Source: Pseudomonadota bacterium
GTDB taxonomy: Bacteria; Pseudomonadota; Gammaproteobacteria; Burkholderiales; Methylophilaceae
Assembly: GCA_020053735.1 (NCBI GenBank)
Contig: JAGVMP010000011.1
Location: 558,001 to 622,000 of the forward strand
Direction: 5' to 3'
DNA length: 64,000 nt
Shown here piece by piece: positions 1-64,000 of the stretch; the stretch's first letter is position 1, and every line of letters begins with the position of its first letter. Below the pieces are notes generated by a model. The model worked only from the letters and a program-made list of their open reading frames with translations, was not told the DNA's origin and ran no database searches. A program made the position numbers and the translations under genes.

Positions 1-1143
1 AATTTCGCCAAAATTCAATTTCCAGTTATATGCTACTTGCGCTTTATCAATCAACTGAAAGCCTTGTGCATAAGCACAGATTTTTGAGCAATACAGTGCA
101 TTTTTAATTGCATCAATAATGACTTTTTTATCAGTCTCGTGCTTAATTACTGGGCCTTTTAGTATCTTGCTGGCTTCTACACGCTCTTCCTTTAAGCTAG
201 AAAGCGCACGCGCATAAACCGCTGCTGCAATCGCGTTAGCGGGTGAGCCAAGTTCTAGCGCGTTAGCAGCTGTCCATTGGCCAGTACCTTTTTGGCCAGC
301 AGTATCCAAAATCTGGTCAACTAGAAAACCCTTAGTCATTGGGTCTTTTTGTTGCAATATATCAGCAGTAATTTCGATTAAGAAACTAGATAATTCGCCT
401 TTATTCCACTCAGCAAATACTTTACCAATTTCGTCAGCCGGCATGCCTAGCAAGTTTTTCATCAACCAGTAGGCTTCGCAAATGAGCTGCATATCAATAT
501 ATTCAATGCCGTTATGTACCATTTTTACATAATGACCAGCACCGTCTGGACCAATATATTCGGCACATGAGAACCCGCCTACAACCGGTTTACCTGGCTT
601 ACCACCTTCCATCGGCTCACCCGTCACCGCATCTACTTTAGCCGCAATATCTCGCCAGATAGGCTCTAAACTCGCCCAAGCTTTACGCGTGCCAGATGGC
701 ATTAAACTTGGTCCAAAACGGGCGCCTGTTTCGCCACCAGACACGCCAGAGCCGATAAAATCAATTCCTTTTACTGCCAATTCTTTTTCGCGGCGAATCG
801 TGTCTGTCCACAATGAGTTACCGCCGTCAATAATAATATCGCCTTGCTCTAAAAATGGTAATAGCGCATTAATCGTTACATCTGTTGCACTACCAGCTTT
901 AACCAGTAAAATAATTTTACGTGGGCGTTTAATGCTTAACACAAATGAGGCTAAATCAGCATGCCCAACTACATTGGCATGCGATGGCTCATTGGCCTTG
1001 CACTCTTTGATGAAGTTGGTCATTTTTTTAGGGTCACGGTTGTATACCGCAATGGTGTAGCCGTGGTCGGCAATGTTTAGGGCAAGGTTTTGCCCCATTA
1101 CGGCTAGGCCAACTAGGCCAATATCAGCATTTTTTGTGGTCAT
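1..1143 (-). CDS. gnd: 6-phosphogluconate dehydrogenase, decarboxylating (partial, 3' end outside window)
   Basis: Oxidatively decarboxylates 6-phosphogluconate to ribulose 5-phosphate; in RuMP methylotrophs this is the key step of cyclic formaldehyde oxidation (established knowledge). The reading frame runs from the ATG at 1143 without a stop to the window edge, 381 codons; the family is about 470 residues, so the C-terminus is missing here. Visible: Rossmann motif [11 protein letters not shown] near residue 7, YNRDPKK about residue 34, the substrate-loop motif [27 protein letters not shown] with the catalytic Lys, and the signature GQKGTGQWT. Whether it prefers NAD or NADP cannot be told. 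It stands alone, 200 bp from the next gene. Confidence 0.95.
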
Positions 1144-1343
1144 TTTGTTCTCTATCAGGTTCTCTTAAATGGGTAATTTAAATAAATTTGAGTTGCATGC
1201 TTGTGGCCAGCAACTCGCTACGAGCTTTGCTACTTTAACTGCTTACTTTTGTACTACTGGTTTCAATATTACTTTGGGGTATTGTTATAAACTTCAAGTC
1301 ACTATTAAATGAAAAGCTGAAAACTAATTACATGATTCGGAAA

Positions 1344-2093
1344 CTACAGGGTTCTAGCAAACATTTGTAGCGTCATTTGATAACTTACGCTTGCCAACTC
1401 GGCATCGTAGCGAGAGTCTTCGTCACGCATAAAGGCATGTTGGGCATTAAACTCATGCCAGGTGTAATTTAAATTAGCAGCCGCTAATTTTTGTTGCACC
1501 AACACACGGCCTGCCGCAGGAATATGGTTATCTTGCTTGCCCCAAATCATCATCAACTCACCTTGAATATCCACTAGTCTTTCCAGGCTATGTTGATTCG
1601 GTTGATTCGGTATCGTATTAATATGCAAGTCGGTGGCATAAAAACAGGCAGTGGCTTTCACCTCTGGCTGCAAAGCCGCGCGAAACGCCAAATGTCCACC
1701 GATACAAAAGCCCATCGCCCCCAGATTACCGTTATACCAATCTTGGGTGCTTAAAAAATTGATCATGGCGCGATTATCTGTATCGTAGCCTTGCACATCT
1801 TTGGCAGCCTTATCGGCATTACCTTTTTCGCGACCAGCATCGTCATAACCTAGTACGGTACCGATGGGATTAAGCTCGTGAAATACCTCTGGCACCAGCA
1901 CGGCGTAACCATGCCCCGCCATATAAGCGGCGGCACGCGCGATGGGGCCTGTTTGCTGAAAAATTTCAGAGTAAAATAAAACTGCTGGTACTTTTTTTGT
2001 ATGCCCCATTTTATTTTCAACGGGCTTGTGAATATAGGTGCGCATCACACCTGTGGGCGTGCTGATATCGGCAACCTGCAAATGAACTAACAT
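1344..2093 (-). CDS. dienelactone hydrolase family protein
   Basis: Alpha/beta hydrolase of 249 residues, the usual length for the dienelactone hydrolase (DLH) family. The nucleophile elbow GFCIGGH places Cys130, with Asp188 (GKQDNH) and His219 (NAQHAF) completing a Cys-Asp-His triad. There is no signal peptide, so it should be cytoplasmic. Family members hydrolyse lactone or ester bonds; the substrate here is unknown, and no chlorocatechol genes are nearby, so a true dienelactone role is not supported. The ATG at 2093 has a second in-frame-looking duplicate context (ACTAACATAAG repeated) just upstream. Confidence 0.85.
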   Translation of the reverse strand: MLVHLQVADISTPTGVMRTYIHKPVENKMGHTKKVPAVLFYSEIFQQTGPIARAAAYMAGHGYAVLVPEVFHELNPIGTVLGYDDAGREKGNADKAAKDVQGYDTDNRAMINFLSTQDWYNGNLGAMGFCIGGHLAFRAALQPEVKATACFYATDLHINTIPNQPNQHSLERLVDIQGELMMIWGKQDNHIPAAGRVLVQQKLAAANLNYTWHEFNAQHAFMRDEDSRYDAELASVSYQMTLQMFARTL

Positions 2094-2247
2094 AAGTGAA
2101 CTAACATAAGGACTAGTAAATCTATATTTTCAAAGGCGTTATTTTACTAGTTTTGTGAGTAATGTCACACAATTAATCCATAAATTTTGACAATATGGTT
2201 GTATGCTAAGAAATAGCATCTTCAATTAACGATAAAGTGAGTTTGTT

Positions 2248-3258
2248 ATGCGTACATTCATTACCTTGTTGGGGTTTACGTTAACTTCGGCGTTTGCTCC
2301 AGCTGCTACTGCAGAATCCGTCGCAGACATGACTTATAGACTAAAAGGCTCTGTGACTAAAGTACATGTCACCACGCAATCTGGTGGGCATGGCGTGGGC
2401 ACAGGCGTGGTTGTGGGTAAAGACTTGGTTGCTACTAATTGCCATGTGCTAGCCAATGCGCGTGGTGTAAAAATTACCAAGTTTGGCGAAAGTTACACCC
2501 CAGAAGCCATGCGCGCCGATTGGAAGCATGATTTATGTATTTTGCGCTTTCAATTTTTAGAGCTAAAACCTGTTGAGTTGGGGGATTCTGAAAACTTAAA
2601 ATATGAACAGCCAGTATTTTCTATCGGCTTCCCAGGGGGACCACCAAAACCGCAATCCACCATAGGTAAAATTAAAGCTTTATACCCGTTAGACGACAGT
2701 CATGTGGTACGCACAGATGCCTCATTTGTCATGGGCGCTAGTGGCAGCCCCGTGTTTGATAGCGAGGGAAAACTCATTGCCATTAGCACCTTTAAAAGTC
2801 CTGGCCGTGGCGCATATTTTTATAACATTCCCGTTAAATGGGTAAAGGCGTTACTAAATGCGCCAGAAACTGTTTCATTGGCATCAGGCGGCGTACCATT
2901 TTGGGACGCGCCCGATACCGAACGGCCGTTTTTTATGCGTGTAGTTTTGCCCTACCAAAATGACAAATGGGATGAGCTAAAAGTAGTCGCGCAAGAATGG
3001 ATAGCAAAAGAACCAAATAGCCCAGAAGCCTTATTTTACGCAGGAATTTCTGAAGAACGCTTGGGCAACGCAAGTCAAGCAAATATGTACTTTAGCAAAG
3101 CGCTGGCTTTGCAACCGCAACACGGTGCCACGCTGATTGAGCTTGGTTTAATGGCCAACCGCGCAGGCAAAACCGAAGAAGTGGAAAAGACGCGCGTTGC
3201 CTTAAAAGCAATTGACTTGGATTTGGATGTGGAGTTTGGTGAAGCGCTGAAAAAATAG
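2248..3258 (+). CDS. exported trypsin-like serine protease with C-terminal TPR repeats
   Basis: 336 residues. An N-terminal signal peptide (about residues 1-22, ending ATA|E) sends it to the periplasm. The chymotrypsin-fold domain shows His66 (TNCHVL), Asp95 (KHDLCIL) and Ser165 (GASGSPVF), the complete triad of HtrA-type peptidases, but no PDZ domain follows. Residues about 230-320 contain two TPR-like helix pairs (EALFYAGISEERLGN and GATLIELGLMANRAG). It is a paralogue of the protease at 17375-18409, with nearly identical wording around the catalytic residues. Likely envelope stress or protein quality control, by inference only. Start is ATG at 2248 after GATAAAGTGAG. Confidence 0.85.
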   Translation: MRTFITLLGFTLTSAFAPAATAESVADMTYRLKGSVTKVHVTTQSGGHGVGTGVVVGKDLVATNCHVLANARGVKITKFGESYTPEAMRADWKHDLCILRFQFLELKPVELGDSENLKYEQPVFSIGFPGGPPKPQSTIGKIKALYPLDDSHVVRTDASFVMGASGSPVFDSEGKLIAISTFKSPGRGAYFYNIPVKWVKALLNAPETVSLASGGVPFWDAPDTERPFFMRVVLPYQNDKWDELKVVAQEWIAKEPNSPEALFYAGISEERLGNASQANMYFSKALALQPQHGATLIELGLMANRAGKTEEVEKTRVALKAIDLDLDVEFGEALKK

Positions 3259-3266
3259 AATACGGC

Positions 3267-3629
3267 TCAAGCGTGCACTAATTGCTTAAAACCGCCATAA
3301 GCCATACGCTTACAATCAAAAATTTGATTGGATGAATCCATCATCTCGGTCATGCGCGGGTCTGAAAATATCCTAGCGTTAGCTGCATCTCTCGCCTCTC
3401 GAGAGGCAAACACCACCCATGAAAATATCACTGTTTCATCTGATGTTACATTGGCAAGTTGCGGAAACGACAGCACATCTTTCACATCCATGTCGTCACC
3501 TATGCATTCCCAATAATCGAGTGCGCCGTGTTCCTTCCAAATTATCGCTGCTTTTTCAGCCACGATACGCTAGTCATCAATACGCGATTTGGCTACAGGA
3601 ATCACAAACCCATCAACATAGCGAGTCAT
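3267..3629 (-). pseudogene. DUF1428 family protein with in-frame amber codon
   Basis: DUF1428 proteins are about 115-120 residues and begin with a YVDGFV motif. Read from the ATG at 3629, the frame gives MTRYVDGFVIPVAKSRIDD, then TAG at 3572-3570, then RIVAEKAAIIWKEHGALDY and a normal family C-terminus ending at 3267. The amber codon falls where the family usually has Tyr (the D-A-Y-R region), so a single base change from TAC or TAT explains it. A GTG at 3563 could start a 98-residue product lacking the first beta strand. The rest of the frame is intact, so the lesion is recent, a sequencing error, or read through. Function of the family is unknown. Confidence 0.8.
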
Positions 3630-3651
3630 CACCTTTTCTTACCTAAATTAA

Positions 3652-3873
3652 TTAATAGTCGGGTGCACGGCCCGTAGAATAACCTTGCGGTATATCACTC
3701 TGCCATTCGCCACAATCGTCGCACAGGTGGTCATGCATGGTGGGACTTAAAGTCAAATTCGCACTATTGCAAAACTTGCAGTTTGTGGGATGAATAGCTG
3801 CCGTTTTGTGATGCGCTTCGTGGTGCTCGGTGGCAACTTTACTGCTACCTAAGCCGTATTTATTATCTGGCAT
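3652..3873 (-). CDS. small zinc-ribbon-like protein
   Basis: 73 residues from the ATG at 3873, which has GGAG seven to eight bases upstream; a TTG four codons earlier is less likely. The C-terminal half carries two Cys pairs (NCKFCN and LCDDCGEW) spaced as in a zinc ribbon, and the N-terminal half is His-rich (EHHEAHHK), suggesting metal binding. I do not recognise a named family. It is co-directional with the DUF1428 gene, which starts 22 bp downstream of its stop. Its own promoter would lie in the 100 bp before sua5's stop. Confidence 0.65.
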   Translation of the reverse strand: MPDNKYGLGSSKVATEHHEAHHKTAAIHPTNCKFCNSANLTLSPTMHDHLCDDCGEWQSDIPQGYSTGRAPDY

Positions 3874-3974
3874 ATTAAACTCCAAACTTGCCTAGAAATT
3901 TACATAGATTTCACTATGGATTTCACATAGTTGCAGTTCAAATTTACGCTCATTTTTGCTTAAAAACAAGTTTT

Positions 3975-4925
3975 TTATCGATGCGTAGCGCGCGTTAACC
4001 TATCTAAAATCGCCAACCATTCTGTCGCGTTCGGCGGGGCTTCTATGAGTAGTTGCTCTGCGTTCAGGGCGTCCATTTTATGCAGCGTGTCATACAGTTT
4101 ATACGCTACATCAGTGGCATTGTTATTCAGCACAAAATACGTACAATTGGGCACTGCCCCAGCGCCCAATAGCAGCGCGACTGCACGGACATTGGGGTGC
4201 CTATTGGCATGTGAAATCAACTCAGCCCGCGAAGTAAACAATTGTATTGGGGTGCGTGGCGAGTAGTGCTGCGCATGCTGCCCCGGCGCTTTGATGACTT
4301 GCTTAGTCTTCGTAGCAGGAACGCCAGAAACCGCATGGATATTGGCTTCTGGCAGCATACCCAAACGTAATAGCTGCCAGCTTTCGCCGTTTTGGTTATT
4401 AGTCACCGCGACAATGGTAGACTCTATCCCCACTTCACAAGCACCACCATCTAACACCGCAACCACATCACCTAAGCTGGCAGTCACATGTGCCGCTGTG
4501 GTGGGGCTAAGCTGGGTAAATTTATTGGCTGAAGGCGCTGCCAAAGCCAAACCACTCTGCTTGAGTAATTGCAAAGTCAGCGCGTGATTCGGTACCCGCA
4601 GTGCTACGGTGGGGTGATTGCCACGCAAAATATTGGAAACATGCGGCTTAGCTAGCAGCACCAAGGTAAGAGGACCAGGCCAAAATGCCTGTGCCAATTT
4701 TTGTGCCAGTGGCGTAAACCCGGTCGCCCAATTGTTAACCTGGTTAATATCTGCAATATGCACAATGAGCGGATTATCGGCAGGGCGTTGTTTAATGGCA
4801 TAAATTTGGCGCAAAGCGTCATCATTGCTAGCATCTGCGGCTAGGCCGTATACTGTCTCGGTCGGTATCGCCACCACCTCACCATTTTGCAGCTTAATGA
4901 TCGCCTCATCTAAATTAACGCGCAT
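3975..4925 (-). CDS. sua5: L-threonylcarbamoyladenylate synthase (Sua5/YciO/YrdC family, long form)
   Basis: Makes threonylcarbamoyl-AMP from threonine, bicarbonate and ATP for the t6A modification of ANN-reading tRNAs. 316 residues from ATG 4925 (MRVNLDEAI); an upstream in-frame extension to 5060 has no homology and would run into the divergent gene's promoter, so I reject it. YrdC domain about 1-200: PTETVYGLAADA, KQRPADNPL (K-x-R), APSANK (S-x-N) and GIESTIV. A C-terminal Sua5 domain follows (HYSPRTPIQLF), so this is the two-domain Sua5 rather than TsaC. The linker (about residues 190-202, ANIHAVSG) is encoded by a copy of the 37-bp repeat. Confidence 0.92.
   Translation of the reverse strand: MRVNLDEAIIKLQNGEVVAIPTETVYGLAADASNDDALRQIYAIKQRPADNPLIVHIADINQVNNWATGFTPLAQKLAQAFWPGPLTLVLLAKPHVSNILRGNHPTVALRVPNHALTLQLLKQSGLALAAPSANKFTQLSPTTAAHVTASLGDVVAVLDGGACEVGIESTIVAVTNNQNGESWQLLRLGMLPEANIHAVSGVPATKTKQVIKAPGQHAQHYSPRTPIQLFTSRAELISHANRHPNVRAVALLLGAGAVPNCTYFVLNNNATDVAYKLYDTLHKMDALNAEQLLIEAPPNATEWLAILDRLTRATHR
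4320..4356 (-). repeat. 37-bp palindromic repeat embedded in sua5 coding sequence
   Basis: Read on the minus strand this segment contains AAGCCAATATCCATGCGGT, 19 bases identical to the intergenic repeat at 50966-51002. The flanks form a hairpin, GCCAGAA-x-CC pairing with GG-x-TTCTGGC, with the conserved 11-nt loop. The arm sequence differs from the intergenic copies but still pairs. It encodes the linker between the two Sua5 domains, where an insertion would be tolerated. Confidence 0.75.
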
Positions 4926-5009
4926 ATTCAACCACTCAATATCAAAGCTGCATTTTACTACTGAAGACCGCGATGCGCTAAAATACGTCCTCTGAAAAAA
5001 AGGATGCAT

Positions 5010-5351
5010 ATGAAACAAGTTGCTGTTAGCCAAATTACCGTAGAAAAAAACCCCAGCCAAACTAAATTAAACGCTTTAGGCGTAACAAAATGGCCAACCT
5101 GGAAAAAAGAAGTTTCAACGTTTGACTGGAGCTTTCCTGAGCAAGAAATTGCTTATATTTTAGAGGGCAGTTGCATCATTACGCCAGCTGGTGGCTTGCC
5201 TGTCAGCTTTGGCAAGGGTGATTTAGTAACTTTTCCTGCAGGCGTAAAAGCCAGCTGGCAAGTACTGGAGCCATTACACAAACATTATCAGCTGGACGGC
5301 AACATCGTTACGCAAACCTTGAAGCGCATTAAAGCAGCGCTGAAGTTGTAA
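5010..5351 (+). CDS. cupin-domain protein (Cupin_3-like)
   Basis: 113 residues from the ATG at 5010, which lies five bases after AAAAAGGA; the ATG two codons earlier overlaps that ribosome-binding site. Single small cupin barrel: strand motifs EIAYILEGSCIITPAGG and FGKGDLVTFPAGVKASWQV match the Cupin_3 type found in small stand-alone proteins. Such proteins bind small ligands or metals; the substrate is unknown and metal-ligand histidines are sparse. Divergent from sua5 (84 bp between starts) and convergent with alkB. Confidence 0.75.
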   Translation: MKQVAVSQITVEKNPSQTKLNALGVTKWPTWKKEVSTFDWSFPEQEIAYILEGSCIITPAGGLPVSFGKGDLVTFPAGVKASWQVLEPLHKHYQLDGNIVTQTLKRIKAALKL

Positions 5352-5366
5352 ACATACGAAACTACT

Positions 5367-6053
5367 TTAAGCCGCTTTTCTAAAAGTAAGGTTAATACGG
5401 CATGCCCCTAAAGCCGCATGGTCATTGGTTTGTATATTGGCAGCTTGCAGGGGCATGACTCCGTGATAATTTAAGCGTGTTTTTCCACCCCATACAATCA
5501 CATCCCCATGTTGCAATAAAATCTTAATGGGTTTGTCTGAACGTTTTGCGCCACCAAATAAAAATGTGGCCGGCACCCCCAGTGATACCGAAACGATGGG
5601 CTGATTAAAATCTTGCTCATCTTTATCTTGGTGCAAACCCATCCGCGTAGCAGGCTGATATTGGTTAATTAAGCAGGCATCTGGCACAAAATTAGCATAA
5701 CCTGCTTGCGCAGCAGCAGCGTTTGCCAGCGCCATAAAACTATTAGGCATGGGTTGCCAAGGCAAACCAGTAATTGGGTCTAGGGCTGCGTACCGATAAC
5801 CTTTTTTATCTGAAACCCAACCTAAGGCGCCACAATTGGTCATAGCGACCGACATGGTAAAGCCAGCTGGCGTTGTCATATGACGCAAGGGCGAATTTTC
5901 TAAAATGCCATTTAAATCTGCCAGCAATGTTGCCTCATCTAGCAAGCCATTTTTATTCTGTTGAACAAAATTGCGTAATAACATTGCGCCATCAGCAATA
6001 TGAACTTGTTGCTCGTTCAGGCTACCGAATAAATCGTTTTCGAATAAATCCAT
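5367..6053 (-). CDS. alkB: AlkB-like Fe(II)/2-oxoglutarate-dependent DNA dioxygenase
   Basis: Removes 1-methyladenine and 3-methylcytosine lesions by oxidative demethylation. 228 residues, normal for AlkB. Iron ligands His141 and Asp143 (GLHQDKDE) and His197 (LNYHGV); the RINLTFR motif supplies Arg219 and Arg225 for 2-oxoglutarate and substrate. NQYQPATRMG precedes the HxD motif as expected. Its start lies only 15 bp from the divergent alkA start, which suggests joint control, although no Ada regulator is present in the window. No clear Shine-Dalgarno sequence precedes the ATG. Confidence 0.9.
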   Translation of the reverse strand: MDLFENDLFGSLNEQQVHIADGAMLLRNFVQQNKNGLLDEATLLADLNGILENSPLRHMTTPAGFTMSVAMTNCGALGWVSDKKGYRYAALDPITGLPWQPMPNSFMALANAAAAQAGYANFVPDACLINQYQPATRMGLHQDKDEQDFNQPIVSVSLGVPATFLFGGAKRSDKPIKILLQHGDVIVWGGKTRLNYHGVMPLQAANIQTNDHAALGACRINLTFRKAA

Positions 6054-6068
6054 TTATAATGCTGCTTT

Positions 6069-6722
6069 ATGTCTACTCAACCCATGTCCAATCAAGCAGT
6101 TTACGCCGATGCGGTTCAGTTTTTAAGCAATATTGATGCAGATTGGGCGCAATTAATCAACACTGTTGGCGCTTGCACGTTAGCGACAGAAATTGAGCCT
6201 AAACTAAGCCCTTACCAAGCTTTAGTGCAAGCGGTGGCTTATCAACAATTGCACGGTAAAGCAGGCGATGCCATTTTTGCCAAATTTAAAGCCCATTTTG
6301 ATGGCTTTCCTCAACCTGAACAATTAGTTACCGCGCAATTTGACGATTTACGTGCTTGCGGCTTTTCTGGCAGAAAAATTGAAACCATACAAGGCATTGC
6401 ACAAGCGGCTTTAAATGACGTTGTGCCTTCGCGCCAAGACGCTGATAACTTGAGTGATGTTGCATTGATTGAGCGCTTAATTACGCTAAAAGGCATAGGT
6501 CAATGGACGGTGGAAATGATGCTGATTTTTACCCTGGGCCGCATGGATATTTTGCCTGTCGATGACTTTGCAGTAGTGGCGGGTTATACGCGCCTTAAAA
6601 AATTAAGCACTGCGCCAAAACCGAAACAATTAGCCGAGATTGGCAAAGCGTGGTCACCTTACCGCAGCGTAGCAAGCTGGTACTTATGGCGCGTGCCTCG
6701 CCTAGTAAATAACGCAACTTAA
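6069..6722 (+). CDS. alkA: DNA-3-methyladenine glycosylase II (HhH-GPD)
   Basis: Excises alkylated purines. 217 residues: the HhH-GPD core without the N-terminal AlkA domain, as in the short bacterial and yeast Mag1-like forms. Helix-hairpin-helix about 139-150 (LKGIGQWTVEM), followed by the catalytic Asp region LPVDDFAV (Asp165/166). ATG 6069 sits nine bases after a TATAAT at 6055-6060, which would make the transcript nearly leaderless; ATG 6084 (MSNQ) is an alternative. The MFS gene follows after 14 bp, probably in the same transcript. Confidence 0.88.
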   Translation: MSTQPMSNQAVYADAVQFLSNIDADWAQLINTVGACTLATEIEPKLSPYQALVQAVAYQQLHGKAGDAIFAKFKAHFDGFPQPEQLVTAQFDDLRACGFSGRKIETIQGIAQAALNDVVPSRQDADNLSDVALIERLITLKGIGQWTVEMMLIFTLGRMDILPVDDFAVVAGYTRLKKLSTAPKPKQLAEIGKAWSPYRSVASWYLWRVPRLVNNAT

Positions 6723-6736
6723 ACTACATAACAACA

Positions 6737-7957
6737 ATGAGAAAATTATTTACGCATAATCAGTTTGCGCTGACGAAACTACTGACATACCGCATATTTA
6801 TGGTGCTGGGCTACCAATCCATGGCCGTTGCGGTAGGCTGGCATATTTATCAAATTACGCGCGACCCTTTGTCATTGGGTTTAATTGGTTTGGCCGAAGT
6901 GCTGCCATATTTTGCCAGTGCACTGTTTGCTGGCTATTGCATCGATCATTACTCTCGGCGCTGGTTTGGTGTGCTGGCGGCCTTGTTACTTTGTTTGATT
7001 GCCTTTGGCTTAGCCGCAATTTCTGCTGGTTATATTGTGGGCGATACCGTGTTCTGGATATATGCCAGCATTGCCTTTACTGGCTTGGCGCGCGCTTTTA
7101 TTGCCCCCAGCTACAGTGCGTTGATGGCGATTATTGTCCCACGTGAAAGCTACGCCAAAGCGGCTGGTATTGGCAGCTCAACTTTTCAAATTGGGCTTAT
7201 AGCTGGGCCAGCAATAGGTGGCTTACTAGTGGGCTTTGCTAGCACGACCACTTCCTATATGTTTTCGGCACTGATGTGCATTGGCGCAATGCTTGCACTA
7301 TTATCTTTACGCATTAAACAGCCACCGCCGGCTGAAACTGCTCCAGTATTCGCTAGCATTGGGCAAGGTTTAAAATTTGTGTGGAATAACCAGATTTTAT
7401 TTGGTGCGCAAATGCTCGATATGTTTGCTGTATTGCTGGGCGGCGCAGTGGCGATGCTACCTGCGTTTATTCAAGATATCTATCATCTTGGTCCAGAAAG
7501 CTTAGGTCTGTTACGTGCTATGCCAGCCATTGGCGCCATGTGCGTGGGCGTTTATCTAGCACGCAATCCGATTAATCGACATGCTGGCCGCTACCTACTG
7601 TGGGCGGTGGCAGGCTTTGGCGCCTGCATGATATGTTTTGGATTGAGTCAAAGTTATTGGTTAGCAGGCATATTTTTATTGCTCTCAGGCGCATTTGATG
7701 GCGTATCGGTAGTGTTACGCACCACCATTATGCAATTGGCCACGCCTGACGGTATGCGCGGCCGCGTTTCTGCTATCAACGGTATATTCATTGGCTCGTC
7801 GAATGAATTAGGCGCGTTTGAGTCTGGCGTAGCGGCGCGTTTAATTGGCTTGGTGCCCTCTGTCGTTTTTGGTGGTTTGATGACGATTGGCGTTGTAGCA
7901 GCAACGGCTAAACTCAACCCCACGCTAAAACAGTTAGAATTGAGCCAACTAAAATAG
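6737..7957 (+). CDS. MFS transporter (EntS/MFS_3-like)
   Basis: 406 residues with about 12 predicted hydrophobic segments. Motif GYCIDHYSRRW between helices 2 and 3 resembles the MFS loop (G-x-x-x-D-x-x-x-R-R), and GRVSAINGIFIGSSNELG near residue 350 is typical of the enterobactin-exporter-like (MFS_3) group. It would export a small molecule across the inner membrane; the substrate cannot be inferred. It follows alkA by 14 bp, so it may be co-transcribed with a repair gene, which is an uncommon pairing. Confidence 0.82.
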   Translation: MRKLFTHNQFALTKLLTYRIFMVLGYQSMAVAVGWHIYQITRDPLSLGLIGLAEVLPYFASALFAGYCIDHYSRRWFGVLAALLLCLIAFGLAAISAGYIVGDTVFWIYASIAFTGLARAFIAPSYSALMAIIVPRESYAKAAGIGSSTFQIGLIAGPAIGGLLVGFASTTTSYMFSALMCIGAMLALLSLRIKQPPPAETAPVFASIGQGLKFVWNNQILFGAQMLDMFAVLLGGAVAMLPAFIQDIYHLGPESLGLLRAMPAIGAMCVGVYLARNPINRHAGRYLLWAVAGFGACMICFGLSQSYWLAGIFLLLSGAFDGVSVVLRTTIMQLATPDGMRGRVSAINGIFIGSSNELGAFESGVAARLIGLVPSVVFGGLMTIGVVAATAKLNPTLKQLELSQLK

Positions 7958-8040
7958 CTAAACTGTCTTGTGAGGCTTTTTAATTGGATGGCTTATTAAA
8001 TTCTATTTGTAATTTTTATATATAAAAAATACAGAATTTT

Positions 8041-8053
8041 ACGAATAATTTGT
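8041..8053. promoter_or_regulatory. possible operator of the MarR/OhrR gene
   Basis: ACGAATAATTTGT is an imperfect palindrome (10 of 13 positions symmetric), 35 bp before the ATG of the MarR-family gene, in a very AT-rich stretch. OhrR proteins commonly bind such AT-rich inverted repeats in their own promoters. Site assignment is inference. Confidence 0.35.
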
Positions 8054-8087
8054 GTACTATGTAATTAATTAACCATTGGCTGTTTTT

Positions 8088-8549
8088 ATGATCTACGAAA
8101 ATTTAAAACTAGACAATCAGCTGTGTTTTGCCTTGTATTCTGCTACGCACGCACTTACCCGCGCTTACCGCAATGCGCTTGAAAGCACTGGCATTACCTA
8201 TACGCAATATCTAGTGTTGCTCGCGTTGTGGGAAAACAATCAATTGACCGTAAAAAGTGTTGCGGATAGATTAGATTTAGATTCAGCTAGCTTAACGCCC
8301 ATTTTGAAACGTTTAGAAGCGGCGGGTTTTTTAACGAGACTGCGCAATAAGGCAGATGAGCGCGTCGTAGAAATTACGCTGACTGACAAGGGCCATGCCT
8401 TACAAGATGAGGTAGCGAATATTCAAAAACGGGTGGCTTGCCAAACCGGTTTACCGCCTGATGAATTTGAGCAATTAAAACATTCACTACATAAATTAGT
8501 AGAGACCATGCATGCTAATGAAGTGGTTGATATTGAAACGGCGGCTTAA
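8088..8549 (+). CDS. ohrR: MarR-family regulator, OhrR-like
   Basis: 153 residues from ATG 8088; a TTG 12 bp upstream is less likely. The N-terminus LDNQLCFALYSATHALTRAYR matches OhrR, including the single redox-sensing Cys about residue 13. A winged-helix domain follows (SVADRLDLDSASLTPILKRLEAAGFLTR) with the wing ADERVVEITLT. OhrR represses the organic hydroperoxide reductase Ohr and is inactivated by Cys oxidation. No ohr gene is adjacent in this window, so the target is elsewhere or different. Neighbouring globin is convergent. Confidence 0.82.
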   Translation: MIYENLKLDNQLCFALYSATHALTRAYRNALESTGITYTQYLVLLALWENNQLTVKSVADRLDLDSASLTPILKRLEAAGFLTRLRNKADERVVEITLTDKGHALQDEVANIQKRVACQTGLPPDEFEQLKHSLHKLVETMHANEVVDIETAA

Positions 8550-8560
8550 GCTTTGAATGA

Positions 8561-8598
8561 AAAAAACCACAGTGCACATGACGTAACTGTGGTTTTTT
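8561..8598. terminator. bidirectional Rho-independent terminator
   Basis: Thirteen-base inverted repeat AAAAAACCACAGT / ACTGTGGTTTTTT with a 12-nt loop. It lies between the convergent OhrR-like and globin genes and has A/T runs on both sides, so it can serve both. Confidence 0.9.
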
Positions 8599-8610
8599 TC
8601 ACCTAATTAC

Positions 8611-9135
8611 TTATTTTCTTGGTGGTTCTGATATTGGTTTTTCACCAGTCACAATCACGTTACGATAGCTTTCTAAACCAGTCATTAACTCTTTGATTTC
8701 TTTATCGGGCACATTGTAAGCGTAAAATGTCTCTAAACACTCAACCATAATAATGTTGAATTCACGGTTAGTAATAGCCAAATGTGGATGGCTATCTTTC
8801 ATTGATTTGCCACGGCCGAATTCATCTGGTGTGTAAATTTTTGGGCCTCCCGTTTCTTGTACAACCCAGTTGGTCAACATCACCTTAAATCCAGCTTTGG
8901 TTTCTGGCCTATCGTGCACTACTTTTAATTTTGGATTCGCATTCAAACCTCTGTTTAAATAAATTTTATCTACCAAATGGTCAACTGTTTGAGCAATATT
9001 GTAAGTGCCGCCTAATCGTGTATAAAGCGACTCTTCTGCTGCCTGCGCACCAAAACTTAATAACAAACTTGCTAAACCTGCAATCAGTGCCATCGGCATG
9101 ATTTTGTTCAGCATCAATCCCTCGTGTTTCCGCAT
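8611..9135 (-). CDS. exported group 1 truncated haemoglobin
   Basis: 174 residues: about 32 residues of signal peptide (LLLSFGAQA|AEES) followed by a 2-over-2 globin fold. SLYTRLGG is the usual start of group 1 truncated globins, and the proximal His lies in KDSHPHLAITNREF (His116 or 118). The ATG at 9135 has AGGAGA seven bases upstream; an internal Met at residue 8 would shorten the signal. Truncated globins bind O2 or NO; export to the periplasm is less common and points to NO or redox chemistry outside the cytoplasm (inference). A near-perfect operator-like palindrome lies 45 bp upstream. Confidence 0.85.
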   Translation of the reverse strand: MRKHEGLMLNKIMPMALIAGLASLLLSFGAQAAEESLYTRLGGTYNIAQTVDHLVDKIYLNRGLNANPKLKVVHDRPETKAGFKVMLTNWVVQETGGPKIYTPDEFGRGKSMKDSHPHLAITNREFNIIMVECLETFYAYNVPDKEIKELMTGLESYRNVIVTGEKPISEPPRK

Positions 9136-9179
9136 GTTGCTTCTCCTAGAATAATAATTTTAATTGAGCACTTTTGAAC

Positions 9180-9200
9180 ATTAACTAATTATTAGTTAAT
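9180..9200. promoter_or_regulatory. perfect 10-bp inverted repeat upstream of the globin gene
   Basis: Arms ATTAACTAAT and ATTAGTTAAT flank one central T and are exactly complementary. A half-site-like CTAATTATTAAT follows at once (9203-9214). Position 45-65 bp before the globin ATG suits an operator overlapping the promoter; MarR- or TetR-type binding is a guess. Confidence 0.55.
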
Positions 9201-9384
9201 GCACTAATTATTAATCAACAAAGTAGCAATATGCAACACATTTTTACATTTGTCTCACACATGTTTGTCTTATGGTGTTCTAGAAACAGCCGTATTGTTG
9301 CAAGGAGTGGAAGCGGAATGAACAACTGAGCTGCTAATTATGATGCTTAAGCAAGCTGCAGGAAGCCAAGTTTTGAAGATATTA

Positions 9385-10206
9385 TTATGTTGGTAAATTG
9401 ATGACGGCTTGCTGACTTATTTCTTGCACATCACTTTCATCTTTTAAAGCAATACCAGTTAATTTTAAGCGCATGGCTTCTTTTGCCAGCCAAATAAGTT
9501 TTTTAGCGGCAGCTTGATAATTCAGCCCTTCGGGCCTTACATTAGAAATACAGTTTCTATCAGCATCCGATAAGCCCAATTGGGGGTGATAAGTCAGATA
9601 AATACCCAAACTATCGGGTGAGCTTAAACCTGGTCGCTCACCAATCAGCATAGCAACAATTTTCGCGTTGAGCGCTTGACCAATCTCATCACCAATCGCA
9701 ACGCGTGCCTGCGAGGCAATAACCACATGCCCTGCATACCAATCAGTTGGCAACAATTTCCGCATTTCTTTCAATAATGGTGCCGCATGGCGCGCAACTG
9801 CAAGTGATGACAAGCCATCGCCCACCACCATTAAAAAATCAATCGGTTTTGTTTGATGTAAATTTTGCAACTGCAATAAGCTCTGCTCGTGCAACCTACG
9901 CCCCATATCTGGCCTTAGCAAATAGGTTGCTCTATCACCCGCCATACTCTTTACACGCGTGGTGATGAAATCATGTTGTTTGATATCCACTTCCAGCACA
10001 TCTACATCCAATGCCAAATGCACCGCATCACGTGCCATCGCATGGCTCAGTCCAAAATCTAATACTTCTTTGGTAGGCAAGCTACTGCCCACACGGCCAA
10101 TGGCAATACGCGCACGGGTAAAGCTTTTTAGCTGATGCCACGGGTCTTGTTGAAAGGCCTCTGGCGAGCGATGATCAAGCGAGGAAGTATCATTGGAGTT
10201 TTTCAT
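9385..10206 (-). CDS. eutC: ethanolamine ammonia-lyase small subunit
   Basis: 273 residues. Together with EutB it forms the adenosylcobalamin-dependent lyase that splits ethanolamine into acetaldehyde and ammonia. Family motifs: TRARIAIGRVGSSLPT near the start, HAMARDAVH, VVGDGLSSLAV, IGERPGLSSPDSLGIYLTY and the Cys-containing DRNCISNVRPEGL. It starts 6 bp after the eutB stop, so the two are co-translated. No EutA reactivase, no microcompartment shell genes and no aldehyde dehydrogenase are adjacent, which fits use of ethanolamine as nitrogen source rather than full catabolism. Confidence 0.95.
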   Translation of the reverse strand: MKNSNDTSSLDHRSPEAFQQDPWHQLKSFTRARIAIGRVGSSLPTKEVLDFGLSHAMARDAVHLALDVDVLEVDIKQHDFITTRVKSMAGDRATYLLRPDMGRRLHEQSLLQLQNLHQTKPIDFLMVVGDGLSSLAVARHAAPLLKEMRKLLPTDWYAGHVVIASQARVAIGDEIGQALNAKIVAMLIGERPGLSSPDSLGIYLTYHPQLGLSDADRNCISNVRPEGLNYQAAAKKLIWLAKEAMRLKLTGIALKDESDVQEISQQAVINLPT

Positions 10207-10212
10207 AAAAGT

Positions 10213-11625
10213 TTAGGCACTTAGCAAATGTTTAGGCATATTTTGCAGCATGTGGTGCGCTTGTTTTACTGATTGTACTTGCCCATTTGCATCCATAATC
10301 TGCATTTTTTTAAGCCAAGTTTCAAACTCTGGCGCCGCCTTTAAACCCAACACTTTGCGTAAATATAAAGCATCATGAAACGACGTCGTTTGGTAATTCA
10401 GCATAATGTCATCCGCCCCTGGAATGCCCATAATAAAAGTGAGCCCAGCGGTGGCAAGAAGCGTCATTAGTGTATCCATATCATCTTGATCGGCCTCGGC
10501 ATGGTTGGTATAACATACGTCACAACCCAGCGGCACGCCTAAAAGTTTTCCGCAAAAATGGTCTTCTAAACCAGCGCGGATAATCTGTTTTCCATCATAA
10601 AGGTACTCTGGCCCGATAAAACCAACCACGGTATTAGTTAACAAAGGAGAAAGGTGCCGTGCAACCGCATAAGCACGTACTTCGCAGGTTTGCTGATCTA
10701 CCCCAAAATTGGCATTGGCAGAAAGCGCTGAACCCTGACCAGTCTCGAAATACATCACGTTGTTGCCACCGTTTTTTAAATTAGTGTTTCCCCGATTTAA
10801 TGAGAGTGCTGCCGATTGCGCTTCTTTCAGTAGCGCAATATCAATACCGAAGCTTTTATTGGCCTTTTCAGTACCAGCGATTGATTGAAATACCAAATCG
10901 ACAGGTGCGCCGCGCTCAATGAGCTGAATTTGATTGGTCACATGCGTCAGAATGCAAGATTGGGTGGGGATTTCATACTGGTTAATCACTTCATCTACCA
11001 TGTAATACAAATCCATCAGCGCTGGCAGGCTGTCAGTGGCAGGGTTGATGCCAATTACCGCATCACCCGCACCGTACAACAAACCATCCAGCATAGAAGC
11101 AGCTATACCGCGCATATCATCTGTGGGGTGATTAGGTTGCAAGCGCACAGAAATATGGCCTGGCAGGCCTATAGTGTTGCGAAAACTGGTGATAACATGG
11201 CATTTTTTAGCGACCAAAATCAAATCTTGGTTACGCATTAATTTAGATACTGCAGCGGCCATTTCTGGCGTAATGCCGGGTGCAACGCATTTTAAAGTGG
11301 CACTATCCGCCATATCAGACAGCAGCCAATCGCGAAAATCGGCGACGGTTAGATGGCTAATCTCAGCAAATGCCTGCTTATCGTGCGTGTCCACAATCAG
11401 CCGCGTCACCTCGTCTGACTCGTATGGAATGATTAAATCTTCCAGAAATGTTTTAAGCGGAATTTGTGCCAAACACATGCGTGCAGCCATACGCTCTGCG
11501 TAAGTATCAGCTGCGACACCAGCTAGATGGTCGCCAGAGCGCGCCGGTGTTGCCTTGGCAAGCACTGTCTTTAAATCAGCAAACTGGTAGGTTTGTGTGC
11601 CAGCCATGTAACTATAAGTTTTCAT
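10213..11625 (-). CDS. eutB: ethanolamine ammonia-lyase large subunit
   Basis: 470 residues, close to the 453-465 of characterised EutB. Catalytic TIM-barrel subunit that binds ethanolamine and, with EutC, adenosylcobalamin. Recognisable segments: SGDHLAGVAA, DLILVAKKCHVITSFRNTIGLPG, RLQPNHPTDD, GINPATDS, FETGQGSALSA and MGIPGADDIMLNYQTTSFHD. First gene of the eutBC operon, divergent from the permease with 257 bp between the starts, so both promoters lie in that gap. I saw no recognisable sigma-54 element or cobalamin riboswitch there. Confidence 0.96.
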   Translation of the reverse strand: MKTYSYMAGTQTYQFADLKTVLAKATPARSGDHLAGVAADTYAERMAARMCLAQIPLKTFLEDLIIPYESDEVTRLIVDTHDKQAFAEISHLTVADFRDWLLSDMADSATLKCVAPGITPEMAAAVSKLMRNQDLILVAKKCHVITSFRNTIGLPGHISVRLQPNHPTDDMRGIAASMLDGLLYGAGDAVIGINPATDSLPALMDLYYMVDEVINQYEIPTQSCILTHVTNQIQLIERGAPVDLVFQSIAGTEKANKSFGIDIALLKEAQSAALSLNRGNTNLKNGGNNVMYFETGQGSALSANANFGVDQQTCEVRAYAVARHLSPLLTNTVVGFIGPEYLYDGKQIIRAGLEDHFCGKLLGVPLGCDVCYTNHAEADQDDMDTLMTLLATAGLTFIMGIPGADDIMLNYQTTSFHDALYLRKVLGLKAAPEFETWLKKMQIMDANGQVQSVKQAHHMLQNMPKHLLSA

Positions 11626-11882
11626 CTAGTTTACCTAATCACTTACTTAACAGCATTATGCGACTTTTTTTTGCTAACTCGCAAATGGTATCTATCACCT
11701 TTAAAAACTGGTACTTGCAATTAGCCTTATTAAATCTATACTAGAGCCACAAAATAGTTTTATAAAAATAGTTTCGTCAATGTTTAGCTTCAGAGTTTTC
11801 TGTTTTAAAGTTTTTAAAATTAGCACCTATTAGTTTGTATTCGGTAGTTTCTATTTGCAGTTAATCTTTAAAGGGGTAAAAA

Positions 11883-13355
11883 ATGAGCGAGATGAATCAA
11901 GCGTTAGATAATGACGCTGCAGAACTAAAAAAAATGGGTTATGAGCAAGAGCTACACCGACACATGGGAGGCTTTTCAAATTTTGCCATTTCATTTTCTA
12001 TTATCTGTATTTTAGCAGGCGGTATTTCTGCATTTCCATTGGCTTTAGGTGGTGCTGGCGGTGCTTCTATTGGCATTGGTTGGCTAGTAGGGGGGTTATT
12101 TGCGGCTATTGTTGCACTTGCCATGGCGCAGATTTCATCTAGCTATCCAACTGCAGGTGGCTTGTATCATTGGGGTTCTATTTTAGGCGGCAAAGGTTAT
12201 GGCTGGTGTACTGCTTGGTTTAACTTGCTAGGTTTGATTTTTGTGGTGGCCTCAGTCAATTTTGGCGCGTATGACTTCTTTTTCAAAGGGTTAGCCTTAC
12301 CAATTTTGGGTGTTGATACTTCTGGTTTTGGCTATACGCATCAGACATTTTATATCGCGCTTTTTACCGCCATTCAGGCAGTATTAATTTACCGATTTCC
12401 AAAATTTACCACTAAAATCACAGACTTATCAGGATATTTAATCATGATTATTGCTGCTGTGCTTACCTTGTCTTTATTGGCTTATAACCCAAATCCACTG
12501 GATTTTTCTAGATTGTTCACTTTTACTAACTTTACCGGCACTGAAGGCAGCGTATGGCCCGCAAGTGAGGGCATGGTATTTCCATTTTTGCTCGGGCTTT
12601 TGCTGGCTATCTACACCATTACTGGTTTTGATGCCTCAGCACATATCTCCGAAGAAACTCGCAATGCGGCAAGCGCTGTGCCTAAAGGCATTATTACATC
12701 GGTAGTTTACTCAGTTATTTTTGGCTATATTATGATTTGTACCTTTGTGCTCGTGTTGCCAGATGTTGAAACAGGCGTTAAGAATGGCTTTGGCTTTTTT
12801 AGTAAGTTATTAGAAACCTTGCCGTCTACACTGCAAACTGTACTAGGTTTGGGTATTTTCTTAGTTAACTTTTTATGTGGCTTGGCTTGCCTAACCTCTA
12901 CCTCGCGCATGATGTTTGCCTTTGCGCGCGATCGCGGTTTACCAGCTTCTAACACGCTACGTAAGGTTAGCCCCACCCTGAAAACACCAGTGGCAGCCGT
13001 TTGGGTATCGGCCATGTTGGCTATTGTAGCCACGCTGTACGCAGATGCATTTAGTGTGCTTGCAGTAGGTTGTGCAGTATTTTTATACATCTCATACATT
13101 ATGCCCACCGCGGCAGGTATTTTGGCAGAAGGCAAAACTTGGAATCACAAAGGCCCGTTTAATCTTGGTGGCTTATCAAAACCTATTGCCGTGTTAGCTG
13201 TGCTTGGTGGTGGCTTTTTAATATTTGTTGGTGTTCAACCACCAAATGAAAAAGTGCTTTATGTGACCATTGCCATGCTCGTAGTGATGGCGTTATTCTG
13301 GTTCGTGTTTGGTGAAAGTAAACGTTTTAAAGGTCCACCCGCAATTCACGAATAA
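11883..13355 (+). CDS. eat: ethanolamine/amino-acid permease (APC superfamily)
   Basis: 490 residues, about 12 hydrophobic helices. Family signature in helix 1, SIICILAGGISAFPLALG, and SSSYPTAGGLYHWGS in helix 3; FDASAHISEETRNA after helix 6 is typical of APC permeases of the GABA/ethanolamine type. A strong AAAGGGG lies six bases before the ATG. Its divergent placement next to eutB-eutC makes ethanolamine the likely substrate; the group also includes permeases for amino acids and polyamines, so the substrate rests on context. Confidence 0.85.
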   Translation: MSEMNQALDNDAAELKKMGYEQELHRHMGGFSNFAISFSIICILAGGISAFPLALGGAGGASIGIGWLVGGLFAAIVALAMAQISSSYPTAGGLYHWGSILGGKGYGWCTAWFNLLGLIFVVASVNFGAYDFFFKGLALPILGVDTSGFGYTHQTFYIALFTAIQAVLIYRFPKFTTKITDLSGYLIMIIAAVLTLSLLAYNPNPLDFSRLFTFTNFTGTEGSVWPASEGMVFPFLLGLLLAIYTITGFDASAHISEETRNAASAVPKGIITSVVYSVIFGYIMICTFVLVLPDVETGVKNGFGFFSKLLETLPSTLQTVLGLGIFLVNFLCGLACLTSTSRMMFAFARDRGLPASNTLRKVSPTLKTPVAAVWVSAMLAIVATLYADAFSVLAVGCAVFLYISYIMPTAAGILAEGKTWNHKGPFNLGGLSKPIAVLAVLGGGFLIFVGVQPPNEKVLYVTIAMLVVMALFWFVFGESKRFKGPPAIHE

Positions 13356-13375
13356 TAAGCGCGGTTTAGATTGAT

Positions 13376-13408
13376 AAAAGCCCATCAATTCAGTTTGATG
13401 GGCTTTTT
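13376..13408. terminator. Rho-independent terminator after the permease
   Basis: AAAAGCCCATCAA pairs with TTGATGGGCTTTT across a 6-nt loop, followed by T residues. Located between convergent genes, 20 bp after the permease stop, and usable from both strands. Confidence 0.92.
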
Positions 13409-13455
13409 AATTACAGACTGTACTATTTGTAGTAATGGCTTTTATATGAATTTAA

Positions 13456-16400
13456 TTACTGGCTTTTTAAATCTTTACCACGGCCAGTGATTGCAAAATT
13501 AGCTTGTAAGCGGCGCGACTGAGCAGCTAAATCCGCATTGATTCTTCCCGTTAAGATTTGATTGGCATTAATATTGATATACCCATTGGCGTTAAACTGC
13601 GATGAAGTCAGCACCAGTTTAGAAAATTGGTATTGATCCTGATTGATTTTAATGCTGCCAGTGAGCTTATCAAAGTCAGTACTATCGCCTGTTAGCGAAT
13701 GGCTACTGCGGTTTATGACTGCGCTAGCTAGCTCGACACCCTTGATACTGCCATGGCGCACATCAAAATTTGCATTAAATATAGCGGCATCTGTCAGCTT
13801 GCTAGCCTCACGTGCTTTTCCAGAAAAACTACCCTCTAATGCCAGTTTTCCATCTATGATCACTGCGCTGCCAAACGTATTTAGCAATTGTTCTGCATTG
13901 GCATTCGTCAACGTAAAATTGCCAGCGCTTTCCCACTGGTTTGCGTCATTTGGCCATTGAATATTTGCTTGCCCTATCATATTACCACCATAAATTTCAC
14001 CTTTAATTTGGTAAAAATTAATTTGGTTGTTACTGGCAACACCTTTGGCGTTTAAGGTGCTAAACATCATTTTTTGATTAAACGGCAATGTCCAATTGGC
14101 GGCCTGTAGCGTAATTGCATAATCGCTACCTTGCGGCGAAATCATGACAGAAAGTGCATTGTTGCTACTTACCAAGTCTATCGCGCTTACAGCCCCTGTA
14201 TCAGTTAAGGTTACTTTTCCATCAAACGACTCCAATTGCAAATCACGGATAGCTAGCATTAAATTTTTAAGGTTAATCTGTTCAACTTTTAAATTTTTTG
14301 CCTTGCTGACATTACTTGCCCACTGTAAAGGCCGACCAAAATCTGCCTGTTCAATGTTTAAACCCTCTATCACCAGCGACTTCACTACTTTCGTCTCTAC
14401 AAACAAGCTCGTTGTCTCAGGTAACACATGAATCGAATTAATGCTGCCGCTAGTACCAATGACTATCTGCTCAAGTACTAAATGTGGCTGCGGCCATAAC
14501 GAAGCGTGCACTTTTTTAATTGCGACTGGCTCACCCACACTTTCAGTAGCTAGCTGTTCTATAGGTTTAATCAGGCTACTTAAATTAACAAAATGTAGCA
14601 GCACCAACATTAACAGCACTAGTACTGGCACATAAATAAATGTAACTTTAGAGAGTGACTTCAACCACTGCTTGATTTTTTTTGCAGAAACAAAAGATAG
14701 CGCCTTGCCATGAACACTCGCCATCGCTGCGGCTTGTGCGATTGCTGCATTTCGTATTTCGACTCTGCCTGCGCTTTCAGCCAACGGCTTAGTAGCTTTT
14801 TCACTGGTTGTAATTGCACTGGTGGTAATTGCACCAGTGGTGGTCGCAATGGTACGTTGTATTTTTTCTACCGCTTCTTCAGCTTGCTCTTCTTCGTGAA
14901 ATGCTGCTTCTTCGGCTGCTTCTGCAGCATCAAAATCATCCAACATTGGCAAACTACTGTTAGGCTTATCTATGCTAGGTAAACCTTTGTTAGGTAAGCC
15001 CTTTTTTACTTCTGCAACGTGTTGTTCAGCCGTAGCTCTTTGCCGCACCAACTCTGCCTCACGGCCTATACGTTCCATTTCTAGCCGTGCTTGTTCTTTT
15101 GCTGCCAAGTTGGCTTGCTCTTCTGCAGCTAAACTAGCGCGCAGTGCTTCTGATGTTTGTTGCGCGATTAACTCCTCATTATGGAGCGTTGCCTCTCGCT
15201 GCTCCAGCTCGGTCTTAGCAAGCAAGTCCGCAGCTAGTCTTGCAGCTTCAGCTTGTTTACGCCCTTCTTCTAATGCATTTTTATGTGCAATTTCGGCAGC
15301 CTCAGCTTCAACCTTTTCATCGGCGAGTGCTTTTAATTTTTTCTGCTTTGCTTCTTCTTTGGACTTACGTTCAGCCTGCAATTGTGCCTCTTGTTCCGCT
15401 TTGGCTTGACGTTTGGCTTCTAGTTTTTGTTCCTTAGCTTGTGCAGCAGCTTTTTTTCTGTCTTCTTCGGCTTTGCGCAACACATTTGCAATCTCTAGGC
15501 GGGCTTTTTCTTTCAAATCTTGCGCAGCTTTGGCTTTGGCTGCTGCTTCCGCTTCTGCAGTTTCCTGACGTATTTTTTCTTGCTCTGCAGCCTCTCTTGC
15601 AGCCTTTTCAGCTTCAACTTTTGCCTCAGCTTCTATTCTGATTTGCTCGGCCTCGGCTTGCGCTTTTCTCTCAGCTTCTCGCTGTGCTGCTAGTTCCGCT
15701 TCTAACTTAGCTTTGGCTGCTGCTTCCGCTTCTGCAGTTTCCTGACGTATTTTTTCTTGTGCTGCTGCCTCGCGCGCAGATGCTTCGGCAAGTGCTTTTG
15801 CTTCGGCTTCCTGCTGTGCTGCTAGCTCCGCTTCTAACTTAGCCTTAGCTTCTGCTTCTGCCTTTTTCTGCGCCTCTTCTGACTCACGTGAAATACGCTC
15901 TATCTCACGCCGAGCATCCTCTTTGGCAGCCGCCTCTGCTTCGGCTTCAGCTTGTTCTGCAGCCTCACGCGCCTTTAACTCTGCTTTTAGCCGTGCTTCT
16001 TCTGCCAATTTAGCAGCACGTTCTGCTGCCTGTTGTTGTTCGATTCTTTCTGCTTCTTGTTGGGCCTTTAATTTAGCCTCGGCTTCAGCCTCTCGTCTAG
16101 CGGCTTCTAGCGCCGTACGCTCAAGTTCCTGGCGCTGTTTTTCTTGAATTTCTTGCTCCTGCTTTTCTTCCTCTAGCTGTGCCTTTACCTTGGATTCGGC
16201 CTTGGCCTTTTCCTTTTCGCGCAACTTTTGTAATTTCTTCTCGGCTTTCTGCGCTTCGGCCAAACGTTTTTCTTCTTGTTGAGCCAGTTGTTCAGCCTGC
16301 TGTTCGGCTTGTTGTAGTTCCAGTTGACGCGCCTGCTGGGCCTTTTGTGCCTGCGCAACCGCTTCTAGCTCTTCTTCACTTTGATATTCTTCTACTACCA

Positions 16401-16671
16401 TCGGCTCGAAATTAATCGTTAACGCCCAGCTGTCATCGGGCGCAGTGCTGACGGTGGCGAGGCGAATATAACCTTCTTGCTCTAGCCGCGCCAAGTCCGC
16501 GCTCAGTTGTTGTGGGGTAAGCTTGTCAAATTTCAGGAGAATATTTTCGGCTCTAGAGCTGCCATCGACGTGGGTGAGCACCTTCATTAAGTGCGACGAT
16601 AGCCCGCCAATAAGGGAAGCGCGAGCGCGTAGACCTTTAGGTGTTTTGCTGTAAATAGCGGATAGATCCAT
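13456..16671 (-). CDS. large coiled-coil membrane protein with winged-helix-like N-terminus and AsmA-like C-terminus
   Basis: 1071 residues in a non-standard order. Residues 1-85 form a small domain (YSKTPKGLRARASLIGGLS, then VDGSSRAENILLKF and LARLEQEGYIRL) that resembles the winged-helix-like N-terminal domain seen in various betaproteobacterial regulators. Residues about 100-560 are an Ala/Glu/Lys/Gln-rich continuous coiled coil (perhaps 70 nm if fully helical). An acidic linker precedes one transmembrane helix at about 672-692, and the remaining 377 residues resemble AsmA periplasmic beta-rich domains (VHASLWPQPHLVLEQI). So the coil would be cytoplasmic and the AsmA part periplasmic. The N-terminal domain is shared with the protein at 19267-20517. 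Function unknown. Confidence 0.8.
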   Translation of the reverse strand: MDLSAIYSKTPKGLRARASLIGGLSSHLMKVLTHVDGSSRAENILLKFDKLTPQQLSADLARLEQEGYIRLATVSTAPDDSWALTINFEPMVVEEYQSEEELEAVAQAQKAQQARQLELQQAEQQAEQLAQQEEKRLAEAQKAEKKLQKLREKEKAKAESKVKAQLEEEKQEQEIQEKQRQELERTALEAARREAEAEAKLKAQQEAERIEQQQAAERAAKLAEEARLKAELKAREAAEQAEAEAEAAAKEDARREIERISRESEEAQKKAEAEAKAKLEAELAAQQEAEAKALAEASAREAAAQEKIRQETAEAEAAAKAKLEAELAAQREAERKAQAEAEQIRIEAEAKVEAEKAAREAAEQEKIRQETAEAEAAAKAKAAQDLKEKARLEIANVLRKAEEDRKKAAAQAKEQKLEAKRQAKAEQEAQLQAERKSKEEAKQKKLKALADEKVEAEAAEIAHKNALEEGRKQAEAARLAADLLAKTELEQREATLHNEELIAQQTSEALRASLAAEEQANLAAKEQARLEMERIGREAELVRQRATAEQHVAEVKKGLPNKGLPSIDKPNSSLPMLDDFDAAEAAEEAAFHEEEQAEEAVEKIQRTIATTTGAITTSAITTSEKATKPLAESAGRVEIRNAAIAQAAAMASVHGKALSFVSAKKIKQWLKSLSKVTFIYVPVLVLLMLVLLHFVNLSSLIKPIEQLATESVGEPVAIKKVHASLWPQPHLVLEQIVIGTSGSINSIHVLPETTSLFVETKVVKSLVIEGLNIEQADFGRPLQWASNVSKAKNLKVEQINLKNLMLAIRDLQLESFDGKVTLTDTGAVSAIDLVSSNNALSVMISPQGSDYAITLQAANWTLPFNQKMMFSTLNAKGVASNNQINFYQIKGEIYGGNMIGQANIQWPNDANQWESAGNFTLTNANAEQLLNTFGSAVIIDGKLALEGSFSGKAREASKLTDAAIFNANFDVRHGSIKGVELASAVINRSSHSLTGDSTDFDKLTGSIKINQDQYQFSKLVLTSSQFNANGYININANQILTGRINADLAAQSRRLQANFAITGRGKDLKSQ

Positions 16672-16864
16672 GTGCGTATTGGTTTTATGCGTACTGGCTT
16701 ATTGCAAGCACTTTTAGAGATAGAATCATGAAGCCACACTCCCCTAACATGTTTAAAATCAACACTAAGAAACTAAATTTACTCGCATGCTAGCGCAAGG
16801 TCAATTGGACATACAGAATGGTATAAACAGACCGAGTTATATAACAAAATAGTATTAAAATGCA

Positions 16865-16901
16865 TGCTCTGTAGCCCGCATGGATATTGGTTTGCAGGGT
16901 A
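16865..16901 (+). repeat. 37-bp palindromic repeat, copy A
   Basis: Arms TGCTCTGTAGCCC and GGTTTGCAGGGTA around loop GCATGGATATT, with several G-T wobble pairs. It sits 12 bp beyond the stop of the gene at 16914-17330. Confidence 0.8.
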
Positions 16902-16913
16902 GGTGTTTTGAAG

Positions 16914-17330
16914 TTACTTTTTAGCTAATATCCAATAAGTTGGCTCGGCTTTTTCTGCTTGGTAAATCAGCATATATTTGCGGCGCAGGCTTTCATAAGC
17001 CTCATCCACGCTCACTTTGCCAGCTTTTGCATCTTGCTCTGCCTGCAACTTGGCAAATAACACCCACGCTGGGTTTTCGACATAGCCACGGTCTTGCATG
17101 CAGTTTTCTAGCACGCGCGCCTGACGACCGGCTTTCTCTAGGCGTTGAAACTCCAAACCTTCGGGCAATTTTAGCGCGGCTTTTTCCGAAATCAGCTCAC
17201 ATTCATTACCCACTTTAGCCAGCTCAGATAACTGGTAAGGCTTTTGGTCGTCTGGTGCCATCTTATCTGCATAAAGCATCAAGCCTACCAACGCCAGCAC
17301 TGGCACTAATACTGCAAAAATTCCCTTCAT
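16914..17330 (-). CDS. membrane-anchored hypothetical protein
   Basis: 138 residues with one N-terminal hydrophobic segment (about 4-20, FAVLVPVLALVGLMLYA) that acts as signal anchor; the remainder is hydrophilic and probably periplasmic. Two Cys (NECELI and ENCMQD) could form a disulphide. I recognise no family. It sits between the protease at 17375 and the large coiled-coil gene, all on the same strand; the 44-bp gap from the protease suggests co-transcription. Confidence 0.65.
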   Translation of the reverse strand: MKGIFAVLVPVLALVGLMLYADKMAPDDQKPYQLSELAKVGNECELISEKAALKLPEGLEFQRLEKAGRQARVLENCMQDRGYVENPAWVLFAKLQAEQDAKAGKVSVDEAYESLRRKYMLIYQAEKAEPTYWILAKK

Positions 17331-17374
17331 ATTATTACCTATTTGAATTTATATTATTCTGCATTTTGCCCGTC

Positions 17375-18409
17375 TTACTTTGCTGGGTCTAGCTCTTCAA
17401 GTAATTGTGGATTAATTTCTTTCAAAGTCACCCGAATTTTATCCGCCTCACTCTGCTTACCTTCGGTTTGTGCGATTTGCGCAACAGCCTGCAAACTAGC
17501 TGGGTGATTAGCCTGCAGGCTAAGTGCTCTGCTAAAATGCGTTTTTGCGCTATTTATATCGGCCAAATTTTGCGAAGATTTACCCAAATAATACCAAGCC
17601 TCGGCGCTTGCTGGCTCTTTTTCAACCCAATTTTTAGCGATGACTTGCACATCTTGCCAGCGATTATTTTGATACGGCAGCACAATCTGCATAAAAAACG
17701 GCCTGTCATTTTCGGCCGCATCCCAAAATGGCGCAGCGTGAACCGAGTTTAGCGGCACAGATTCCGTCAACAACAAAGCCCGCACCATATTAATCGGCAT
17801 ATTGTAGTAATAAGCATTTTTACCTGGGCTTTTAAAGGTGCTAATCGCAATCAATTTGCCCTCGTAATCAAACACTGGGCTACCACTGGCGCCAATAGCA
17901 AACGCTGCTTGGGTGCGAATCACTTGCTCATTATCATAGGTATACAGCGCCTTCACCGTGCTCAGCGCAACAAACGGTGCAGGCGAATCGTTGGGCATAG
18001 AAATAGAAATGACTTGCTGCTCGTAATTAAGCTTGGATGAATCCGCCATGGCGATGGGTTTTAAATCGGCATATTGCACTTTTAAAATACACAAATCGTG
18101 CTTCCAATCGGCTTGTAAAGATTCTGCCGGATATTCGGTGCCCCATTTGCTAATACTAATACCGTTGGCGTTGTTCAATACATGGCAATTGGTCACCACG
18201 TGGTCTTTGCTCACCGCAACGCCAGTGCCAAAACCATGTCCGCCGTTTTTGGTAGTGGTACTAATTTTTACCATCGATTGTTTTAAATCGTGCAGAAGCT
18301 CCATGCTAGGCTCTGGTAATACAGCGGCCTGCGCGTTGCAAGCAAGAGAAAAATAGCTACAACTTACTAAAAAAATCGAACAAAATTTGGCGATGTGCAT
18401 GGTATTCAC
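17375..18409 (-). CDS. exported trypsin-like serine protease with TPR repeats (paralogue 2)
   Basis: 344 residues, paralogue of the gene at 2248-3258. Signal peptide about 1-29 (ACNAQAA). Triad His76 (TNCHVL), Asp105 (KHDLCIL) and Ser175 (GASGSPVF), exactly ten residues later than in the paralogue. TPR-like helices follow at about 255-330 (AWYYLGKSSQNLADI). No PDZ domain. The two copies diverge mostly in the signal peptide and the TPR part. It probably heads the leftward transcript containing 16914-17330. The 333 bp upstream contains a 15-bp tandem repeat and the promoter of the 49-residue gene. Confidence 0.85.
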   Translation of the reverse strand: MNTMHIAKFCSIFLVSCSYFSLACNAQAAVLPEPSMELLHDLKQSMVKISTTTKNGGHGFGTGVAVSKDHVVTNCHVLNNANGISISKWGTEYPAESLQADWKHDLCILKVQYADLKPIAMADSSKLNYEQQVISISMPNDSPAPFVALSTVKALYTYDNEQVIRTQAAFAIGASGSPVFDYEGKLIAISTFKSPGKNAYYYNMPINMVRALLLTESVPLNSVHAAPFWDAAENDRPFFMQIVLPYQNNRWQDVQVIAKNWVEKEPASAEAWYYLGKSSQNLADINSAKTHFSRALSLQANHPASLQAVAQIAQTEGKQSEADKIRVTLKEINPQLLEELDPAK

Positions 18410-18482
18410 TTTTGTAAGTTACTAGATTATATGCTTGGGTTACATGGCTAAGTTATATAGTTACGAACTAGGGCAGGGCTGT

Positions 18483-18512
18483 AAGTTCCAAACCTAGAAG
18501 TTCCAAACCTAA
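18483..18512. repeat. 15-bp tandem repeat
   Basis: AAGTTCCAAACCTAG is followed directly by AAGTTCCAAACCTAA, 14 of 15 bases identical, in the intergenic region between the divergent protease and 49-residue genes. Could be two regulator half-sites; nothing else in this 332-bp gap is recognisable. Confidence 0.7.
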
Positions 18513-18741
18513 AAATTAAGCTTATTAGAAGTGCAGTTATCAGGCCAAATTGCACAGGCGTAGTGCGCTTATTTTCAGGATTTTCTAGAAATAACCTTAA
18601 TTAAAATACCTAAGCCAATGAATAATAAGTTAGCGTAAATATTCAATAAAGTCCTTAAATTGTCATATTTTTTTGGTCTAATAATTGCTTCATAAACAAC
18701 AGTACACTGCATTTAATCATTTATTTGTTTAGGGGCATAAA

Positions 18742-18891
18742 ATGACTATTTACCAAGTTGTGAACGAGCAAAATCAACCCATTTACGCTTTTCTTAGCTT
18801 AGAAAACGCGGCGCAAGAAGTGGAAATGTTGAACGAAAGTCGTGAGGATCATTTTTACTACATCAATGAAGTAGAGCTAGAAGCTGCTTAA
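18742..18891 (+). CDS. 49-residue acidic protein, MTIYQV family, paralogue 1
   Basis: A short frame begins MTIYQVVNEQNQPIYAFL and ends INEVELEAA, 49 residues, with AGGGG eight bases before the ATG. A second gene at 20993 encodes a protein of identical length with about half of the residues identical, including MTIYQV, YA, LNE and Y-x-IN. Conservation of length, start, RBS and pattern shows that both are real genes. The product is acidic with a hydrophobic/Tyr pattern, perhaps a small beta-alpha-beta fold. Family and function are unknown to me. Confidence 0.8.
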   Translation: MTIYQVVNEQNQPIYAFLSLENAAQEVEMLNESREDHFYYINEVELEAA

Positions 18892-18968
18892 CAAAAGTTA
18901 GCTGTTACTGGCACTTCATTTGCTAGTACAGCATTGCAGTAATGTATCTAGCTTAAAGACTATCGGGC

Positions 18969-19187
18969 TTAAAGACGTTTGGCTCTCAAGGGCGCCAGTA
19001 GCTCAGATAAACCGTTGTAGTCAATCTCTTGCATTAGTTGCAACAAGCGCCCCAAATCACCCGCAGGAAAGCCTTCGCGCGCAAACCAGTTTAAATAATT
19101 ACCAGGTAAATCGGCTAGTACACGACCTTTGTATTTGCCATAAGGCATCACCATGGTCACTAAACGTTGCAAATCATCTGCATTCAT
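18969..19187 (-). CDS. DUF3820 family protein
   Basis: 72 residues. Motifs MPYGKYKG, DLPGNYLNWFAREGFP and LGRLLQLMQEIDYNGL are those of the DUF3820 family, which is widespread in Proteobacteria and about this length. Annotated in some genomes as quorum-sensing-related, but its biochemical role is not established. Single gene; a 37-bp repeat lies 25 bp upstream of its start. Confidence 0.85.
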   Translation of the reverse strand: MNADDLQRLVTMVMPYGKYKGRVLADLPGNYLNWFAREGFPAGDLGRLLQLMQEIDYNGLSELLAPLRAKRL

Positions 19188-19211
19188 TTAAACGAAATTA
19201 GATTAAATAAT

Positions 19212-19248
19212 CGGCCTATGGATCGCATAGATATTGGTGGGCAGAGTA
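19212..19248 (+). repeat. 37-bp palindromic repeat, copy B (degenerate left arm)
   Basis: Loop GCATAGATATT (10 of 11 consensus) and right arm GGTGGGCAGAGTA are recognisable; the left arm CGGCCTATGGATC has decayed. It lies 18 bp after the stop of the coiled-coil gene at 19267. Confidence 0.6.
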
Positions 19249-19266
19249 TGTTTATACGCTTTTGAC

Positions 19267-20517
19267 TTAGCTCTTTTTAAGCTTTTCTGCATCCGCTTTT
19301 GCACGTGCCTCGGCCTTGGCTTTTAGCTTTGCTTTAGCTTCGGCTACCAACAATGCGTGTGCCTCTTCCTCTGGAGACATAACGCGATCTGCCGCCTGCT
19401 GCGGTACAGTGGCTGCTTGTTTGGCTTGTGCTTCAAATTCAGCCATCAAGCGTAATTGCTCCGCCTCGGCAAACGCAATTTTTTGTGCCTGCTGTGCCGC
19501 TTTTTCTGCTCTTCTAGCTTCCGCTTCCTCTGCTAAACGCGCTTTCGCTATGCGCGCTTCCTCAGCAGCCGCAGCCAGCTTGGCTTTGTCATTGGCCTCT
19601 GTTTCGACGCGCAATTTTTCTGCTTTGTGTTGTGCAACTTTCTCTGCAGCAAGTTTGGCTTTTGCAGCCCGCTCTATTTCCACCTGTTGCGCTGCGGCCT
19701 CTAAAGCAAGTTTTTCTGCTTGCTCTGCCTCTAAACGTTGCGCCTCCAATTTTGCTTGTTCCGCTTGTGCGGCCTCAGCAGCTTGCTTCGCTTTAAGCTC
19801 TTCCTGCGCTGCCTTTAGTTTTTCTAGCGCCTCTAATTTAAGGGTTTTTTGTGCTTCAGCAGCTTCAGCTGCAGCGCGCTCTGCCTTGAGTTGCTCTTGA
19901 ACTTTTGTTTCAGCTTTGGCTTTTTGAATGGCTTTAATAAGCGCCTCTTGCTGCTGGGCCTTATCAGTATCTTTCGCTTTTTCCTTCGGCTTTTCTTGCT
20001 CTATTTCCTGGACTTTTTCTTGGGTCTTTTCTTGCGCCTTTTCCTGCTCTTTAACTTGTTCTAATTGCTGTTCCTGTTTTGCCAGCTCGTCCAGTTTGGC
20101 TTGTTCCGCCAACTTTACCTGTTCAGCCTGTATTGCTTTTTCGGCTTCTGTCTTTAAGCGCTCAGCTTCCAATCGCGCCGTATCTTTATTTGCCACTTGT
20201 GCCGCCAATTTTGCAGCTTTCGATAACGCAATCTCTTCCACCACAATTTGCTTAGTGGTATCGCCAAAATCCCAATCGTCATCGCTTACGCTCACCACCG
20301 CAGGCTTGATATAACCTTCACTTTCTAACTTGCTTAGGGCATCCAGCAATTTATCTGCGCTAATATCATCATGCTTGGTCAAAATGGATTGCGCTTTTGA
20401 TACGCCATCAATAAATGAAAGCACTTTCATTAACTTGCCCGAAAGCCCGCCGATTAAAGAACTTCGCGCGCGCAAGCCTTTGGGCGTTTTGCTGTAAGTA
20501 ACTGATAAATCTGCCAT
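19267..20517 (-). CDS. coiled-coil protein with winged-helix-like N-terminus
   Basis: 416 residues. Residues 1-90 match the N-terminal domain of the 1071-residue protein (YSKTPKGLRARSSLIGGLSG, then VSKAQSILTKHDDI and LSKLESEGYIKP). The rest is an Ala/Glu/Lys/Gln-rich coiled coil with no transmembrane helix and no AsmA-like part, so it should be cytoplasmic. The two may form a hetero-oligomer through their coils or share a partner through the N-domain (inference). TolA-like sequence composition makes database hits to TolA or IF2 likely but uninformative. Confidence 0.75.
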   Translation of the reverse strand: MADLSVTYSKTPKGLRARSSLIGGLSGKLMKVLSFIDGVSKAQSILTKHDDISADKLLDALSKLESEGYIKPAVVSVSDDDWDFGDTTKQIVVEEIALSKAAKLAAQVANKDTARLEAERLKTEAEKAIQAEQVKLAEQAKLDELAKQEQQLEQVKEQEKAQEKTQEKVQEIEQEKPKEKAKDTDKAQQQEALIKAIQKAKAETKVQEQLKAERAAAEAAEAQKTLKLEALEKLKAAQEELKAKQAAEAAQAEQAKLEAQRLEAEQAEKLALEAAAQQVEIERAAKAKLAAEKVAQHKAEKLRVETEANDKAKLAAAAEEARIAKARLAEEAEARRAEKAAQQAQKIAFAEAEQLRLMAEFEAQAKQAATVPQQAADRVMSPEEEAHALLVAEAKAKLKAKAEARAKADAEKLKKS

Positions 20518-20992
20518 TTGTTGATAGTTGAGTTGTTAAACTTAAGTTATTTTGTAATTACGTTATTTTATAAATCATGTTTATTATATTTAGTTAGTGA
20601 GTAAAATTTTAGCGCAAAATTTTACTCAAAATTTTATAGTGTCACGAATGCAAAATTGCGTCAATCAACATGCCAAAGCATTATTGTATTTGATTACAAT
20701 TAATTGAAAAAACATGTCCTGCAGGCTAATATCCATGCGGTCTACAGGGCAATCAATAATGCACCAAACCCCTTAATTAAGTGCAGTTTACAATTAAATC
20801 GCCGATATTTACACACTATTGACGTAAGCTCATGCAAATTCTACCTAAAAAAACATCTTTTCTCGTTATTTTTCAGCCAAAAAATTTAGTTAACCAATTG
20901 AAATATAAAGGTAAATTTTATATTATTCATTGTTGGCCTAATTTATGCTCATTACCCATTGTGGTACGTAATTAACTTAAAGGAGCGTTAAC
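20518..20992. other. 475-bp AT-rich intergenic region
   Basis: Divergent gap between the coiled-coil gene and the second 49-residue gene. It is strongly AT-rich and contains repeat copy C (20715-20751). A frame that begins inside the repeat (20704-20889) has no RBS or family resemblance and is not a gene. AAAGGAG before 20993 is the only other clear signal. Confidence 0.6.
20715..20751 (-). repeat. 37-bp palindromic repeat, copy C
   Basis: Arms TGTCCTGCAGGCT and GGTCTACAGGGCA with the exact loop AATATCCATGC. Isolated in the middle of the 475-bp gap, about 197 bp from the nearest start. Confidence 0.8.
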
Positions 20993-21142
20993 ATGACTAT
21001 TTACCAAGTAATCAACAAACAAAGCCAATTAGAATATGCCTACCTTGACTACGAAGTGGCCGTAGAAGAAATTACTAAGTTAAACGAAGGCTTTGACGAC
21101 AGCTACTATTCAATTAATGCGATTGAGGACGAAGATTTTTAA
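20993..21142 (+). CDS. 49-residue acidic protein, MTIYQV family, paralogue 2
   Basis: Begins MTIYQVINKQSQLEYAYL and ends INAIEDEDF; 49 residues like the paralogue at 18742. AAAGGAG precedes the ATG with good spacing. The acidic tail and the Y-Y-S-I-N segment are conserved. The two genes bracket the DUF3820 and coiled-coil genes, which suggests a local duplication in which the second copy landed on the other side of them. Unknown function. Confidence 0.8.
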   Translation: MTIYQVINKQSQLEYAYLDYEVAVEEITKLNEGFDDSYYSINAIEDEDF

Positions 21143-21194
21143 GTTTTAGTTTTATCAGGCAATACCAGCATTGACTTAATACGGCTATAATCAT

Positions 21195-21231
21195 TGCTCT
21201 GAGAGGCGTATGTATATTGGCTGCTGGGCAT
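21195..21231 (+). repeat. 37-bp palindromic repeat, copy D (degenerate)
   Basis: TGCTCTGAGAGGC, loop GTATGTATATT (9 of 11), GGCTGCTGGGCAT. Geometry is kept; arms pair only in part. Lies 52 bp after the 49-residue gene. Confidence 0.55.
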
Positions 21232-21331
21232 GCCAGTGTTATACAAAATATGCTGATGATTCGTTATTTTTAAATATTCACTTAGCCTCAAGCCAGTGCT
21301 ATAGTGATAGCTAGTTAACGGAGAATTAGCC

Positions 21332-21514
21332 ATGGCCAAGCAAGATTTAAAAGACACCAAACTTCAAGAGCATGTTGATGCGATTGAAAAACACAAAGCT
21401 TTATTAGAAAAGCTGCATCTTGATTCAAACACGCACTTGGATGAAATCAACGGCTCCATCACCAAGCTCACCCTCACGCTTGAGGAATACCTTAAAGTAA
21501 TCGGCATCCCCTAA
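21332..21514 (+). CDS. 60-residue coiled-coil hypothetical protein
   Basis: Starts MAKQDLKDTKLQEHVDAIEK, mostly helical with a heptad-like pattern, ending in EEYLKVIGIP. A GGAG lies nine bases before the ATG. No Cys, no signal. I do not recognise a family. The opposite-strand frame covering its 5' end has no support. Confidence 0.6.
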   Translation: MAKQDLKDTKLQEHVDAIEKHKALLEKLHLDSNTHLDEINGSITKLTLTLEEYLKVIGIP

Positions 21515-21642
21515 TTTTCTAGCGCGATAACGCTTTTGGGCGCATAAGCACTACGCAATACGCCCGAACAAAACCCCAGTAAAACCCAAGTAATACCTAA
21601 GTAATACCTAAGCAAAGTCCCAAATTAAACTAAATATACCGC

Positions 21643-21711
21643 TTAAGCTGGCTTTTTTTCCTGCTTTGGTTTTTTAACTTCTTTGTTTTTGCGTTGTTGT
21701 CCTTTTGCCAT
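21643..21711 (-). CDS. 22-residue highly basic small protein
   Basis: A frame of 22 codons starts MAKGQQRKNKEVKKPKQ and ends EKKPA, preceded by GGAGAG eight bases before the ATG. Small basic proteins starting MAKGQ-x-R are present in many Proteobacteria, from memory and not verified. Lys/Gln-rich composition suggests nucleic-acid or ribosome binding. The 480-bp gap between 21514 and 21997 holds nothing else recognisable. Confidence 0.6.
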   Translation of the reverse strand: MAKGQQRKNKEVKKPKQEKKPA

Positions 21712-21996
21712 CTTATCTCTCCTCAAAACTGCCAGCAAAAATGCTAGCATGCGCACATCATAGGCCAAAAATTCACCTGCGTATGCAAAAAATCACACCC
21801 ATAATCACCAAACAAGCCCAATAGTCGTTTGGTGCCAATGCACCTTATTTGTGCACTTATATAGACTTACCTCATTATAATAATCCTAGCTATTATTTAA
21901 TTATTGTTTTAATTCATTAAGTTATCTATAACTTCTAGAATTTGGCACGGCATTTGCTATTATTTTTATAAAGCACAACAGTTAAAGGATTACCCA

Positions 21997-22419
21997 ATGG
22001 CGTTATTAAGCTGGTTAGATAGAAAAGTAGACGAACCTAAAGCAGGGTTTTTATCGGGCATCGATCTTAAATACGTGCTTGATACTCACCATTTGTTAAA
22101 GAAAAAGCTGCTGGATGAGATGGACGGTACGAGCACAGAACCATTAGATGTGGCCACAATTTCGCAGGATGATGTATGTGCAATTGGCAAATGGCTGTAT
22201 GGCGAAGGCAAAACTTTATATGGCCATCTACCAGAATATGAAACCGCGCGTCAGGTGCATGCAGAGCTGCATTTGTGTGCTGGTGAAGTGCTGGCGCAAC
22301 ACCAAATTGGCAATCAGGATCATGCATTCGCGTTATTAAAAACCAAATACCGCAGCACTTCTAGCAAAAACCAAATGGAATTTACGCGCTTATTTAAAGC
22401 CGCCAAAGTTCAACCTTAA
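21997..22419 (+). CDS. CZB (chemoreceptor zinc-binding) domain protein
   Basis: 140 residues with AAAGGA before the ATG. Matches the CZB pattern: DTHHLLKKKLL (His), DDVCAIGKWLYGEGK (Cys and Trp) and HAELHLCAGEV (His), the set that binds one zinc. CZB domains are usually attached to chemoreceptors or diguanylate cyclases and sense zinc or hypochlorous acid; here the domain stands alone. Stand-alone versions may act as adaptors. No chemotaxis gene is near. Confidence 0.78.
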   Translation: MALLSWLDRKVDEPKAGFLSGIDLKYVLDTHHLLKKKLLDEMDGTSTEPLDVATISQDDVCAIGKWLYGEGKTLYGHLPEYETARQVHAELHLCAGEVLAQHQIGNQDHAFALLKTKYRSTSSKNQMEFTRLFKAAKVQP

Positions 22420-22554
22420 ACCTAGCCGTAAGCTCAAAATTGCTTAAAAGGCCGGCGCCAACAGTTACTAAGCCAAATTAGGCTGAACTTAACTAGCCTA
22501 GCCAACCTCTTAAATTGTGAATGTCACTTTGACTAAAACTATTTTGGAGATTGA

Positions 22555-23079
22555 ATGCGCAAAATTCTACTCGGTCTAGCTGTAATTACCCCACTATTAG
22601 CAGCCACTGCACATGCCGCAGATAACAACATGCGGCCTGGCTTATGGCAAATCGAAACCACCTCAGATTTATTGCTGCTAGTACCGCACCTGCCGCCAGA
22701 CCAAATGCAAAGCATTAAAGATTTAGCCAAGGATTACGGGCTAGAAATGCCACAAATTGAAAATGGCGCTGCAATCTCACAAACATGCATCACCCAAGAA
22801 ATGGCGAATCAAAAAACACTGCCCAATTTTTATAACGCGGAATTAGGGTGCACCTCTAAAAGCGCCACCCGTAACGGTAACAACTACAAAGTAGATTTTG
22901 TGTGCGCCAGCGCAGACCTTAAAGGCAACGGCACTGCAGAAGGCACCATTACCACCCCAGAAGTCTTTACAGGGCAAACTAATTTTACTGGCACTGCTCA
23001 AGGCAATCCAGTGAATGAGCGGGCAGATATCAACGGTAAATGGTTGAATGCAAGCTGTGGCGCAGTAAAACCGCTTTAA
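22555..23079 (+). CDS. DUF3617 family periplasmic protein
   Basis: 174 residues with a clear signal peptide (cleavage about AHA|ADN at residue 22). The N-terminal MRPGLWQIETTSD and the later Cys pair (SQTCIT, GCTSKS) are typical of DUF3617, a family of unknown function in Proteobacteria. GGAG precedes the ATG. Repeat copy E begins six bases after its stop, so the hairpin would be at the very 3' end of the mRNA. Confidence 0.82.
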   Translation: MRKILLGLAVITPLLAATAHAADNNMRPGLWQIETTSDLLLLVPHLPPDQMQSIKDLAKDYGLEMPQIENGAAISQTCITQEMANQKTLPNFYNAELGCTSKSATRNGNNYKVDFVCASADLKGNGTAEGTITTPEVFTGQTNFTGTAQGNPVNERADINGKWLNASCGAVKPL

Positions 23080-23085
23080 AATAGA

Positions 23086-23122
23086 TGCTCTGGGATCCGC
23101 ATGGATATTGGTCTGCAGAGCA
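23086..23122 (+). repeat. 37-bp palindromic repeat, copy E
   Basis: Arms TGCTCTGGGATCC and GGTCTGCAGAGCA with exact loop GCATGGATATT; the outer seven pairs and inner two are perfect, the middle is an internal loop. A T run follows (CTGTTTTTT), so this copy might also terminate transcription. Confidence 0.82.
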
Positions 23123-23150
23123 TACTGTTTTTTAAATAAATTCATCTTTT

Positions 23151-23769
23151 CCGTCATTCCGAACTTGATTCGGAATCCAGTGACTTAAGATACAAGTCGG
23201 GGGTAGCCCGACAGCTAGTTACTTTCTTTTAACTGCCTGAAAAGAAAGTAACCCAAGAAAACGGCACCCCAACATCACGGCCTACGGCTTTCTTGCGTTG
23301 CTCAACAAAATAAGCGGCTGTGCAACTCAACCTAACAAGCCACACAAAACGTGACGTGTTGCGGGATTCAAACAGGTGCTCGCCTTCATCTTATTTTGTC
23401 TGCGCTACTCAGCGTGATGAGGGGGAGAAAACCAACGTTAACCTCTCACCATCACCGTCATTCCCGCGAAAGCGGGAATCCATTTTAACAACATATCAAA
23501 AACCACTGGATTCCGTGTCAAGCACGGAATGACGGAGTTTAAATGGTTGTGGCTTTAAATCCCCTTTGCCGCGCCTTCGGCTTGAGCGGCAGATGGAAAG
23601 CGGCGAGGACTGTTTGAGTGCTGAAAGCACGAGTTCCGCAGCCGCCCAGATGCGGCGCTAAGACCGAAGGATAAAGCGGCAACGGGGTGTCTTTTTGTTT
23701 CCCCACTTTATTTTGGACAAGCAAAATAAAGTGGGTCGCCAAGAGGCGAAAGAATAATTTTCTACTTAC
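23151..23769. repeat. gene-free repeat island
   Basis: About 620 bp without credible genes. It holds three copies of the widespread GTCATTCC-type palindrome: 23151-23186 (ATTCCGA/TCGGAAT), 23455-23485 (ATTCCCGC-GAAA-GCGGGAAT) and, inverted, 23503-23535. There are also two perfect hairpins: GTTACTTTCTTTT / AAAAGAAAGTAAC at 23218-23252 and CCCACTTTATTTTG / CAAAATAAAGTGGG at 23702-23735. Between them is a GC-richer block (23570-23690) with small hairpins such as GTGCTGAAAGCAC. Such blocks recur in many proteobacterial genomes as non-coding repeats. Frames inside it do not resemble proteins. Confidence 0.7.
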
Positions 23770-24060
23770 CTACAACTGCGAAAATATATATTCCATAGCT
23801 TTATCACCACGCTTGTAACCTGTTCGCGCATCGAACTTTACTTTCAATAAGTCCAAAGAAAAGACTTCGTGTACTTTGAGTATTTTCCATCCAACCCTTT
23901 CACCGCTAACGCTACCACCTGACACTTGATAGCATCGTAGTATTTCTTCACCATCTTTATCGCGCCCGTAAGCGTGCGGTTCGACTGTACGAGAATAACC
24001 ACTATAGCGTAACTCTAATTCTCGCTGTTCTTGTATAGCTTGAACAATAATATTGTTCAC
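23770..24060 (-). CDS. small WYL-like domain protein
   Basis: 96 residues, GTG start (an in-frame stop lies two codons upstream). The pattern RTVEPHAYGRDKDGEEILRCYQ, GWKILKVHEV and GYKRGDKAME resembles a minimal WYL-type ligand-binding fold, which elsewhere is attached to HTH regulators of phage-defence or DNA-damage loci. No HTH is present. It follows the zinc-ribbon gene by 20 bp on the same strand and is probably co-expressed. Similar stand-alone proteins occur in accessory regions. Identification is by eye. Confidence 0.6.
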   Translation of the reverse strand: MNNIIVQAIQEQRELELRYSGYSRTVEPHAYGRDKDGEEILRCYQVSGGSVSGERVGWKILKVHEVFSLDLLKVKFDARTGYKRGDKAMEYIFSQL

Positions 24061-24080
24061 AAATTATGCTCGTAAATGCA

Positions 24081-24530
24081 CTAATTTGTTTGCTTTGGTG
24101 AGATCTGCTCAGTACGCCAGCCTGAATACTGATGCCCGCATGATGTACAAATATGCAACCCACGATCTTTTGATGAGTTTACCAACTGTCTTGTCTTATG
24201 CTCATTTTCCCAACAACGTAAACAGTAAGCTAGACCAGTTGGATTGCCATCTTTATCAGATATGTAGTATGCATCGCCATGACGAGCTAATGAGTCTTTT
24301 TTCTGAAATGCATCTTCTAATTCAGCTATTTTTTTATCTTTCTCAATTAGAGTATCTTGAACTTCGACTAACTCCATTTTAGTGTCAGCAAGTGAACCCA
24401 AAAGGTCAGCTAGTTTTAATTTCAATTCTGCTTTTTCAAGATTTACATCACTTTCACGTATGAATTTAACGATTTCAGTTGCAGTCTTGAGACTACTGAG
24501 TGCTGCTCCAATTGTAGCCAAATCAGCCAT
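24081..24530 (-). CDS. coiled-coil zinc-ribbon protein (accessory)
   Basis: 149 residues: an N-terminal helical part (about 1-75, with EKAELKLKLADLLGSLADTK and EVQDTLIEKDKKIAELEDAF forming a coiled coil) and a C-terminal zinc ribbon (YCLRCWENEHK and ICTSCGHQY). Proteins of this type are scattered in accessory and mobile regions with no known function. Its ATG begins directly after the nrdJb stop (TAA-ATG, no intervening base), so translation is probably coupled to the reductase gene, which is odd for an accessory protein. Confidence 0.7.
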   Translation of the reverse strand: MADLATIGAALSSLKTATEIVKFIRESDVNLEKAELKLKLADLLGSLADTKMELVEVQDTLIEKDKKIAELEDAFQKKDSLARHGDAYYISDKDGNPTGLAYCLRCWENEHKTRQLVNSSKDRGLHICTSCGHQYSGWRTEQISPKQTN

Positions 24531-25235
24531 TTACCCGCACTTACTCTCACCACAATTCAAGCACGTCAAACAACCATCCATCACAATTGCCGCTTTGGTT
24601 TGGCATTTATTGCACAGTTGTGCACCTTTAGGGAAGCCTTCTGCTGTCATTTCCTCACCCGCTTTGGCGTGTTTTTCAAAGTATTCGGTGCGTTTTTCTT
24701 CTACCAGTTTTTGTTGGTGTTCATCTAGCCCCACTTTTTTAAGCATGCCGATAGACTGCAAATGCTGCTCGACCACTTCGCCAATCTCTGCCACTAAACT
24801 TGGCACAAAACGGCCGCCTTTTTTAAAGTAGCCGCCACTTGGCTCGAACACGCTTTTAAGCTCTTCCACCAAAAACGTGACATCGCCACCTTTGCGAAAC
24901 ACCGCAGACATAACGCGGGTGAGGGCGACTATCCATTGAAAGTGATCCATATTTTTGGAGTTGATAAATATCTCGAATGGGCGGCGATGTGATTGTGGCG
25001 TATCAGGGTGCATCACCACATCGTTAATGGTGATGTAAAGCGCGTGCTCAGTCACTGGTGTTTTAATTTTGTAGGTGCTGCCCACCAAAATATCGGGGCG
25101 GCTTAGCGGCTCGCCCATAGCCACCACGTTACTTTGTGCCGCTTTAGCTTCATCTGCTTTAGCTTGTGCATCTATTTTATCTTGCTCGTTTACCAGCGCG
25201 TAGCCAGTGATTTTTTTATCTATTTTAACTGCCAT
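24531..25235 (-). CDS. nrdJb: class II ribonucleotide reductase, C-terminal subunit (TSCPD domain)
   Basis: 234 residues. Corresponds to the C-terminal part of long NrdJ proteins: a TSCPD-type domain (EIFINSKNMDHFQWIVALTRVMSAVFRKGG) and a terminal Cys-rich ribbon (LCNKC, CLTCLNCGESKC) thought to relay reducing equivalents to the active site. The split into NrdJa and NrdJb is known from Pseudomonas aeruginosa with similar sizes. Here a 309-bp spacer full of repeats separates the two cistrons, so equal expression would need read-through or a separate promoter. Confidence 0.85.
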   Translation of the reverse strand: MAVKIDKKITGYALVNEQDKIDAQAKADEAKAAQSNVVAMGEPLSRPDILVGSTYKIKTPVTEHALYITINDVVMHPDTPQSHRRPFEIFINSKNMDHFQWIVALTRVMSAVFRKGGDVTFLVEELKSVFEPSGGYFKKGGRFVPSLVAEIGEVVEQHLQSIGMLKKVGLDEHQQKLVEEKRTEYFEKHAKAGEEMTAEGFPKGAQLCNKCQTKAAIVMDGCLTCLNCGESKCG

Positions 25236-25343
25236 AATTTCTCTCCTAAATACTGCAACTCTTGCAAGGGTGCAAACTCAGCCGACATATTTGCAAACCA
25301 ATGTTTAATTTCTAATATACGTTTAGATAATTGCATTTGCTTA

Positions 25344-25382
25344 CCCCTCTCCCTAACCCTCTCCCGCAAGGGGCGAGGGGAC
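25344..25382. repeat. CCCTCTCCC-type hairpin repeat
   Basis: CCCCTCTCCC, TAACCCTCTC and CCGCAAGGGGCGAGGGGAC follow one another; CCCCTCGCCCC-like and GGGGCGAGGGG parts pair. This repeat type is common in many proteobacterial intergenic regions. It lies 109 bp upstream of the nrdJb start. Confidence 0.7.
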
Positions 25383-25401
25383 AAAGCTTTATGTTTACTC
25401 A

Positions 25402-25546
25402 ATTTAAGTGGCTTCTAGCGTCGCATGTGCAGTTGAGACTAGGCAGATTTGAATTTTTAACCGGAATGTACACGTAGTACATGAGGATTAAAAATTAAAA
25501 TCTAACGCCGCATCAACAAACAAAGCAGCTAGATACACTTAAATTT
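25402..25546. repeat. 145-bp MITE-like long inverted repeat between nrdJa and nrdJb
   Basis: Outer arms AATTTAAGTG-x-CTAGC (from 25401) and GCTAG-x-CACTTAAATT (to 25546) match at about 16 of 18 positions. Inside, AGATTTGAATTTTTAA pairs with TTAAAAATTAAAATCT, then an internal loop (CCGGAA / TGAGGA) and an apical stem TGTAC / GTACA. The right end reaches the nrdJa stop codon. No transposase is present; it looks like a non-autonomous element or a structured RNA. Confidence 0.6.
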
Positions 25547-27716
25547 AGAATTTGCCGTAATAGCCTTCCTTCAGTGCATCGTACAAGTTGGCGGCTGAGT
25601 GAATCTCGCCATCGTATTCAATCTCTTCGTTGCCTGTTACTTCAATCTCGCTGCCGTCATCTAGCGTAAATTTATAGGTGGTGCTTTCTAAATCTTTCTC
25701 GGTTACCAACACGCCTTGGAACGCCTCTGGGTTAAACCTAAACGTCGTGCAGCCTTTTAAGCCTTTGTCGTAAGCGTACAAATAGATATTTTTAAAATCT
25801 TCAAAATCGTAATCGGTTGGAACATTGATGGTTTTTGAGATTGAGCTATCAATCCATTTTTGTGAGGCGGCTTGAATATCCACGTGCGCTTTGGCCATGA
25901 TGGTGGAAGAATCTAAAAAGTAATCTGGCAGCTTTTCATCTTCTTTATCGCTAAATGGCATGGCTTTTGAGTTAATCAACTCACGGTAAGCCAACAGTTC
26001 GAAAGAGAATACATCGACTTTTTCTTTCGATTTTTTGCCTTCGCGAATCACATTGCGTGCATAGTGGTGCGCAAATGATGGTTCGATACCATTGCTGGCG
26101 TTGTTGGCTAATGACAGAGAAATAGTGCCGGTTGGCGCGATTGAGCTGTGGTGCGTAAAGCGCACACCCTTGCTGGCGATTTGGTTGCGCAACCCTTCTG
26201 GGAACTGCTGCATATAGCGGCTGTATTTACCCAACAACACTTTGCCCGCGATTTTTTGGCCAACCTTAATGCCATCTGCCGCCATCTCTGGGCGTTTTGC
26301 CAGCATATCTGCAGTCACTTCAAATTTCTCTTCCATAATTGGCGCAGGGCCTTTTTCTTCTGCCAACTGCACGCCCACGTTCCAGCCTTCTTCGGCCATC
26401 ACACGCGTGACTTCATCGGTAAATTTAATTGATTCTTCTTCACCGTATTTCATTTTCATCATGGTAAAGGTTGAGCCCAAACCCAAATAGCCCATGCCGT
26501 GGCGGCGTTTGCGGGCGATTTCATCGCGTTGTTGTTGTAACGGCAGGCCGTTAATTTCCACTACGTTATCCAGCATGCGGGTAAATACGCCCACCACTTG
26601 GCGATATTCTGCCCAATCAAAGCTGGCTGCATCGGTAAATGGATTACGTACAAATTTAGTGAGGTTAACCGAGCCCAATAAACATGCGCCATAGGGCGGC
26701 AATGGCTGCTCGCCGCATGGGTTGGTCGCGCGGATATTCTCGCAAAACCAGTTGTTGTTCATTTCATTGACGCGGTCAATCAAAATAAAACCTGGCTCAG
26801 CAAAATCGTAAGTGCTGGACATAATCACGTCCCACAAGCGGCGCGCTTTAATGGTTTTATACACGCGGCAAGCGACTTTACCAGCATCTACGCCATCCGC
26901 TTTGGTGAGATATTTGCCTTTGACTGGCCACTCGCGCCACACCACTTGCGCAATGTCATTGACGTTCAGGCCATCAACAATCGCTTCTTTTTCTGTGACA
27001 GGAAAAGCTAATTTCCATTCAGAATCGGCTTTTACCGCTTCCATGAATTCTTTGGTAATGAGGCAAGAAAGATTAAATTGACGCAAACGGCCATTTTCGC
27101 GCTTGGCTTTAATAAAATCAGTGACATCTGGGTGCGAAATATCAAACGTAGCCATTTGTGCACCGCGACGGCCGCCAGCAGATGACACGGTAAAACACAT
27201 CTTGTCGTAGATATCCATAAACGACAGTGGGCCAGAGGTATATGCGCCAGCACCCGCTACAAATGCGCCTTTTGGGCGCAGGGTAGAAAACTCGTAACCA
27301 ATGCCGCAACCTGCTTTTAGCGTCAAGCCAGCTTCGTGCACCTTGTTAAGAATATTGTCCATGCTGTCTTCTACCACGCCAGACACCGTGCAATTAATAG
27401 TAGAAGTGGCAGGCTTGTGCTCTAACGCACCTGCGTTAGAAGTGATGCGGCCTGCAGGGATTGCACCGCGACGCAACGCCCACAAAAATTTCTCATGCCA
27501 TTCAGCACGTTTGTCTTCAGTCGTTTCCACATCGGCCAGCGCGCGGGCCACGCGAGAGTATGAAGCATCCATGTCGGCATCTACATGGTCGCCGTTTTTA
27601 GCCTTTAAGCGATATTTTTTATCCCAGATATCCAGCGAGACCGACTGGATTGGAATTTCAACGCTGGCGTTCTCTTGCGATTTGGCCATAGGCTCAACTG
27701 CTTTCAACATACTCAC
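25545..27716 (-). CDS. nrdJa: adenosylcobalamin-dependent ribonucleotide reductase, catalytic subunit
   Basis: Class II enzyme reducing ribonucleotides with a cobalamin-derived thiyl radical, independent of oxygen. 723 residues. Redox Cys109 (INCTVSG), the active-site motif NPCGEQPL (Asn332, Cys334, Glu336), AGCGIGYEFSTLRPKG, SSAGGRRGAQMATF and the C-terminal APTGTISL. The long C-terminal TSCPD part is on a separate gene (nrdJb). Start ATG 27716 is preceded by TTTAGGGAGTGAGT. A candidate NrdR box lies about 115 bp upstream. No cobalamin riboswitch was seen in the leader. Confidence 0.95.
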   Translation of the reverse strand: MSMLKAVEPMAKSQENASVEIPIQSVSLDIWDKKYRLKAKNGDHVDADMDASYSRVARALADVETTEDKRAEWHEKFLWALRRGAIPAGRITSNAGALEHKPATSTINCTVSGVVEDSMDNILNKVHEAGLTLKAGCGIGYEFSTLRPKGAFVAGAGAYTSGPLSFMDIYDKMCFTVSSAGGRRGAQMATFDISHPDVTDFIKAKRENGRLRQFNLSCLITKEFMEAVKADSEWKLAFPVTEKEAIVDGLNVNDIAQVVWREWPVKGKYLTKADGVDAGKVACRVYKTIKARRLWDVIMSSTYDFAEPGFILIDRVNEMNNNWFCENIRATNPCGEQPLPPYGACLLGSVNLTKFVRNPFTDAASFDWAEYRQVVGVFTRMLDNVVEINGLPLQQQRDEIARKRRHGMGYLGLGSTFTMMKMKYGEEESIKFTDEVTRVMAEEGWNVGVQLAEEKGPAPIMEEKFEVTADMLAKRPEMAADGIKVGQKIAGKVLLGKYSRYMQQFPEGLRNQIASKGVRFTHHSSIAPTGTISLSLANNASNGIEPSFAHHYARNVIREGKKSKEKVDVFSFELLAYRELINSKAMPFSDKEDEKLPDYFLDSSTIMAKAHVDIQAASQKWIDSSISKTINVPTDYDFEDFKNIYLYAYDKGLKGCTTFRFNPEAFQGVLVTEKDLESTTYKFTLDDGSEIEVTGNEEIEYDGEIHSAANLYDALKEGYYGKF

Positions 27717-27830
27717 TCCCTAAAATCTTTATTATTAACTATTAAATTTACAATGTTTTTAAATGCAAAAAACATACAACCGCGCTAACTATGTGATTAA
27801 TATAAATTAAGCAAAAAAATTCGCGCTTAA

Positions 27831-27846
27831 ACACAATATGTTGTGC
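27831..27846. promoter_or_regulatory. candidate NrdR box
   Basis: ACACAATATGTTGTGC matches 14 of 16 positions of the remembered NrdR consensus ACACWATATATWGTGT. It lies in the divergent gap upstream of nrdJa. NrdR boxes normally occur in pairs about 31 bp apart; I could not find a convincing partner, which lowers confidence. Confidence 0.5.
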
Positions 27847-27962
27847 CTTAAGCAGAAATTTAAGCCTTTATTTTGTATGCGTCAATACTATTTTTACCAT
27901 GTTTTTTTGCGCTAATTTGGTGCGGTTTCTGCAAAGCCAAGCCAGTATTTGCATTTGGCTAG

Positions 27963-27980
27963 GGTGAGTAATTACTCACC
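27963..27980. promoter_or_regulatory. perfect 18-bp palindrome between nrdJa and waaA
   Basis: GGTGAGTAATTACTCACC is its own reverse complement. It is 165 bp before waaA and 247 bp before nrdJa. The form (TGAGTAATTACTCA core) suits a TetR-type dimer. Neither the regulator nor the target is evident. Apart from this and the NrdR box the 428-bp gap shows only AT-rich sequence. Confidence 0.55.
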
Positions 27981-28144
27981 AGAAAATATTTAAAAAAATA
28001 AATTTCTTGCTAAATTTTATTTACCAACTTAACGACCAATTTACGTAGCCATATTTTGGCCTTGAGTTTGGGTATTAAGTTTCATTGTCTGTTTGCATCT
28101 CTTGCACCGCAAATAAAAGCCTGCTTTTGTGAGAAAATGCTTCC

Positions 28145-29410
28145 ATGAATCGCTTTTACTACTCTGTGCTGCTGTATTTAATTTTGCCGTTGGTGCCATT
28201 TAAATTATGGTGGCGTGGTATTAAGCAGCCCGCTTATCGCCAACACTGGGGCGAGCGTTTTGGTTGTTACAACACACAAGTCAATAAGCCTGTGATTTGG
28301 CTGCACTGCGTATCAGTGGGTGAAACGCGCGCGGCTGAGCCTTTAATTAGCGCATTGCAAACCACATACCCAAATCACCAAATTTTGCTTACGCACGGCA
28401 CTCCTACTGGCCGCGAGGCTGGTGAAGCGCTATTTGGCGACAAGGTTGACCGTGTCTATTTGCCTTATGATGTGCCTTTTGCAGTGAACAATTTTTTAGC
28501 CCACTTTAAACCAGCCGTTGCCTTAATGATGGAAACTGAACTGTGGTTTAACCTGATTGCTGCTTGTAAGCAGCTTGATATTCCTGTGCTGCTACTTAAC
28601 GCGCGACTTTCAGAAAAATCGGCCACTGGTTATGCCAAACTGGGCAAGTTGGCGCAAGAGGGCGTGCAAAGCTTAAGTGCGGTGGCTGCGCAAACAGCGG
28701 ATGACGCAGCGCGCTTGAAAGCTTTAGGTAATATATCGGGCGCTCAAAATATCAGTGTTGCGGGCAATTTAAAATTTGACGTCAAAGCTTCTAAAGAAAA
28801 TATTGATAAAGGTTTACAGCTGAGAAAACAATTTGGCGAGCGGCCTGTGTTTTTGGCCGCCAGTACCCGTGATGGCGAAGAAGCATTGATTTTGGATAGC
28901 CTAAATAAAATCAGTATTCCGAATCTGCTTACGGTCATTGTACCGCGCCACCCGCAGCGTTTTGACGTAGTCGCAGCGCTACTTGAACAACTTGGTATCA
29001 ACTATCAGCGAAAGGCATTATTAAATAGCGAAGCCTTGCAAGCCAATACCCAAGTTGTGCTTGGCGACACCATGGGCGAAATGTCGGTGTATTACGCCGC
29101 GAGTGACATTGCGTTTATAGGCGGTAGCTTGCTAAATTACGGCGGGCAAAACTTGATAGAAGCCGCTCATGTGGGTAAGCCAATTTTAATTGGCGAGCAC
29201 ACGTATAATTTTGCCCAAGCCAGCAATGATGCGGTAACGGCTGGCGCAGCCATGCGCGTAAAAGATGCAGATGATTTGATGCAAAAAGTGAATGAATTAC
29301 TGAAAAGTAAGATTGAATTAGCCAACATGCAGCAAGCAGCACTGCGTTTTAGTGACGCATACGCTGGTGCAACTGCACGCCTAATCACGCTCATTAAACA
29401 ATATGTTTAA
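28145..29410 (+). CDS. waaA: 3-deoxy-D-manno-octulosonic acid (Kdo) transferase
   Basis: Transfers Kdo from CMP-Kdo to lipid IVA in lipopolysaccharide core synthesis at the inner membrane. 421 residues, normal for WaaA (GT30). N-terminal hydrophobic anchor (about 5-20), WLHCVSVGETRAAEPLI, LTHGTPTGREAG, ALMMETELWFNLI with the conserved Glu, RLSEKSATGYAKLG, and the donor-site segment DTMGEMSVYYAASDIAFIGGSL plus NLIEAAHVGKPILIGEH. Single gene; convergent with the next gene 9 bp on. Confidence 0.94.
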   Translation: MNRFYYSVLLYLILPLVPFKLWWRGIKQPAYRQHWGERFGCYNTQVNKPVIWLHCVSVGETRAAEPLISALQTTYPNHQILLTHGTPTGREAGEALFGDKVDRVYLPYDVPFAVNNFLAHFKPAVALMMETELWFNLIAACKQLDIPVLLLNARLSEKSATGYAKLGKLAQEGVQSLSAVAAQTADDAARLKALGNISGAQNISVAGNLKFDVKASKENIDKGLQLRKQFGERPVFLAASTRDGEEALILDSLNKISIPNLLTVIVPRHPQRFDVVAALLEQLGINYQRKALLNSEALQANTQVVLGDTMGEMSVYYAASDIAFIGGSLLNYGGQNLIEAAHVGKPILIGEHTYNFAQASNDAVTAGAAMRVKDADDLMQKVNELLKSKIELANMQQAALRFSDAYAGATARLITLIKQYV

Positions 29411-29419
29411 TGAGCAAAA

Positions 29420-30007
29420 CTAACTGACGGTCAAAGACTTAACAAAGATTAATTCACAAGCGCCGGCGCCTGTGTCTTCACGCGTCAATGAGCTTTTCCA
29501 GCGCCAGCCATCCTCTGCTTTGGCCTCAATTAAATAGCCTGTAATCTTGACCACCTGACCGGGCCGCACCGATTTTAAGGTTTTTTCCACTTGGCTATCC
29601 GCTGGAATCATGTGCATATTGGCACTTTGTAGTTCAATTTCTTTGCGCGGAATTGGAAACGTATCTACCCGCCAGTAATAAAAACGATTGGATTGAGAAA
29701 TTTTAATCTCTTTTAAAATCGCTTCATCCGACATTTTTCCCCAGCCTAGCGCCAAATCCACTGGCGATAAATCGGCCTCGCGCCCAAAGGTATAATCTTT
29801 GGCGGCCAACACCCGTGCCTCAATCGAAAAATCTTCTAACGGCGTAATGTGGTAGCCATGATGAGTGAACGCATGTTGTTTGCTTGAATGTTGAGTCGGC
29901 TGTTGGCTAGCAATAACGCCTTTACCATGCAAAATCGGGCGTTGTGAAAAATGCTGATAGCCGCCGTAACTTATTAGCGCAATGAAAAGTATGAGTTTCC
30001 AATTCAC
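29420..30007 (-). CDS. membrane-anchored conserved hypothetical protein
   Basis: 195 residues with an N-terminal transmembrane helix (about 4-18). The soluble part contains DYTFGREADLSPVDLALGWGKMSD and a C-terminal GAGACELIFVKSL, a pattern I have seen in uncharacterised proteobacterial envelope proteins; no function is assigned. It is the last gene of the leftward run from tetR, 25 bp after the isochorismatase-like gene. It could be an enzyme-like or OB-fold protein (VVKITGYLIEAKAEDGW), but this is speculative. Confidence 0.65.
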   Translation of the reverse strand: MNWKLILFIALISYGGYQHFSQRPILHGKGVIASQQPTQHSSKQHAFTHHGYHITPLEDFSIEARVLAAKDYTFGREADLSPVDLALGWGKMSDEAILKEIKISQSNRFYYWRVDTFPIPRKEIELQSANMHMIPADSQVEKTLKSVRPGQVVKITGYLIEAKAEDGWRWKSSLTREDTGAGACELIFVKSLTVS

Positions 30008-30032
30008 TATGTTTAATTACCTGATAATTCAG

Positions 30033-30596
30033 CTATCTAATTAATTTTGAGAGCGCCTTAAACGCCTCGTGATTGGCGTTGCCCAGCCATTCAAATAGTA
30101 CAGATTCTGTATTGGTAATGACAGCCCCCGCTTGCTGCAACCTAGCAAGGGCATTGGTTTTATTTGCAGGCGTTCGAGATAGAATCGCATCTTCCACCAC
30201 AAACACAGTTTTGCCTGCTTCAATTAAATCTAACGCGGTTTGTAGTACACAAATGTGCGATTCCATGCCCACCAAAATAATATGTGAATTTTCGCGCTGT
30301 AACTGTTGATTAAATTTTGGCTCGGTACAAGCTGAAAAGGCAGTTTTGGCAATGGCTCTGACAGCTGGTAAATACAGCTTAATTTCTGGTAAGGTCGCCC
30401 CCAAGCCTTGTGGATATTGCTCGGTAAGCACAGTAGGAACATTCAGCAGCACGGCTGCTTGTGCCAATATTCCACAATTTTTAGTCACCTGTTGCATAGC
30501 ATCAGCAGGCATGGCACTGGCCAATTTTTCTTGCATATCTAGGATTATTAATTGACTGATTACCAACTGACTTAACGCTAACTTGGCTTTGTGCAT
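30033..30596 (-). CDS. isochorismatase-family cysteine hydrolase
   Basis: 187 residues. The Asp20-Lys84-Cys116 triad is visible (IILDMQEKL, AIAKTAFSAC and GMESHICVLQT) with a cis-peptide-like segment before the Cys. Family members hydrolyse amides or vinyl ethers (nicotinamidase, YcaC-like, isochorismatase); the short form without extra domains is closest to YcaC/MAR1 hydrolases of unknown substrate. Located 27 bp after tolC in the same operon. An association with efflux suggests detoxification (inference). Confidence 0.83.
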   Translation of the reverse strand: MHKAKLALSQLVISQLIILDMQEKLASAMPADAMQQVTKNCGILAQAAVLLNVPTVLTEQYPQGLGATLPEIKLYLPAVRAIAKTAFSACTEPKFNQQLQRENSHIILVGMESHICVLQTALDLIEAGKTVFVVEDAILSRTPANKTNALARLQQAGAVITNTESVLFEWLGNANHEAFKALSKLIR

Positions 30597-30623
30597 AATT
30601 AAGTGGCCCAGAATTATTTTCAG

Positions 30624-32024
30624 CTAATTAATGACGAGCTGCTGGTTGATATCTTGCAAATCCACCTCGGCAACCAAGCCAGAGGCGGCTTTCAGGCGAA
30701 TAATATTCACCAAGTAACTGTAGCGTGCTTGTAGCAAATCGCGCTTGGCACTAAATAATTGTTGTTGCGCATTCAGTACATCGACACTGGTGCGCACGCC
30801 CACTTCATAGCCCAACTTGGTGGAATCGAGCTGGCTTTGGCTAGAAATTAAAGCTTGATCAAGCGCTTTCACTTGCGCAATGCTGCTGCTTAAATTGAAA
30901 TAGGCACGCTGCGTTTCTAAATCAGTTTGGCGGCGCGCAATTCCAACATCGTCGAGCGCTTTTTGTTTATTGAGTACCGCTTGCCGTGCGCGTGAGCTGA
31001 TGGCACCACCTTGATACAACGGAATCTCTAGTTGTAAACCTATCGTAGCATTTTTAAGTTCGTTACCCGCACTGAATACCGATGGACTGCCGTTAGCATA
31101 ACTGTAAGCATAACTTGCCACGCCATCTAAAGTAGGTAAATGGCCGGCATTGGCACGCTCCACCTCTTGCTCAGCCAACTTAAGCGCATCTTGCTGAATT
31201 TGTATATTCAAATTATTTTGGCTACCCACTTGCTGCCAATCTTGCATCGTTTGTTGTAGCATGGCTACTTGAATATCAGCCTTTACTGTGGCTAATTTAC
31301 TGGGAATGCTACCCGTAATCGCCTCGACCGCACGCTTGGCTATTTCGAACTCATTAATTGCAGCGACTTCTTGTGCCAAAATCAAATCATAGCGCGCTTG
31401 CGCCTCATTAACGTCGGTAACCGTTGCCGTCCCCACCTCAAAAGTGACTTTGGCTTGCTCCAGCTGGCTTAGGATGGCAGCTTTTTGTGCAATAATTAAA
31501 TCAATTTTATCTTGCGCCAATAACACATCAAAATAAGCCTGCGTGGTACGCAAAATCAAGTTTTGTTGGCTTAGGTGATACTGTTTATCAGCCTGACTCA
31601 CTTGCGTTTTTGATTGCGCAATTTGCACCAAATTTTGTTTGCGGTAAATCGGCTGGCGCGCCTCTACCACCGCACGTAAATTCTCAAATTTTGAGTTACC
31701 AGGTGGGATGTTTGAATCTAAATAACGAATATTCGTATTAGAAGTGCTGGCATCCGCAGTAAAATTCACCGCTGGGAGGTATAACGCCTTGCTTTGTTCA
31801 ATAAGCTCTTGCGCGGCTTTGTTGGCGCTTAAGGCCGAAGCCAACGTGGGGTCTTTGGCCAGCGCTTCATGGTACACATCTAATAACGACTGCGGCTTAA
31901 CTGAGCCTAGATTAACCGACTCTAGGTTAACTGACTCAATCTTAGCCGCAAAAAGCGTAGTCTCCCCAGCCAACAGGACGTTTGGCAGCAATATCAGTAA
32001 AATAATCAGTGATTTAATTTGCAT
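30624..32024 (-). CDS. tolC: TolC family outer-membrane efflux protein
   Basis: 466 residues. Signal peptide about 1-19 (LLPNVLLAG), then two homologous halves of OEP type: SLLDVYHEALAKDPTLASALSANKAA and the QAYFDVLLAQDKIDLI/YEVGVRTSVDVLNAQQQLF repeats. Forms the trimeric outer-membrane channel for tripartite efflux or type I secretion. The mature N-terminus begins with an unusual tandem ESVNL-ESVNL-GSV, encoded by near-identical 15-bp units, in front of the family homology. It follows pcm by 28 bp; adaptor and pump genes are upstream in the same run. Confidence 0.92.
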   Translation of the reverse strand: MQIKSLIILLILLPNVLLAGETTLFAAKIESVNLESVNLGSVKPQSLLDVYHEALAKDPTLASALSANKAAQELIEQSKALYLPAVNFTADASTSNTNIRYLDSNIPPGNSKFENLRAVVEARQPIYRKQNLVQIAQSKTQVSQADKQYHLSQQNLILRTTQAYFDVLLAQDKIDLIIAQKAAILSQLEQAKVTFEVGTATVTDVNEAQARYDLILAQEVAAINEFEIAKRAVEAITGSIPSKLATVKADIQVAMLQQTMQDWQQVGSQNNLNIQIQQDALKLAEQEVERANAGHLPTLDGVASYAYSYANGSPSVFSAGNELKNATIGLQLEIPLYQGGAISSRARQAVLNKQKALDDVGIARRQTDLETQRAYFNLSSSIAQVKALDQALISSQSQLDSTKLGYEVGVRTSVDVLNAQQQLFSAKRDLLQARYSYLVNIIRLKAASGLVAEVDLQDINQQLVIN

Positions 32025-32052
32025 ATTTTTAGTGTTTAAATTTTATGAGTGT

Positions 32053-32739
32053 TTAAAACTCAAATTGTTGCGCTTGTGGCGCATTGAACAGCTCTGGAAT
32101 ACAGGTTTCAAACAATACATCTTGCTTAAACCCGGTCTCTGAAACACGTTGAATAAGGGTGGCTTGCATCACGGGCGCGCTACCCAGCACAATCAGCATG
32201 GTGCCGCCAATACTCAGTTGCTGCCTTACGCCTGCAGGTTCTGTGGGGGACGAGGCTGTGTAGACAATCAAATCATAAAATGTCTGGTTCAGTTTATCTA
32301 CACGCCCAAAAGCACCATCGGCCACCAATAAGCTGACATTTTTAATATTGTTTTGCGCTAAATTGTGGGCGGCTTGCGCACTCAGTTCTGAATTAATCTC
32401 TAACGAGACCACATGTTTCGCAAGACTGGCCAGCAAGGCAGTAAAATAGCCGCTGCCAGTGCCTATGTGCAATATCATGTGATTACTTTGTACATCCAGC
32501 GCTTGCAATAGTCGCGCTTCAAGCTTGGGATGTAACATGGTTTGACCATGGCCAATGGGCACTTCAATATCGGCAAACGCTAAGCCTGCGTATGCGCTAG
32601 GCACAAAATTCTCACGTGGCACATCATTTAGCAAAGTTAGCACTTTAGGGTCTAGCACTTCCCAAGTGCGAATTTGCTGTTCTATCATGTTGAATCGTGC
32701 GGTTTCGTATTGCCCAGTATTTTGCATTGCTTCAGTCAT
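32053..32739 (-). CDS. pcm: protein-L-isoaspartate O-methyltransferase
   Basis: Methylates isoaspartyl residues in damaged proteins for repair, using S-adenosylmethionine. 228 residues. Motif I ILHIGTGSGYFTALLA, EVPIGHGQTMLHP (substrate loop) and QQIRTWEVLDPKVL at the N-terminus match the form that precedes tolC in many betaproteobacteria. The normal GTGSGY is present; the residue after GHGQT is Met where Ile/Ser-Gln is common. Sits between the RND pump and tolC. Confidence 0.88.
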   Translation of the reverse strand: MTEAMQNTGQYETARFNMIEQQIRTWEVLDPKVLTLLNDVPRENFVPSAYAGLAFADIEVPIGHGQTMLHPKLEARLLQALDVQSNHMILHIGTGSGYFTALLASLAKHVVSLEINSELSAQAAHNLAQNNIKNVSLLVADGAFGRVDKLNQTFYDLIVYTASSPTEPAGVRQQLSIGGTMLIVLGSAPVMQATLIQRVSETGFKQDVLFETCIPELFNAPQAQQFEF

Positions 32740-32772
32740 TTATTGCTTCCGTTTATTTAAGTTTATTATAGC

Positions 32773-35700
32773 TTATGTACTTAAACTGTCTGGCATTTTT
32801 ACCTTAAACCACGCTGCATATAACGCAGGTAAAAACAGCACCGTCAGCACGGTGGCCACTGCCAAGCCACCCATAATCGCCACTGCCATTGGACCGAAAA
32901 ACACACTGCGCGTGAGCGGTATCATGGCTAAAATCGCTGCTGCTGCCGTCAGCACAATGGGTCTAAACCTTCTAATCGTTGACTCCACGACGGCTTGCCA
33001 AGGTTCCAAACCACTGGCTTTGTCTTGGTCAATTTGGTCCACCAAAATCACCGAGTTACGCATAATCATGCCACTTAAGGCAATCGTCCCCAGCATGGCG
33101 ACAAAACCAAATGGTTGATTAAACAGCAACAAGCCTACTGTGACTCCAATTAACCCTAAAGGTGCTGTGAGCAACACCAAAAATGTGCGTGAAAAACTTT
33201 TTAGCTGAATAATCAATAAGGTCAGTACCACCACCAAAAATAAGGGCGCACCTTTGGCTACTGAGGCGCCGCCTTTGGCGGACTCTTCTACTGCGCCCCC
33301 TGTTTCTATACTAATGCCTAATGGTAAGCTGGCTTTTATTTCGGTTAATTTTTCTTCAATCTGTGCCGATATTACAGGGGCTTGCAGGCCACCGCGTAAA
33401 TGCGCACGCACGGTCAGCGATGGCACGCGGTTACGATGCCAAATTACGCCTTCTTCAAATTCGGACGTGATATTGGCGATTTGCGATAGCGGAACACTAA
33501 CACCCGACACTGTGTTAATCATTAAATTGGGTAAACGTGAAAGTTGTTTACGTTCCAACTCAGCACCGCGTACCACCAAATCAATCCGTTCATTGCCCTC
33601 TCTAAACTCAGTGATATACAGTTCGCTCATAGCGCCATTCAGCATATTGGCAATGTCAACTGAGCTCACCCCCAGCAAGCGCGCTTTTTCTTGGTCTATT
33701 TGCACTTTTAGCACTTTGCTTGGCTCTTCCCAGCCCAATTGCACGTTCACTAAATTTTCGTTGGCGCGCATGATATCCGCGATGCGATGTGCCACTTCTC
33801 TAATCTTTTTAATATCGCTACCATCTACTCTAAACTGCACAGGAAATCCCACTGGCGGGCCGTTTTCCAGACGCAATACTGAGGCACGTAAACTGGGGAA
33901 ATCGCTTTCAAATAACTTAAGCAAATCGCTGCGCAAGGCTTCACGCTGTTCAAGGTTTTTACTTAACACCACAAATTGTGCAAAGCCTCTGTGTGCGAGT
34001 TGAATATCTAGTGGCAAATAATAGCGTGGACTGCCAGTGCCGATATAGGCAACATAATTATCCAGGCCTACATGTTTTTTATTCCAAGCGTTCAGCCAGT
34101 TTTCGAGTTTTTTCACTTCTAAATTTGTTGCTTGGTAAGACGCGCCTTCGGTCATGCGTAAATCTATCATCAATTCTAGCCGCGTAGAATCTGGGAAAAA
34201 TTGCTGTTGCACCTTGCCAAAGCCGACCACCGACAATATAAACATAGCCAGCGTTGCGATAATCACTGTTTTGCGATAACGCACGCAAGCGGTAACTAGG
34301 TGGCGAAACCCGTTGTAAAATTTGGTATTGTAAATATCGTGATGGTGGTTTTCATCTGCCGCTTCTACCAATCCTAGTTTGCTTTTTAACCAAAGCATTA
34401 ATTTAGAAGGCTTTGGCTTATGCGCATAATCAGGTAGCAGGTGGTAGCCCAAGTAGGGCACGAAAATCACTGCTGCAAACCACGAAATAATCAATGCAAT
34501 CGCAGATACTTGAAAGATAGAACGTGTGTATTCACCCGTAGAACTGGCCGCCGTTGCAATCGGTAAAAAGCCAGCCACTGTGACGAGCGTACCTGTCAAC
34601 ATAGGCATGGCAGTGGAGCTGTAAGCAAACGAGGCAGCTTTAACTCTATCCCAGCCTTGCTCCATTTTAGATGACATCATTTCGACCGCGATAATCGCAT
34701 CATCCACCAGTAGCCCCAACGCCAATATCAACGCGCCTAGTGAGATTTTATGTAGGCCAATATTAAAAAAATTCATCACCAAAAATGTGGCGGCCAATAC
34801 AACGGGAATAGAAATGGCCACCACAATGCCCGTGCGCCAACCCAGTGACAACAAGCTTACCCCCAGCACAATCACTAAAGCTTCTACTAGCGACTTTACA
34901 AAGTCGCTCACCGAATTTGCCACGATTGTTGGCTGTGAGGTCACGGTGTCAAAACTCAAGCCAATCGGTAGGCTTTGCTGTATGTTGGCAATTTTGATAT
35001 CTAGGGCTTCACCAAGCGCAATCACGTCCCCACCTGACTTCATGCTCACACCTAATAACAGGGTGTCCTTACCATTAAAACGCACCGTATCGCGCGGCGG
35101 ATCTTCGTAGCCCCTGTAAACGCGTGCTACATCACTCAGCTTAAAATCCTGATTATTGGCGCGTAAACGCAGTTCGCGCAAATCTTGCAATAAATTGTAC
35201 CTGCCAGATACATCAATGCGGATGCGCTCAGTGGGCGAATCGTAGGTGCCTCCACGCACTACCGCATTTTGCGCTTGCAGTATATCGACCAAGGTAGTCG
35301 TATTAATACCTAACGTTGAAAGTTTGGCATTGGAAAGCTCAATAAAGATACGCTGTTTTTGCTCACCAAAAAAGTCTACTTTAGCCACATCGGGTGTTTT
35401 AAGCAGATCAGCACGGATGATTTCAGCTTGCTTTTTTAAAGCAAAATTGTCAAAGCCATCGCCAGTAAGTGCATACATGCTGCCATATACGTCACTAAAC
35501 TCGTCGTTAAAAACCAGACTCTCTACATTTTGTGGCAGGGTATGCCGAATATCACCCACTTTTTTGCGCACTTGATACCAAATATCGGGAATAGCCTCAG
35601 AGAATGTATCGTCTTTAATCACAATAAAAATCATCGATTCGCCTGGCCGCGAATAGCTGCTGGAGTAATCAATATTTGGCACTTCTTGAATTTTTTTCTC

Positions 35701-35967
35701 TAGCTTATCTGTAATCTGTTGCTCCACCTCAATCGCGCTGGCACCTGGCCAAGTGGTGCGCACCAGCATCACCTTGAAGGTAAATGGCGGGTCTTCTGAT
35801 TGACCAAGTTCGGTGTAAGCCAAAAAGCCCGTAATGGTGACCATCAGCATGATGTACAGCACCAAAACTTGATTTCTTAATGCCCACTCAGATAGATTAA
35901 AGTGTGCTTTTTTACTATTTTCTTGTGCGCCAATTTCTTGCGCGTCGTGTTGTATCGGCTCGCTCAC
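32773..35967 (-). CDS. RND efflux permease (HAE1/AcrB family)
   Basis: 1064 residues, 12 transmembrane helices in the standard two-half RND arrangement with two large periplasmic loops. Proton-relay Asp pair in helix 4, LALGLLVDDAIIAVEMM; start LSEWALRNQVLVLYIMLM; repeat half PLGISIETGGAVEESAKGG. Drives export of hydrophobic compounds by proton antiport. Sequence type resembles the single-gene MFP/RND pairs rather than AcrB itself; substrate unknown. Its ATG overlaps the adaptor stop by the sequence ATGA, so the two are translationally coupled. Confidence 0.93.
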   Translation of the reverse strand: MSEPIQHDAQEIGAQENSKKAHFNLSEWALRNQVLVLYIMLMVTITGFLAYTELGQSEDPPFTFKVMLVRTTWPGASAIEVEQQITDKLEKKIQEVPNIDYSSSYSRPGESMIFIVIKDDTFSEAIPDIWYQVRKKVGDIRHTLPQNVESLVFNDEFSDVYGSMYALTGDGFDNFALKKQAEIIRADLLKTPDVAKVDFFGEQKQRIFIELSNAKLSTLGINTTTLVDILQAQNAVVRGGTYDSPTERIRIDVSGRYNLLQDLRELRLRANNQDFKLSDVARVYRGYEDPPRDTVRFNGKDTLLLGVSMKSGGDVIALGEALDIKIANIQQSLPIGLSFDTVTSQPTIVANSVSDFVKSLVEALVIVLGVSLLSLGWRTGIVVAISIPVVLAATFLVMNFFNIGLHKISLGALILALGLLVDDAIIAVEMMSSKMEQGWDRVKAASFAYSSTAMPMLTGTLVTVAGFLPIATAASSTGEYTRSIFQVSAIALIISWFAAVIFVPYLGYHLLPDYAHKPKPSKLMLWLKSKLGLVEAADENHHHDIYNTKFYNGFRHLVTACVRYRKTVIIATLAMFILSVVGFGKVQQQFFPDSTRLELMIDLRMTEGASYQATNLEVKKLENWLNAWNKKHVGLDNYVAYIGTGSPRYYLPLDIQLAHRGFAQFVVLSKNLEQREALRSDLLKLFESDFPSLRASVLRLENGPPVGFPVQFRVDGSDIKKIREVAHRIADIMRANENLVNVQLGWEEPSKVLKVQIDQEKARLLGVSSVDIANMLNGAMSELYITEFREGNERIDLVVRGAELERKQLSRLPNLMINTVSGVSVPLSQIANITSEFEEGVIWHRNRVPSLTVRAHLRGGLQAPVISAQIEEKLTEIKASLPLGISIETGGAVEESAKGGASVAKGAPLFLVVVLTLLIIQLKSFSRTFLVLLTAPLGLIGVTVGLLLFNQPFGFVAMLGTIALSGMIMRNSVILVDQIDQDKASGLEPWQAVVESTIRRFRPIVLTAAAAILAMIPLTRSVFFGPMAVAIMGGLAVATVLTVLFLPALYAAWFKVKMPDSLST

Positions 35968-37031
35968 TGCATCACCTCTAATTTAGGTGCTACTTTTTGG
36001 CCTTTAATCAGTGTATGCACCCCGGCTATTGCCACCAACTCACCCGCATGCAGGCCGCTTGTAACGGCCACACCTTCCTCGGTATATTGGCCTGCTGTTA
36101 CCTCGCGTGGGCTTGCTAGATTATTTTTATCAATCACCCACACGCTGGTTTTGCCATTCATTTGAGTGAGTGCGCCAGACGGCACAATCAGGTTGGCTGT
36201 CGCATTGCCCTCTAAACGTACACCTGCGGTCATGCCTAGTTTTACTGTGGCATCCGCATCGATTAATGCCACCCTAACATCGAATGCGCGCGTAGCAGAA
36301 TTTGCTGCTGGTGCAATTTCGCGAATTTTTCCTTTATAGGTTTTTTCTCTATCGGCCCATAACTTTATTGTGGCCACATCACCTACTTTTATTTTAGCCA
36401 CGCGTGACTCTGGCACAGCCACCAATACCTCGATTTGCGTGGTATCTACAACTTGTACAATCATTTCGCCGGTCTCTACTACTTGGCCAGGCTCTGCACG
36501 TATCTGCGTCACAACGCCGTTTCTATCGGCCACCAGTGCAGCATAGCGCGATTGGTTACCAGAGACAGCCGCTTGCGCCTTGGCTTGATTGACGCGCGCC
36601 TCAGCAGTTTTTAACTCAGCCTCAAAGCGGTCTAGTGACGATTGCGATATGAACTTTTTATCCACCAATTGGCGTTGGCGTTCTACTTCAGATTTTGCTA
36701 ACGCCCGATTGGCCTCTGCTACGCGCACATCAGCCATGGCTGCGCTGGCACCTAAGTTAGCATCTGCTGCGTCAAGCCTTACCAACACCTGACCTTTTTT
36801 AACAATGCTACCAACTTCCACTTTACGCTCGATTATTTTTCCGTTAATGCGAAAACCTTGATTAGATTCATAGCGTGATTTCACCTCGCCAACCAACACA
36901 GTCGCGCTATTTGAAGCAGTTTTTCCAACCTCAACCACCAAGGCAGGGCGAGGCGGGGGCGGGGGCGTGGCTGGCTTTTCGCAAGCAGCAAGTAATAGAA
37001 TTGTGATACTCAAAAATAGTAGATTTTTCAT
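35964..37031 (-). CDS. RND efflux periplasmic adaptor lipoprotein
   Basis: 355 residues from ATG 37031; a longer frame to 37124 lies inside tetR and is rejected because MKNLLFLSITILLLAAC is a canonical lipoprotein signal with Cys17. Pro-rich linker (TPPPPPRP), lipoyl/hairpin segments VGSIVKKGQVLVRLDAADA and GVVTQIRAEPGQVVETGEMI, and a beta-barrel (VLVAVPESRVAKIKVGD). Connects pump and TolC in the periplasm. Its ATG overlaps the tetR stop (ATGA). Confidence 0.92.
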   Translation of the reverse strand: MKNLLFLSITILLLAACEKPATPPPPPRPALVVEVGKTASNSATVLVGEVKSRYESNQGFRINGKIIERKVEVGSIVKKGQVLVRLDAADANLGASAAMADVRVAEANRALAKSEVERQRQLVDKKFISQSSLDRFEAELKTAEARVNQAKAQAAVSGNQSRYAALVADRNGVVTQIRAEPGQVVETGEMIVQVVDTTQIEVLVAVPESRVAKIKVGDVATIKLWADREKTYKGKIREIAPAANSATRAFDVRVALIDADATVKLGMTAGVRLEGNATANLIVPSGALTQMNGKTSVWVIDKNNLASPREVTAGQYTEEGVAVTSGLHAGELVAIAGVHTLIKGQKVAPKLEVMQ

Positions 37032-37672
37032 TTTTCTTCTCTTGTGTCTTGTCTTAAAAGTCCACGCATCATTACATCTTGCATTAGCTGCAAACGTAAA
37101 GAAATGTCGCTCCACTGCACCCATTTGTCTTCAGACATACTAATTTGTAGTGAACAAACACCATGTGTTGCGGCCCAAAGTGTTTGTACAATCAAATCTA
37201 CATCCTTGAGGTCTTCTCTAAAATAACCTGCTTCATATACATCATTCACCACCGTTTTTAGTTGAAAGTATGCGTCTTGCTCTGCATTGTTTTGTTGCAA
37301 ACTGGAGTCTTCTGGGTCGCAGAGCGTGCGTTCGGCCATAAACATCAAGCGATAGTGGTTAGGATTTGACAAAGCAAATGCCGCATAACCTTGCGCAAAA
37401 GCATACATACGCTCTAACGGATTTTGGATTTGCAAAACAGCTTTTAGCGAAGTGGCGAGCGCTAGGAAATCCGTGTCGCAAATCGCGCGCAACAGCGCTT
37501 CTTTATCGGCAAAGTGTAAATAAATACTGGTGGCAGAATAGCCAATACGCTTAGCGATTTCGCGCATGGTCACTGCCTCTACACCCCGCGCTACAAAAAG
37601 CTCGCGCGCAGCATCTATAATCAATTGACGTAATTGTTGGCGTTCTGCATCTGTTTTTGGCTTGGGTGGCAT
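37028..37672 (-). CDS. TetR/AcrR-family regulator
   Basis: 214 residues. N-terminal HTH (AARELFVARGVEAVTMREIAKRIGYSATSIYLHFADKEALLRAI) followed by a C-terminal ligand-binding domain with a WHG-like segment (LWAATHGVCSLQ), as in drug-efflux repressors. It is the first gene of the efflux operon and overlaps the adaptor start. The palindrome ten bases before its ATG is the likely operator, so it should repress itself and the pump together. The inducer is unknown. Confidence 0.92.
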   Translation of the reverse strand: MPPKPKTDAERQQLRQLIIDAARELFVARGVEAVTMREIAKRIGYSATSIYLHFADKEALLRAICDTDFLALATSLKAVLQIQNPLERMYAFAQGYAAFALSNPNHYRLMFMAERTLCDPEDSSLQQNNAEQDAYFQLKTVVNDVYEAGYFREDLKDVDLIVQTLWAATHGVCSLQISMSEDKWVQWSDISLRLQLMQDVMMRGLLRQDTREEK

Positions 37673-37681
37673 AATTTTATT

Positions 37682-37714
37682 TACTTAACATTGTTAAGTT
37701 AACAACGTTAAGTA
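37682..37714. promoter_or_regulatory. operator palindrome of the tetR-efflux operon
   Basis: A 33-bp palindrome with halves TACTTAACATTGTTAA and TTAACAACGTTAAGTA around one central base; 15 of 16 positions are symmetric. It sits 10 bp upstream of the regulator ATG. Confidence 0.82.
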
Positions 37715-37768
37715 CTTCTGTCAAGCAGAATATTGTTCTTGCTGTAGACAAGTGTGGCCAAAACAAAA

Positions 37769-37790
37769 ATGGCGCTTAAAACGCGCCATT
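37769..37790 (-). terminator. Rho-independent terminator (minus strand)
   Basis: AATGGCGC pairs with GCGCCATT over a 7-nt loop; on the minus strand it is followed by TTTTTGTTTT. It ends the transcript of the 46-residue gene before the efflux operon promoter. Confidence 0.85.
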
Positions 37791-37812
37791 AGGTAGAAAA
37801 GCTTGATAAATT

Positions 37813-37953
37813 TTAGAGATACAACACGGCGGGAAACACCGTGAGCGCAAACACAAACACCATCCATTCCATGTTCCAGCGTTCTAAGTGGCCAGTAAAA
37901 TGTAAGGTAAGCACGGCAATTGCCAAGGCATAATAAATTGCAATCAGTACCAT
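37813..37953 (-). CDS. 46-residue small membrane protein
   Basis: A 46-codon frame begins MVLIAIYYALAIAVLTLHF and ends LTVFPAVLYL. Two hydrophobic segments (about 1-19 and 31-46) are joined by a polar loop GHLERWNMEW, giving a hairpin membrane protein. The downstream terminator on the same strand and an AGG before the ATG support it as a gene. Divergent from the thiC riboswitch. I do not know its family. Otherwise this 594-bp gap holds only the operator, the terminator and the riboswitch. Confidence 0.6.
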   Translation of the reverse strand: MVLIAIYYALAIAVLTLHFTGHLERWNMEWMVFVFALTVFPAVLYL

Positions 37954-38100
37954 AAGATAGCCTATATATCGTTGTTAAATTAATTTGTGTATTTATAACA
38001 CTTTTTTATAAAAAATACATAATTTTTGCAAATTATCATACAGTCCACTTAACACGCTTTTCTTGCCTTTTTAGACGTTTTCGCGTACATTTCTCCCATT

Positions 38101-38204
38101 GCTAGGGGTCTGATTTATTTGAAAAAATAAGCCAGTGAGAATCACCCTTTGAACCTGATGCGGGTAATGCCGCCGTAGGAAAGCAGCTTTATATGCTTTC
38201 CTAC
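38101..38204 (+). ncRNA. TPP riboswitch (THI element)
   Basis: The conserved aptamer core is present: AGGGGTC, then AGTGAGAATCACCCTTTGAA, CCTGATGCGGGTAATGCC and CGTAGGAAAGC. It controls thiC by binding thiamine pyrophosphate. Directly after the core, GTAGGAAAGCA pairs perfectly with TGCTTTCCTAC (38194-38204); the same 5' strand can alternatively pair with CTGCTTCCTAC at 38233-38243, which is followed by a T-rich run. These alternatives probably form the expression platform. Confidence 0.93.
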
Positions 38205-38257
38205 AAATTTAACCATAGGCAAAGCAGATCAACTGCTTCCTACGTTTTCTCTTTTAG

Positions 38258-40147
<1,890 letters not shown>

Positions 40148-40171
40148 TTTTTTGAACTTGCTGAAGCCACT

Positions 40172-41467
40172 ATGGCCACTTTAAAAATAAACAGAAGCAA
40201 AGACGATGCATTCATTGCCTCAAAAGCGCCGTTGCGTCGCGCTGATCCTGCCAAGCGTGACCGCTCAGTTGCAGCGCAGCATAAGGTTGCGCCACCTAAA
40301 CCAGCAATGTCTGCAATACAGGATGCACCTTCTAAATCTTTTCAGCGTAACCACAGGCATGACGGGAAGCCGCATGGATACGCCCCTGCAGAGACTGTGC
40401 CGGAAAGATATGAGACTAAGCATGATGGAAACACATCTGAAGCCAATCCACCAAATTCAAGCTCATCAAATCCTGCGCTAACAAACCCTAGGCCGCTTAG
40501 AAGCGAGTTAAGAGCTGAACCATCAACCGAGACAAGGCAACACAAACCCGCGGGTATTGATACCCGCATTACACCACGGCCAGATAAAAATGAACCACAA
40601 TATCGTCAGGCACCGCGTCGCCAAGGAAAACTAAGGGATGCCAAAGTGCGCGATGGTTATGATGGAACTGCAACACCGCAATATGGCGCGGCGGCTAAGG
40701 TGGCGTATAAATCATCGCCCGTGAATGTAGATCAGCCTCGCCTTTCTAAAGTGATGGCAGAGCGTGGTATTTGCTCGCGCCGCGAGGCAGATGAGTGGAT
40801 TATTAATGGCTGGGTGAAAGTGGATGGCGTGATTATTGACACGCTAGGCACGCGCATTAAGCCTGATGCCGATATTATTATTAGTGGTTATGCCTATGAG
40901 CAGCAGGCTGAACAAGTCACCATTTTGCTGCATAAACCTGTGGGTTATGTTAGCGGGCAGGCCGAAGATGACTACCAACCTGCAATTGTGTTGGTACACC
41001 CCGATAACGAATGGCTAGACGACCCTGATTTATATGAATCCAAAGTGTTTCAGCGTGGATTTTTGCATGGGCTTGCTCCTGCAGGGCGCTTAGATATTGA
41101 CTCAACAGGTTTGTTAGTGCTTACTCAGGATGGCCGTGTTGCGCGTCATTTGATTGGTGAAGATTCATCTGTTGAAAAAGAATATTTGGTGCGGGTAGAA
41201 GGCACACTATCTGATTCTGATTTGCAACGTCTAAATCACGGATTAAGTTTAGATGGCGAAAAGCTCAAACCCGCCAAGGTGAGCTGGCAGAATGAAGACC
41301 AACTGCGCTTTGTTTTGCGCGAAGGCAAAAAGCGTCAAATTCGCCGTATGTGCGAAATGGTGGGCTTGCATGTGGTGGGTTTAAAGCGTGTGCGGATTGG
41401 AAGTGTAAATTTAGGTAAACTTCCGCCAGGACAGTGGCGTTATTTGCGCAACAATGAGCGTTTTTAA
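40172..41467 (+). CDS. 23S rRNA pseudouridine synthase, RsuA/RluB/E/F family (RluF-like)
   Basis: 431 residues. About residues 1-185 are a low-complexity, Pro/Arg/Asn/Ser-rich extension with no fold; then an S4 RNA-binding domain (RLSKVMAERGICSRREADEWI) and the catalytic domain with Asp in GRLDIDSTGLLVLT and KEYLVRVEG, EGKKRQIRRMCEMVG near the end. The LLHKPVGYVSGQ segment suits RluF. Family enzymes isomerise single uridines in rRNA. The N-terminal extension contains a match to the dispersed 37-bp repeat. Starts 24 bp after thiC; shared transcription is possible. Confidence 0.87.
   Translation: MATLKINRSKDDAFIASKAPLRRADPAKRDRSVAAQHKVAPPKPAMSAIQDAPSKSFQRNHRHDGKPHGYAPAETVPERYETKHDGNTSEANPPNSSSSNPALTNPRPLRSELRAEPSTETRQHKPAGIDTRITPRPDKNEPQYRQAPRRQGKLRDAKVRDGYDGTATPQYGAAAKVAYKSSPVNVDQPRLSKVMAERGICSRREADEWIINGWVKVDGVIIDTLGTRIKPDADIIISGYAYEQQAEQVTILLHKPVGYVSGQAEDDYQPAIVLVHPDNEWLDDPDLYESKVFQRGFLHGLAPAGRLDIDSTGLLVLTQDGRVARHLIGEDSSVEKEYLVRVEGTLSDSDLQRLNHGLSLDGEKLKPAKVSWQNEDQLRFVLREGKKRQIRRMCEMVGLHVVGLKRVRIGSVNLGKLPPGQWRYLRNNERF
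40359..40395 (+). repeat. possible 37-bp repeat copy inside the pseudouridine synthase gene
   Basis: AAGCCGCATGGATA is followed at the correct distance by CTGCAGAG, the expected right-arm core, but the arms barely pair. It encodes the GKPHGYAPAET part of the disordered N-terminus. A weaker match than the one in sua5. Confidence 0.4.
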
Positions 41468-41514
41468 GTTTTGCTTTTGCATTGCAATTTTCTGTTATTT
41501 TTTAAGGATAGATC

Positions 41515-41904
41515 ATGGGTTTATTAGATAGCGTAGCAGGTGCGGTTTTAGGTAAACTTGGCGGCCAGCAAGGTGGTATGGCGCAAATTGCTTTAGATAT
41601 GTTTAACCAAAATGGTGGCATTGGTGGCGTGTTAGATAAATTTAAAGAAGGCGGTTTAGCTGATGCTGCGGCCTCATGGGTGGGCAAGGGTGAAAATATG
41701 CCTGTTTCGGCTGATCAAATTGCTAGCGTATTGGGTAACGGACAAATTGCTGAAATGGCGGCTAAATTTGGTATTTCGCCTGAAACCTTGAGTGCGCAGA
41801 TTGCACAACACCTACCAACAGTCATCGATAAAATGACACCCAATGGCACTGTTGAGGGTGAGTCTGGCAATCTACTATCGACTGTTTTAGGTATGCTAAA
41901 ATAA
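41515..41904 (+). CDS. yidB: YidB family protein (DUF937)
   Basis: 129 residues, glycine-rich start MGLLDSVAGAVLGKLGGQQGG, DKFKEGGLADAAASWVGKGEN and FGISPETLSAQIAQHLPTVIDKMTPNG, the YidB hallmark. Cytoplasmic, helical, widespread in Proteobacteria; role unknown. AAGGATAG precedes the ATG. A terminator follows its stop, so it is a single gene. Confidence 0.88.
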   Translation: MGLLDSVAGAVLGKLGGQQGGMAQIALDMFNQNGGIGGVLDKFKEGGLADAAASWVGKGENMPVSADQIASVLGNGQIAEMAAKFGISPETLSAQIAQHLPTVIDKMTPNGTVEGESGNLLSTVLGMLK

Positions 41905-41918
41905 TTGCTATATCGTTT

Positions 41919-41943
41919 AAAAGGGGCTGAAAGCCCCTTTTTT
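41919..41943 (+). terminator. Rho-independent terminator after yidB
   Basis: AAAAGGGGCT-GAA-AGCCCCTTTTTT, a GC-rich hairpin with a T run, 14 bp after the stop. Confidence 0.95.
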
Positions 41944-41992
41944 CATATATGCTGGCAAAAATTTAACCTGTTTATGCTACCTTCTTGAGCGC

Positions 41993-42029
41993 TGCCCTGT
42001 ATGCCGCTATCCATATAGCTTACAGGGCG
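41993..42029 (-). repeat. 37-bp palindromic repeat, copy F
   Basis: Arms TGCCCTGTATGCC and AGCTTACAGGGCG pair well at the base; loop GCTATCCATAT is the most diverged. Located between the yidB terminator and uppP, 61 bp before the uppP start. Confidence 0.65.
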
Positions 42030-42089
42030 ATGATTTTTGTTCGGCGTTTTAAGGCACTTTTTAACTTCTTTTTTTGATAAGATATAGGC

Positions 42090-42917
42090 ATGGATATTTT
42101 ACTGTTAATTAAAGCTGCCATCATGGGTGTTGTTGAGGGCGCAACTGAGTTTTTACCTATCTCAAGCACAGGTCACCTCATTTTGGCGGGCGATTTACTC
42201 AATTTTATGGATCACGAAAAACGTGGTGTGTTTGATATTGCCATTCAATTAGGGGCAATTTTGGCGGTGGTGTGGGAATACCGAACGCGCTTCGTGAGCA
42301 CATTTGCAGGCATTGGTCGCGATCCCATCGCTAACCGCTTAATCATCAATATCGCGATTGCCTTTTTACCGCTTGCGATTCTTGGTTTAGCATTTGGCAA
42401 CATTATCAAAGCATTATTATTCAAACCCGTCCCCGTGGCAATCGCGTTTATTGTGGGGGCTTTTATCATTTTATGGGCAGAAAAACGCAAACATACAGTC
42501 ACCATTGAAACCGTTGACGATATTCGCCCAGTGGATGCATTAAAGCTGGGACTGGCGCAAGCGGTGGCGTTGATCCCTGGCATGTCGCGTTCCGGCTCAA
42601 CCATCATTGGCGGGCTTTTTTTTGGTTTATCTCGTAAAGCGGCGGCGGAATTTTCATTCTTTCTTGCTGTCCCCACACTAGGCATTGCTTCAATTTATTC
42701 CATGTATAAAGACCGTGCCCTCATCAGCATGGACGACATTGGCGCATGGGCAATGGGCTTTATATTTGCCTTTATTAGCGCCATGATTGCGGTGCGGGCA
42801 CTGATTCGCTACGTCAGCCATCACGACTTTACGATTTTTGCATGGTACCGTATTGTATTCGGCGTGATTGTATTGGTCACAGCTTATACTGGGTTAGTCA
42901 ATTGGACGGTAGCCTAA
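42090..42917 (+). CDS. uppP: undecaprenyl-diphosphatase
   Basis: Recycles undecaprenyl diphosphate to the monophosphate carrier for peptidoglycan and other wall polymers; overproduction gives bacitracin resistance. 275 residues, polytopic (about eight helices). Catalytic motifs [17 protein letters not shown] (residues 12-28) and [16 protein letters not shown] (about 164-179), exact BacA/UppP signatures. No RBS better than GATATAGGC. Probably monocistronic; asmA follows after 74 bp. Confidence 0.96.
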
Positions 42918-42991
42918 AAGTACATTTAGCAATTAAAATGTGCGTTAACTAAGAATACGCTGGCTATGAATGTGGCTTAAGAGGTGACGCG

Positions 42992-45958
42992 ATGAATAAA
43001 ATACTTAAATTTGGTTTATATGGTATTGGCGGCTTGATTGTACTGTTGTTGATTGTTGTGGCAATAATTGCGGCAACATTTAACCCCAACGATTACAAAG
43101 ATGATGTCATTAAACTGGTTAAAGAGAAAAAAGACCGCACTCTAAAAATCGAAGGTGATATTAAGCTCAGCTTCTGGCCTAAAATTGGCGCAGATTTAGG
43201 CAAAGTTTCAATTTCTGAGCACAAGAATGAGGCTGAGTTTGCTTCAGTCAACAGCGTACAAGTAGCTTTAGCCGTTCTGCCACTACTCAGAAAAGAACTG
43301 GTGGTTGATACCGTTTACGTGGATGGCGCAAAAGCCAATATCATTAAATACAAAGACGGCACAACCAATTTTGATGATTTATTGAGCAAGGATGATACGG
43401 AATCGGAAGTCATTAAATTTGACGTCGATGGCGCTCATATCACCAATTCTGCAATTGATTATACCGATGAAGCCACTGGTGCAAAATACAGTGTCAACAA
43501 ACTCAATTTAACCTCTGGGCATGTTGCCTTAGCCGAACCTGTTGATTTAGAGACAGATTTTACCCTTGTCGCCAACCAGCCAGCCATTGTGGCTAATGCC
43601 AAACTCAAAGGCAATTTTTTGGTTGATCCTGAAACCAAGCACTTTAAAGTAAAGGGTTTAGATAGCCAGATTACGGGAGACATGCTGGGCGGAAAAGACT
43701 TGGATATTAAACTCAGCGGTGATGTAGATGCCAAACCTGAACAAATGGAATTTCTGGTCGATGGTCTAAAACTGGTTGCATCTGGCGATTTTGATGCTGC
43801 ATTGCTCGCGATTGATTTAAACGCACCAGCACTTACCATCCAGAAAAATGAAGTCAGCAGTCAAAAAGTCACTGTTAGCCTTAGTCAGGAAAAAGCAGGG
43901 GATGTCTTCAAGGCCAACATGGTGCTGGCCGATATGAAAGGCTCACCAAAAGCGTTGCAAAGTAGCGGTATCACTGGCGACCTTTCCGCCGCGCAGGGCA
44001 AGCGCACTATCACGGGTAAATTCTCGTCGCCATTTACTGGCAATATTGAAAACTTGATTTTTGATTTGCCCAAACTGGCAGGTAACCTGGACATTAAAGA
44101 CCCCGGCTTGCCAAACGGCGGCATGAAAGGTAGTTTTAATTTGGGCGCACATACCGAAATTAAAAATGAGATCGCCAACAGCCAGTTTAATTTAAACATT
44201 GATGGTGTCACCAAGTTAAATGGTGATGTCAATGTGGCTGGCTTTAAACAACCTAATATTAAATTTAACTTAAATGCCGACAAGCTGGATTTGAATAAAT
44301 TGTTGGCAAAATCTAGTGCTTCAGTTAAATCTTCTAATGACAAAACTAACAACAAATTTGGCGACATGAGCGCGCTTAAAAATATCAAACTAGATGGCAA
44401 ACTTGCTGTAGGTAGTATTTTGTATGAGAAATATCGCGTTTCAGGACTCAATGTGGGCATTAAAGCCGATGGCGAAAAACTAGCGCTAAGTGGACTGAAT
44501 GTGAAAGTAGATGACAGTCAAATTAAAGGCAACCTTGGCATTAGCCATTTTGCCAAACCGCTTTATACGTTTGATTTAGATATAGACCAAGTAGATGTTG
44601 ATAAATATGTAACGGCTACCCCTGCAAAAGCCTTAACAACGCCTGCTGCCAGCAATAAACCGCTAGATTTAAGTGCACTAAAAGCCTTAAACGCAGATGG
44701 ATCGATTCGAGTTGGCAAACTGAAATATGGCAAAACCAATGCCAGCAATATCAATATCAACCTAAAAGCCGATGGCCAGAAGCTTCAACTTAACCCGCTT
44801 TCGGCCAAAGTAGATGATAGTCAAATTAACGCTAATTTAGGCATCAGCCAATTTAGTAATCCCGCCTTCAATTTTGATATTAAAATCGATAGACTAGACG
44901 CTGACCGCTACATTGCAAAGAGTGACCCCAAGGCAAAAAGCAGTGGCGATGCCCCCATAGATTTGAGCGCGCTAAAAAAGTTGAACGCGACAGGAGAAGC
45001 CAAAATTGGTTGGCTTAAACTAGCCAATGTTAAAACTGAAAACGTGAATCTCGGCTTAAAAGCGAATGATGGTATTGCGACATTGTCGCCATTTTCTGCC
45101 AATTTATATCAAGGCAGCATGAACGGCACCTTAAAAGTAGACGCACGTAGCACACCCAGTATTGCATTTAAGCAAAACATGAAAGGTGTTTCTATCGGCC
45201 CGCTGATGGTAGACGCCATTAATAACGACATGCTAAGCGGCACTGGCACGGTGAATATTGACGTCACCACGCAAGGCAGTACCGTGAGCGCGCTTAAAAA
45301 AGGTTTGGCTGGCAATGCCGCACTCAATCTAGCGGATGGTGCACTAAAAGGTATAGATATTGCGGGTAGTATTCGTGACATTAAGAGCAAGGTAAATGTA
45401 TTTAAAAAAGAAACGGGTGCTGATAAAAGTAAAAAAACTGACTTTAGCGAATTAATTGCTACCTTTGATATTAAAAATGGTGTGGCACGTAACGAAGATC
45501 TTGCCATGAAAGCACCCGTGTTGCGCTTGGCTAAAGGCGATAGCCGTGGCGATATTGATATTGGCAATGAAACGATTAACTACCTCGCCAAACCCACCAT
45601 TGTGAAATCACTCAAAGGCCAGGGCGGTGCTGATTTAGATGAGTTAAGCGGTATTTCAATTCCCGTTAAAATTACTGGTACCTTCGCCGCCCCCAAGTAT
45701 GGCATGGACTTTGCGGCGATTGGTACTGCACTTGCCCAATCTAAACTGCTGGATAAAGTAGGTGGTGAAAAAGGCGCTGCCGTTAAAGAGTTATTGGGTG
45801 GCGATAAAGTAGAAGGACTTAAAGGCTTAATAGGCAAGAAAAAAGCGAACGAAACCACACCTGCTGCAGGCGCAGCAGCACCCGCTGCGCCTGCAGAAAA
45901 ACCAAAATCCACAGAAGAAAAGGCTGAGCAAAAAATTAAAGACCTGCTGAAATTTTAA
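42992..45958 (+). CDS. asmA: AsmA family envelope protein with internal repeats
   Basis: 988 residues, longer than E. coli AsmA (617). One N-terminal transmembrane helix (about 7-29) and a periplasmic AsmA domain start (FNPNDYKDDVIKLVKEKKDRTLKIEGDI). AsmA-like proteins form bridges carrying phospholipid between membranes. The middle contains three tandem repeats of about 105 residues starting LSALK (about residues 455, 565 and 665), each with VG-x-L, DGxKLxL and VDDSQI-x-x-NLGIS. The C-terminal AsmA_2 part GIDIAGSIRDIKS and an Ala/Pro-rich tail follow. GAGGTGACGCG precedes the ATG. Confidence 0.9.
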   Translation: MNKILKFGLYGIGGLIVLLLIVVAIIAATFNPNDYKDDVIKLVKEKKDRTLKIEGDIKLSFWPKIGADLGKVSISEHKNEAEFASVNSVQVALAVLPLLRKELVVDTVYVDGAKANIIKYKDGTTNFDDLLSKDDTESEVIKFDVDGAHITNSAIDYTDEATGAKYSVNKLNLTSGHVALAEPVDLETDFTLVANQPAIVANAKLKGNFLVDPETKHFKVKGLDSQITGDMLGGKDLDIKLSGDVDAKPEQMEFLVDGLKLVASGDFDAALLAIDLNAPALTIQKNEVSSQKVTVSLSQEKAGDVFKANMVLADMKGSPKALQSSGITGDLSAAQGKRTITGKFSSPFTGNIENLIFDLPKLAGNLDIKDPGLPNGGMKGSFNLGAHTEIKNEIANSQFNLNIDGVTKLNGDVNVAGFKQPNIKFNLNADKLDLNKLLAKSSASVKSSNDKTNNKFGDMSALKNIKLDGKLAVGSILYEKYRVSGLNVGIKADGEKLALSGLNVKVDDSQIKGNLGISHFAKPLYTFDLDIDQVDVDKYVTATPAKALTTPAASNKPLDLSALKALNADGSIRVGKLKYGKTNASNININLKADGQKLQLNPLSAKVDDSQINANLGISQFSNPAFNFDIKIDRLDADRYIAKSDPKAKSSGDAPIDLSALKKLNATGEAKIGWLKLANVKTENVNLGLKANDGIATLSPFSANLYQGSMNGTLKVDARSTPSIAFKQNMKGVSIGPLMVDAINNDMLSGTGTVNIDVTTQGSTVSALKKGLAGNAALNLADGALKGIDIAGSIRDIKSKVNVFKKETGADKSKKTDFSELIATFDIKNGVARNEDLAMKAPVLRLAKGDSRGDIDIGNETINYLAKPTIVKSLKGQGGADLDELSGISIPVKITGTFAAPKYGMDFAAIGTALAQSKLLDKVGGEKGAAVKELLGGDKVEGLKGLIGKKKANETTPAAGAAAPAAPAEKPKSTEEKAEQKIKDLLKF

Positions 45959-45963
45959 TTAAA

Positions 45964-46986
45964 GTGACGGCTTTTGCAAACGAGATTATTGCTTGGCAAA
46001 AGCTGTATGGACGCCACGATTTACCTTGGCAGACTAAGTTAAATCAAGCGCCCGACCCTTACGCCATTTGGGTGTCAGAAATCATGCTACAACAAACTCA
46101 AGTAGCTGCGGTGATCGGCTATTACGCTAAGTTCATGTTGCGGTTTCCCAATATAAAAACCCTTGGAAATGCAACTCAAGATGAAGTGTTACAACATTGG
46201 AGCGGACTTGGTTATTACAGTCGTGCACGTAATCTACATAACGCAGCGCAAAAAATTATGGATGATTTTAGCGGCAAATTCCCAGATAAATTTGAAGATA
46301 TTTTAAACCTGCCTGGCATTGGCCGCTCTACCGCTGCGGCCATTTCAACCTTTGCCTTTAACCAGCCGATGCCGATTTTGGATGGCAATGTCAAACGCGT
46401 ATTTGCGCGCCATTTTAATGTTGCCGGCTGGCCTAGCTTGCCTAAAATTGAAGCAGAAATGTGGCAAATTGCGACACGCGAAAATCCACACATGGATGCC
46501 ATTGCCTATACCCAAGGCTTAATGGATTTAGGTGCTACACTATGCACACGTAGCAAACCAAAATGCCTTGCATGCCCCGTGAATGCTAGCTGTGCGGCGC
46601 TTGCACTTGATATCGTTAGCCAACTGCCCACTCCCAAGCCACGCAAAGCTATTCCCGAGCGCAGTATCTATTTTTTAGTGCATAAAAACGGCAATGACAT
46701 CTTGCTTGAAAAGCGCGCTAGCACTGGCATTTGGGGCGGTTTGTGGAGCTTTCCAGAAACTGAAACACTCCCCAATAATAGTGAAGAGAATATGCAGATG
46801 CTTCCTAAATTCACGCATACCTTCACGCATTTCAAGTTGCACATACAACCAGTGTTGGTTCAATCTGCTGAGCAAGCCATCATGCCAAACAGCTTATGGA
46901 TAGGAATTGATGAGGCGATTGAAGCAGCGATTCCCACACCTGTACGTAAAATTCTATTTGGTCTAAATAACAAAAAATCTAGTTAA
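45964..46986 (+). CDS. mutY: A/G-specific adenine DNA glycosylase
   Basis: Removes adenine mispaired with 8-oxoguanine. 340 residues, GTG start six bases after the asmA stop, so probably co-transcribed and coupled. Glu39 (SEIMLQQTQV), HhH LPGIGRSTAAAI and catalytic Asp140 (ILDGNVKR) are present; the 4Fe-4S cluster Cys are 194, 201, 204 and 210 (C-x6-C-x2-C-x5-C). The C-terminal NUDIX-like domain for 8-oxoG recognition spans about 225-335 (IWGGLWSFPE). Confidence 0.96.
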   Translation: MTAFANEIIAWQKLYGRHDLPWQTKLNQAPDPYAIWVSEIMLQQTQVAAVIGYYAKFMLRFPNIKTLGNATQDEVLQHWSGLGYYSRARNLHNAAQKIMDDFSGKFPDKFEDILNLPGIGRSTAAAISTFAFNQPMPILDGNVKRVFARHFNVAGWPSLPKIEAEMWQIATRENPHMDAIAYTQGLMDLGATLCTRSKPKCLACPVNASCAALALDIVSQLPTPKPRKAIPERSIYFLVHKNGNDILLEKRASTGIWGGLWSFPETETLPNNSEENMQMLPKFTHTFTHFKLHIQPVLVQSAEQAIMPNSLWIGIDEAIEAAIPTPVRKILFGLNNKKSS

Positions 46987-46987
46987 C

Positions 46988-47020
46988 AAAAAAGCAGGCC
47001 AATAAATTGGACTGCTTTTT
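46988..47020. terminator. bidirectional terminator after mutY
   Basis: AAAAAGCAGGCCAAT and ATTGGACTGCTTTTT pair at 14 of 15 positions with a two-base loop. Shared by mutY and the convergent small gene. Confidence 0.9.
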
Positions 47021-47045
47021 ATGCATTAAACTAACATGGTTAAAA

Positions 47046-47276
47046 TTAGTGCAAGCGCGACTGCAAAATCTTATCGGCCAACATTTGAAAACGTGGCGAA
47101 ACAAATTTTCTTGCTTGCGAACCCGCATCTGCAATATTCAATAATTCTTCAATCGCCGAGCGAAACCCAAGCTCGAATAACCAGTAATCTTCTGGATTAA
47201 TCGCCGATTTTTTATCGGTATTTACATCTGCACACAGCCGCTCAAAGGCCTCTATACACACGTTGCGTTCTGACAT
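47046..47276 (-). CDS. 76-residue conserved hypothetical protein
   Basis: Starts at ATG 47276 (MSERNVCIEAF) with an ideal GGAGG seven bases upstream; the frame can be extended 14 codons but without RBS or sense. Helical, soluble, one Cys (NVCIEAFERLCADVN has two). YWLFELGFRSAIEELLNIAD suggests a small helical bundle. Not recognised. Single gene between the mutY terminator and the fae homologue, 119 bp downstream of the latter's stop in the opposite sense of transcription order. Confidence 0.6.
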   Translation of the reverse strand: MSERNVCIEAFERLCADVNTDKKSAINPEDYWLFELGFRSAIEELLNIADAGSQARKFVSPRFQMLADKILQSRLH

Positions 47277-47395
47277 GTTGCCTCCTAAACTTACAAAATT
47301 CAATCTAGCAATATCCAATCAAGCCTATAGCTATCATAAAACTACCAGCAACTTTGTCAATCACTCATTCAGGTGGACTTTGCTTACTTTGCAGC

Positions 47396-47947
47396 CTATT
47401 TCTGGTCCCAGCTTTCTTCCCACATGCAGTGTTTAATTTTATGGCGATTGGCAATCAGTTCATCAATGCTAGGCTCGTCATTTAACGCACGTTTGATTGC
47501 TAACTTAGTCGCGTCGTAATTATTTTTATACATATCAGCTTTGTCTAAAGTGCCTTCTTTTTCTAGGGCTATGCAGCCTGGATCAATCCATACCAAGCTA
47601 ATAATGCATAATTCATTCACTTGATCTTTAGGGATAATGCCTTCAATCACGCAATCTAAAATTGCATCCGCCGTAGCTGCCTGCACCACGCCGCCAAACA
47701 AGCCCACATCTGTGCTGCCTTTTAAAGTAACTTTTGGCACCGTCATGCATACTGGACGTACCAATTGATTAATATCGCGTACCGCAAACATAGCAGTATG
47801 GCCTTTGCTTTGTGCCATTAAATTAGCAAAAGCTTGACCTACTGGGCCATCTACAGCACCGATTAAAATTTCTGGCATGGCCGCGGTAACATCTTTGCCT
47901 TCTGTGTAAATGGTGGCTTCGCCTGCTTTAAAAATAATTTTTGACAT
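47396..47947 (-). CDS. formaldehyde-activating enzyme (Fae) homologue, diverged
   Basis: Canonical Fae condenses formaldehyde with tetrahydromethanopterin in methylotrophs. 183 residues, slightly longer than the usual 170. Conserved: GEA near residue 9, KVTLKGSTDVGLFGGVVQAA, VIEGIIPKDQVNELCIISLVWI and NYDATKLAIKRAL near the end. The catalytic His of Fae (in the V-A-H-I-D segment, position 17 in the Methylorubrum enzyme) is not present; here the aligned stretch reads DVTAAMPEILIG. So this resembles the Fae2/Fae3-type paralogues of Methylophilaceae and may bind C1 or pterin ligands without the same catalysis. Alignment by eye. Confidence 0.85.
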   Translation of the reverse strand: MSKIIFKAGEATIYTEGKDVTAAMPEILIGAVDGPVGQAFANLMAQSKGHTAMFAVRDINQLVRPVCMTVPKVTLKGSTDVGLFGGVVQAATADAILDCVIEGIIPKDQVNELCIISLVWIDPGCIALEKEGTLDKADMYKNNYDATKLAIKRALNDEPSIDELIANRHKIKHCMWEESWDQK

Positions 47948-48069
47948 GATGTTCCTTAAAAAAACGAATGAATAAAACGGTTAAATAAAATATGAGTTAA
48001 ATGAGCATTTTACCAAATGCGCGACGGCTGGTTCAAATTATTATACTGATCATTACGCTGTTACCTTAG

Positions 48070-48492
48070 TCAAAAATCTAGCTGCATATCCACATGCGGA
48101 ATATCTACATCACAATATTCATCACTGATTTGTTTAAATCCTGCTTTTCTATAAAATTCAATGGCGTGCGTTTGCGCTGATAGATGCACACTTTTACTGC
48201 CCTGCTTTTTACATATAGCGACTGCCTCTTGCAACAAGGCAGCACCCAAACCACGTCCCCGATAACCTTTAAGCACTGCCATGCGGCCAATTTTTTGGTA
48301 ATCAATAATGCGCAGGCAGGCAATCGGTTCATCATCCAGCGTGGCCAGCAAATGCACTGCCGTCGCATCAATATCATCCCATTCAAACTCTGGTGTAACC
48401 GCTTGCTCTTCTATAAAAACGGGTGTGCGCACCGCACGCAATTGCGGCTGGTGACTAGCCCATTTCACCATTTGAATATTAAATTTAATCAT
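48070..48492 (-). CDS. GNAT family N-acetyltransferase
   Basis: 140 residues, a single GNAT domain. Acetyl-CoA binding motif A is GRMAVLKGYRGRGLGAALLQEA (R/Q-x-x-G-x-G/A as RGRGLG), and motif B-like HAIEFYRKAGFKQISDEY follows. The start VKWASHQPQLRAVRTPVFIEEQ is typical of YjcF/ElaA-like enzymes. Substrate unknown. Divergent from the DoxX-like gene. Confidence 0.9.
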   Translation of the reverse strand: MIKFNIQMVKWASHQPQLRAVRTPVFIEEQAVTPEFEWDDIDATAVHLLATLDDEPIACLRIIDYQKIGRMAVLKGYRGRGLGAALLQEAVAICKKQGSKSVHLSAQTHAIEFYRKAGFKQISDEYCDVDIPHVDMQLDF

Positions 48493-48610
48493 CTAATTGA
48501 ATTGGCAATTTGAATTGATCTTATCAATCATTTGTACTTGCAGAGGTTTAAGCTAACAGGCATTATGCTTGTTTATTTATTCACTGGTTAAATTTTTAAA
48601 AGGTTTACAC

Positions 48611-48994
48611 ATGCAAAAATATCATACAGTAGCGGCACGCATTATGTTGGCGCTGGTTTTTTTAGGGTTAGTCGTATTAAAGCTTGCCGAAATTACCAAT
48701 AATCCAAACGGTTATTTGCAATATCAAATGACTTTAGGACAATTTGGCTTACCCAGTATTTTTGCGCCGTTGTTAATTCTTGTGCAATTAGTCGGTAGCC
48801 TTGCCTTGCTGGTTGGCTACAAAACTAAAATTACTGCCAGAGTTTTAATGGGCTTAGCAATTTTTACCGCCATTGTGCTGGGGCGTGTTATTCCTGATAT
48901 GTTCTTTTTGTATTTAGGTATCGCTGGTGGTATGTGGCTATTAAGTTTGTATCCACAAACCGCTTGTAGTTTAGATAATTTGAAAAAAAATTAA
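48611..48994 (+). CDS. DoxX-like membrane protein
   Basis: 127 residues from ATG 48611 (MQKYHTVAARI), preceded by AAAAGG; an upstream in-frame ATG at 48569 lacks an RBS. Four hydrophobic helices with the DoxX pattern RIMLALVFLGLVVLKLAEI, GLPSIFAPLLILVQLVGSLALLVG and MFFLYLGIAGGMWLLSLY. DoxX proteins are membrane subunits linked to quinone or thiol redox. Repeat copy G starts seven bases after the stop. Confidence 0.78.
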   Translation: MQKYHTVAARIMLALVFLGLVVLKLAEITNNPNGYLQYQMTLGQFGLPSIFAPLLILVQLVGSLALLVGYKTKITARVLMGLAIFTAIVLGRVIPDMFFLYLGIAGGMWLLSLYPQTACSLDNLKKN

Positions 48995-49001
48995 AACCAT
49001 A

Positions 49002-49038
49002 TGCCCTGCAGACCGCATGGGTATTGGCCTGCATGACA
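49002..49038 (+). repeat. 37-bp palindromic repeat, copy G
   Basis: Arms TGCCCTGCAGACC and GGCCTGCATGACA with loop GCATGGGTATT (10 of 11). Immediately follows the DoxX-like gene. Confidence 0.75.
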
Positions 49039-49091
49039 TAGACTTTGATGTAAAGTTAATCTTTAAAATACATTTTTGGGGATGCAGTGTA

Positions 49092-49148
49092 AGGAGCACG
49101 GAGCGCAGAAACCGAAATAGTATGGGTTATACATTGAGGTTGCCAAGA
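49092..49148. repeat. second-class hairpin, copy 1
   Basis: GAGCGCAGAAACCGAAATAG, then apical stem GTAT-x-ATAC and TTGAGGTTGCCAAGA. Shares GCGCAGAA-x-CCGA, AGTA and AGG-x-TGC with the element at 52280. Lies in the gap before the metallohydrolase stop. Confidence 0.55.
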
Positions 49149-49211
49149 TTTTAATTATAATTTCGCGCAACGAAACAATGCGCACAAAAAATGATTTTCA
49201 AGGTTAACTGA

Positions 49212-50183
49212 TTATTCCCACTCCAAAGCAGGGAATATAGTATTCACATTGCGCCGATTGGCGATATCAAACAGCACCCAGTTGTCTTTTTCACTAGCTG
49301 CAGCAGTGCCCATCGTCGCTTCCATACTTTCACCTTTTTTAATACTGGCACGAATATCAGTCAATAACGTCGTAAAGTAACGCTGGGCATTATTGATAGC
49401 AGTGATGCCATCTTGATTGGTCTTTTGCACGGAGCCGTGGCCGGGCACCACCTGTTTAAATGAGTAAGTTTTTAACGTATCCAGCATGGTAATTAAGCCT
49501 TTGATATCGCCTTCTATCACTGGTGTGCGCTCAACAAATAGTAAATCGCCTGTAAATAAAGTCTGCGTTTTGCTGTCTTCCACGGTGATATCGGTATTGG
49601 TGTGTGCGTTAGGGTGTGCTATCACTTTTAATTGTCTATCCCCTAAATCTAGTGTTTCTACTGATTTTATTGCAATATTGGGTACAACAATATCCGTGCC
49701 TTTGGCATCAGCACCCAAAAAGCGCACATTCAGTTTATCGTAACCGTCTTTGCGCGTATGCATGGCTTGTTCTAGCTTTTCATGACCAATAAATTTAGGA
49801 GGCTTTTCATTTACATTACTTGGTAAAAATGCGGCATTGCCAAAAATGTGGTCTGGGTGCACGTGGGTATTAATCACATATATAATGGGTTTATTGGTGA
49901 TTTTTTGAATGGCGGCGCGCAATTGCTGCCCCACTGTTAGGCTGCCGCCCGTGTCAATCACGGCCACGCCATGTTCACCCACCACAAAACTAATGTTGCA
50001 AATATCACCGGTATAGCCATCATCTATATCTAAATGTTTGCCATGATGCACATAAATACCATTGCCTAAATTTTCTAAAATAAATCCATCTTCAGCTGCC
50101 GCCTGTGCGGCAGGTTGATTGGCTACGCAGCCTAGCAATGCCAACAACATAGCCACTGCAACAATATTCAGTAAAACTCTCAT
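49212..50183 (-). CDS. MBL-fold metallohydrolase lipoprotein, quinoprotein-relay (SoxH-related) type
   Basis: 323 residues. Lipoprotein signal MRVLLNIVAVAMLLALLGC with Cys19. Zinc motif NTHVHPDHIFGN (H-x-H-x-D-H), further ligands in HPNAHTNTDI, FTGDLLF (Asp) and VPGHG (His). Resembles the metallohydrolases that accompany PQQ-dependent alcohol dehydrogenases and are proposed to act in quinoprotein relay; its substrate is not known. Divergent from cytochrome b561 by 103 bp, which fits a shared periplasmic electron-transfer role. Confidence 0.82.
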   Translation of the reverse strand: MRVLLNIVAVAMLLALLGCVANQPAAQAAAEDGFILENLGNGIYVHHGKHLDIDDGYTGDICNISFVVGEHGVAVIDTGGSLTVGQQLRAAIQKITNKPIIYVINTHVHPDHIFGNAAFLPSNVNEKPPKFIGHEKLEQAMHTRKDGYDKLNVRFLGADAKGTDIVVPNIAIKSVETLDLGDRQLKVIAHPNAHTNTDITVEDSKTQTLFTGDLLFVERTPVIEGDIKGLITMLDTLKTYSFKQVVPGHGSVQKTNQDGITAINNAQRYFTTLLTDIRASIKKGESMEATMGTAAASEKDNWVLFDIANRRNVNTIFPALEWE

Positions 50184-50286
50184 GGTGTTTCCTTGTCTAT
50201 ACCGTCGTCTAACCGCTACAATAGGCTGTACTGCAATCGTGCGCTGTGACGCTTGTCACACAAATTTAATATTAAGGGATATTACT

Positions 50287-50880
50287 ATGAATCAGGCTGC
50301 AACGCGTTATACCAAAACTGCCAAAATTTTACACTGGTTAATCGCTATCGCCATATTCGGTATGTTTGCACTGGGCTGGTATATGAGCGACCTGCCTAAG
50401 GAAGGACCCAAACAAATGGCTTACGACCTGTTCGATTGGGGCATTTACACTTGGACATTAAGCGAAGAAGCTTCTCCTAGAACCTTTTATTTCAACCTGC
50501 ATAAATCTATCGGCATCACAATATTTGCTTTGATTGCAGTCAGAATTTTTTGGCGCATCACGCACAAAGCACCTGCAATGTTAGCCTCTTACAAAGCGTG
50601 GGAAACAAAACTTGCCAGCGGTGTGCACCGTTTATTATATGTGTTGATGGTGGCGTTACCACTAAGCGGACTTGTGATGGCGGTTGCTAGCAAGTACGGC
50701 GTAAAATGGTTTGGCGTGGAATTTATTGGTGGACTTGATAACACACCGCTACGCGAGGTGTTTAAAGAGGCACATGAAATTATTGGCGTGGTAATTCTAC
50801 TCATTATTATTGTGCACATTGTAGGTGCACTAAAACATAAATTTATAGACAAAGATGAAACGCTAGATAGAATGCTGTAA
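50287..50880 (+). CDS. cytochrome b561
   Basis: 197 residues from ATG 50287 (MNQAATRYTKTAKILHWLIA) with AAGGGA nine bases upstream; a longer frame from 50119 overlaps the divergent gene and lacks homology. Four transmembrane helices with haem b ligands in ILHWLIAIAIF, NLHKSIGITIF, VHRLLYVLMVALP and EAHEIIGVVIL. Bacterial b561 oxidises ubiquinol or carries electrons to superoxide or periplasmic acceptors. Terminator follows. Confidence 0.92.
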   Translation: MNQAATRYTKTAKILHWLIAIAIFGMFALGWYMSDLPKEGPKQMAYDLFDWGIYTWTLSEEASPRTFYFNLHKSIGITIFALIAVRIFWRITHKAPAMLASYKAWETKLASGVHRLLYVLMVALPLSGLVMAVASKYGVKWFGVEFIGGLDNTPLREVFKEAHEIIGVVILLIIIVHIVGALKHKFIDKDETLDRML

Positions 50881-50899
50881 ACCTAGTTTTTCAAACGCA

Positions 50900-50926
50900 A
50901 AAGCCCTTAAATTAAGGGCTTTTTTA
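50900..50926 (+). terminator. Rho-independent terminator after cytochrome b561
   Basis: AAAGCCCTTAA / TTAAGGGCTTT with a two-base loop and six T residues. Confidence 0.93.
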
Positions 50927-50965
50927 TTTACTTTTATATATCATATTCTTAATATCTAATTTGCA

Positions 50966-51002
50966 TGTTCTGTAAGCCAATATCCATGCGGTCTACAGAG
51001 CG
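50966..51002 (-). repeat. 37-bp palindromic repeat, copy H
   Basis: Arms TGTTCTGTAAGCC and GGTCTACAGAGCG, exact loop AATATCCATGC. Shares 19 consecutive bases with the copy inside sua5. Confidence 0.85.
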
Positions 51003-51032
51003 CTAATTAGCGCTCGATGCTTTGAAAGATGT

Positions 51033-51089
51033 TTACAGATGATATTGTTGGCTGTGTTTTCGCACCGCTTCTAACATCGCTGCTGCGTT
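51033..51089 (-). pseudogene. relic of a second hemE 3' end
   Basis: The minus strand encodes NAAAMLEAVRKHSQQYHL followed by TAA. The real hemE ends [19 protein letters not shown]. Thirteen or so residues are identical in register while most codons differ synonymously, so this is homologous, diverged coding sequence rather than a recent copy. An in-frame stop precedes it. It lies 60-118 bp beyond the hemE stop. Confidence 0.75.
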
Positions 51090-51131
51090 TTAGCTCCGAC
51101 ATAACCTAAAGGTTAGTCTTCACTGAAACGC
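51085..51131. repeat. second-class hairpin, copy 2
   Basis: Outer stem GCGTTTTAG / CTGAAACGC (8 of 9), internal loop CTCC / TTCA, inner stem GAC-TAACCT / AGGTTA-GTC. Between the hemE stop and the hemE relic. Confidence 0.6.
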
Positions 51132-51150
51132 AACGACGACATTTTCCAAA

Positions 51151-52218
51151 CTAAATTTGGTGATACCGTCTGCTGTATTCACGTACAGCCTTCAGCATAG
51201 CGTCGGCATTTTCTGGTGGTGTCCATTGCGTAATGCCATGGCCTAGATTAAATACATGGCCGTGACCGTGACCATAACTTGCTAGTATGGAAGCGACTTC
51301 TTTTTCAATCGCTTCTGGTGTTGAGAGCAAAATGGCGGGGTCTAAATTGCCTTGCAGTGCGACTTGGTTACCCACTCTTTTGCGCGCTTCGCCTATATCC
51401 ACCGTCCAATCAAGCCCAAGCGCGTCTGCGCCAATACTTGCTTGTGCTTCTAACCACAAAGCGCCGCCTTTGGTAAACACGATACTCGGTACTTTTTTTC
51501 CTTCAGCATTTTTAGTTAACCCCGCCACAATTTTCTCCATGTAATTGAGCGAAAATTCAATATAGGCATTGTGTGACAGTGCGCCACCCCACGAATCAAA
51601 AATCATCACGGCTTGCGCACCCGCTGCAATTTGCGCATTAAGATATTGAATCACCGTTTGCGCGTTGGTTTCTAAAATATGGTGTAGAAAATCTGGGCGC
51701 GCATAGGCCATTTTTTTGGTGTTTAAAAAATCGGTACCACCCTTGCCCTCCACCATGTAAGTGGCGAGTGTCCACGGACTGCCACTGAAACCAATCAGCG
51801 GTACACGACCATTGATAGTTTTGCGAATTTGCGTAACCGCATCAAACACATACTGCAGCTTGGCCATATCAGGCACGTGCAAGGCTTTGATTTCAGCTTC
51901 ATCGCACAAGGTACGCTCAAACTTTGGGCCTTCACCTTCTTCAAAATACAAGCCCAAACCCATGGCATCAGGCAGGGTGAGAATATCGGAAAATAGAATT
52001 GACGCATCCAACAAAGGGTAACGATCTAATGGCTGCAAAGTCACTTCGGTGGCAAAATGCGGGTTTTTACACAAGTCTAAAAAGCTACCTGCAGTTTTGC
52101 GGCTTTCGCGATATTCTGGCAGATAGCGTCCCGCTTGGCGCATCATCCACACCGGGGTGTAAGGCGTAGCTTCGCGATTTAAAGCACGCAGAAAAATGTC
52201 ATTCTGTAAATTTGCCAT
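51151..52218 (-). CDS. hemE: uroporphyrinogen decarboxylase
   Basis: Converts uroporphyrinogen III to coproporphyrinogen III in haem synthesis. 355 residues. N-terminal [17 protein letters not shown] with the substrate-binding Arg residues, [14 protein letters not shown] with the catalytic Asp, [16 protein letters not shown], and [19 protein letters not shown] at the end. No cofactor. The gene is intact, but its last 18 codons have a diverged second copy just downstream. gltD lies 153 bp upstream on the same strand, so co-transcription is possible. Confidence 0.96.
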
Positions 52219-52279
52219 TTAAAGACCGTTAAGTTATGTAATTATTGGACTCAAACGTTGAGCGAGATGAAGCGCACGG

Positions 52280-52334
52280 CGTACAGCGCGCAGAAGCCGA
52301 GACAGTACTTTTTGTACGACAAGGCTGCGAGCAC
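52280..52334. repeat. second-class hairpin, copy 3
   Basis: GCGCAGAAGCCGAGACAGTAC, apical T run, GTACGACAAGGCTGCGAGC. Shares conserved blocks with the element at 49092. Lies between the hemE start and the gltD stop, with degenerate palindromic flanks (GCGAGCACTGCAC). Confidence 0.55.
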
Positions 52335-52371
52335 TGCACAACACAGCGATTCGCTCGCGCAAACATTGAGT

Positions 52372-53811
52372 TTAGCGTGGTAAGGTTGAGCTACCCATTA
52401 AGAACTCATCTACTGCTTGCGCAGCTTGGCGGCCTTCGCGAATCGCCCACACCACTAAAGATTGCCCACGGCGCATATCACCCGCAGCAAATACTTTGTC
52501 AACATTGGTTTTATAACTACCCAAACCATCTGTGCAGGCTTTGGCATTGCCACGCGCATCTTTTTCTACACCAAACGCTTCTAGCACAGATTGCACAGGG
52601 GAGACAAAGCCCATCGCTAACAAGACTAAATCGGCCTTAATGGTAAATTCAGTGCCTGCAACTTCCTGCATTTTTCCATCTTTCCACTCAACTTTAGCAC
52701 CGACTAATTCAGTTACTTTGCCGTTTTCACCTTTCAGCATTTTGGTGGTAATCGACCAATCGCGGTTAGCGCCTTCTTCATGACTGCTAGAGGTGCGCAA
52801 TTTAAGCGGCCAATTTGGCCACACCAGTTCTTTATTTTCTTTTACTGGCGGCTGCGGCATCAACTCAAATTGCGTTACGCTTAATGCGCCATGGCGATTA
52901 CTGGTACCCACGCAATCTGAACCCGTATCGCCGCCGCCAATCACCACCACGTGTTTATTGGTGGCCATTACTTGATTAGGCACGCTGTCTCCAGCCACCA
53001 CTTTATTTTGTGCTGGTAAAAAATCCATGGCGTACATCACACCATCCAGCTCACGGCCAGGTACTGGCAAGTCACGTGGAAACTCTGCACCTCCCGCCAA
53101 TACTACTGCGTCGTATTCTTTTAATACATCTTGGGCGCTGACGCCGTTTGATCCTTCGGCACCTACATTTTGATTGACCAAAAAGCTGACGCCCTCAGCT
53201 TCCATCTGTGCCATGCGGCGGTCAATATGCGTTTTTTCCATTTTGAAATCGGGAATACCATAACGCAGCAAGCCACCAATGCGGTCATTTTTTTCTAACA
53301 CCACTGGGCTATGGCCTGCGCGCGCCAATTGTTGCGCAGCAGCTAAACCTGCTGGACCTGAGCCAACAACCGCAATCTTTTTACCTGTTTTATTGGGGTT
53401 AATTTGCGGTGTTACCCAGTCATTCTCCCATGCTTTATCAATAATCGCGTGTTCAATCGACTTAATGCCGACCGCATCGTTATTGATATTAAGCGTACAC
53501 GCTGCTTCACACGGGGCAGGGCAAATACGGCCAGTAAACTCGGGGAAGTTGTTGGTGGAATGCAGCACGTCAATTGCATTACGCCAATCTTGCTGGTAAA
53601 CCAAATCATTAAAATCGGGGATGATGTTATTGACAGGGCAACCTGTGGTACAAAATGGAATGCCACAATCCATGCAGCGCGCACCTTGCTGCTTGGCTTG
53701 GTCATCCGTTAAATGCAGTACAAATTCTTTGTAATTTTTAACACGATCTACTACTGGCAGATTTGCTTCTGCCAGTCTTTCGTATTCCATAAAACCTGTT
53801 ACTTTGCCCAT
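52372..53811 (-). CDS. gltD: glutamate synthase (NADPH) small subunit
   Basis: Feeds NADPH electrons through FAD and iron-sulphur clusters to GltB. 479 residues. N-terminal Cys motifs [20 protein letters not shown] and [15 protein letters not shown]-binding [25 protein letters not shown]-binding [16 protein letters not shown] and the C-terminal [17 protein letters not shown]. Starts 15 bp after the gltB C-terminal gene, forming gltBD as in other bacteria. Confidence 0.97.
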
Positions 53812-53826
53812 ATTTAAAGTCTTCCC

Positions 53827-54615
53827 TTAAGCCGCTACTAATGCTTTATCTTCTGCGAGTTCAATCAACGCACGCTTATATTCGTTTGGCATTACTTTCA
53901 CAAATTTCGTGCGGTAATTTGCCCAATCTGCCAACATGGTTTTAGCACGTTCACTACCCGTGTACTTGGCGTGTTTTTCAATCAAACCTTTTAACGTCAA
54001 TTCATCAGGTTGGTCTAAATGTAAAATTTTACCAATGTCTGCCTCAGCGACTTCTACTTTCTCAAGTGCCACCATGCTCATATTACAACGCTTGGCAAAC
54101 AAGCCATCTTCGTCATAGACATAGGCTACGCCGCCGCTCATGCCTGCCGCAAAGTTTTGGCCTGTGAGGCCTAGAACCACCACTGTGCCGCCTGTCATGT
54201 ATTCGCAACCATGGTTGCCAACGCCTTCTACCACAGCAGATGCACCAGAATTACGTACACAGAAGCGCTCGCCTGCCACGCCATTAAAATAAGCCTCGCC
54301 TGTAGTCGCGCCGTACATCACCGTATTACCAATGATAATATTTTCGTGTGCGACACCTTTGAAGCTAGCTGGGCGTGTAATCAATACGCGCCCGCCACAC
54401 AAGCCTTTGCCTACATAATCGTTGCCTTCGCCAGTCAATGAAAATGTGATGCCTTTGGCTAAAAATGCTGCAAAACTTTGGCCAGAAGTACCAGCAAAAT
54501 TGACATGGATGGTGTCATCAGCTAAACCTGCATTACCATAGCGCACAGCAATTTGATTCGACAACATGGTGCCCACGGTGCGATTGGTATTAGTAATAGG
54601 CAAGTCTATCGTCAT
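53827..54615 (-). CDS. gltB: glutamate synthase large subunit, C-terminal GXGXG domain (split gene)
   Basis: 262 residues matching only the end of Glt[19 protein letters not shown] and the right-handed beta-helix with repeated G-x-G motifs ([53 protein letters not shown]). Its ATG overlaps the stop of the upstream part by ATGA at 54612-54615, at a run of six A. Together with the upstream gene it gives 1550 residues, the normal GltB length, and the junction falls where an ordinary GltB reads straight through. Confidence 0.9.
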
Positions 54616-57600
54616 TTTTTGCCAGTTTCTAGAGCTGGCATGGCAAGTTCAATCAGCTTGTTATCAAGCGCGTTCACCAGATTATGATCTTGAATATCCA
54701 CATTTTTGCGTGCTACGCTGGCTGGCATATCCACTTGGTGGAAAATTTTGCTGAAATCTAAACCGTGGATTTTCCAATGGTCAACGCCCGCTTTCATGTC
54801 GAGCAAATCACTACGGCCAATTAAATCCTCAAATTTGGCAATACCCAGACTTGCCATCAGCTCGCGCACTTCTTCTGCAATAAAGAAGAAGAAATTCACC
54901 ACATGCTCTGGCTGGCCAGTAAATTTTTTGCGTAACTCTGGATCTTGCGTCGCCACACCCACTGGGCAGGTATTTAGATGGCATTTACGCATCATAATAC
55001 AGCCTTCAACCACTAGCGGCGCGGTCGCAAAACCAAACTCATCAGCACCCAATAGCGCACCAATCAATACATCGCGGCCTGTTTTCATTTGGCCATCTAC
55101 TTGTACAATGACGCGACCGCGTAATTGGTTGAGCACTAGGGTTTGCTGCGTTTCAGCTAAGCCCAACTCCCAAGGCGTTCCTGCATGTTTCACACTAGAA
55201 ATTGGTGAGGCGCCTGTACCGCCATCGTGGCCAGCAATTACAATATGGTCAGATTTGGCTTTGGCCACGCCAGCTGCCACTGTGCCAACGCCTGTTTCTG
55301 AAACCAATTTAGTTGAAATAGAGGCCTTTGGATTAGCATTTTTCAAATCATGGATCAGTTGCGCCAAGTCTTCAATCGAGTAAATATCGTGATGCGGTGG
55401 CGGTGAAATTAAGCCCACGCCTGGTACCGAGAATCTTAACTTGGCAATGTATTCAGAAACTTTATGGCCTGGTAATTGGCCACCTTCGCCTGGTTTTGCG
55501 CCTTGTGCCATTTTAATTTGAATCTGGTCAGCTGAGGCCAAGTATTCTGCGGTCACCCCAAAGCGGCCAGAGGCCACTTGCTTAATGCGTGAGCGCATCG
55601 AATCGCCAGCGTTTAATGCAATATGACTTTGCACCATATTTTTGCCGATGACATCGGCCATGGTGGTATCTTTTGCTACAGGAATAAAGCGCTTGGCATC
55701 CTCACCACCCTCGCCAGTGTTGGATTTTCCGCCGATGCGGTTCATGGCAATGGCCAAGGTCGCGTGCGCCTCTGTTGAAATAGAGCCCAATGACATGGCG
55801 CCAGTGGCAAAGCGTTTAACAATGTCTTTAGCTGACTCCACTTGCTCCAATGGGATTGCTGCTGCGGCAGGTTTAATCTCAAACAGTCCACGCAAGGTTT
55901 TGTAACGACGCGCTTGGTCATTAATCAGCTTGGCGTACTCTTTAAACGTATCAAATTTATTGGTGCGTGTGGCATTTTGCAGTTTAGCAATGGTTTCTGG
56001 CGTCCACATATGCTCTTCGCCGCGAACCCTAAATGCGTATTCGCCACCTGCATCCAATTGGTTTGCCAGCACGGGGTCATCACCAAACGCTAAATTATGT
56101 AGGCGTAGGTTTTCCTCAGCTACTTCTGTAATGCCAATGCCTTCGATTTGTGAGGCAGTGCCTGTGAAATATTGTTGAATAAACGGCGTATTTAAACCAA
56201 TTGCTTCAAAAATTTGTGCGCCGCAGTAAGATTGATAGGTAGAAATACCCATTTTTGACATCACTTTATACAAACCTTTACCGATGGCTTTTACAAAGTT
56301 TTTAGCGCCAGTGTATCCATCACCAGCTGCATTATTATGGGTCATGTGGTTAATGGTTTCAAACGCTAGCCACGGGCAGACTGCCTCTGCACCATAGCCA
56401 GCCAATAATGCAAAGTGATGCACTTCACGCGCAGAACCCGTATCAACTACTAGGCCTGTACTTGTACGCAAGCCAGCCTTAACTAAATACTCATGTGTAG
56501 ATGAACAGGCCAGTAACGCAGGAATCGCGATGCGGTTCTTCGCGATGGCTCTATCGGATAATATCAGCACATTAAAGCCGTCATGCACTGCTTGTTCGGC
56601 CAGTTTATTTAGGCTGGCAACGGCGACAGCCAATCCTGCACCAGCTTGCTTGGCATCATAAGTAATATCTAACACCAATGATTTAAATTGTCCTTTAGTT
56701 GCCGCACCAATTTTTTTAAGCTGTTCAAGCTCGCTTAAAGTCAACACAGGTTGGCTGGCTTCTAGACGCAGCGGGGGATTGCTTTCATCAATGCCAAGTA
56801 AATTGGGTTTTGGGCCAATAAATGTCACCAACGACATCACCAACTCTTCACGAATTGGGTCAATCGGTGGATTTGTTACCTGTGCAAACAACTGTTTAAA
56901 ATAGTTGTACAAGGTTTTTGGTTTATTCGACAACACCGGCAATGCCGCGTCGTTACCCATAGAACCTGCGCCTTCTTCGCCATTGGCAATCATCGGCTGC
57001 ATGATAAATTTGATATCTTCTTGGCTGTAGCCAAACGCTTGTTGCGTGTCCAGCAGGCTTTCTGCCATATCCAGCGTCGCTTCTGCTTTAGGTAAGTCGC
57101 CTAGGAAATAGCGCGATTGCTCAATCCATTTTTTATAGGGCTTGGCGTTGGCAAGCTCGCTTTTCACTTCTGCGTCATCAATAATGCGACCTTGTTGCGT
57201 ATCAATCAGCAACATTTTGCCTGGCTGCAAACGCCATTTTTTAACGATTTTTTCTTGTGGAAAAGTGAGCACGCCCATCTCAGACGCCATCATGACGATA
57301 TCATCATCGGTCACTAAATACCGCGCTGGGCGTAAACCATTTCTATCTAGCGTTGCGCCAATTAAATTACCATCGGTAAACGCTACGGCAGCTGGACCAT
57401 CCCATGGCTCCATCAGCGCAGCGTGATATTCGTAAAAGGCACGACGCTCTTCATCCATGAGCGCGTTGTTATTCCAAGCCTCAGGAATCAGCAACATCAT
57501 GGCATGTGGCAAGCTGTAACCACCCGCTACTAACAGTTCTAGACAGTTATCAAAACAGGCTGAATCTGATTGGCCTTCGGCAATCAGCGGCCAAAGCTTG

Positions 57601-58478
57601 TCTAAATCTTCACCAATAATGGCTGACTTCATGGTCTCGTGACGTGCCGCCATCCAATTCACGTTGCCTTGTACGGTATTGATTTCGCCGTTATGTGCAA
57701 TCATGCGGAATGGATGCGCTAAATCCCAGGTCGGGAATGTGTTGGTTGAAAAACGTTGGTGTACTAAGGCTAGGGCAGAAACGACGCGCTCATCCACTAA
57801 ATCTTGATAGTAAATACCCACTTCATTGGCCAGCAACATACCTTTGTAAACAATAGTACGGCTAGAAAAAGACGGCACATAAAACGCGGCATTATCTACC
57901 AAATTAAGCGCACGTACTGCGTGTTCGATACGTTTACGGATCACGAAACATTTACGCTCAAATTCTGTTTGGTCTGCGACGCTGCTGCCAACAAATACTT
58001 GGCGCATACACGGCTCTACATCGCGGGCAGCTACGGCAATGTTGCTGTTATCTACAGGAACATCGCGCCAGCCCAATACAGTTTGATGCTCTTCGGCAAT
58101 AATTTTGTTAATTAGCGCTTCGCATGCAGTACGGTTTTTTGCATCTTGCGGTAAAAATAAGTTGCCTACTGCATAATTTCCAGAATCAGGCAGCTTGATA
58201 TTGAGCTTAGCAGCCTCTTGGCGGAAAAATGCATCCGGCATTTGCATGAGCAATCCAGCGCCATCGCCCAATTTAGGGTCATAGCCCGTAGCACCGCGAT
58301 GGGTTAAATTGGTTAGTAGTTGCAGCCCTTGCTGCACGATTGAGTGGCTTTTTTTGCCTTTGATGTGTGCTACAAAGCCTACGCCACAGCCATCTCTTTC
58401 ATTGCGCCTGTGATATAAACCTTGGTTTTCTGGAACGTATTTTACCAATTTTTTTGTTTGCTCAACTGCCATATTCAT
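54612..58478 (-). CDS. gltB: glutamate synthase large subunit, N-terminal and catalytic part (split gene)
   Basis: 1288 residues: class II amidotransferase domain whose nucleophile Cys follows a short propeptide ([14 protein letters not shown]), the central domain, and the FMN synthase domain with [43 protein letters not shown] and the 3Fe-4S motif [15 protein letters not shown]. Makes glutamate from 2-oxoglutarate and glutamine with GltD. The frame ends TGC-free at GGC-AAA-AAA-TGA; one more A would continue into the C-terminal part. Start ATG 58478. Confidence 0.93.
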
Positions 58479-58636
58479 TGCCTAATCATTTCATGTTCAA
58501 AACATTTAGCGGAACCTTCAATATTACCGTTAAATCATCGCAATTTCAATCATATAGCGCGTATTTGGCTTGAGATTTAAGCAATAAAACCCTAGTTTTT
58601 ATTTCTTACAAATTTATTTTTGATATTAGCAATGAT

Positions 58637-58667
58637 TTGACAATTTAAATGAGAATGATTATCATTT
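58637..58667 (+). promoter_or_regulatory. sigma-70 promoter overlapped by a Fur box
   Basis: TTGACA at 58637-58642 and TATCAT at 58660-58665 are 17 bp apart. TGAGAATGATTATCA at 58650-58664 matches 14 of 15 positions of the 7-1-7 Fur consensus TGATAAT-N-ATTATCA and covers the spacer and -10 box, so iron-loaded Fur would block it. Confidence 0.88.
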
Positions 58668-58704
58668 AATTAAATAAGTTTTCATGTCAACTTAAGGAGT
58701 TGTG

Positions 58705-58971
58705 ATGCAAAATAAATTGAATCGAAGCAGGGTAAAAAGTGGCCCTGATTGCGAGAAAATTGAACTAGCCGATTCATGTGGTGTGCGGCTCATTTATTGC
58801 CAAGATTGCCAAGTGGTTGAGCTGGAAATTGGTGCAGTTTGTGTACGCCTGTGCCCAGATGTGATTCAGCGCATGGCCAATGTGATGATGAAAGCTAGCT
58901 TAGAGCTAGAGCACCTCGCAGCTGTCAGCAACAAACTGCCCACTCAAGCCAGACCACAAATGATTCATTAG
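58705..58971 (+). CDS. Fur-regulated 88-residue protein
   Basis: Start ATG 58705 with AAGGAG six bases upstream; the GTG one codon earlier is less likely. Contains CGVRLIYCQDCQVVELEIGAVCVRLCPDVIQRMANVM: five Cys, including a C-x2-C pair, and helical C-terminus. It may bind iron, haem or a thiol metal site. The strong Fur box implies expression under iron limitation. I do not recognise the family. Convergent with hemL. Confidence 0.75.
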   Translation: MQNKLNRSRVKSGPDCEKIELADSCGVRLIYCQDCQVVELEIGAVCVRLCPDVIQRMANVMMKASLELEHLAAVSNKLPTQARPQMIH

Positions 58972-58982
58972 TTAAATGGGGA

Positions 58983-60269
58983 TTAACTTAAACCAGTAAA
59001 TGCTTTTTTTGCTGCCTCAACCGTAAACGCAATATCTGCATCGCTATGCGCAGCCGATACAAAGCCAGCTTCAAAGGCACTAGGGCCAAGATACACGCCG
59101 CTTTCCAGCATGCTGTGGAAAAACTGGTTAAAGTGCACTTTGTTATTAACTCGCATAATTTCTGCATAGCTAGTGGGGCAATGTTCGCTAAAATAAAGCC
59201 CAAACATGCCACCCACATTTTGCGCACTAAAAGTGACACCCGCTTGTTGAGCAACCACCATCAATCCATCCATCAGCTTTTTAGTTTGTGCAGTCAGTTT
59301 TTCGTGAAAACCATTTTCCTGAATTAATTTCAGCGTCGCCAATCCTGCAGAAACTGCCACTGGATTGCCCGACAGCGTACCCGCTTGATACACTTTGCCC
59401 ACAGGCGCCAAGCATTGCATAATCTCTTTACGGCCGCCAAACGCGCCCACTGGTAAGCCACCACCAATTACTTTGCCCAGCGTCGTCATATCTGGCTTGA
59501 TGTTATACAGCGCTTGTGCGCCGCCTAAATGCACCCTAAAACCCGTCATCACCTCATCAAATATCAACACTGCGCCGTGTTTGGTGCAGAGTGCACGCAA
59601 CGTTTGTAAAAATTCCAATTTTGGCACAATGAGATTCATATTGCCCACCACCGGCTCAATAATCACGCAGGCAATTTCGTCACCTGATTTTGCAAATAAG
59701 TCTTCAAGTTGCTGGCTATTGTTGTATTCCAAAGTCAGTGTATGTGCGGCCACACTGGCAGGCACGCCACTGGAGTCAGGCTCGCCAAATGTCAGTAAAC
59801 CAGAGCCCGCTTTCACCAACAAGCCATCCGAATGGCCGTGGTAACAACCCTCAAACTTCACAATTTTGTCGCGCCCGGTAAAACCACGCGCAGTACGAAT
59901 CGCACTCATGGTAGCCTCGGTGCCGCTACTGTTTAAGCGCACTTGCTCCATGCTCGGTACTAATTTATTAACCAGCTCGGCCATTTCTAGTTCTAAACCG
60001 GTTGGCGCGCCAAATGACAGACTGTTTGCCGCGGCGTCTTGCACCGCTTTAATCACTTGCGGGTGCGCGTGACCGACAATCATTGGCCCCCAGCTATTAA
60101 TGTAATCAATATATTCTTTGCCATCTACATCCCAAAGCTTTGAACCTAACCCTTTTTTAAAGAATATTGGCGTGCCGCCCACACTACGAAAGGCGCGCAC
60201 AGGCGAGTTCACACCGCCAGGGATAAGTGCTTGAGATTTTTCGAACAGGGTTTGATTGAGTGAATTCAT
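58983..60269 (-). CDS. hemL: glutamate-1-semialdehyde 2,1-aminomutase
   Basis: PLP enzyme forming 5-aminolevulinate in the C5 pathway. 428 residues. N-terminal [67 protein letters not shown] and the PLP-Lys motif [19 protein letters not shown] are diagnostic. Downstream of thiE on the same strand, with repeat copy I between. Confidence 0.97.
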
Positions 60270-60345
60270 AAGATATTCAGGCTAATTGTTAATCGCAATA
60301 TTTTATCAGAATCTAAAGTGATGAATTTAAAAACATTCAAATTGA

Positions 60346-60382
60346 TGCTCTGCAAGCCAATATCCATGCGGCTTGCAGAGCA
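60346..60382 (-). repeat. 37-bp palindromic repeat, copy I (best copy)
   Basis: Perfect 13-bp arms TGCTCTGCAAGCC and GGCTTGCAGAGCA around loop AATATCCATGC. It lies 16 bp after the thiE stop and is the most regular copy in the window, so it probably represents the consensus. Confidence 0.9.
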
Positions 60383-60398
60383 ATATAATTCGACACGT

Positions 60399-61019
60399 TT
60401 ATTTTATATTAAATAAATGCGTAAACTGTCGACTAGTTGCCACAATGTCATCTGCTTCAAATAAAGCGCCAACAATTGCGATTGCGCTTGCACCTGCATC
60501 AATTGCCTGCGCTGCGTTTTCTAGCGTAATACCACCAATCGCCACCAGCGGAATGGCCGTTTTTTGCTTGGCATTGGCAAACAAACTGAAGGGCGCATTC
60601 ACGGCTTCAGGTTTAGTATCAGAACTAAAACATGCCCCAAACGCGGCATAACTTGCACCAGCTGCTTCAGCTCGAACAACTAAATCTAATCGGTTATAAC
60701 AAGATGCGCCTAAAATTTTATGTTCACCCAGCAAGCGTCGTGCCGCCCCTAAATCGCAATCAGTGGCGCCCAAGTGCAGGCCATCAGCATCAATTTGAGC
60801 GCATAAATCAAGATGGTCGTTTATGATGAGCGGCACATTAAAGCTGCGACACAGCGCCAACAAAGCGGTGGCCTGCCGCAACCGCAAGCTAGCATCGACA
60901 ACTTTATTGCGATATTGCACCAAGCTAGCACCACCTTGCAGCGTCTTCTCTACTTTTTCACACAGCAACTCTGTGTTTAAAGTATCAGGCGTGATTGCGT
61001 AAAGGCCTTGAATCTTCAT
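60399..61019 (-). CDS. thiE: thiamine-phosphate synthase
   Basis: Joins hydroxymethylpyrimidine diphosphate and thiazole phosphate. 206 residues, TIM barrel. LYAITPDTL at the start, VQYRNKVVDASLR, IINDHLDLCAQIDADGLHLGATDCD with the Asp ligands, and IGGITLENAAQAIDAGASAIAIVGALF at the phosphate site. Follows thiD by 20 bp. No riboswitch was seen upstream of thiD. Confidence 0.96.
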   Translation of the reverse strand: MKIQGLYAITPDTLNTELLCEKVEKTLQGGASLVQYRNKVVDASLRLRQATALLALCRSFNVPLIINDHLDLCAQIDADGLHLGATDCDLGAARRLLGEHKILGASCYNRLDLVVRAEAAGASYAAFGACFSSDTKPEAVNAPFSLFANAKQKTAIPLVAIGGITLENAAQAIDAGASAIAIVGALFEADDIVATSRQFTHLFNIK

Positions 61020-61039
61020 GTTGGTTTATATAAAGCTTA

Positions 61040-61915
61040 TTAATGTTGTATGGGTGATACTTTGTCAAACTGTTTGTCAGCGGCATCGTCTTCATCACGT
61101 GCCCAAAAAAAGCGGTCAGGTATAAACTGCCCCATCCCTGGCCTGAAACCATTTTTAAGCGTTTGCCAAGTATATTCTTGTGCTTCTTGAATGGCTTCTT
61201 CCATACTTAAACCATGTGCCAAGCAAGCTGCGATGGCGCTAGTCAAGGTACAACCAGAACCATGATAACTGCCAACCAATCTTTCCCAATGATAAGCTTT
61301 TATGAGACCGCTGGCGCCATTGCTATTGCTGCCAAATAAGGAATTCACCACGTCATTGGTGCGCTCATGCGTGCCCGTAATCAGCACATATTCAGCGCCC
61401 ATTTCTAATAAGCGCAAGGCTGATTCATCTAAGGAGGTATGTTGTATTTCGTCACCTTCTTCATAAAACGCCAGCCTGCGCGCCTCAAAGCTATTTGGTG
61501 TTATCAGCGTCGCTTGCGGAAACAGCAGCTCACACATGGCTGATTGCATTTCTTCATTGGCCAATTCATCACCACGACCTGAGGTTAAAATAGGATCAAT
61601 AATCAGCGGTACGTCTGGGTAATCAGCTACTATTTCAGCAATCACCGCAATGTTTTCCACACTACCAAGCAAGCCCAATTTAAAAGCTGCAATTTGCACA
61701 TCTTCCAAAATAGTGCGCGCTTGGTCGTTTACCCAATCTGCATCTAGCGCCATCACGCTTTCCACCCCCACTGTATCTTGCACGGTAACACCCGTCACCA
61801 CAGAAAGCGGGTGGCAGCCAATGCTGGCAAGCGCCAAAATATCGGCCTGCAAACCTGCACCACCACTCGGGTCCGTAGCGGCAAAGGTGAGAACTAGTGG
61901 TGGTGTTTCAGCCAT
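61040..61915 (-). CDS. thiD: hydroxymethylpyrimidine/phosphomethylpyrimidine kinase
   Basis: Phosphorylates HMP and HMP-P. 291 residues. Ribokinase fold: LTFAATDPSGGAGLQADI, ASIGCHPLSVVTGVTVQDT, ITPNSFEARRL, YVLITGTHE and the anion-hole motif GSYHGSGCTLTSAIAA. The tail of about 35 residues (FWARDEDDAADKQFDK) extends beyond the minimal enzyme. First gene of the thiDE pair; the tRNA-Gly gene lies 36 bp upstream on the same strand. Confidence 0.96.
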   Translation of the reverse strand: MAETPPLVLTFAATDPSGGAGLQADILALASIGCHPLSVVTGVTVQDTVGVESVMALDADWVNDQARTILEDVQIAAFKLGLLGSVENIAVIAEIVADYPDVPLIIDPILTSGRGDELANEEMQSAMCELLFPQATLITPNSFEARRLAFYEEGDEIQHTSLDESALRLLEMGAEYVLITGTHERTNDVVNSLFGSNSNGASGLIKAYHWERLVGSYHGSGCTLTSAIAACLAHGLSMEEAIQEAQEYTWQTLKNGFRPGMGQFIPDRFFWARDEDDAADKQFDKVSPIQH

Positions 61916-61951
61916 TTTTACTTTCTAAAATACTTCCATACCTGACTCGTT

Positions 61952-62025
61952 TGGAGCGGGATACGGGAATCGGACCCGCGACTAAACTTTGGGAAAGTTT
62001 CGTGATGCCATTTCACTAATCCCGC
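61952..62025 (-). tRNA. tRNA-Gly(CCC) with encoded CCA
   Basis: 74 nt fold cleanly on the minus strand: acceptor GCGGGAT / ATCCCGC, D stem GTGA / TCAC, anticodon stem AAACT / AGTTT with loop TTCCCAA (anticodon CCC), T stem GCGGG / CCCGT, then TCCA. The T loop reads TCCGATT rather than TTCGATT, so position 55, almost always U (pseudouridine), is C. Confidence 0.93.
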
Positions 62026-62225
62026 AAGATTAGTAATTTTACTTTATTTTTATGTATTATATGACTGTGAAATCTGTTGAAACAATTTTATCAAGACAGA
62101 AATGGGTTTGTTTCAGGTAACGAAACTCAGCACCAAAGGGTTCTTAAAAGCAACTATCAATAAATAACCTAGAGCCGTATTTTGCTATGCACTGCGGCAG
62201 AAGCCAATAAACAAGGGAACGATAG

Positions 62226-63969
62226 ATGAAAATTGATGCACGCAAACTGATGCATGAGCAGGTGATTGAGTCTGATGTTTGCATCATTGGCGCCGGGCCA
62301 GCTGGAACGACGCTGGCTAGGGAGTTTCTAGACTCAGGTGTAAGTGTAAGCCTGCTGGAAAGCGGGGGCGACAAGTTTGATAACAAAGCGCATCAACTGA
62401 GTAAGGGCACATTAAGCGGCGAGCTCTACGAACCTCTTGAATCAACCCATCTGCGCCAAATTGGAGGCACTGCAAATAACTGGATTCTGCAGATGACGGA
62501 CAATCAATATGGCTATCGCTATACACCCTTAGATGAAATTGATTTCGAGCAGCGCGATGAGGTTCCCCATAGTGGTTGGCCAATTCGCAAAGCTGATTTA
62601 GATCCATACTATGCACGTGTTCAAGCGGTTTGTGAAATTGGCCCTTATCAATATTCAGCAGAATATTGGGCCAAAGATGAGATGTTCACGCTGCCCCTGC
62701 CGCCAGACAAGGCATACAATAGCGTGTTTCTTTTTGGCCCGACCAAAAAGTTTACAAAAGACTTTCCCGCACAAATTGCTGACTCTCAAAACGTCAATAT
62801 ATGCGCATGCAACGGTGGTAGAGTTACTTTCAAGTGAAGATGGTTCGAAAATTGAGCGCGCGCTGGTACGCACCTTTGAAGGTAAGGAAATATATTTCAA
62901 GGCCAAGCAATTTATAATTTCAGCCAACGCACTGCAAACGCCGCGACTGCTACTTAATTCAAAACGACACCACCCTAACGGCATTGGCAACCAGCATGAC
63001 AATGTCGGCCGCTATTATATGGACCACAACCTAGTGCCTAGCGGTAATTTTGTACCGCATGACCCAAGTTTTATCAATAGACTTAGGTTTTATGACATGC
63101 AGGGTATAGTGGGTGCATCAGTATTGGGCAAGCTTAATTTGTCGCCAGAAATTATGCGCAAAGAGGGCTTGCGTAATTTTGCAGCGATGCTTTTCCCAAT
63201 GCCTTGGAGTCAATCAGATCTTGATGCTATGAATAGCGTCAGCGCACTTAAACTACACCTTATGTTTAACTTCACCCGTTTTCCTAAAAATCTTGGGACA
63301 CATTTGTTAAATATATTTCGTGGCCGAAACCGGCTGTTTCGTGCTGTTTATGAAAGTATTCGCTATAACGTTCCAATTTTACTGGGGCTGGGGCGCGGCG
63401 GGTGGTCGCGCATAGCTAATAACGAGAAAAAATATAATCGCCTGGAGGTGTTGGCGTTGATTGAGCAATCACCTTCTCCAGATAATCGTGTCACGTTAAC
63501 CGATGAGAAAGACGAGCTTGGTTGCCCTCGAATCAAAGTGCACTACACATGGAATCCGCAAGACATAGCCAGCATAGTGCGTGCGCAGCAAATCATGGCC
63601 GAGGCCTTGGTTGAAACTGGTCTCGGTAGCTATGAACCACCCAAATTGCCGGCAGAATCAGTAAAAACGCTCACGGGCACCCACCACATGATGGGAACAA
63701 CGCGGATGAGTGATGATCCGCGTGATGGTGTAGTAGATCGTGATTGTCGGGTCCATGGGGTTGAAAATCTTTATATTGCAGGTAGCGCAACTTTCCCGAC
63801 TGGAGGCTACGCCAACCCAACTCTGACCAACTTAGCCTTATCGATTCGTGTTGCTGATAAAGTTAAAGAAGCATTAACGCATTTGAGTAAAAACCTGCAG
63901 TACCTATTTATACTATTTTTGCTCAAAAGTCCTTTATTTATGACTGTGCTTTCACATAAGATTCGTTGA
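62226..63969 (+). pseudogene. GMC-family FAD oxidoreductase, frameshifted
   Basis: Two overlapping frames carry one protein of about 560-580 residues. The first (62226-62837) has the FAD motif CIIGAGPAGTTLAREFLDSG and TANNWILQ; the second (homology from about 62780 to 63969) ends with GTHHMMGTTRMSDDP and GSATFPTGGYANPTLTNLALSIRVADKV, the GMC C-terminal active-site region. Homology passes from NVNI in the first frame to YAHATVVELL in the second at 62795-62803, where a TATAT stretch appears two bases short. Substrate (sugar or alcohol) unknown. A C-terminal hydrophobic tail YLFILFLLK follows. Confidence 0.8.
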
Positions 63970-64000
63970 TTATTTTCAACCAGGGTTGGATGTGAATAGT

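Follow-up and report, generated by a model that had tools for sequence, protein, structure and literature searches.

A dispersed 37-base near-palindrome in a Methylophilaceae genome with likeness to DNA uptake sequences

Described uptake sequences and the 37-base motif

The core of the USS, the uptake sequence of the Pasteurellaceae, is flanked by AT-rich sequence. In the literature consulted, uptake sequences are reported for the Neisseriaceae and the Pasteurellaceae only, and the cause of their origin is debated (including PMC3630211 and PMC1939737). They reportedly originate by point mutation, not by insertion (PMC1939737), and occur in terminators in the form of inverted pairs, with dyads in Simonsiella (PMC3630211).

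The motif described here is a 37-base near-palindrome with a consensus of about TAAAAYAGMTGCYCTGCARRCC-AATATCCATGC-GGYYTGCAGRGCA. With the DUS of the Neisseriaceae, above all the overlapping simDUS/kingDUS dyads seen in Simonsiella muelleri, it shares that it is an over-represented word on both strands and in coding as well as non-coding DNA, and also the position at gene ends, the dyad arrangement and the occurrence of variants between relatives (PMC3630211). However, DUS are 10-12 bp long, with about 1900 copies of the 10-mer reported for N. meningitidis and N. gonorrhoeae (PMC3630211), whereas the motif is about 37 bp long and has about 200 degenerate copies; its sequence and its family are different as well, and its receptor is putative. 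The USS, with its 9-bp core, resembles the motif in an A-tract at a fixed distance, in the origin by point mutation and in the presence of coding copies, which make up 65% in H. influenzae (PMC1939737), but the motif differs in sequence, has palindromic arms and fewer copies. The same paper calls uptake sequences non-palindromic, which counts against an uptake-sequence reading of the motif. Literature searches for a published uptake sequence in Methylophilaceae or Methylotenera found none, in the loosest of them as judged by titles and abstracts, and the matches to motif strings in papers look, judged from the listings, like primers or chance.

The motif in the window and in the genome

The window is a stretch of 64,000 nt of a Methylophilaceae assembly (GCA_020053735.1, contig JAGVMP010000011.1, positions 558,001-622,000 of the forward strand). 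A preliminary description of this DNA had listed nine intergenic copies of a palindrome family, and all nine were recovered at the same coordinates (Table 1). They also lie between genes in our own gene calls, which were made with a custom script and not with a standard gene-calling tool; a stop codon is at most 20 bp away in five of them, and the loop AATATCCATGC is exact in five, both as described. Seven matches to CYCTGNNNNCCAATATCCATGCGG with up to three mismatches were found in the window, compared to none in each of 100 shuffles. The common geometry that had been attributed to all copies holds for seven of them, while the copies at 19212 and 21195 depart from it. The claimed partial compensation between the arms is not significant on nine copies, as the covariation score was equalled in 54 of 500 shuffles (the number of paired cells in 13 of 500). 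Two further exact 11-mer loops, at 6541 and 42088, are devoid of arms. An Rfam scan of the window found only TPP and a tRNA, leaving the motif without a curated family.

Table 1. Copies of the motif in the 64-kb window
Feature	Position	Strand	Remarks
Intergenic copy	16865..16901	-	Stop codon 12 bp away
Intergenic copy	19212..19248	-	Degenerate arms, 7/13 pair including G-T; stop codon 18 bp away
Intergenic copy	20715..20751	+	Sole divergent-gap copy among the nine
Intergenic copy	21195..21231	-	Degenerate; 7/13 pair in register, G-T included
Intergenic copy	23086..23122	-	Convergent gap; stop codon 6 bp away
Intergenic copy	41993..42029	+	Good arms, 11/13 pair including G-T; degenerate loop
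Intergenic copy	49002..49038	-	Convergent gap; stop codon 7 bp away
Intergenic copy	50966..51002	+	Convergent gap
Intergenic copy	60346..60382	+	Perfect palindrome, top model score; stop codon 16 bp away
Coding copy	4320..4356	-	In TsaC/Sua5 gene (3975-4925, minus strand), frame LPEANIHAVSG; missed in the preliminary description
Doubtful weak coding copy	17483..17524	-	In trypsin-like/TPR gene; E 0.019, 3/13 pairs; missed in the preliminary description

A scarcity of copies outside the window had been named as the outcome that would speak against the family, but the genome contains about 200 copies. At least 178 sites were located, 173 of which were read; they stem from the first 100 of 113 listed places, the best 150 of 1293 candidates and a 464-kb sample, and weak copies are therefore under-counted outside this sample. 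An unbiased 400-kb sample, from which the window was omitted because it had been chosen for holding copies, contains 37 places with up to five mismatches to CTGCAAGCCAATATCCATGCGG, in comparison to a mean of 0.15 for 60 permutations. Eighteen of these places are in 36.8 kb of non-coding DNA and 19 in 363 kb of coding DNA. In the 464-kb sample, which includes the window and was used for 12-mer counts and gap positions, the top four over-represented 12-mers all belong to the motif, e.g., ATATCCATGCGG was observed 19 times versus 0.19 times expected. Among the 9- and 10-mers of the same sample other repeats outrank the words of the motif, which counts against the uptake-sequence reading. Exact 15-mers of the motif number 48 in the genome, and only three of the 37 near-matches in the 400 kb are exact 22-mers; hence exact copies do not dominate, and the very high, mostly exact copy number that characterizes DUS and USS is not found.

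The arms pair hardly more often than expected from their composition. In the 103 non-coding copies, 956 of 1339 cells are Watson-Crick pairs versus 928 expected (sd 10.5), a value equalled in 14 of 2000 shuffles, and in the coding copies 295 of 572 versus 291 (sd 8), without any excess. The covariation is thus weak in non-coding and absent in coding copies, which comes close to the lack of compensatory changes that had been named as evidence against the palindrome family, although the arms do co-vary weakly. The coding copies preserve the left arm. An A-tract occupies positions -7 to -4 in 55 of the 103 non-coding and in 19 of 44 in-frame coding copies (T control: 12 and 2, respectively), while it is not clearly enriched in the 26 other coding copies (8 versus 5 for T). 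The kept left arm together with the A-tract would be in accord with a long recognition motif.

Copies within genes and the uptake-sequence reading

Seventy of the 173 copies are located inside genes, housekeeping genes among them, and 54 of the 70 are in coding orientation. A single one of the six frames is used by 44 of the 70, resulting in the peptide ..LQANIHA... Twenty of the 44 in-frame host genes were named, and nine were aligned with homologues; seven of these were informative, PolA and an aminotransferase were not. The peptide encoded by the motif aligns with ordinary residues of the homologues in TrpD, MoaA (with a gap of one residue), PrmC, TsaC, Fmt, a Mur ligase and FabD, and an insertion of the motif's own length was found in none of these seven genes. 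Extra residues (4-10) adjoin the motif in three genes, namely, 4 beside the copy in FabD, 9 upstream of it in the Mur ligase of three genomes, and 10 downstream in Fmt of the source genome and G455. In the orthologues of Fmt and the Mur ligase the motif scores drop gradually among relatives at the same codons. Of the ten motif-bearing genomes, two score low at the Fmt site and three at the Mur-ligase site; the score matrix includes the copies of these genes themselves. The alignments indicate that the coding copies in the seven informative genes arose by point mutation in place and not by jumping. Therefore, the motif seems to behave like the "self" labels of natural transformation, and unlike mobile repeats. 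A palindrome family that resembles REP can thus be a substitution-driven motif, as revealed by the alignment of coding copies.

The best explanation is, in our opinion, that the motif is DNA-uptake-sequence-like and spread by molecular drive, a reading to which we give about an even chance. Competent cells would prefer DNA that carries the motif, which would be read by a putative pilus-associated receptor, and the incoming DNA would replace homologous chromosomal DNA. The motif could then build up by point mutation and biased recombination wherever constraints on proteins and regulation permit, i.e., mostly behind genes and, within genes, mostly in the one frame with a tolerable peptide. The uptake preference, the receptor and recombination as the driver are inferred parts of this reading. 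Among the suggestions made in the preliminary description, that of recognition by a protein is still the preferred one; that of a REP-type mobile unit found no support.

The motif is restricted to a part of the genus. Among 15 genomes, for each of which up to 150 best candidates were scored, ten have 12-134 model matches and five have 0-2. ComEC was found in 13 of the 15 genomes and PilQ above the cut-off also in 13, in both cases including the source genome. All five motif-poor genomes carry both genes, and the genomes without ComEC (two) or without PilQ above the cut-off (two) are incomplete and contain the motif; the presence of ComEC and PilQ does not discriminate motif-rich from motif-poor genomes. 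One prepilin-like open reading frame was seen in the portion of the genome that was read. If the uptake-sequence reading is true, the motif would be a third case of such sequences, in free-living methylotrophs, and the presence of motif-rich and motif-poor species in one genus would make origin and drive traceable among close relatives. It is a more far-reaching and unlikely proposal that the motif represents a third, independently evolved lineage of uptake sequences outside the Neisseriaceae and Pasteurellaceae, with a dimeric receptor on the 37-bp dyad and a core derived from, or shared with, a hairpin located near the replication genes of phages and plasmids.

Alternative explanations

The motif might instead be a dispersed site for an intracellular DNA-binding protein with a role in chromosome organisation, segregation or repair, selected in place, which is possible but rather doubtful. 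A long, specific, dyad-like site that is present in coding and non-coding DNA and was formed by substitution would fit, and both arms prefer A/T at position 8 in the source genome but G/C in the relative JABFRQ, reminiscent of the site of a dimer. However, matS, parS and KOPS sites are shorter and fewer than the motif, the preference for gene ends is strong, and the counts are devoid of an orientation bias. The non-coding copies are distributed evenly between the strands (52 plus, 51 minus), with 24 plus and 23 minus on three contigs with negative GC skew and 11 of each on two with mostly positive skew, as judged from sampled stretches of these five contigs. This lack of bias in the counts agrees with an uptake sequence, and a replication signal that depends on the strand (priming, chi or KOPS) was rejected on the same ground.

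It is improbable that the motif forms a family of transcription terminators that work in both directions and share a conserved loop. This would account for the excess in convergent gaps and for the T-rich 3' flank of 68 of the 103 non-coding copies (A control: 22). In the 464-kb sample, convergent gaps make up only 3.9 of 41.0 kb of non-coding DNA but harbor 11 of the 27 copies outside genes, compared to one of 27 in divergent gaps. In contrast, the many intragenic copies, most of them in coding orientation, and the low level of arm pairing argue against terminators, which can do without loop conservation. Our terminator scan was limited to loops of 3-8, a range that does not include the 11-nt loop.

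It is still less probable that the motif is a mobile palindromic repeat, either a REP or an element of the RPE type that inserts itself into genes in frame. Rickettsia palindromic elements are insertions. Like the motif, they consist of palindromic DNA that is translated in frame as part of many unrelated proteins, but the peptide of the motif replaces ordinary residues. The numerous palindromic non-coding copies at the 3' ends of genes, the use of one frame in many proteins, the patchy distribution of the motif among genera and the small extra segments beside three coding copies would all be compatible with mobility. REPs are likewise high-copy palindromes of 20-40 bp, often behind genes; some lie inside genes, many of these in genes for replication and repair (PMC3733652). 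However, the ends of the consensus contain neither a GTAG nor a CGTC tag, and no Y1 transposase was matched: the preliminary description had noted that the window is devoid of a RAYT/TnpA-REP gene, which is correct, and a search of the whole genome with PF01797 also yielded no match at E 0.001, while, as a control, the same search gave matches in five of 14 genomes. The REP reading fails because of this lack of a match together with the intragenic location of 70 of 173 copies, 44 in one frame, and because the coding copies in the seven informative genes are collinear with their homologues; the same alignments and the graded orthologous sites disfavour an RPE-like in-frame insertion.

The least probable alternative, that the chromosomal copies are descendants or captures of a phage or plasmid hairpin with a common loop and closing pairs, is disfavoured, as the arms differ and copies formed in place within genes cannot be captured hairpins. 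The uptake-sequence reading itself does not predict the closely similar hairpin that some phages and plasmids carry near their replication genes. This hairpin consists of the loop GCATGGnTAyT between AACCC and GGGTT, and thus has the same loop and closing CC/GG pairs as the motif but other arms, occurs usually once or twice per contig read, and is often part of element-specific repeats. A CsrA-type RNA site was rejected, as the phage and plasmid form does not retain the GGA of the loop. An IncQ ssiA had been suspected from a match in an IncQ1 plasmid, and was dropped because no IncQ iterons were seen beside this match, which lies within a stretch of about 95 bp that contains inverted repeats. 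In seven phage or viral loci Rfam gave six matches, all under the gathering score. The loop with its closing pairs, CC-GCATGGATATT-GG, and an extension by AC/GT occurs in 20 viral stretches, which fall within a larger hairpin family of at least 119 stretches. The neighboring viral proteins were hand-picked by nearness and length, and one of three integrases is below the Pfam cut-off. The hairpin is located 3' of genes for DUF5906/VapE-type helicases in five contigs, and between rep and parA in a Massilia plasmid.

Abundance and position of the motif

All nine copies of the motif are present where the preliminary description located them, all nine lie between genes in our own gene calls, and five are 6-18 bp away from a stop codon, as had been claimed. 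Aligned in one orientation they read approximately TGCYCTGCARRCC-AATATCCATGC-GGYYTGCAGRGCA, and a 24-base pattern with up to 3 mismatches matches seven of the nine and was not found in 100 shuffles.

Features with coordinates, in the window unless a locus is named
Feature	Position	Remark
Motif copy	16865	intergenic
Motif copy	19212	intergenic
Motif copy	20715	intergenic
Motif copy	21195	intergenic
Motif copy	23086	intergenic
Motif copy	41993	intergenic
Motif copy	49002	intergenic
Motif copy	50966	intergenic
Motif copy	60346	intergenic
Clear coding copy	4320-4356	in TsaC/Sua5 gene
Doubtful copy	17483-17524
Over-represented word GTCATTCCCGCG	23457-23468	once in window; 12 in 464-kb sample versus 0.04 expected
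TPP riboswitch	38094-38198	directly upstream of thiC at 38267
Stretch with prepilin-like ORF and motif copy (L430)	C11:37390-40390	own genome, 3 kb
Phage-type hairpin on KPC plasmid	L358:2960-3080	in ~95-bp segment bounded by inverted repeats

In the whole genome (2.44 Mb, with the window at C14:558001-622000) the 15-mer CCAATATCCATGCGG has 48 exact occurrences, 113 when one mismatch is allowed, and none when it is read backwards. The genome search that had been proposed, with a covariance model built from the nine window copies, yielded at least 143 matches at E<=0.1 (150 of 1293 candidates scored). Genome searches and a 464-kb sample located at least 178 sites, of which 173 were read. An unbiased 400 kb contained 37 places within 5 mismatches of CTGCAAGCCAATATCCATGCGG, compared to an average of 0.15 for 60 permuted motifs, and scaling to the whole genome leads to about 226 copies.

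The 173 copies are distributed over coding sequence (70), convergent gaps (53), tandem gaps (45; 20 oriented with the genes, 25 against), divergent gaps (3) and edges (2). Convergent gaps make up 3.9 of the 41.0 kb of non-coding DNA in the 464-kb sample and contain 11 of its 27 non-coding copies; divergent gaps make up 9.4 kb and contain one. One frame of six holds 44 of the 70 coding copies, which encodes, for example, the peptide DALQANIHA; the remaining two frames on that strand account for 10, and 16 run in the opposite orientation. Pfam names were obtained for 20 of the 44 in-frame host genes, which are largely housekeeping genes (HrcA, acyl transferase FabD, formyl transferase Fmt, DnaG primase, TrpD-type transferase, Sua5, PrmC-type methyltransferase, MoaA-type radical SAM, AIRS, prephenate dehydrogenase, Mur ligase, GlnE, DNA polymerase I, aminotransferase III). 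Beyond this genome, a Nitrosomonadales MAG and one of Gallionella (L078, L139) carry the motif in frame, as ALQANIHA, in a protein that is presumably MutS. Several copies with a shortened right arm (L363, L366, L370, L003, L011, L133) continue into a second small repeat, approximately GCATGAATAACCAGCTTTAGCTGG.

Sequence conservation versus pairing

A uniform arm geometry with partial compensation had been described. The geometry holds for seven window copies, with 10-13 of 13 arm positions paired when G-T is taken as paired, but not for 19212 and 21195 (7 of 13), and compensatory change is not significant across the nine. Among the 103 non-coding copies an excess is present but small (956/1339 versus 928; 14/2000 shuffles), and in coding copies the Watson-Crick pairs equal those of shuffled arms (295/572 versus 291). 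In-frame coding copies conserve the left arm nearly as well as non-coding copies do, but not the right arm. An A-tract lies 4-7 bases upstream of 55/103 non-coding, 19/44 in-frame coding and 8/26 other coding copies; scoring T instead of A at this place gives 12/103, 2/44 and 5/26, respectively. At arm position 8, non-coding copies of the own genome have A on the left (84%) and T on the right (89%), the 30 copies of the relative JABFRQ have G (67%) and C (53%), and at position 7 the six copies of the relative JAKQIT have C opposite C. From these observations we read the motif as a long, dyad-like sequence motif, and not as a hairpin maintained by pairing.

In-place origin in seven genes and uneven spread within the genus

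The frame bias at first resembled a Rickettsia-type palindromic element, and therefore nine host proteins were aligned with homologues. In-frame insertion of this type is disfavoured: in the seven genes that could be judged, no inserted segment has the length of the motif (12-13 residues). The motif peptide aligns to ordinary residues of solved homologues in TrpD, PrmC, the window's TsaC and, with a one-residue gap, MoaA; FabD has four additional residues before it, and then QANIHAGHS aligns with PSIVAGHS. In Fmt and a Mur ligase, which we take to be FolC-type, it aligns to family residues of relatives, with ten extra residues slightly downstream in Fmt (own genome and relative G455) and nine upstream in the Mur ligase (three genomes). 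Two alignments give no verdict on origin: in PolA the motif falls in an interdomain linker, and for the aminotransferase the alignment stops within the motif.

At the nucleotide level, motif scores at orthologous sites of the genus genomes are graded. At the Fmt site the own genome scores 38.6, motif-bearing relatives 45.9, 36.5, 35.6, 35.1, 31.6, 24.7 and 24.2 (exceptions: G461 -9.2, G460 -28.4), and motif-poor relatives 14.6, -10.7, -15.0, -15.9 and -18.5. At the Mur-ligase site the values are 44.6; 42.1, 37.1, 34.1, 26.2, 24.1 and 23.1 (exceptions: G456 3.2, G463 0.4, G460 -1.4); and 8.0, 7.4, -7.9, -27.7 and -33.0. Collinear alignments and graded sites thus indicate that in the seven judged genes the motif arises in place by substitution.

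Model matches in 15 genus genomes (up to 150 candidates scored per genome) number 134, 107, 69, 51, 49, 39, 22, 18, 18, 12, 2, 1, 1, 0 and 0. The five lowest-count genomes belong to those that differ most from the own genome (Mur ligase 65-68% identity, Fmt 76-77%), although G456 is equally distant in one of these two proteins, as are G457 and G463 in the second. The motif appears tied to one part of the genus. Exact AATATCCATGCGG occurs at least once in 44/187 family genomes, and a few genomes of other genera are rich in it (50, 17, 17 and 11 copies). The 15-mer was found in 15/300 genomes across the order, 11 with a single copy. The arm-containing pattern is present in at least 102 stretches of named genomes; most matches listed come from MAGs that bear the label Methylotenera, Methylophilaceae or simply Pseudomonadota. 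The stretches read encode 627 proteins, of which 21 have matches in the MAG Methylophilaceae bacterium S06.Bin152 (median identity 93%) and 49 in Methylotenera P-RSF-NP-04 (65%); on this basis we assign the genome to Methylophilaceae. In the groundwater betaproteobacterium MAG JACPEG, contig ends (L073, L074, L113, L117, L129, L130, L146, L158, L169) carry a near-identical motif-holding stretch of ~130 bp, placed as an insertion-sequence end would be. In Methylotenera P-RSF-IL-11 (L093, L132, L142), TGTAGGAGCGA..., presumably resembling a GTAG-type REP, directly follows motif copies.

A possible uptake sequence and a hairpin with the same loop

Passages of two papers describe DNA uptake sequences as originating by point mutation, in permissive places, on both strands, with variants between relatives (PMC1939737, PMC3630211), and in one species in dyad arrangement (PMC3630211). 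The motif shares all of these features, and the own genome encodes ComEC and PilQ, but motif-poor relatives do as well. Our best proposal, about equally likely to be right or wrong, is therefore that uptake-biased molecular drive spreads the motif: a receptor would recognize motif DNA, which would be preferentially taken up and fixed by recombination. The main points against it are the low copy number and the strong degeneracy of the copies. Our literature searches found no paper on uptake sequences in Methylophilaceae or Methylotenera. The main rival is that the motif is a site for an intracellular binding protein. A prepilin-like ORF of 217 residues (GFTLVEMAIVLVILGLL), the only pattern match among the own-genome loci read, shares the stretch L430 with a motif copy.

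The hairpin AACCC-GCATGGnTAyT-GGGTT, a conceivable ancestor of the chromosomal motif, has the motif's loop and other arms. At least 119 viral-contig stretches carry it, as do phages such as PAJU2 and plasmids. In a class sample of 369 genomes, one, the own genome, has the phage-like form ATATCCATGCGGGTTTC. A plasmid search gave 1009 records; 985 fall at 90-95% identity, and most of those listed had E values near 8. An Rfam scan of seven hairpin loci gave no match above threshold. In several elements the hairpin, judged by eye, sits within contig-specific repeats. Ten chosen neighbouring proteins comprise five DUF5906/VapE-type helicases, three integrases, one DEAD-type helicase and one without family. 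The hairpin lies between rep and parA on a Massilia plasmid, and behind a RepA-family helicase gene (weak match, E 2) in an E. coli prophage. Hairpin loci, including L178, L184, L193, L195, L198, L236, L248-L251, L360 and L586, are often near replication genes.
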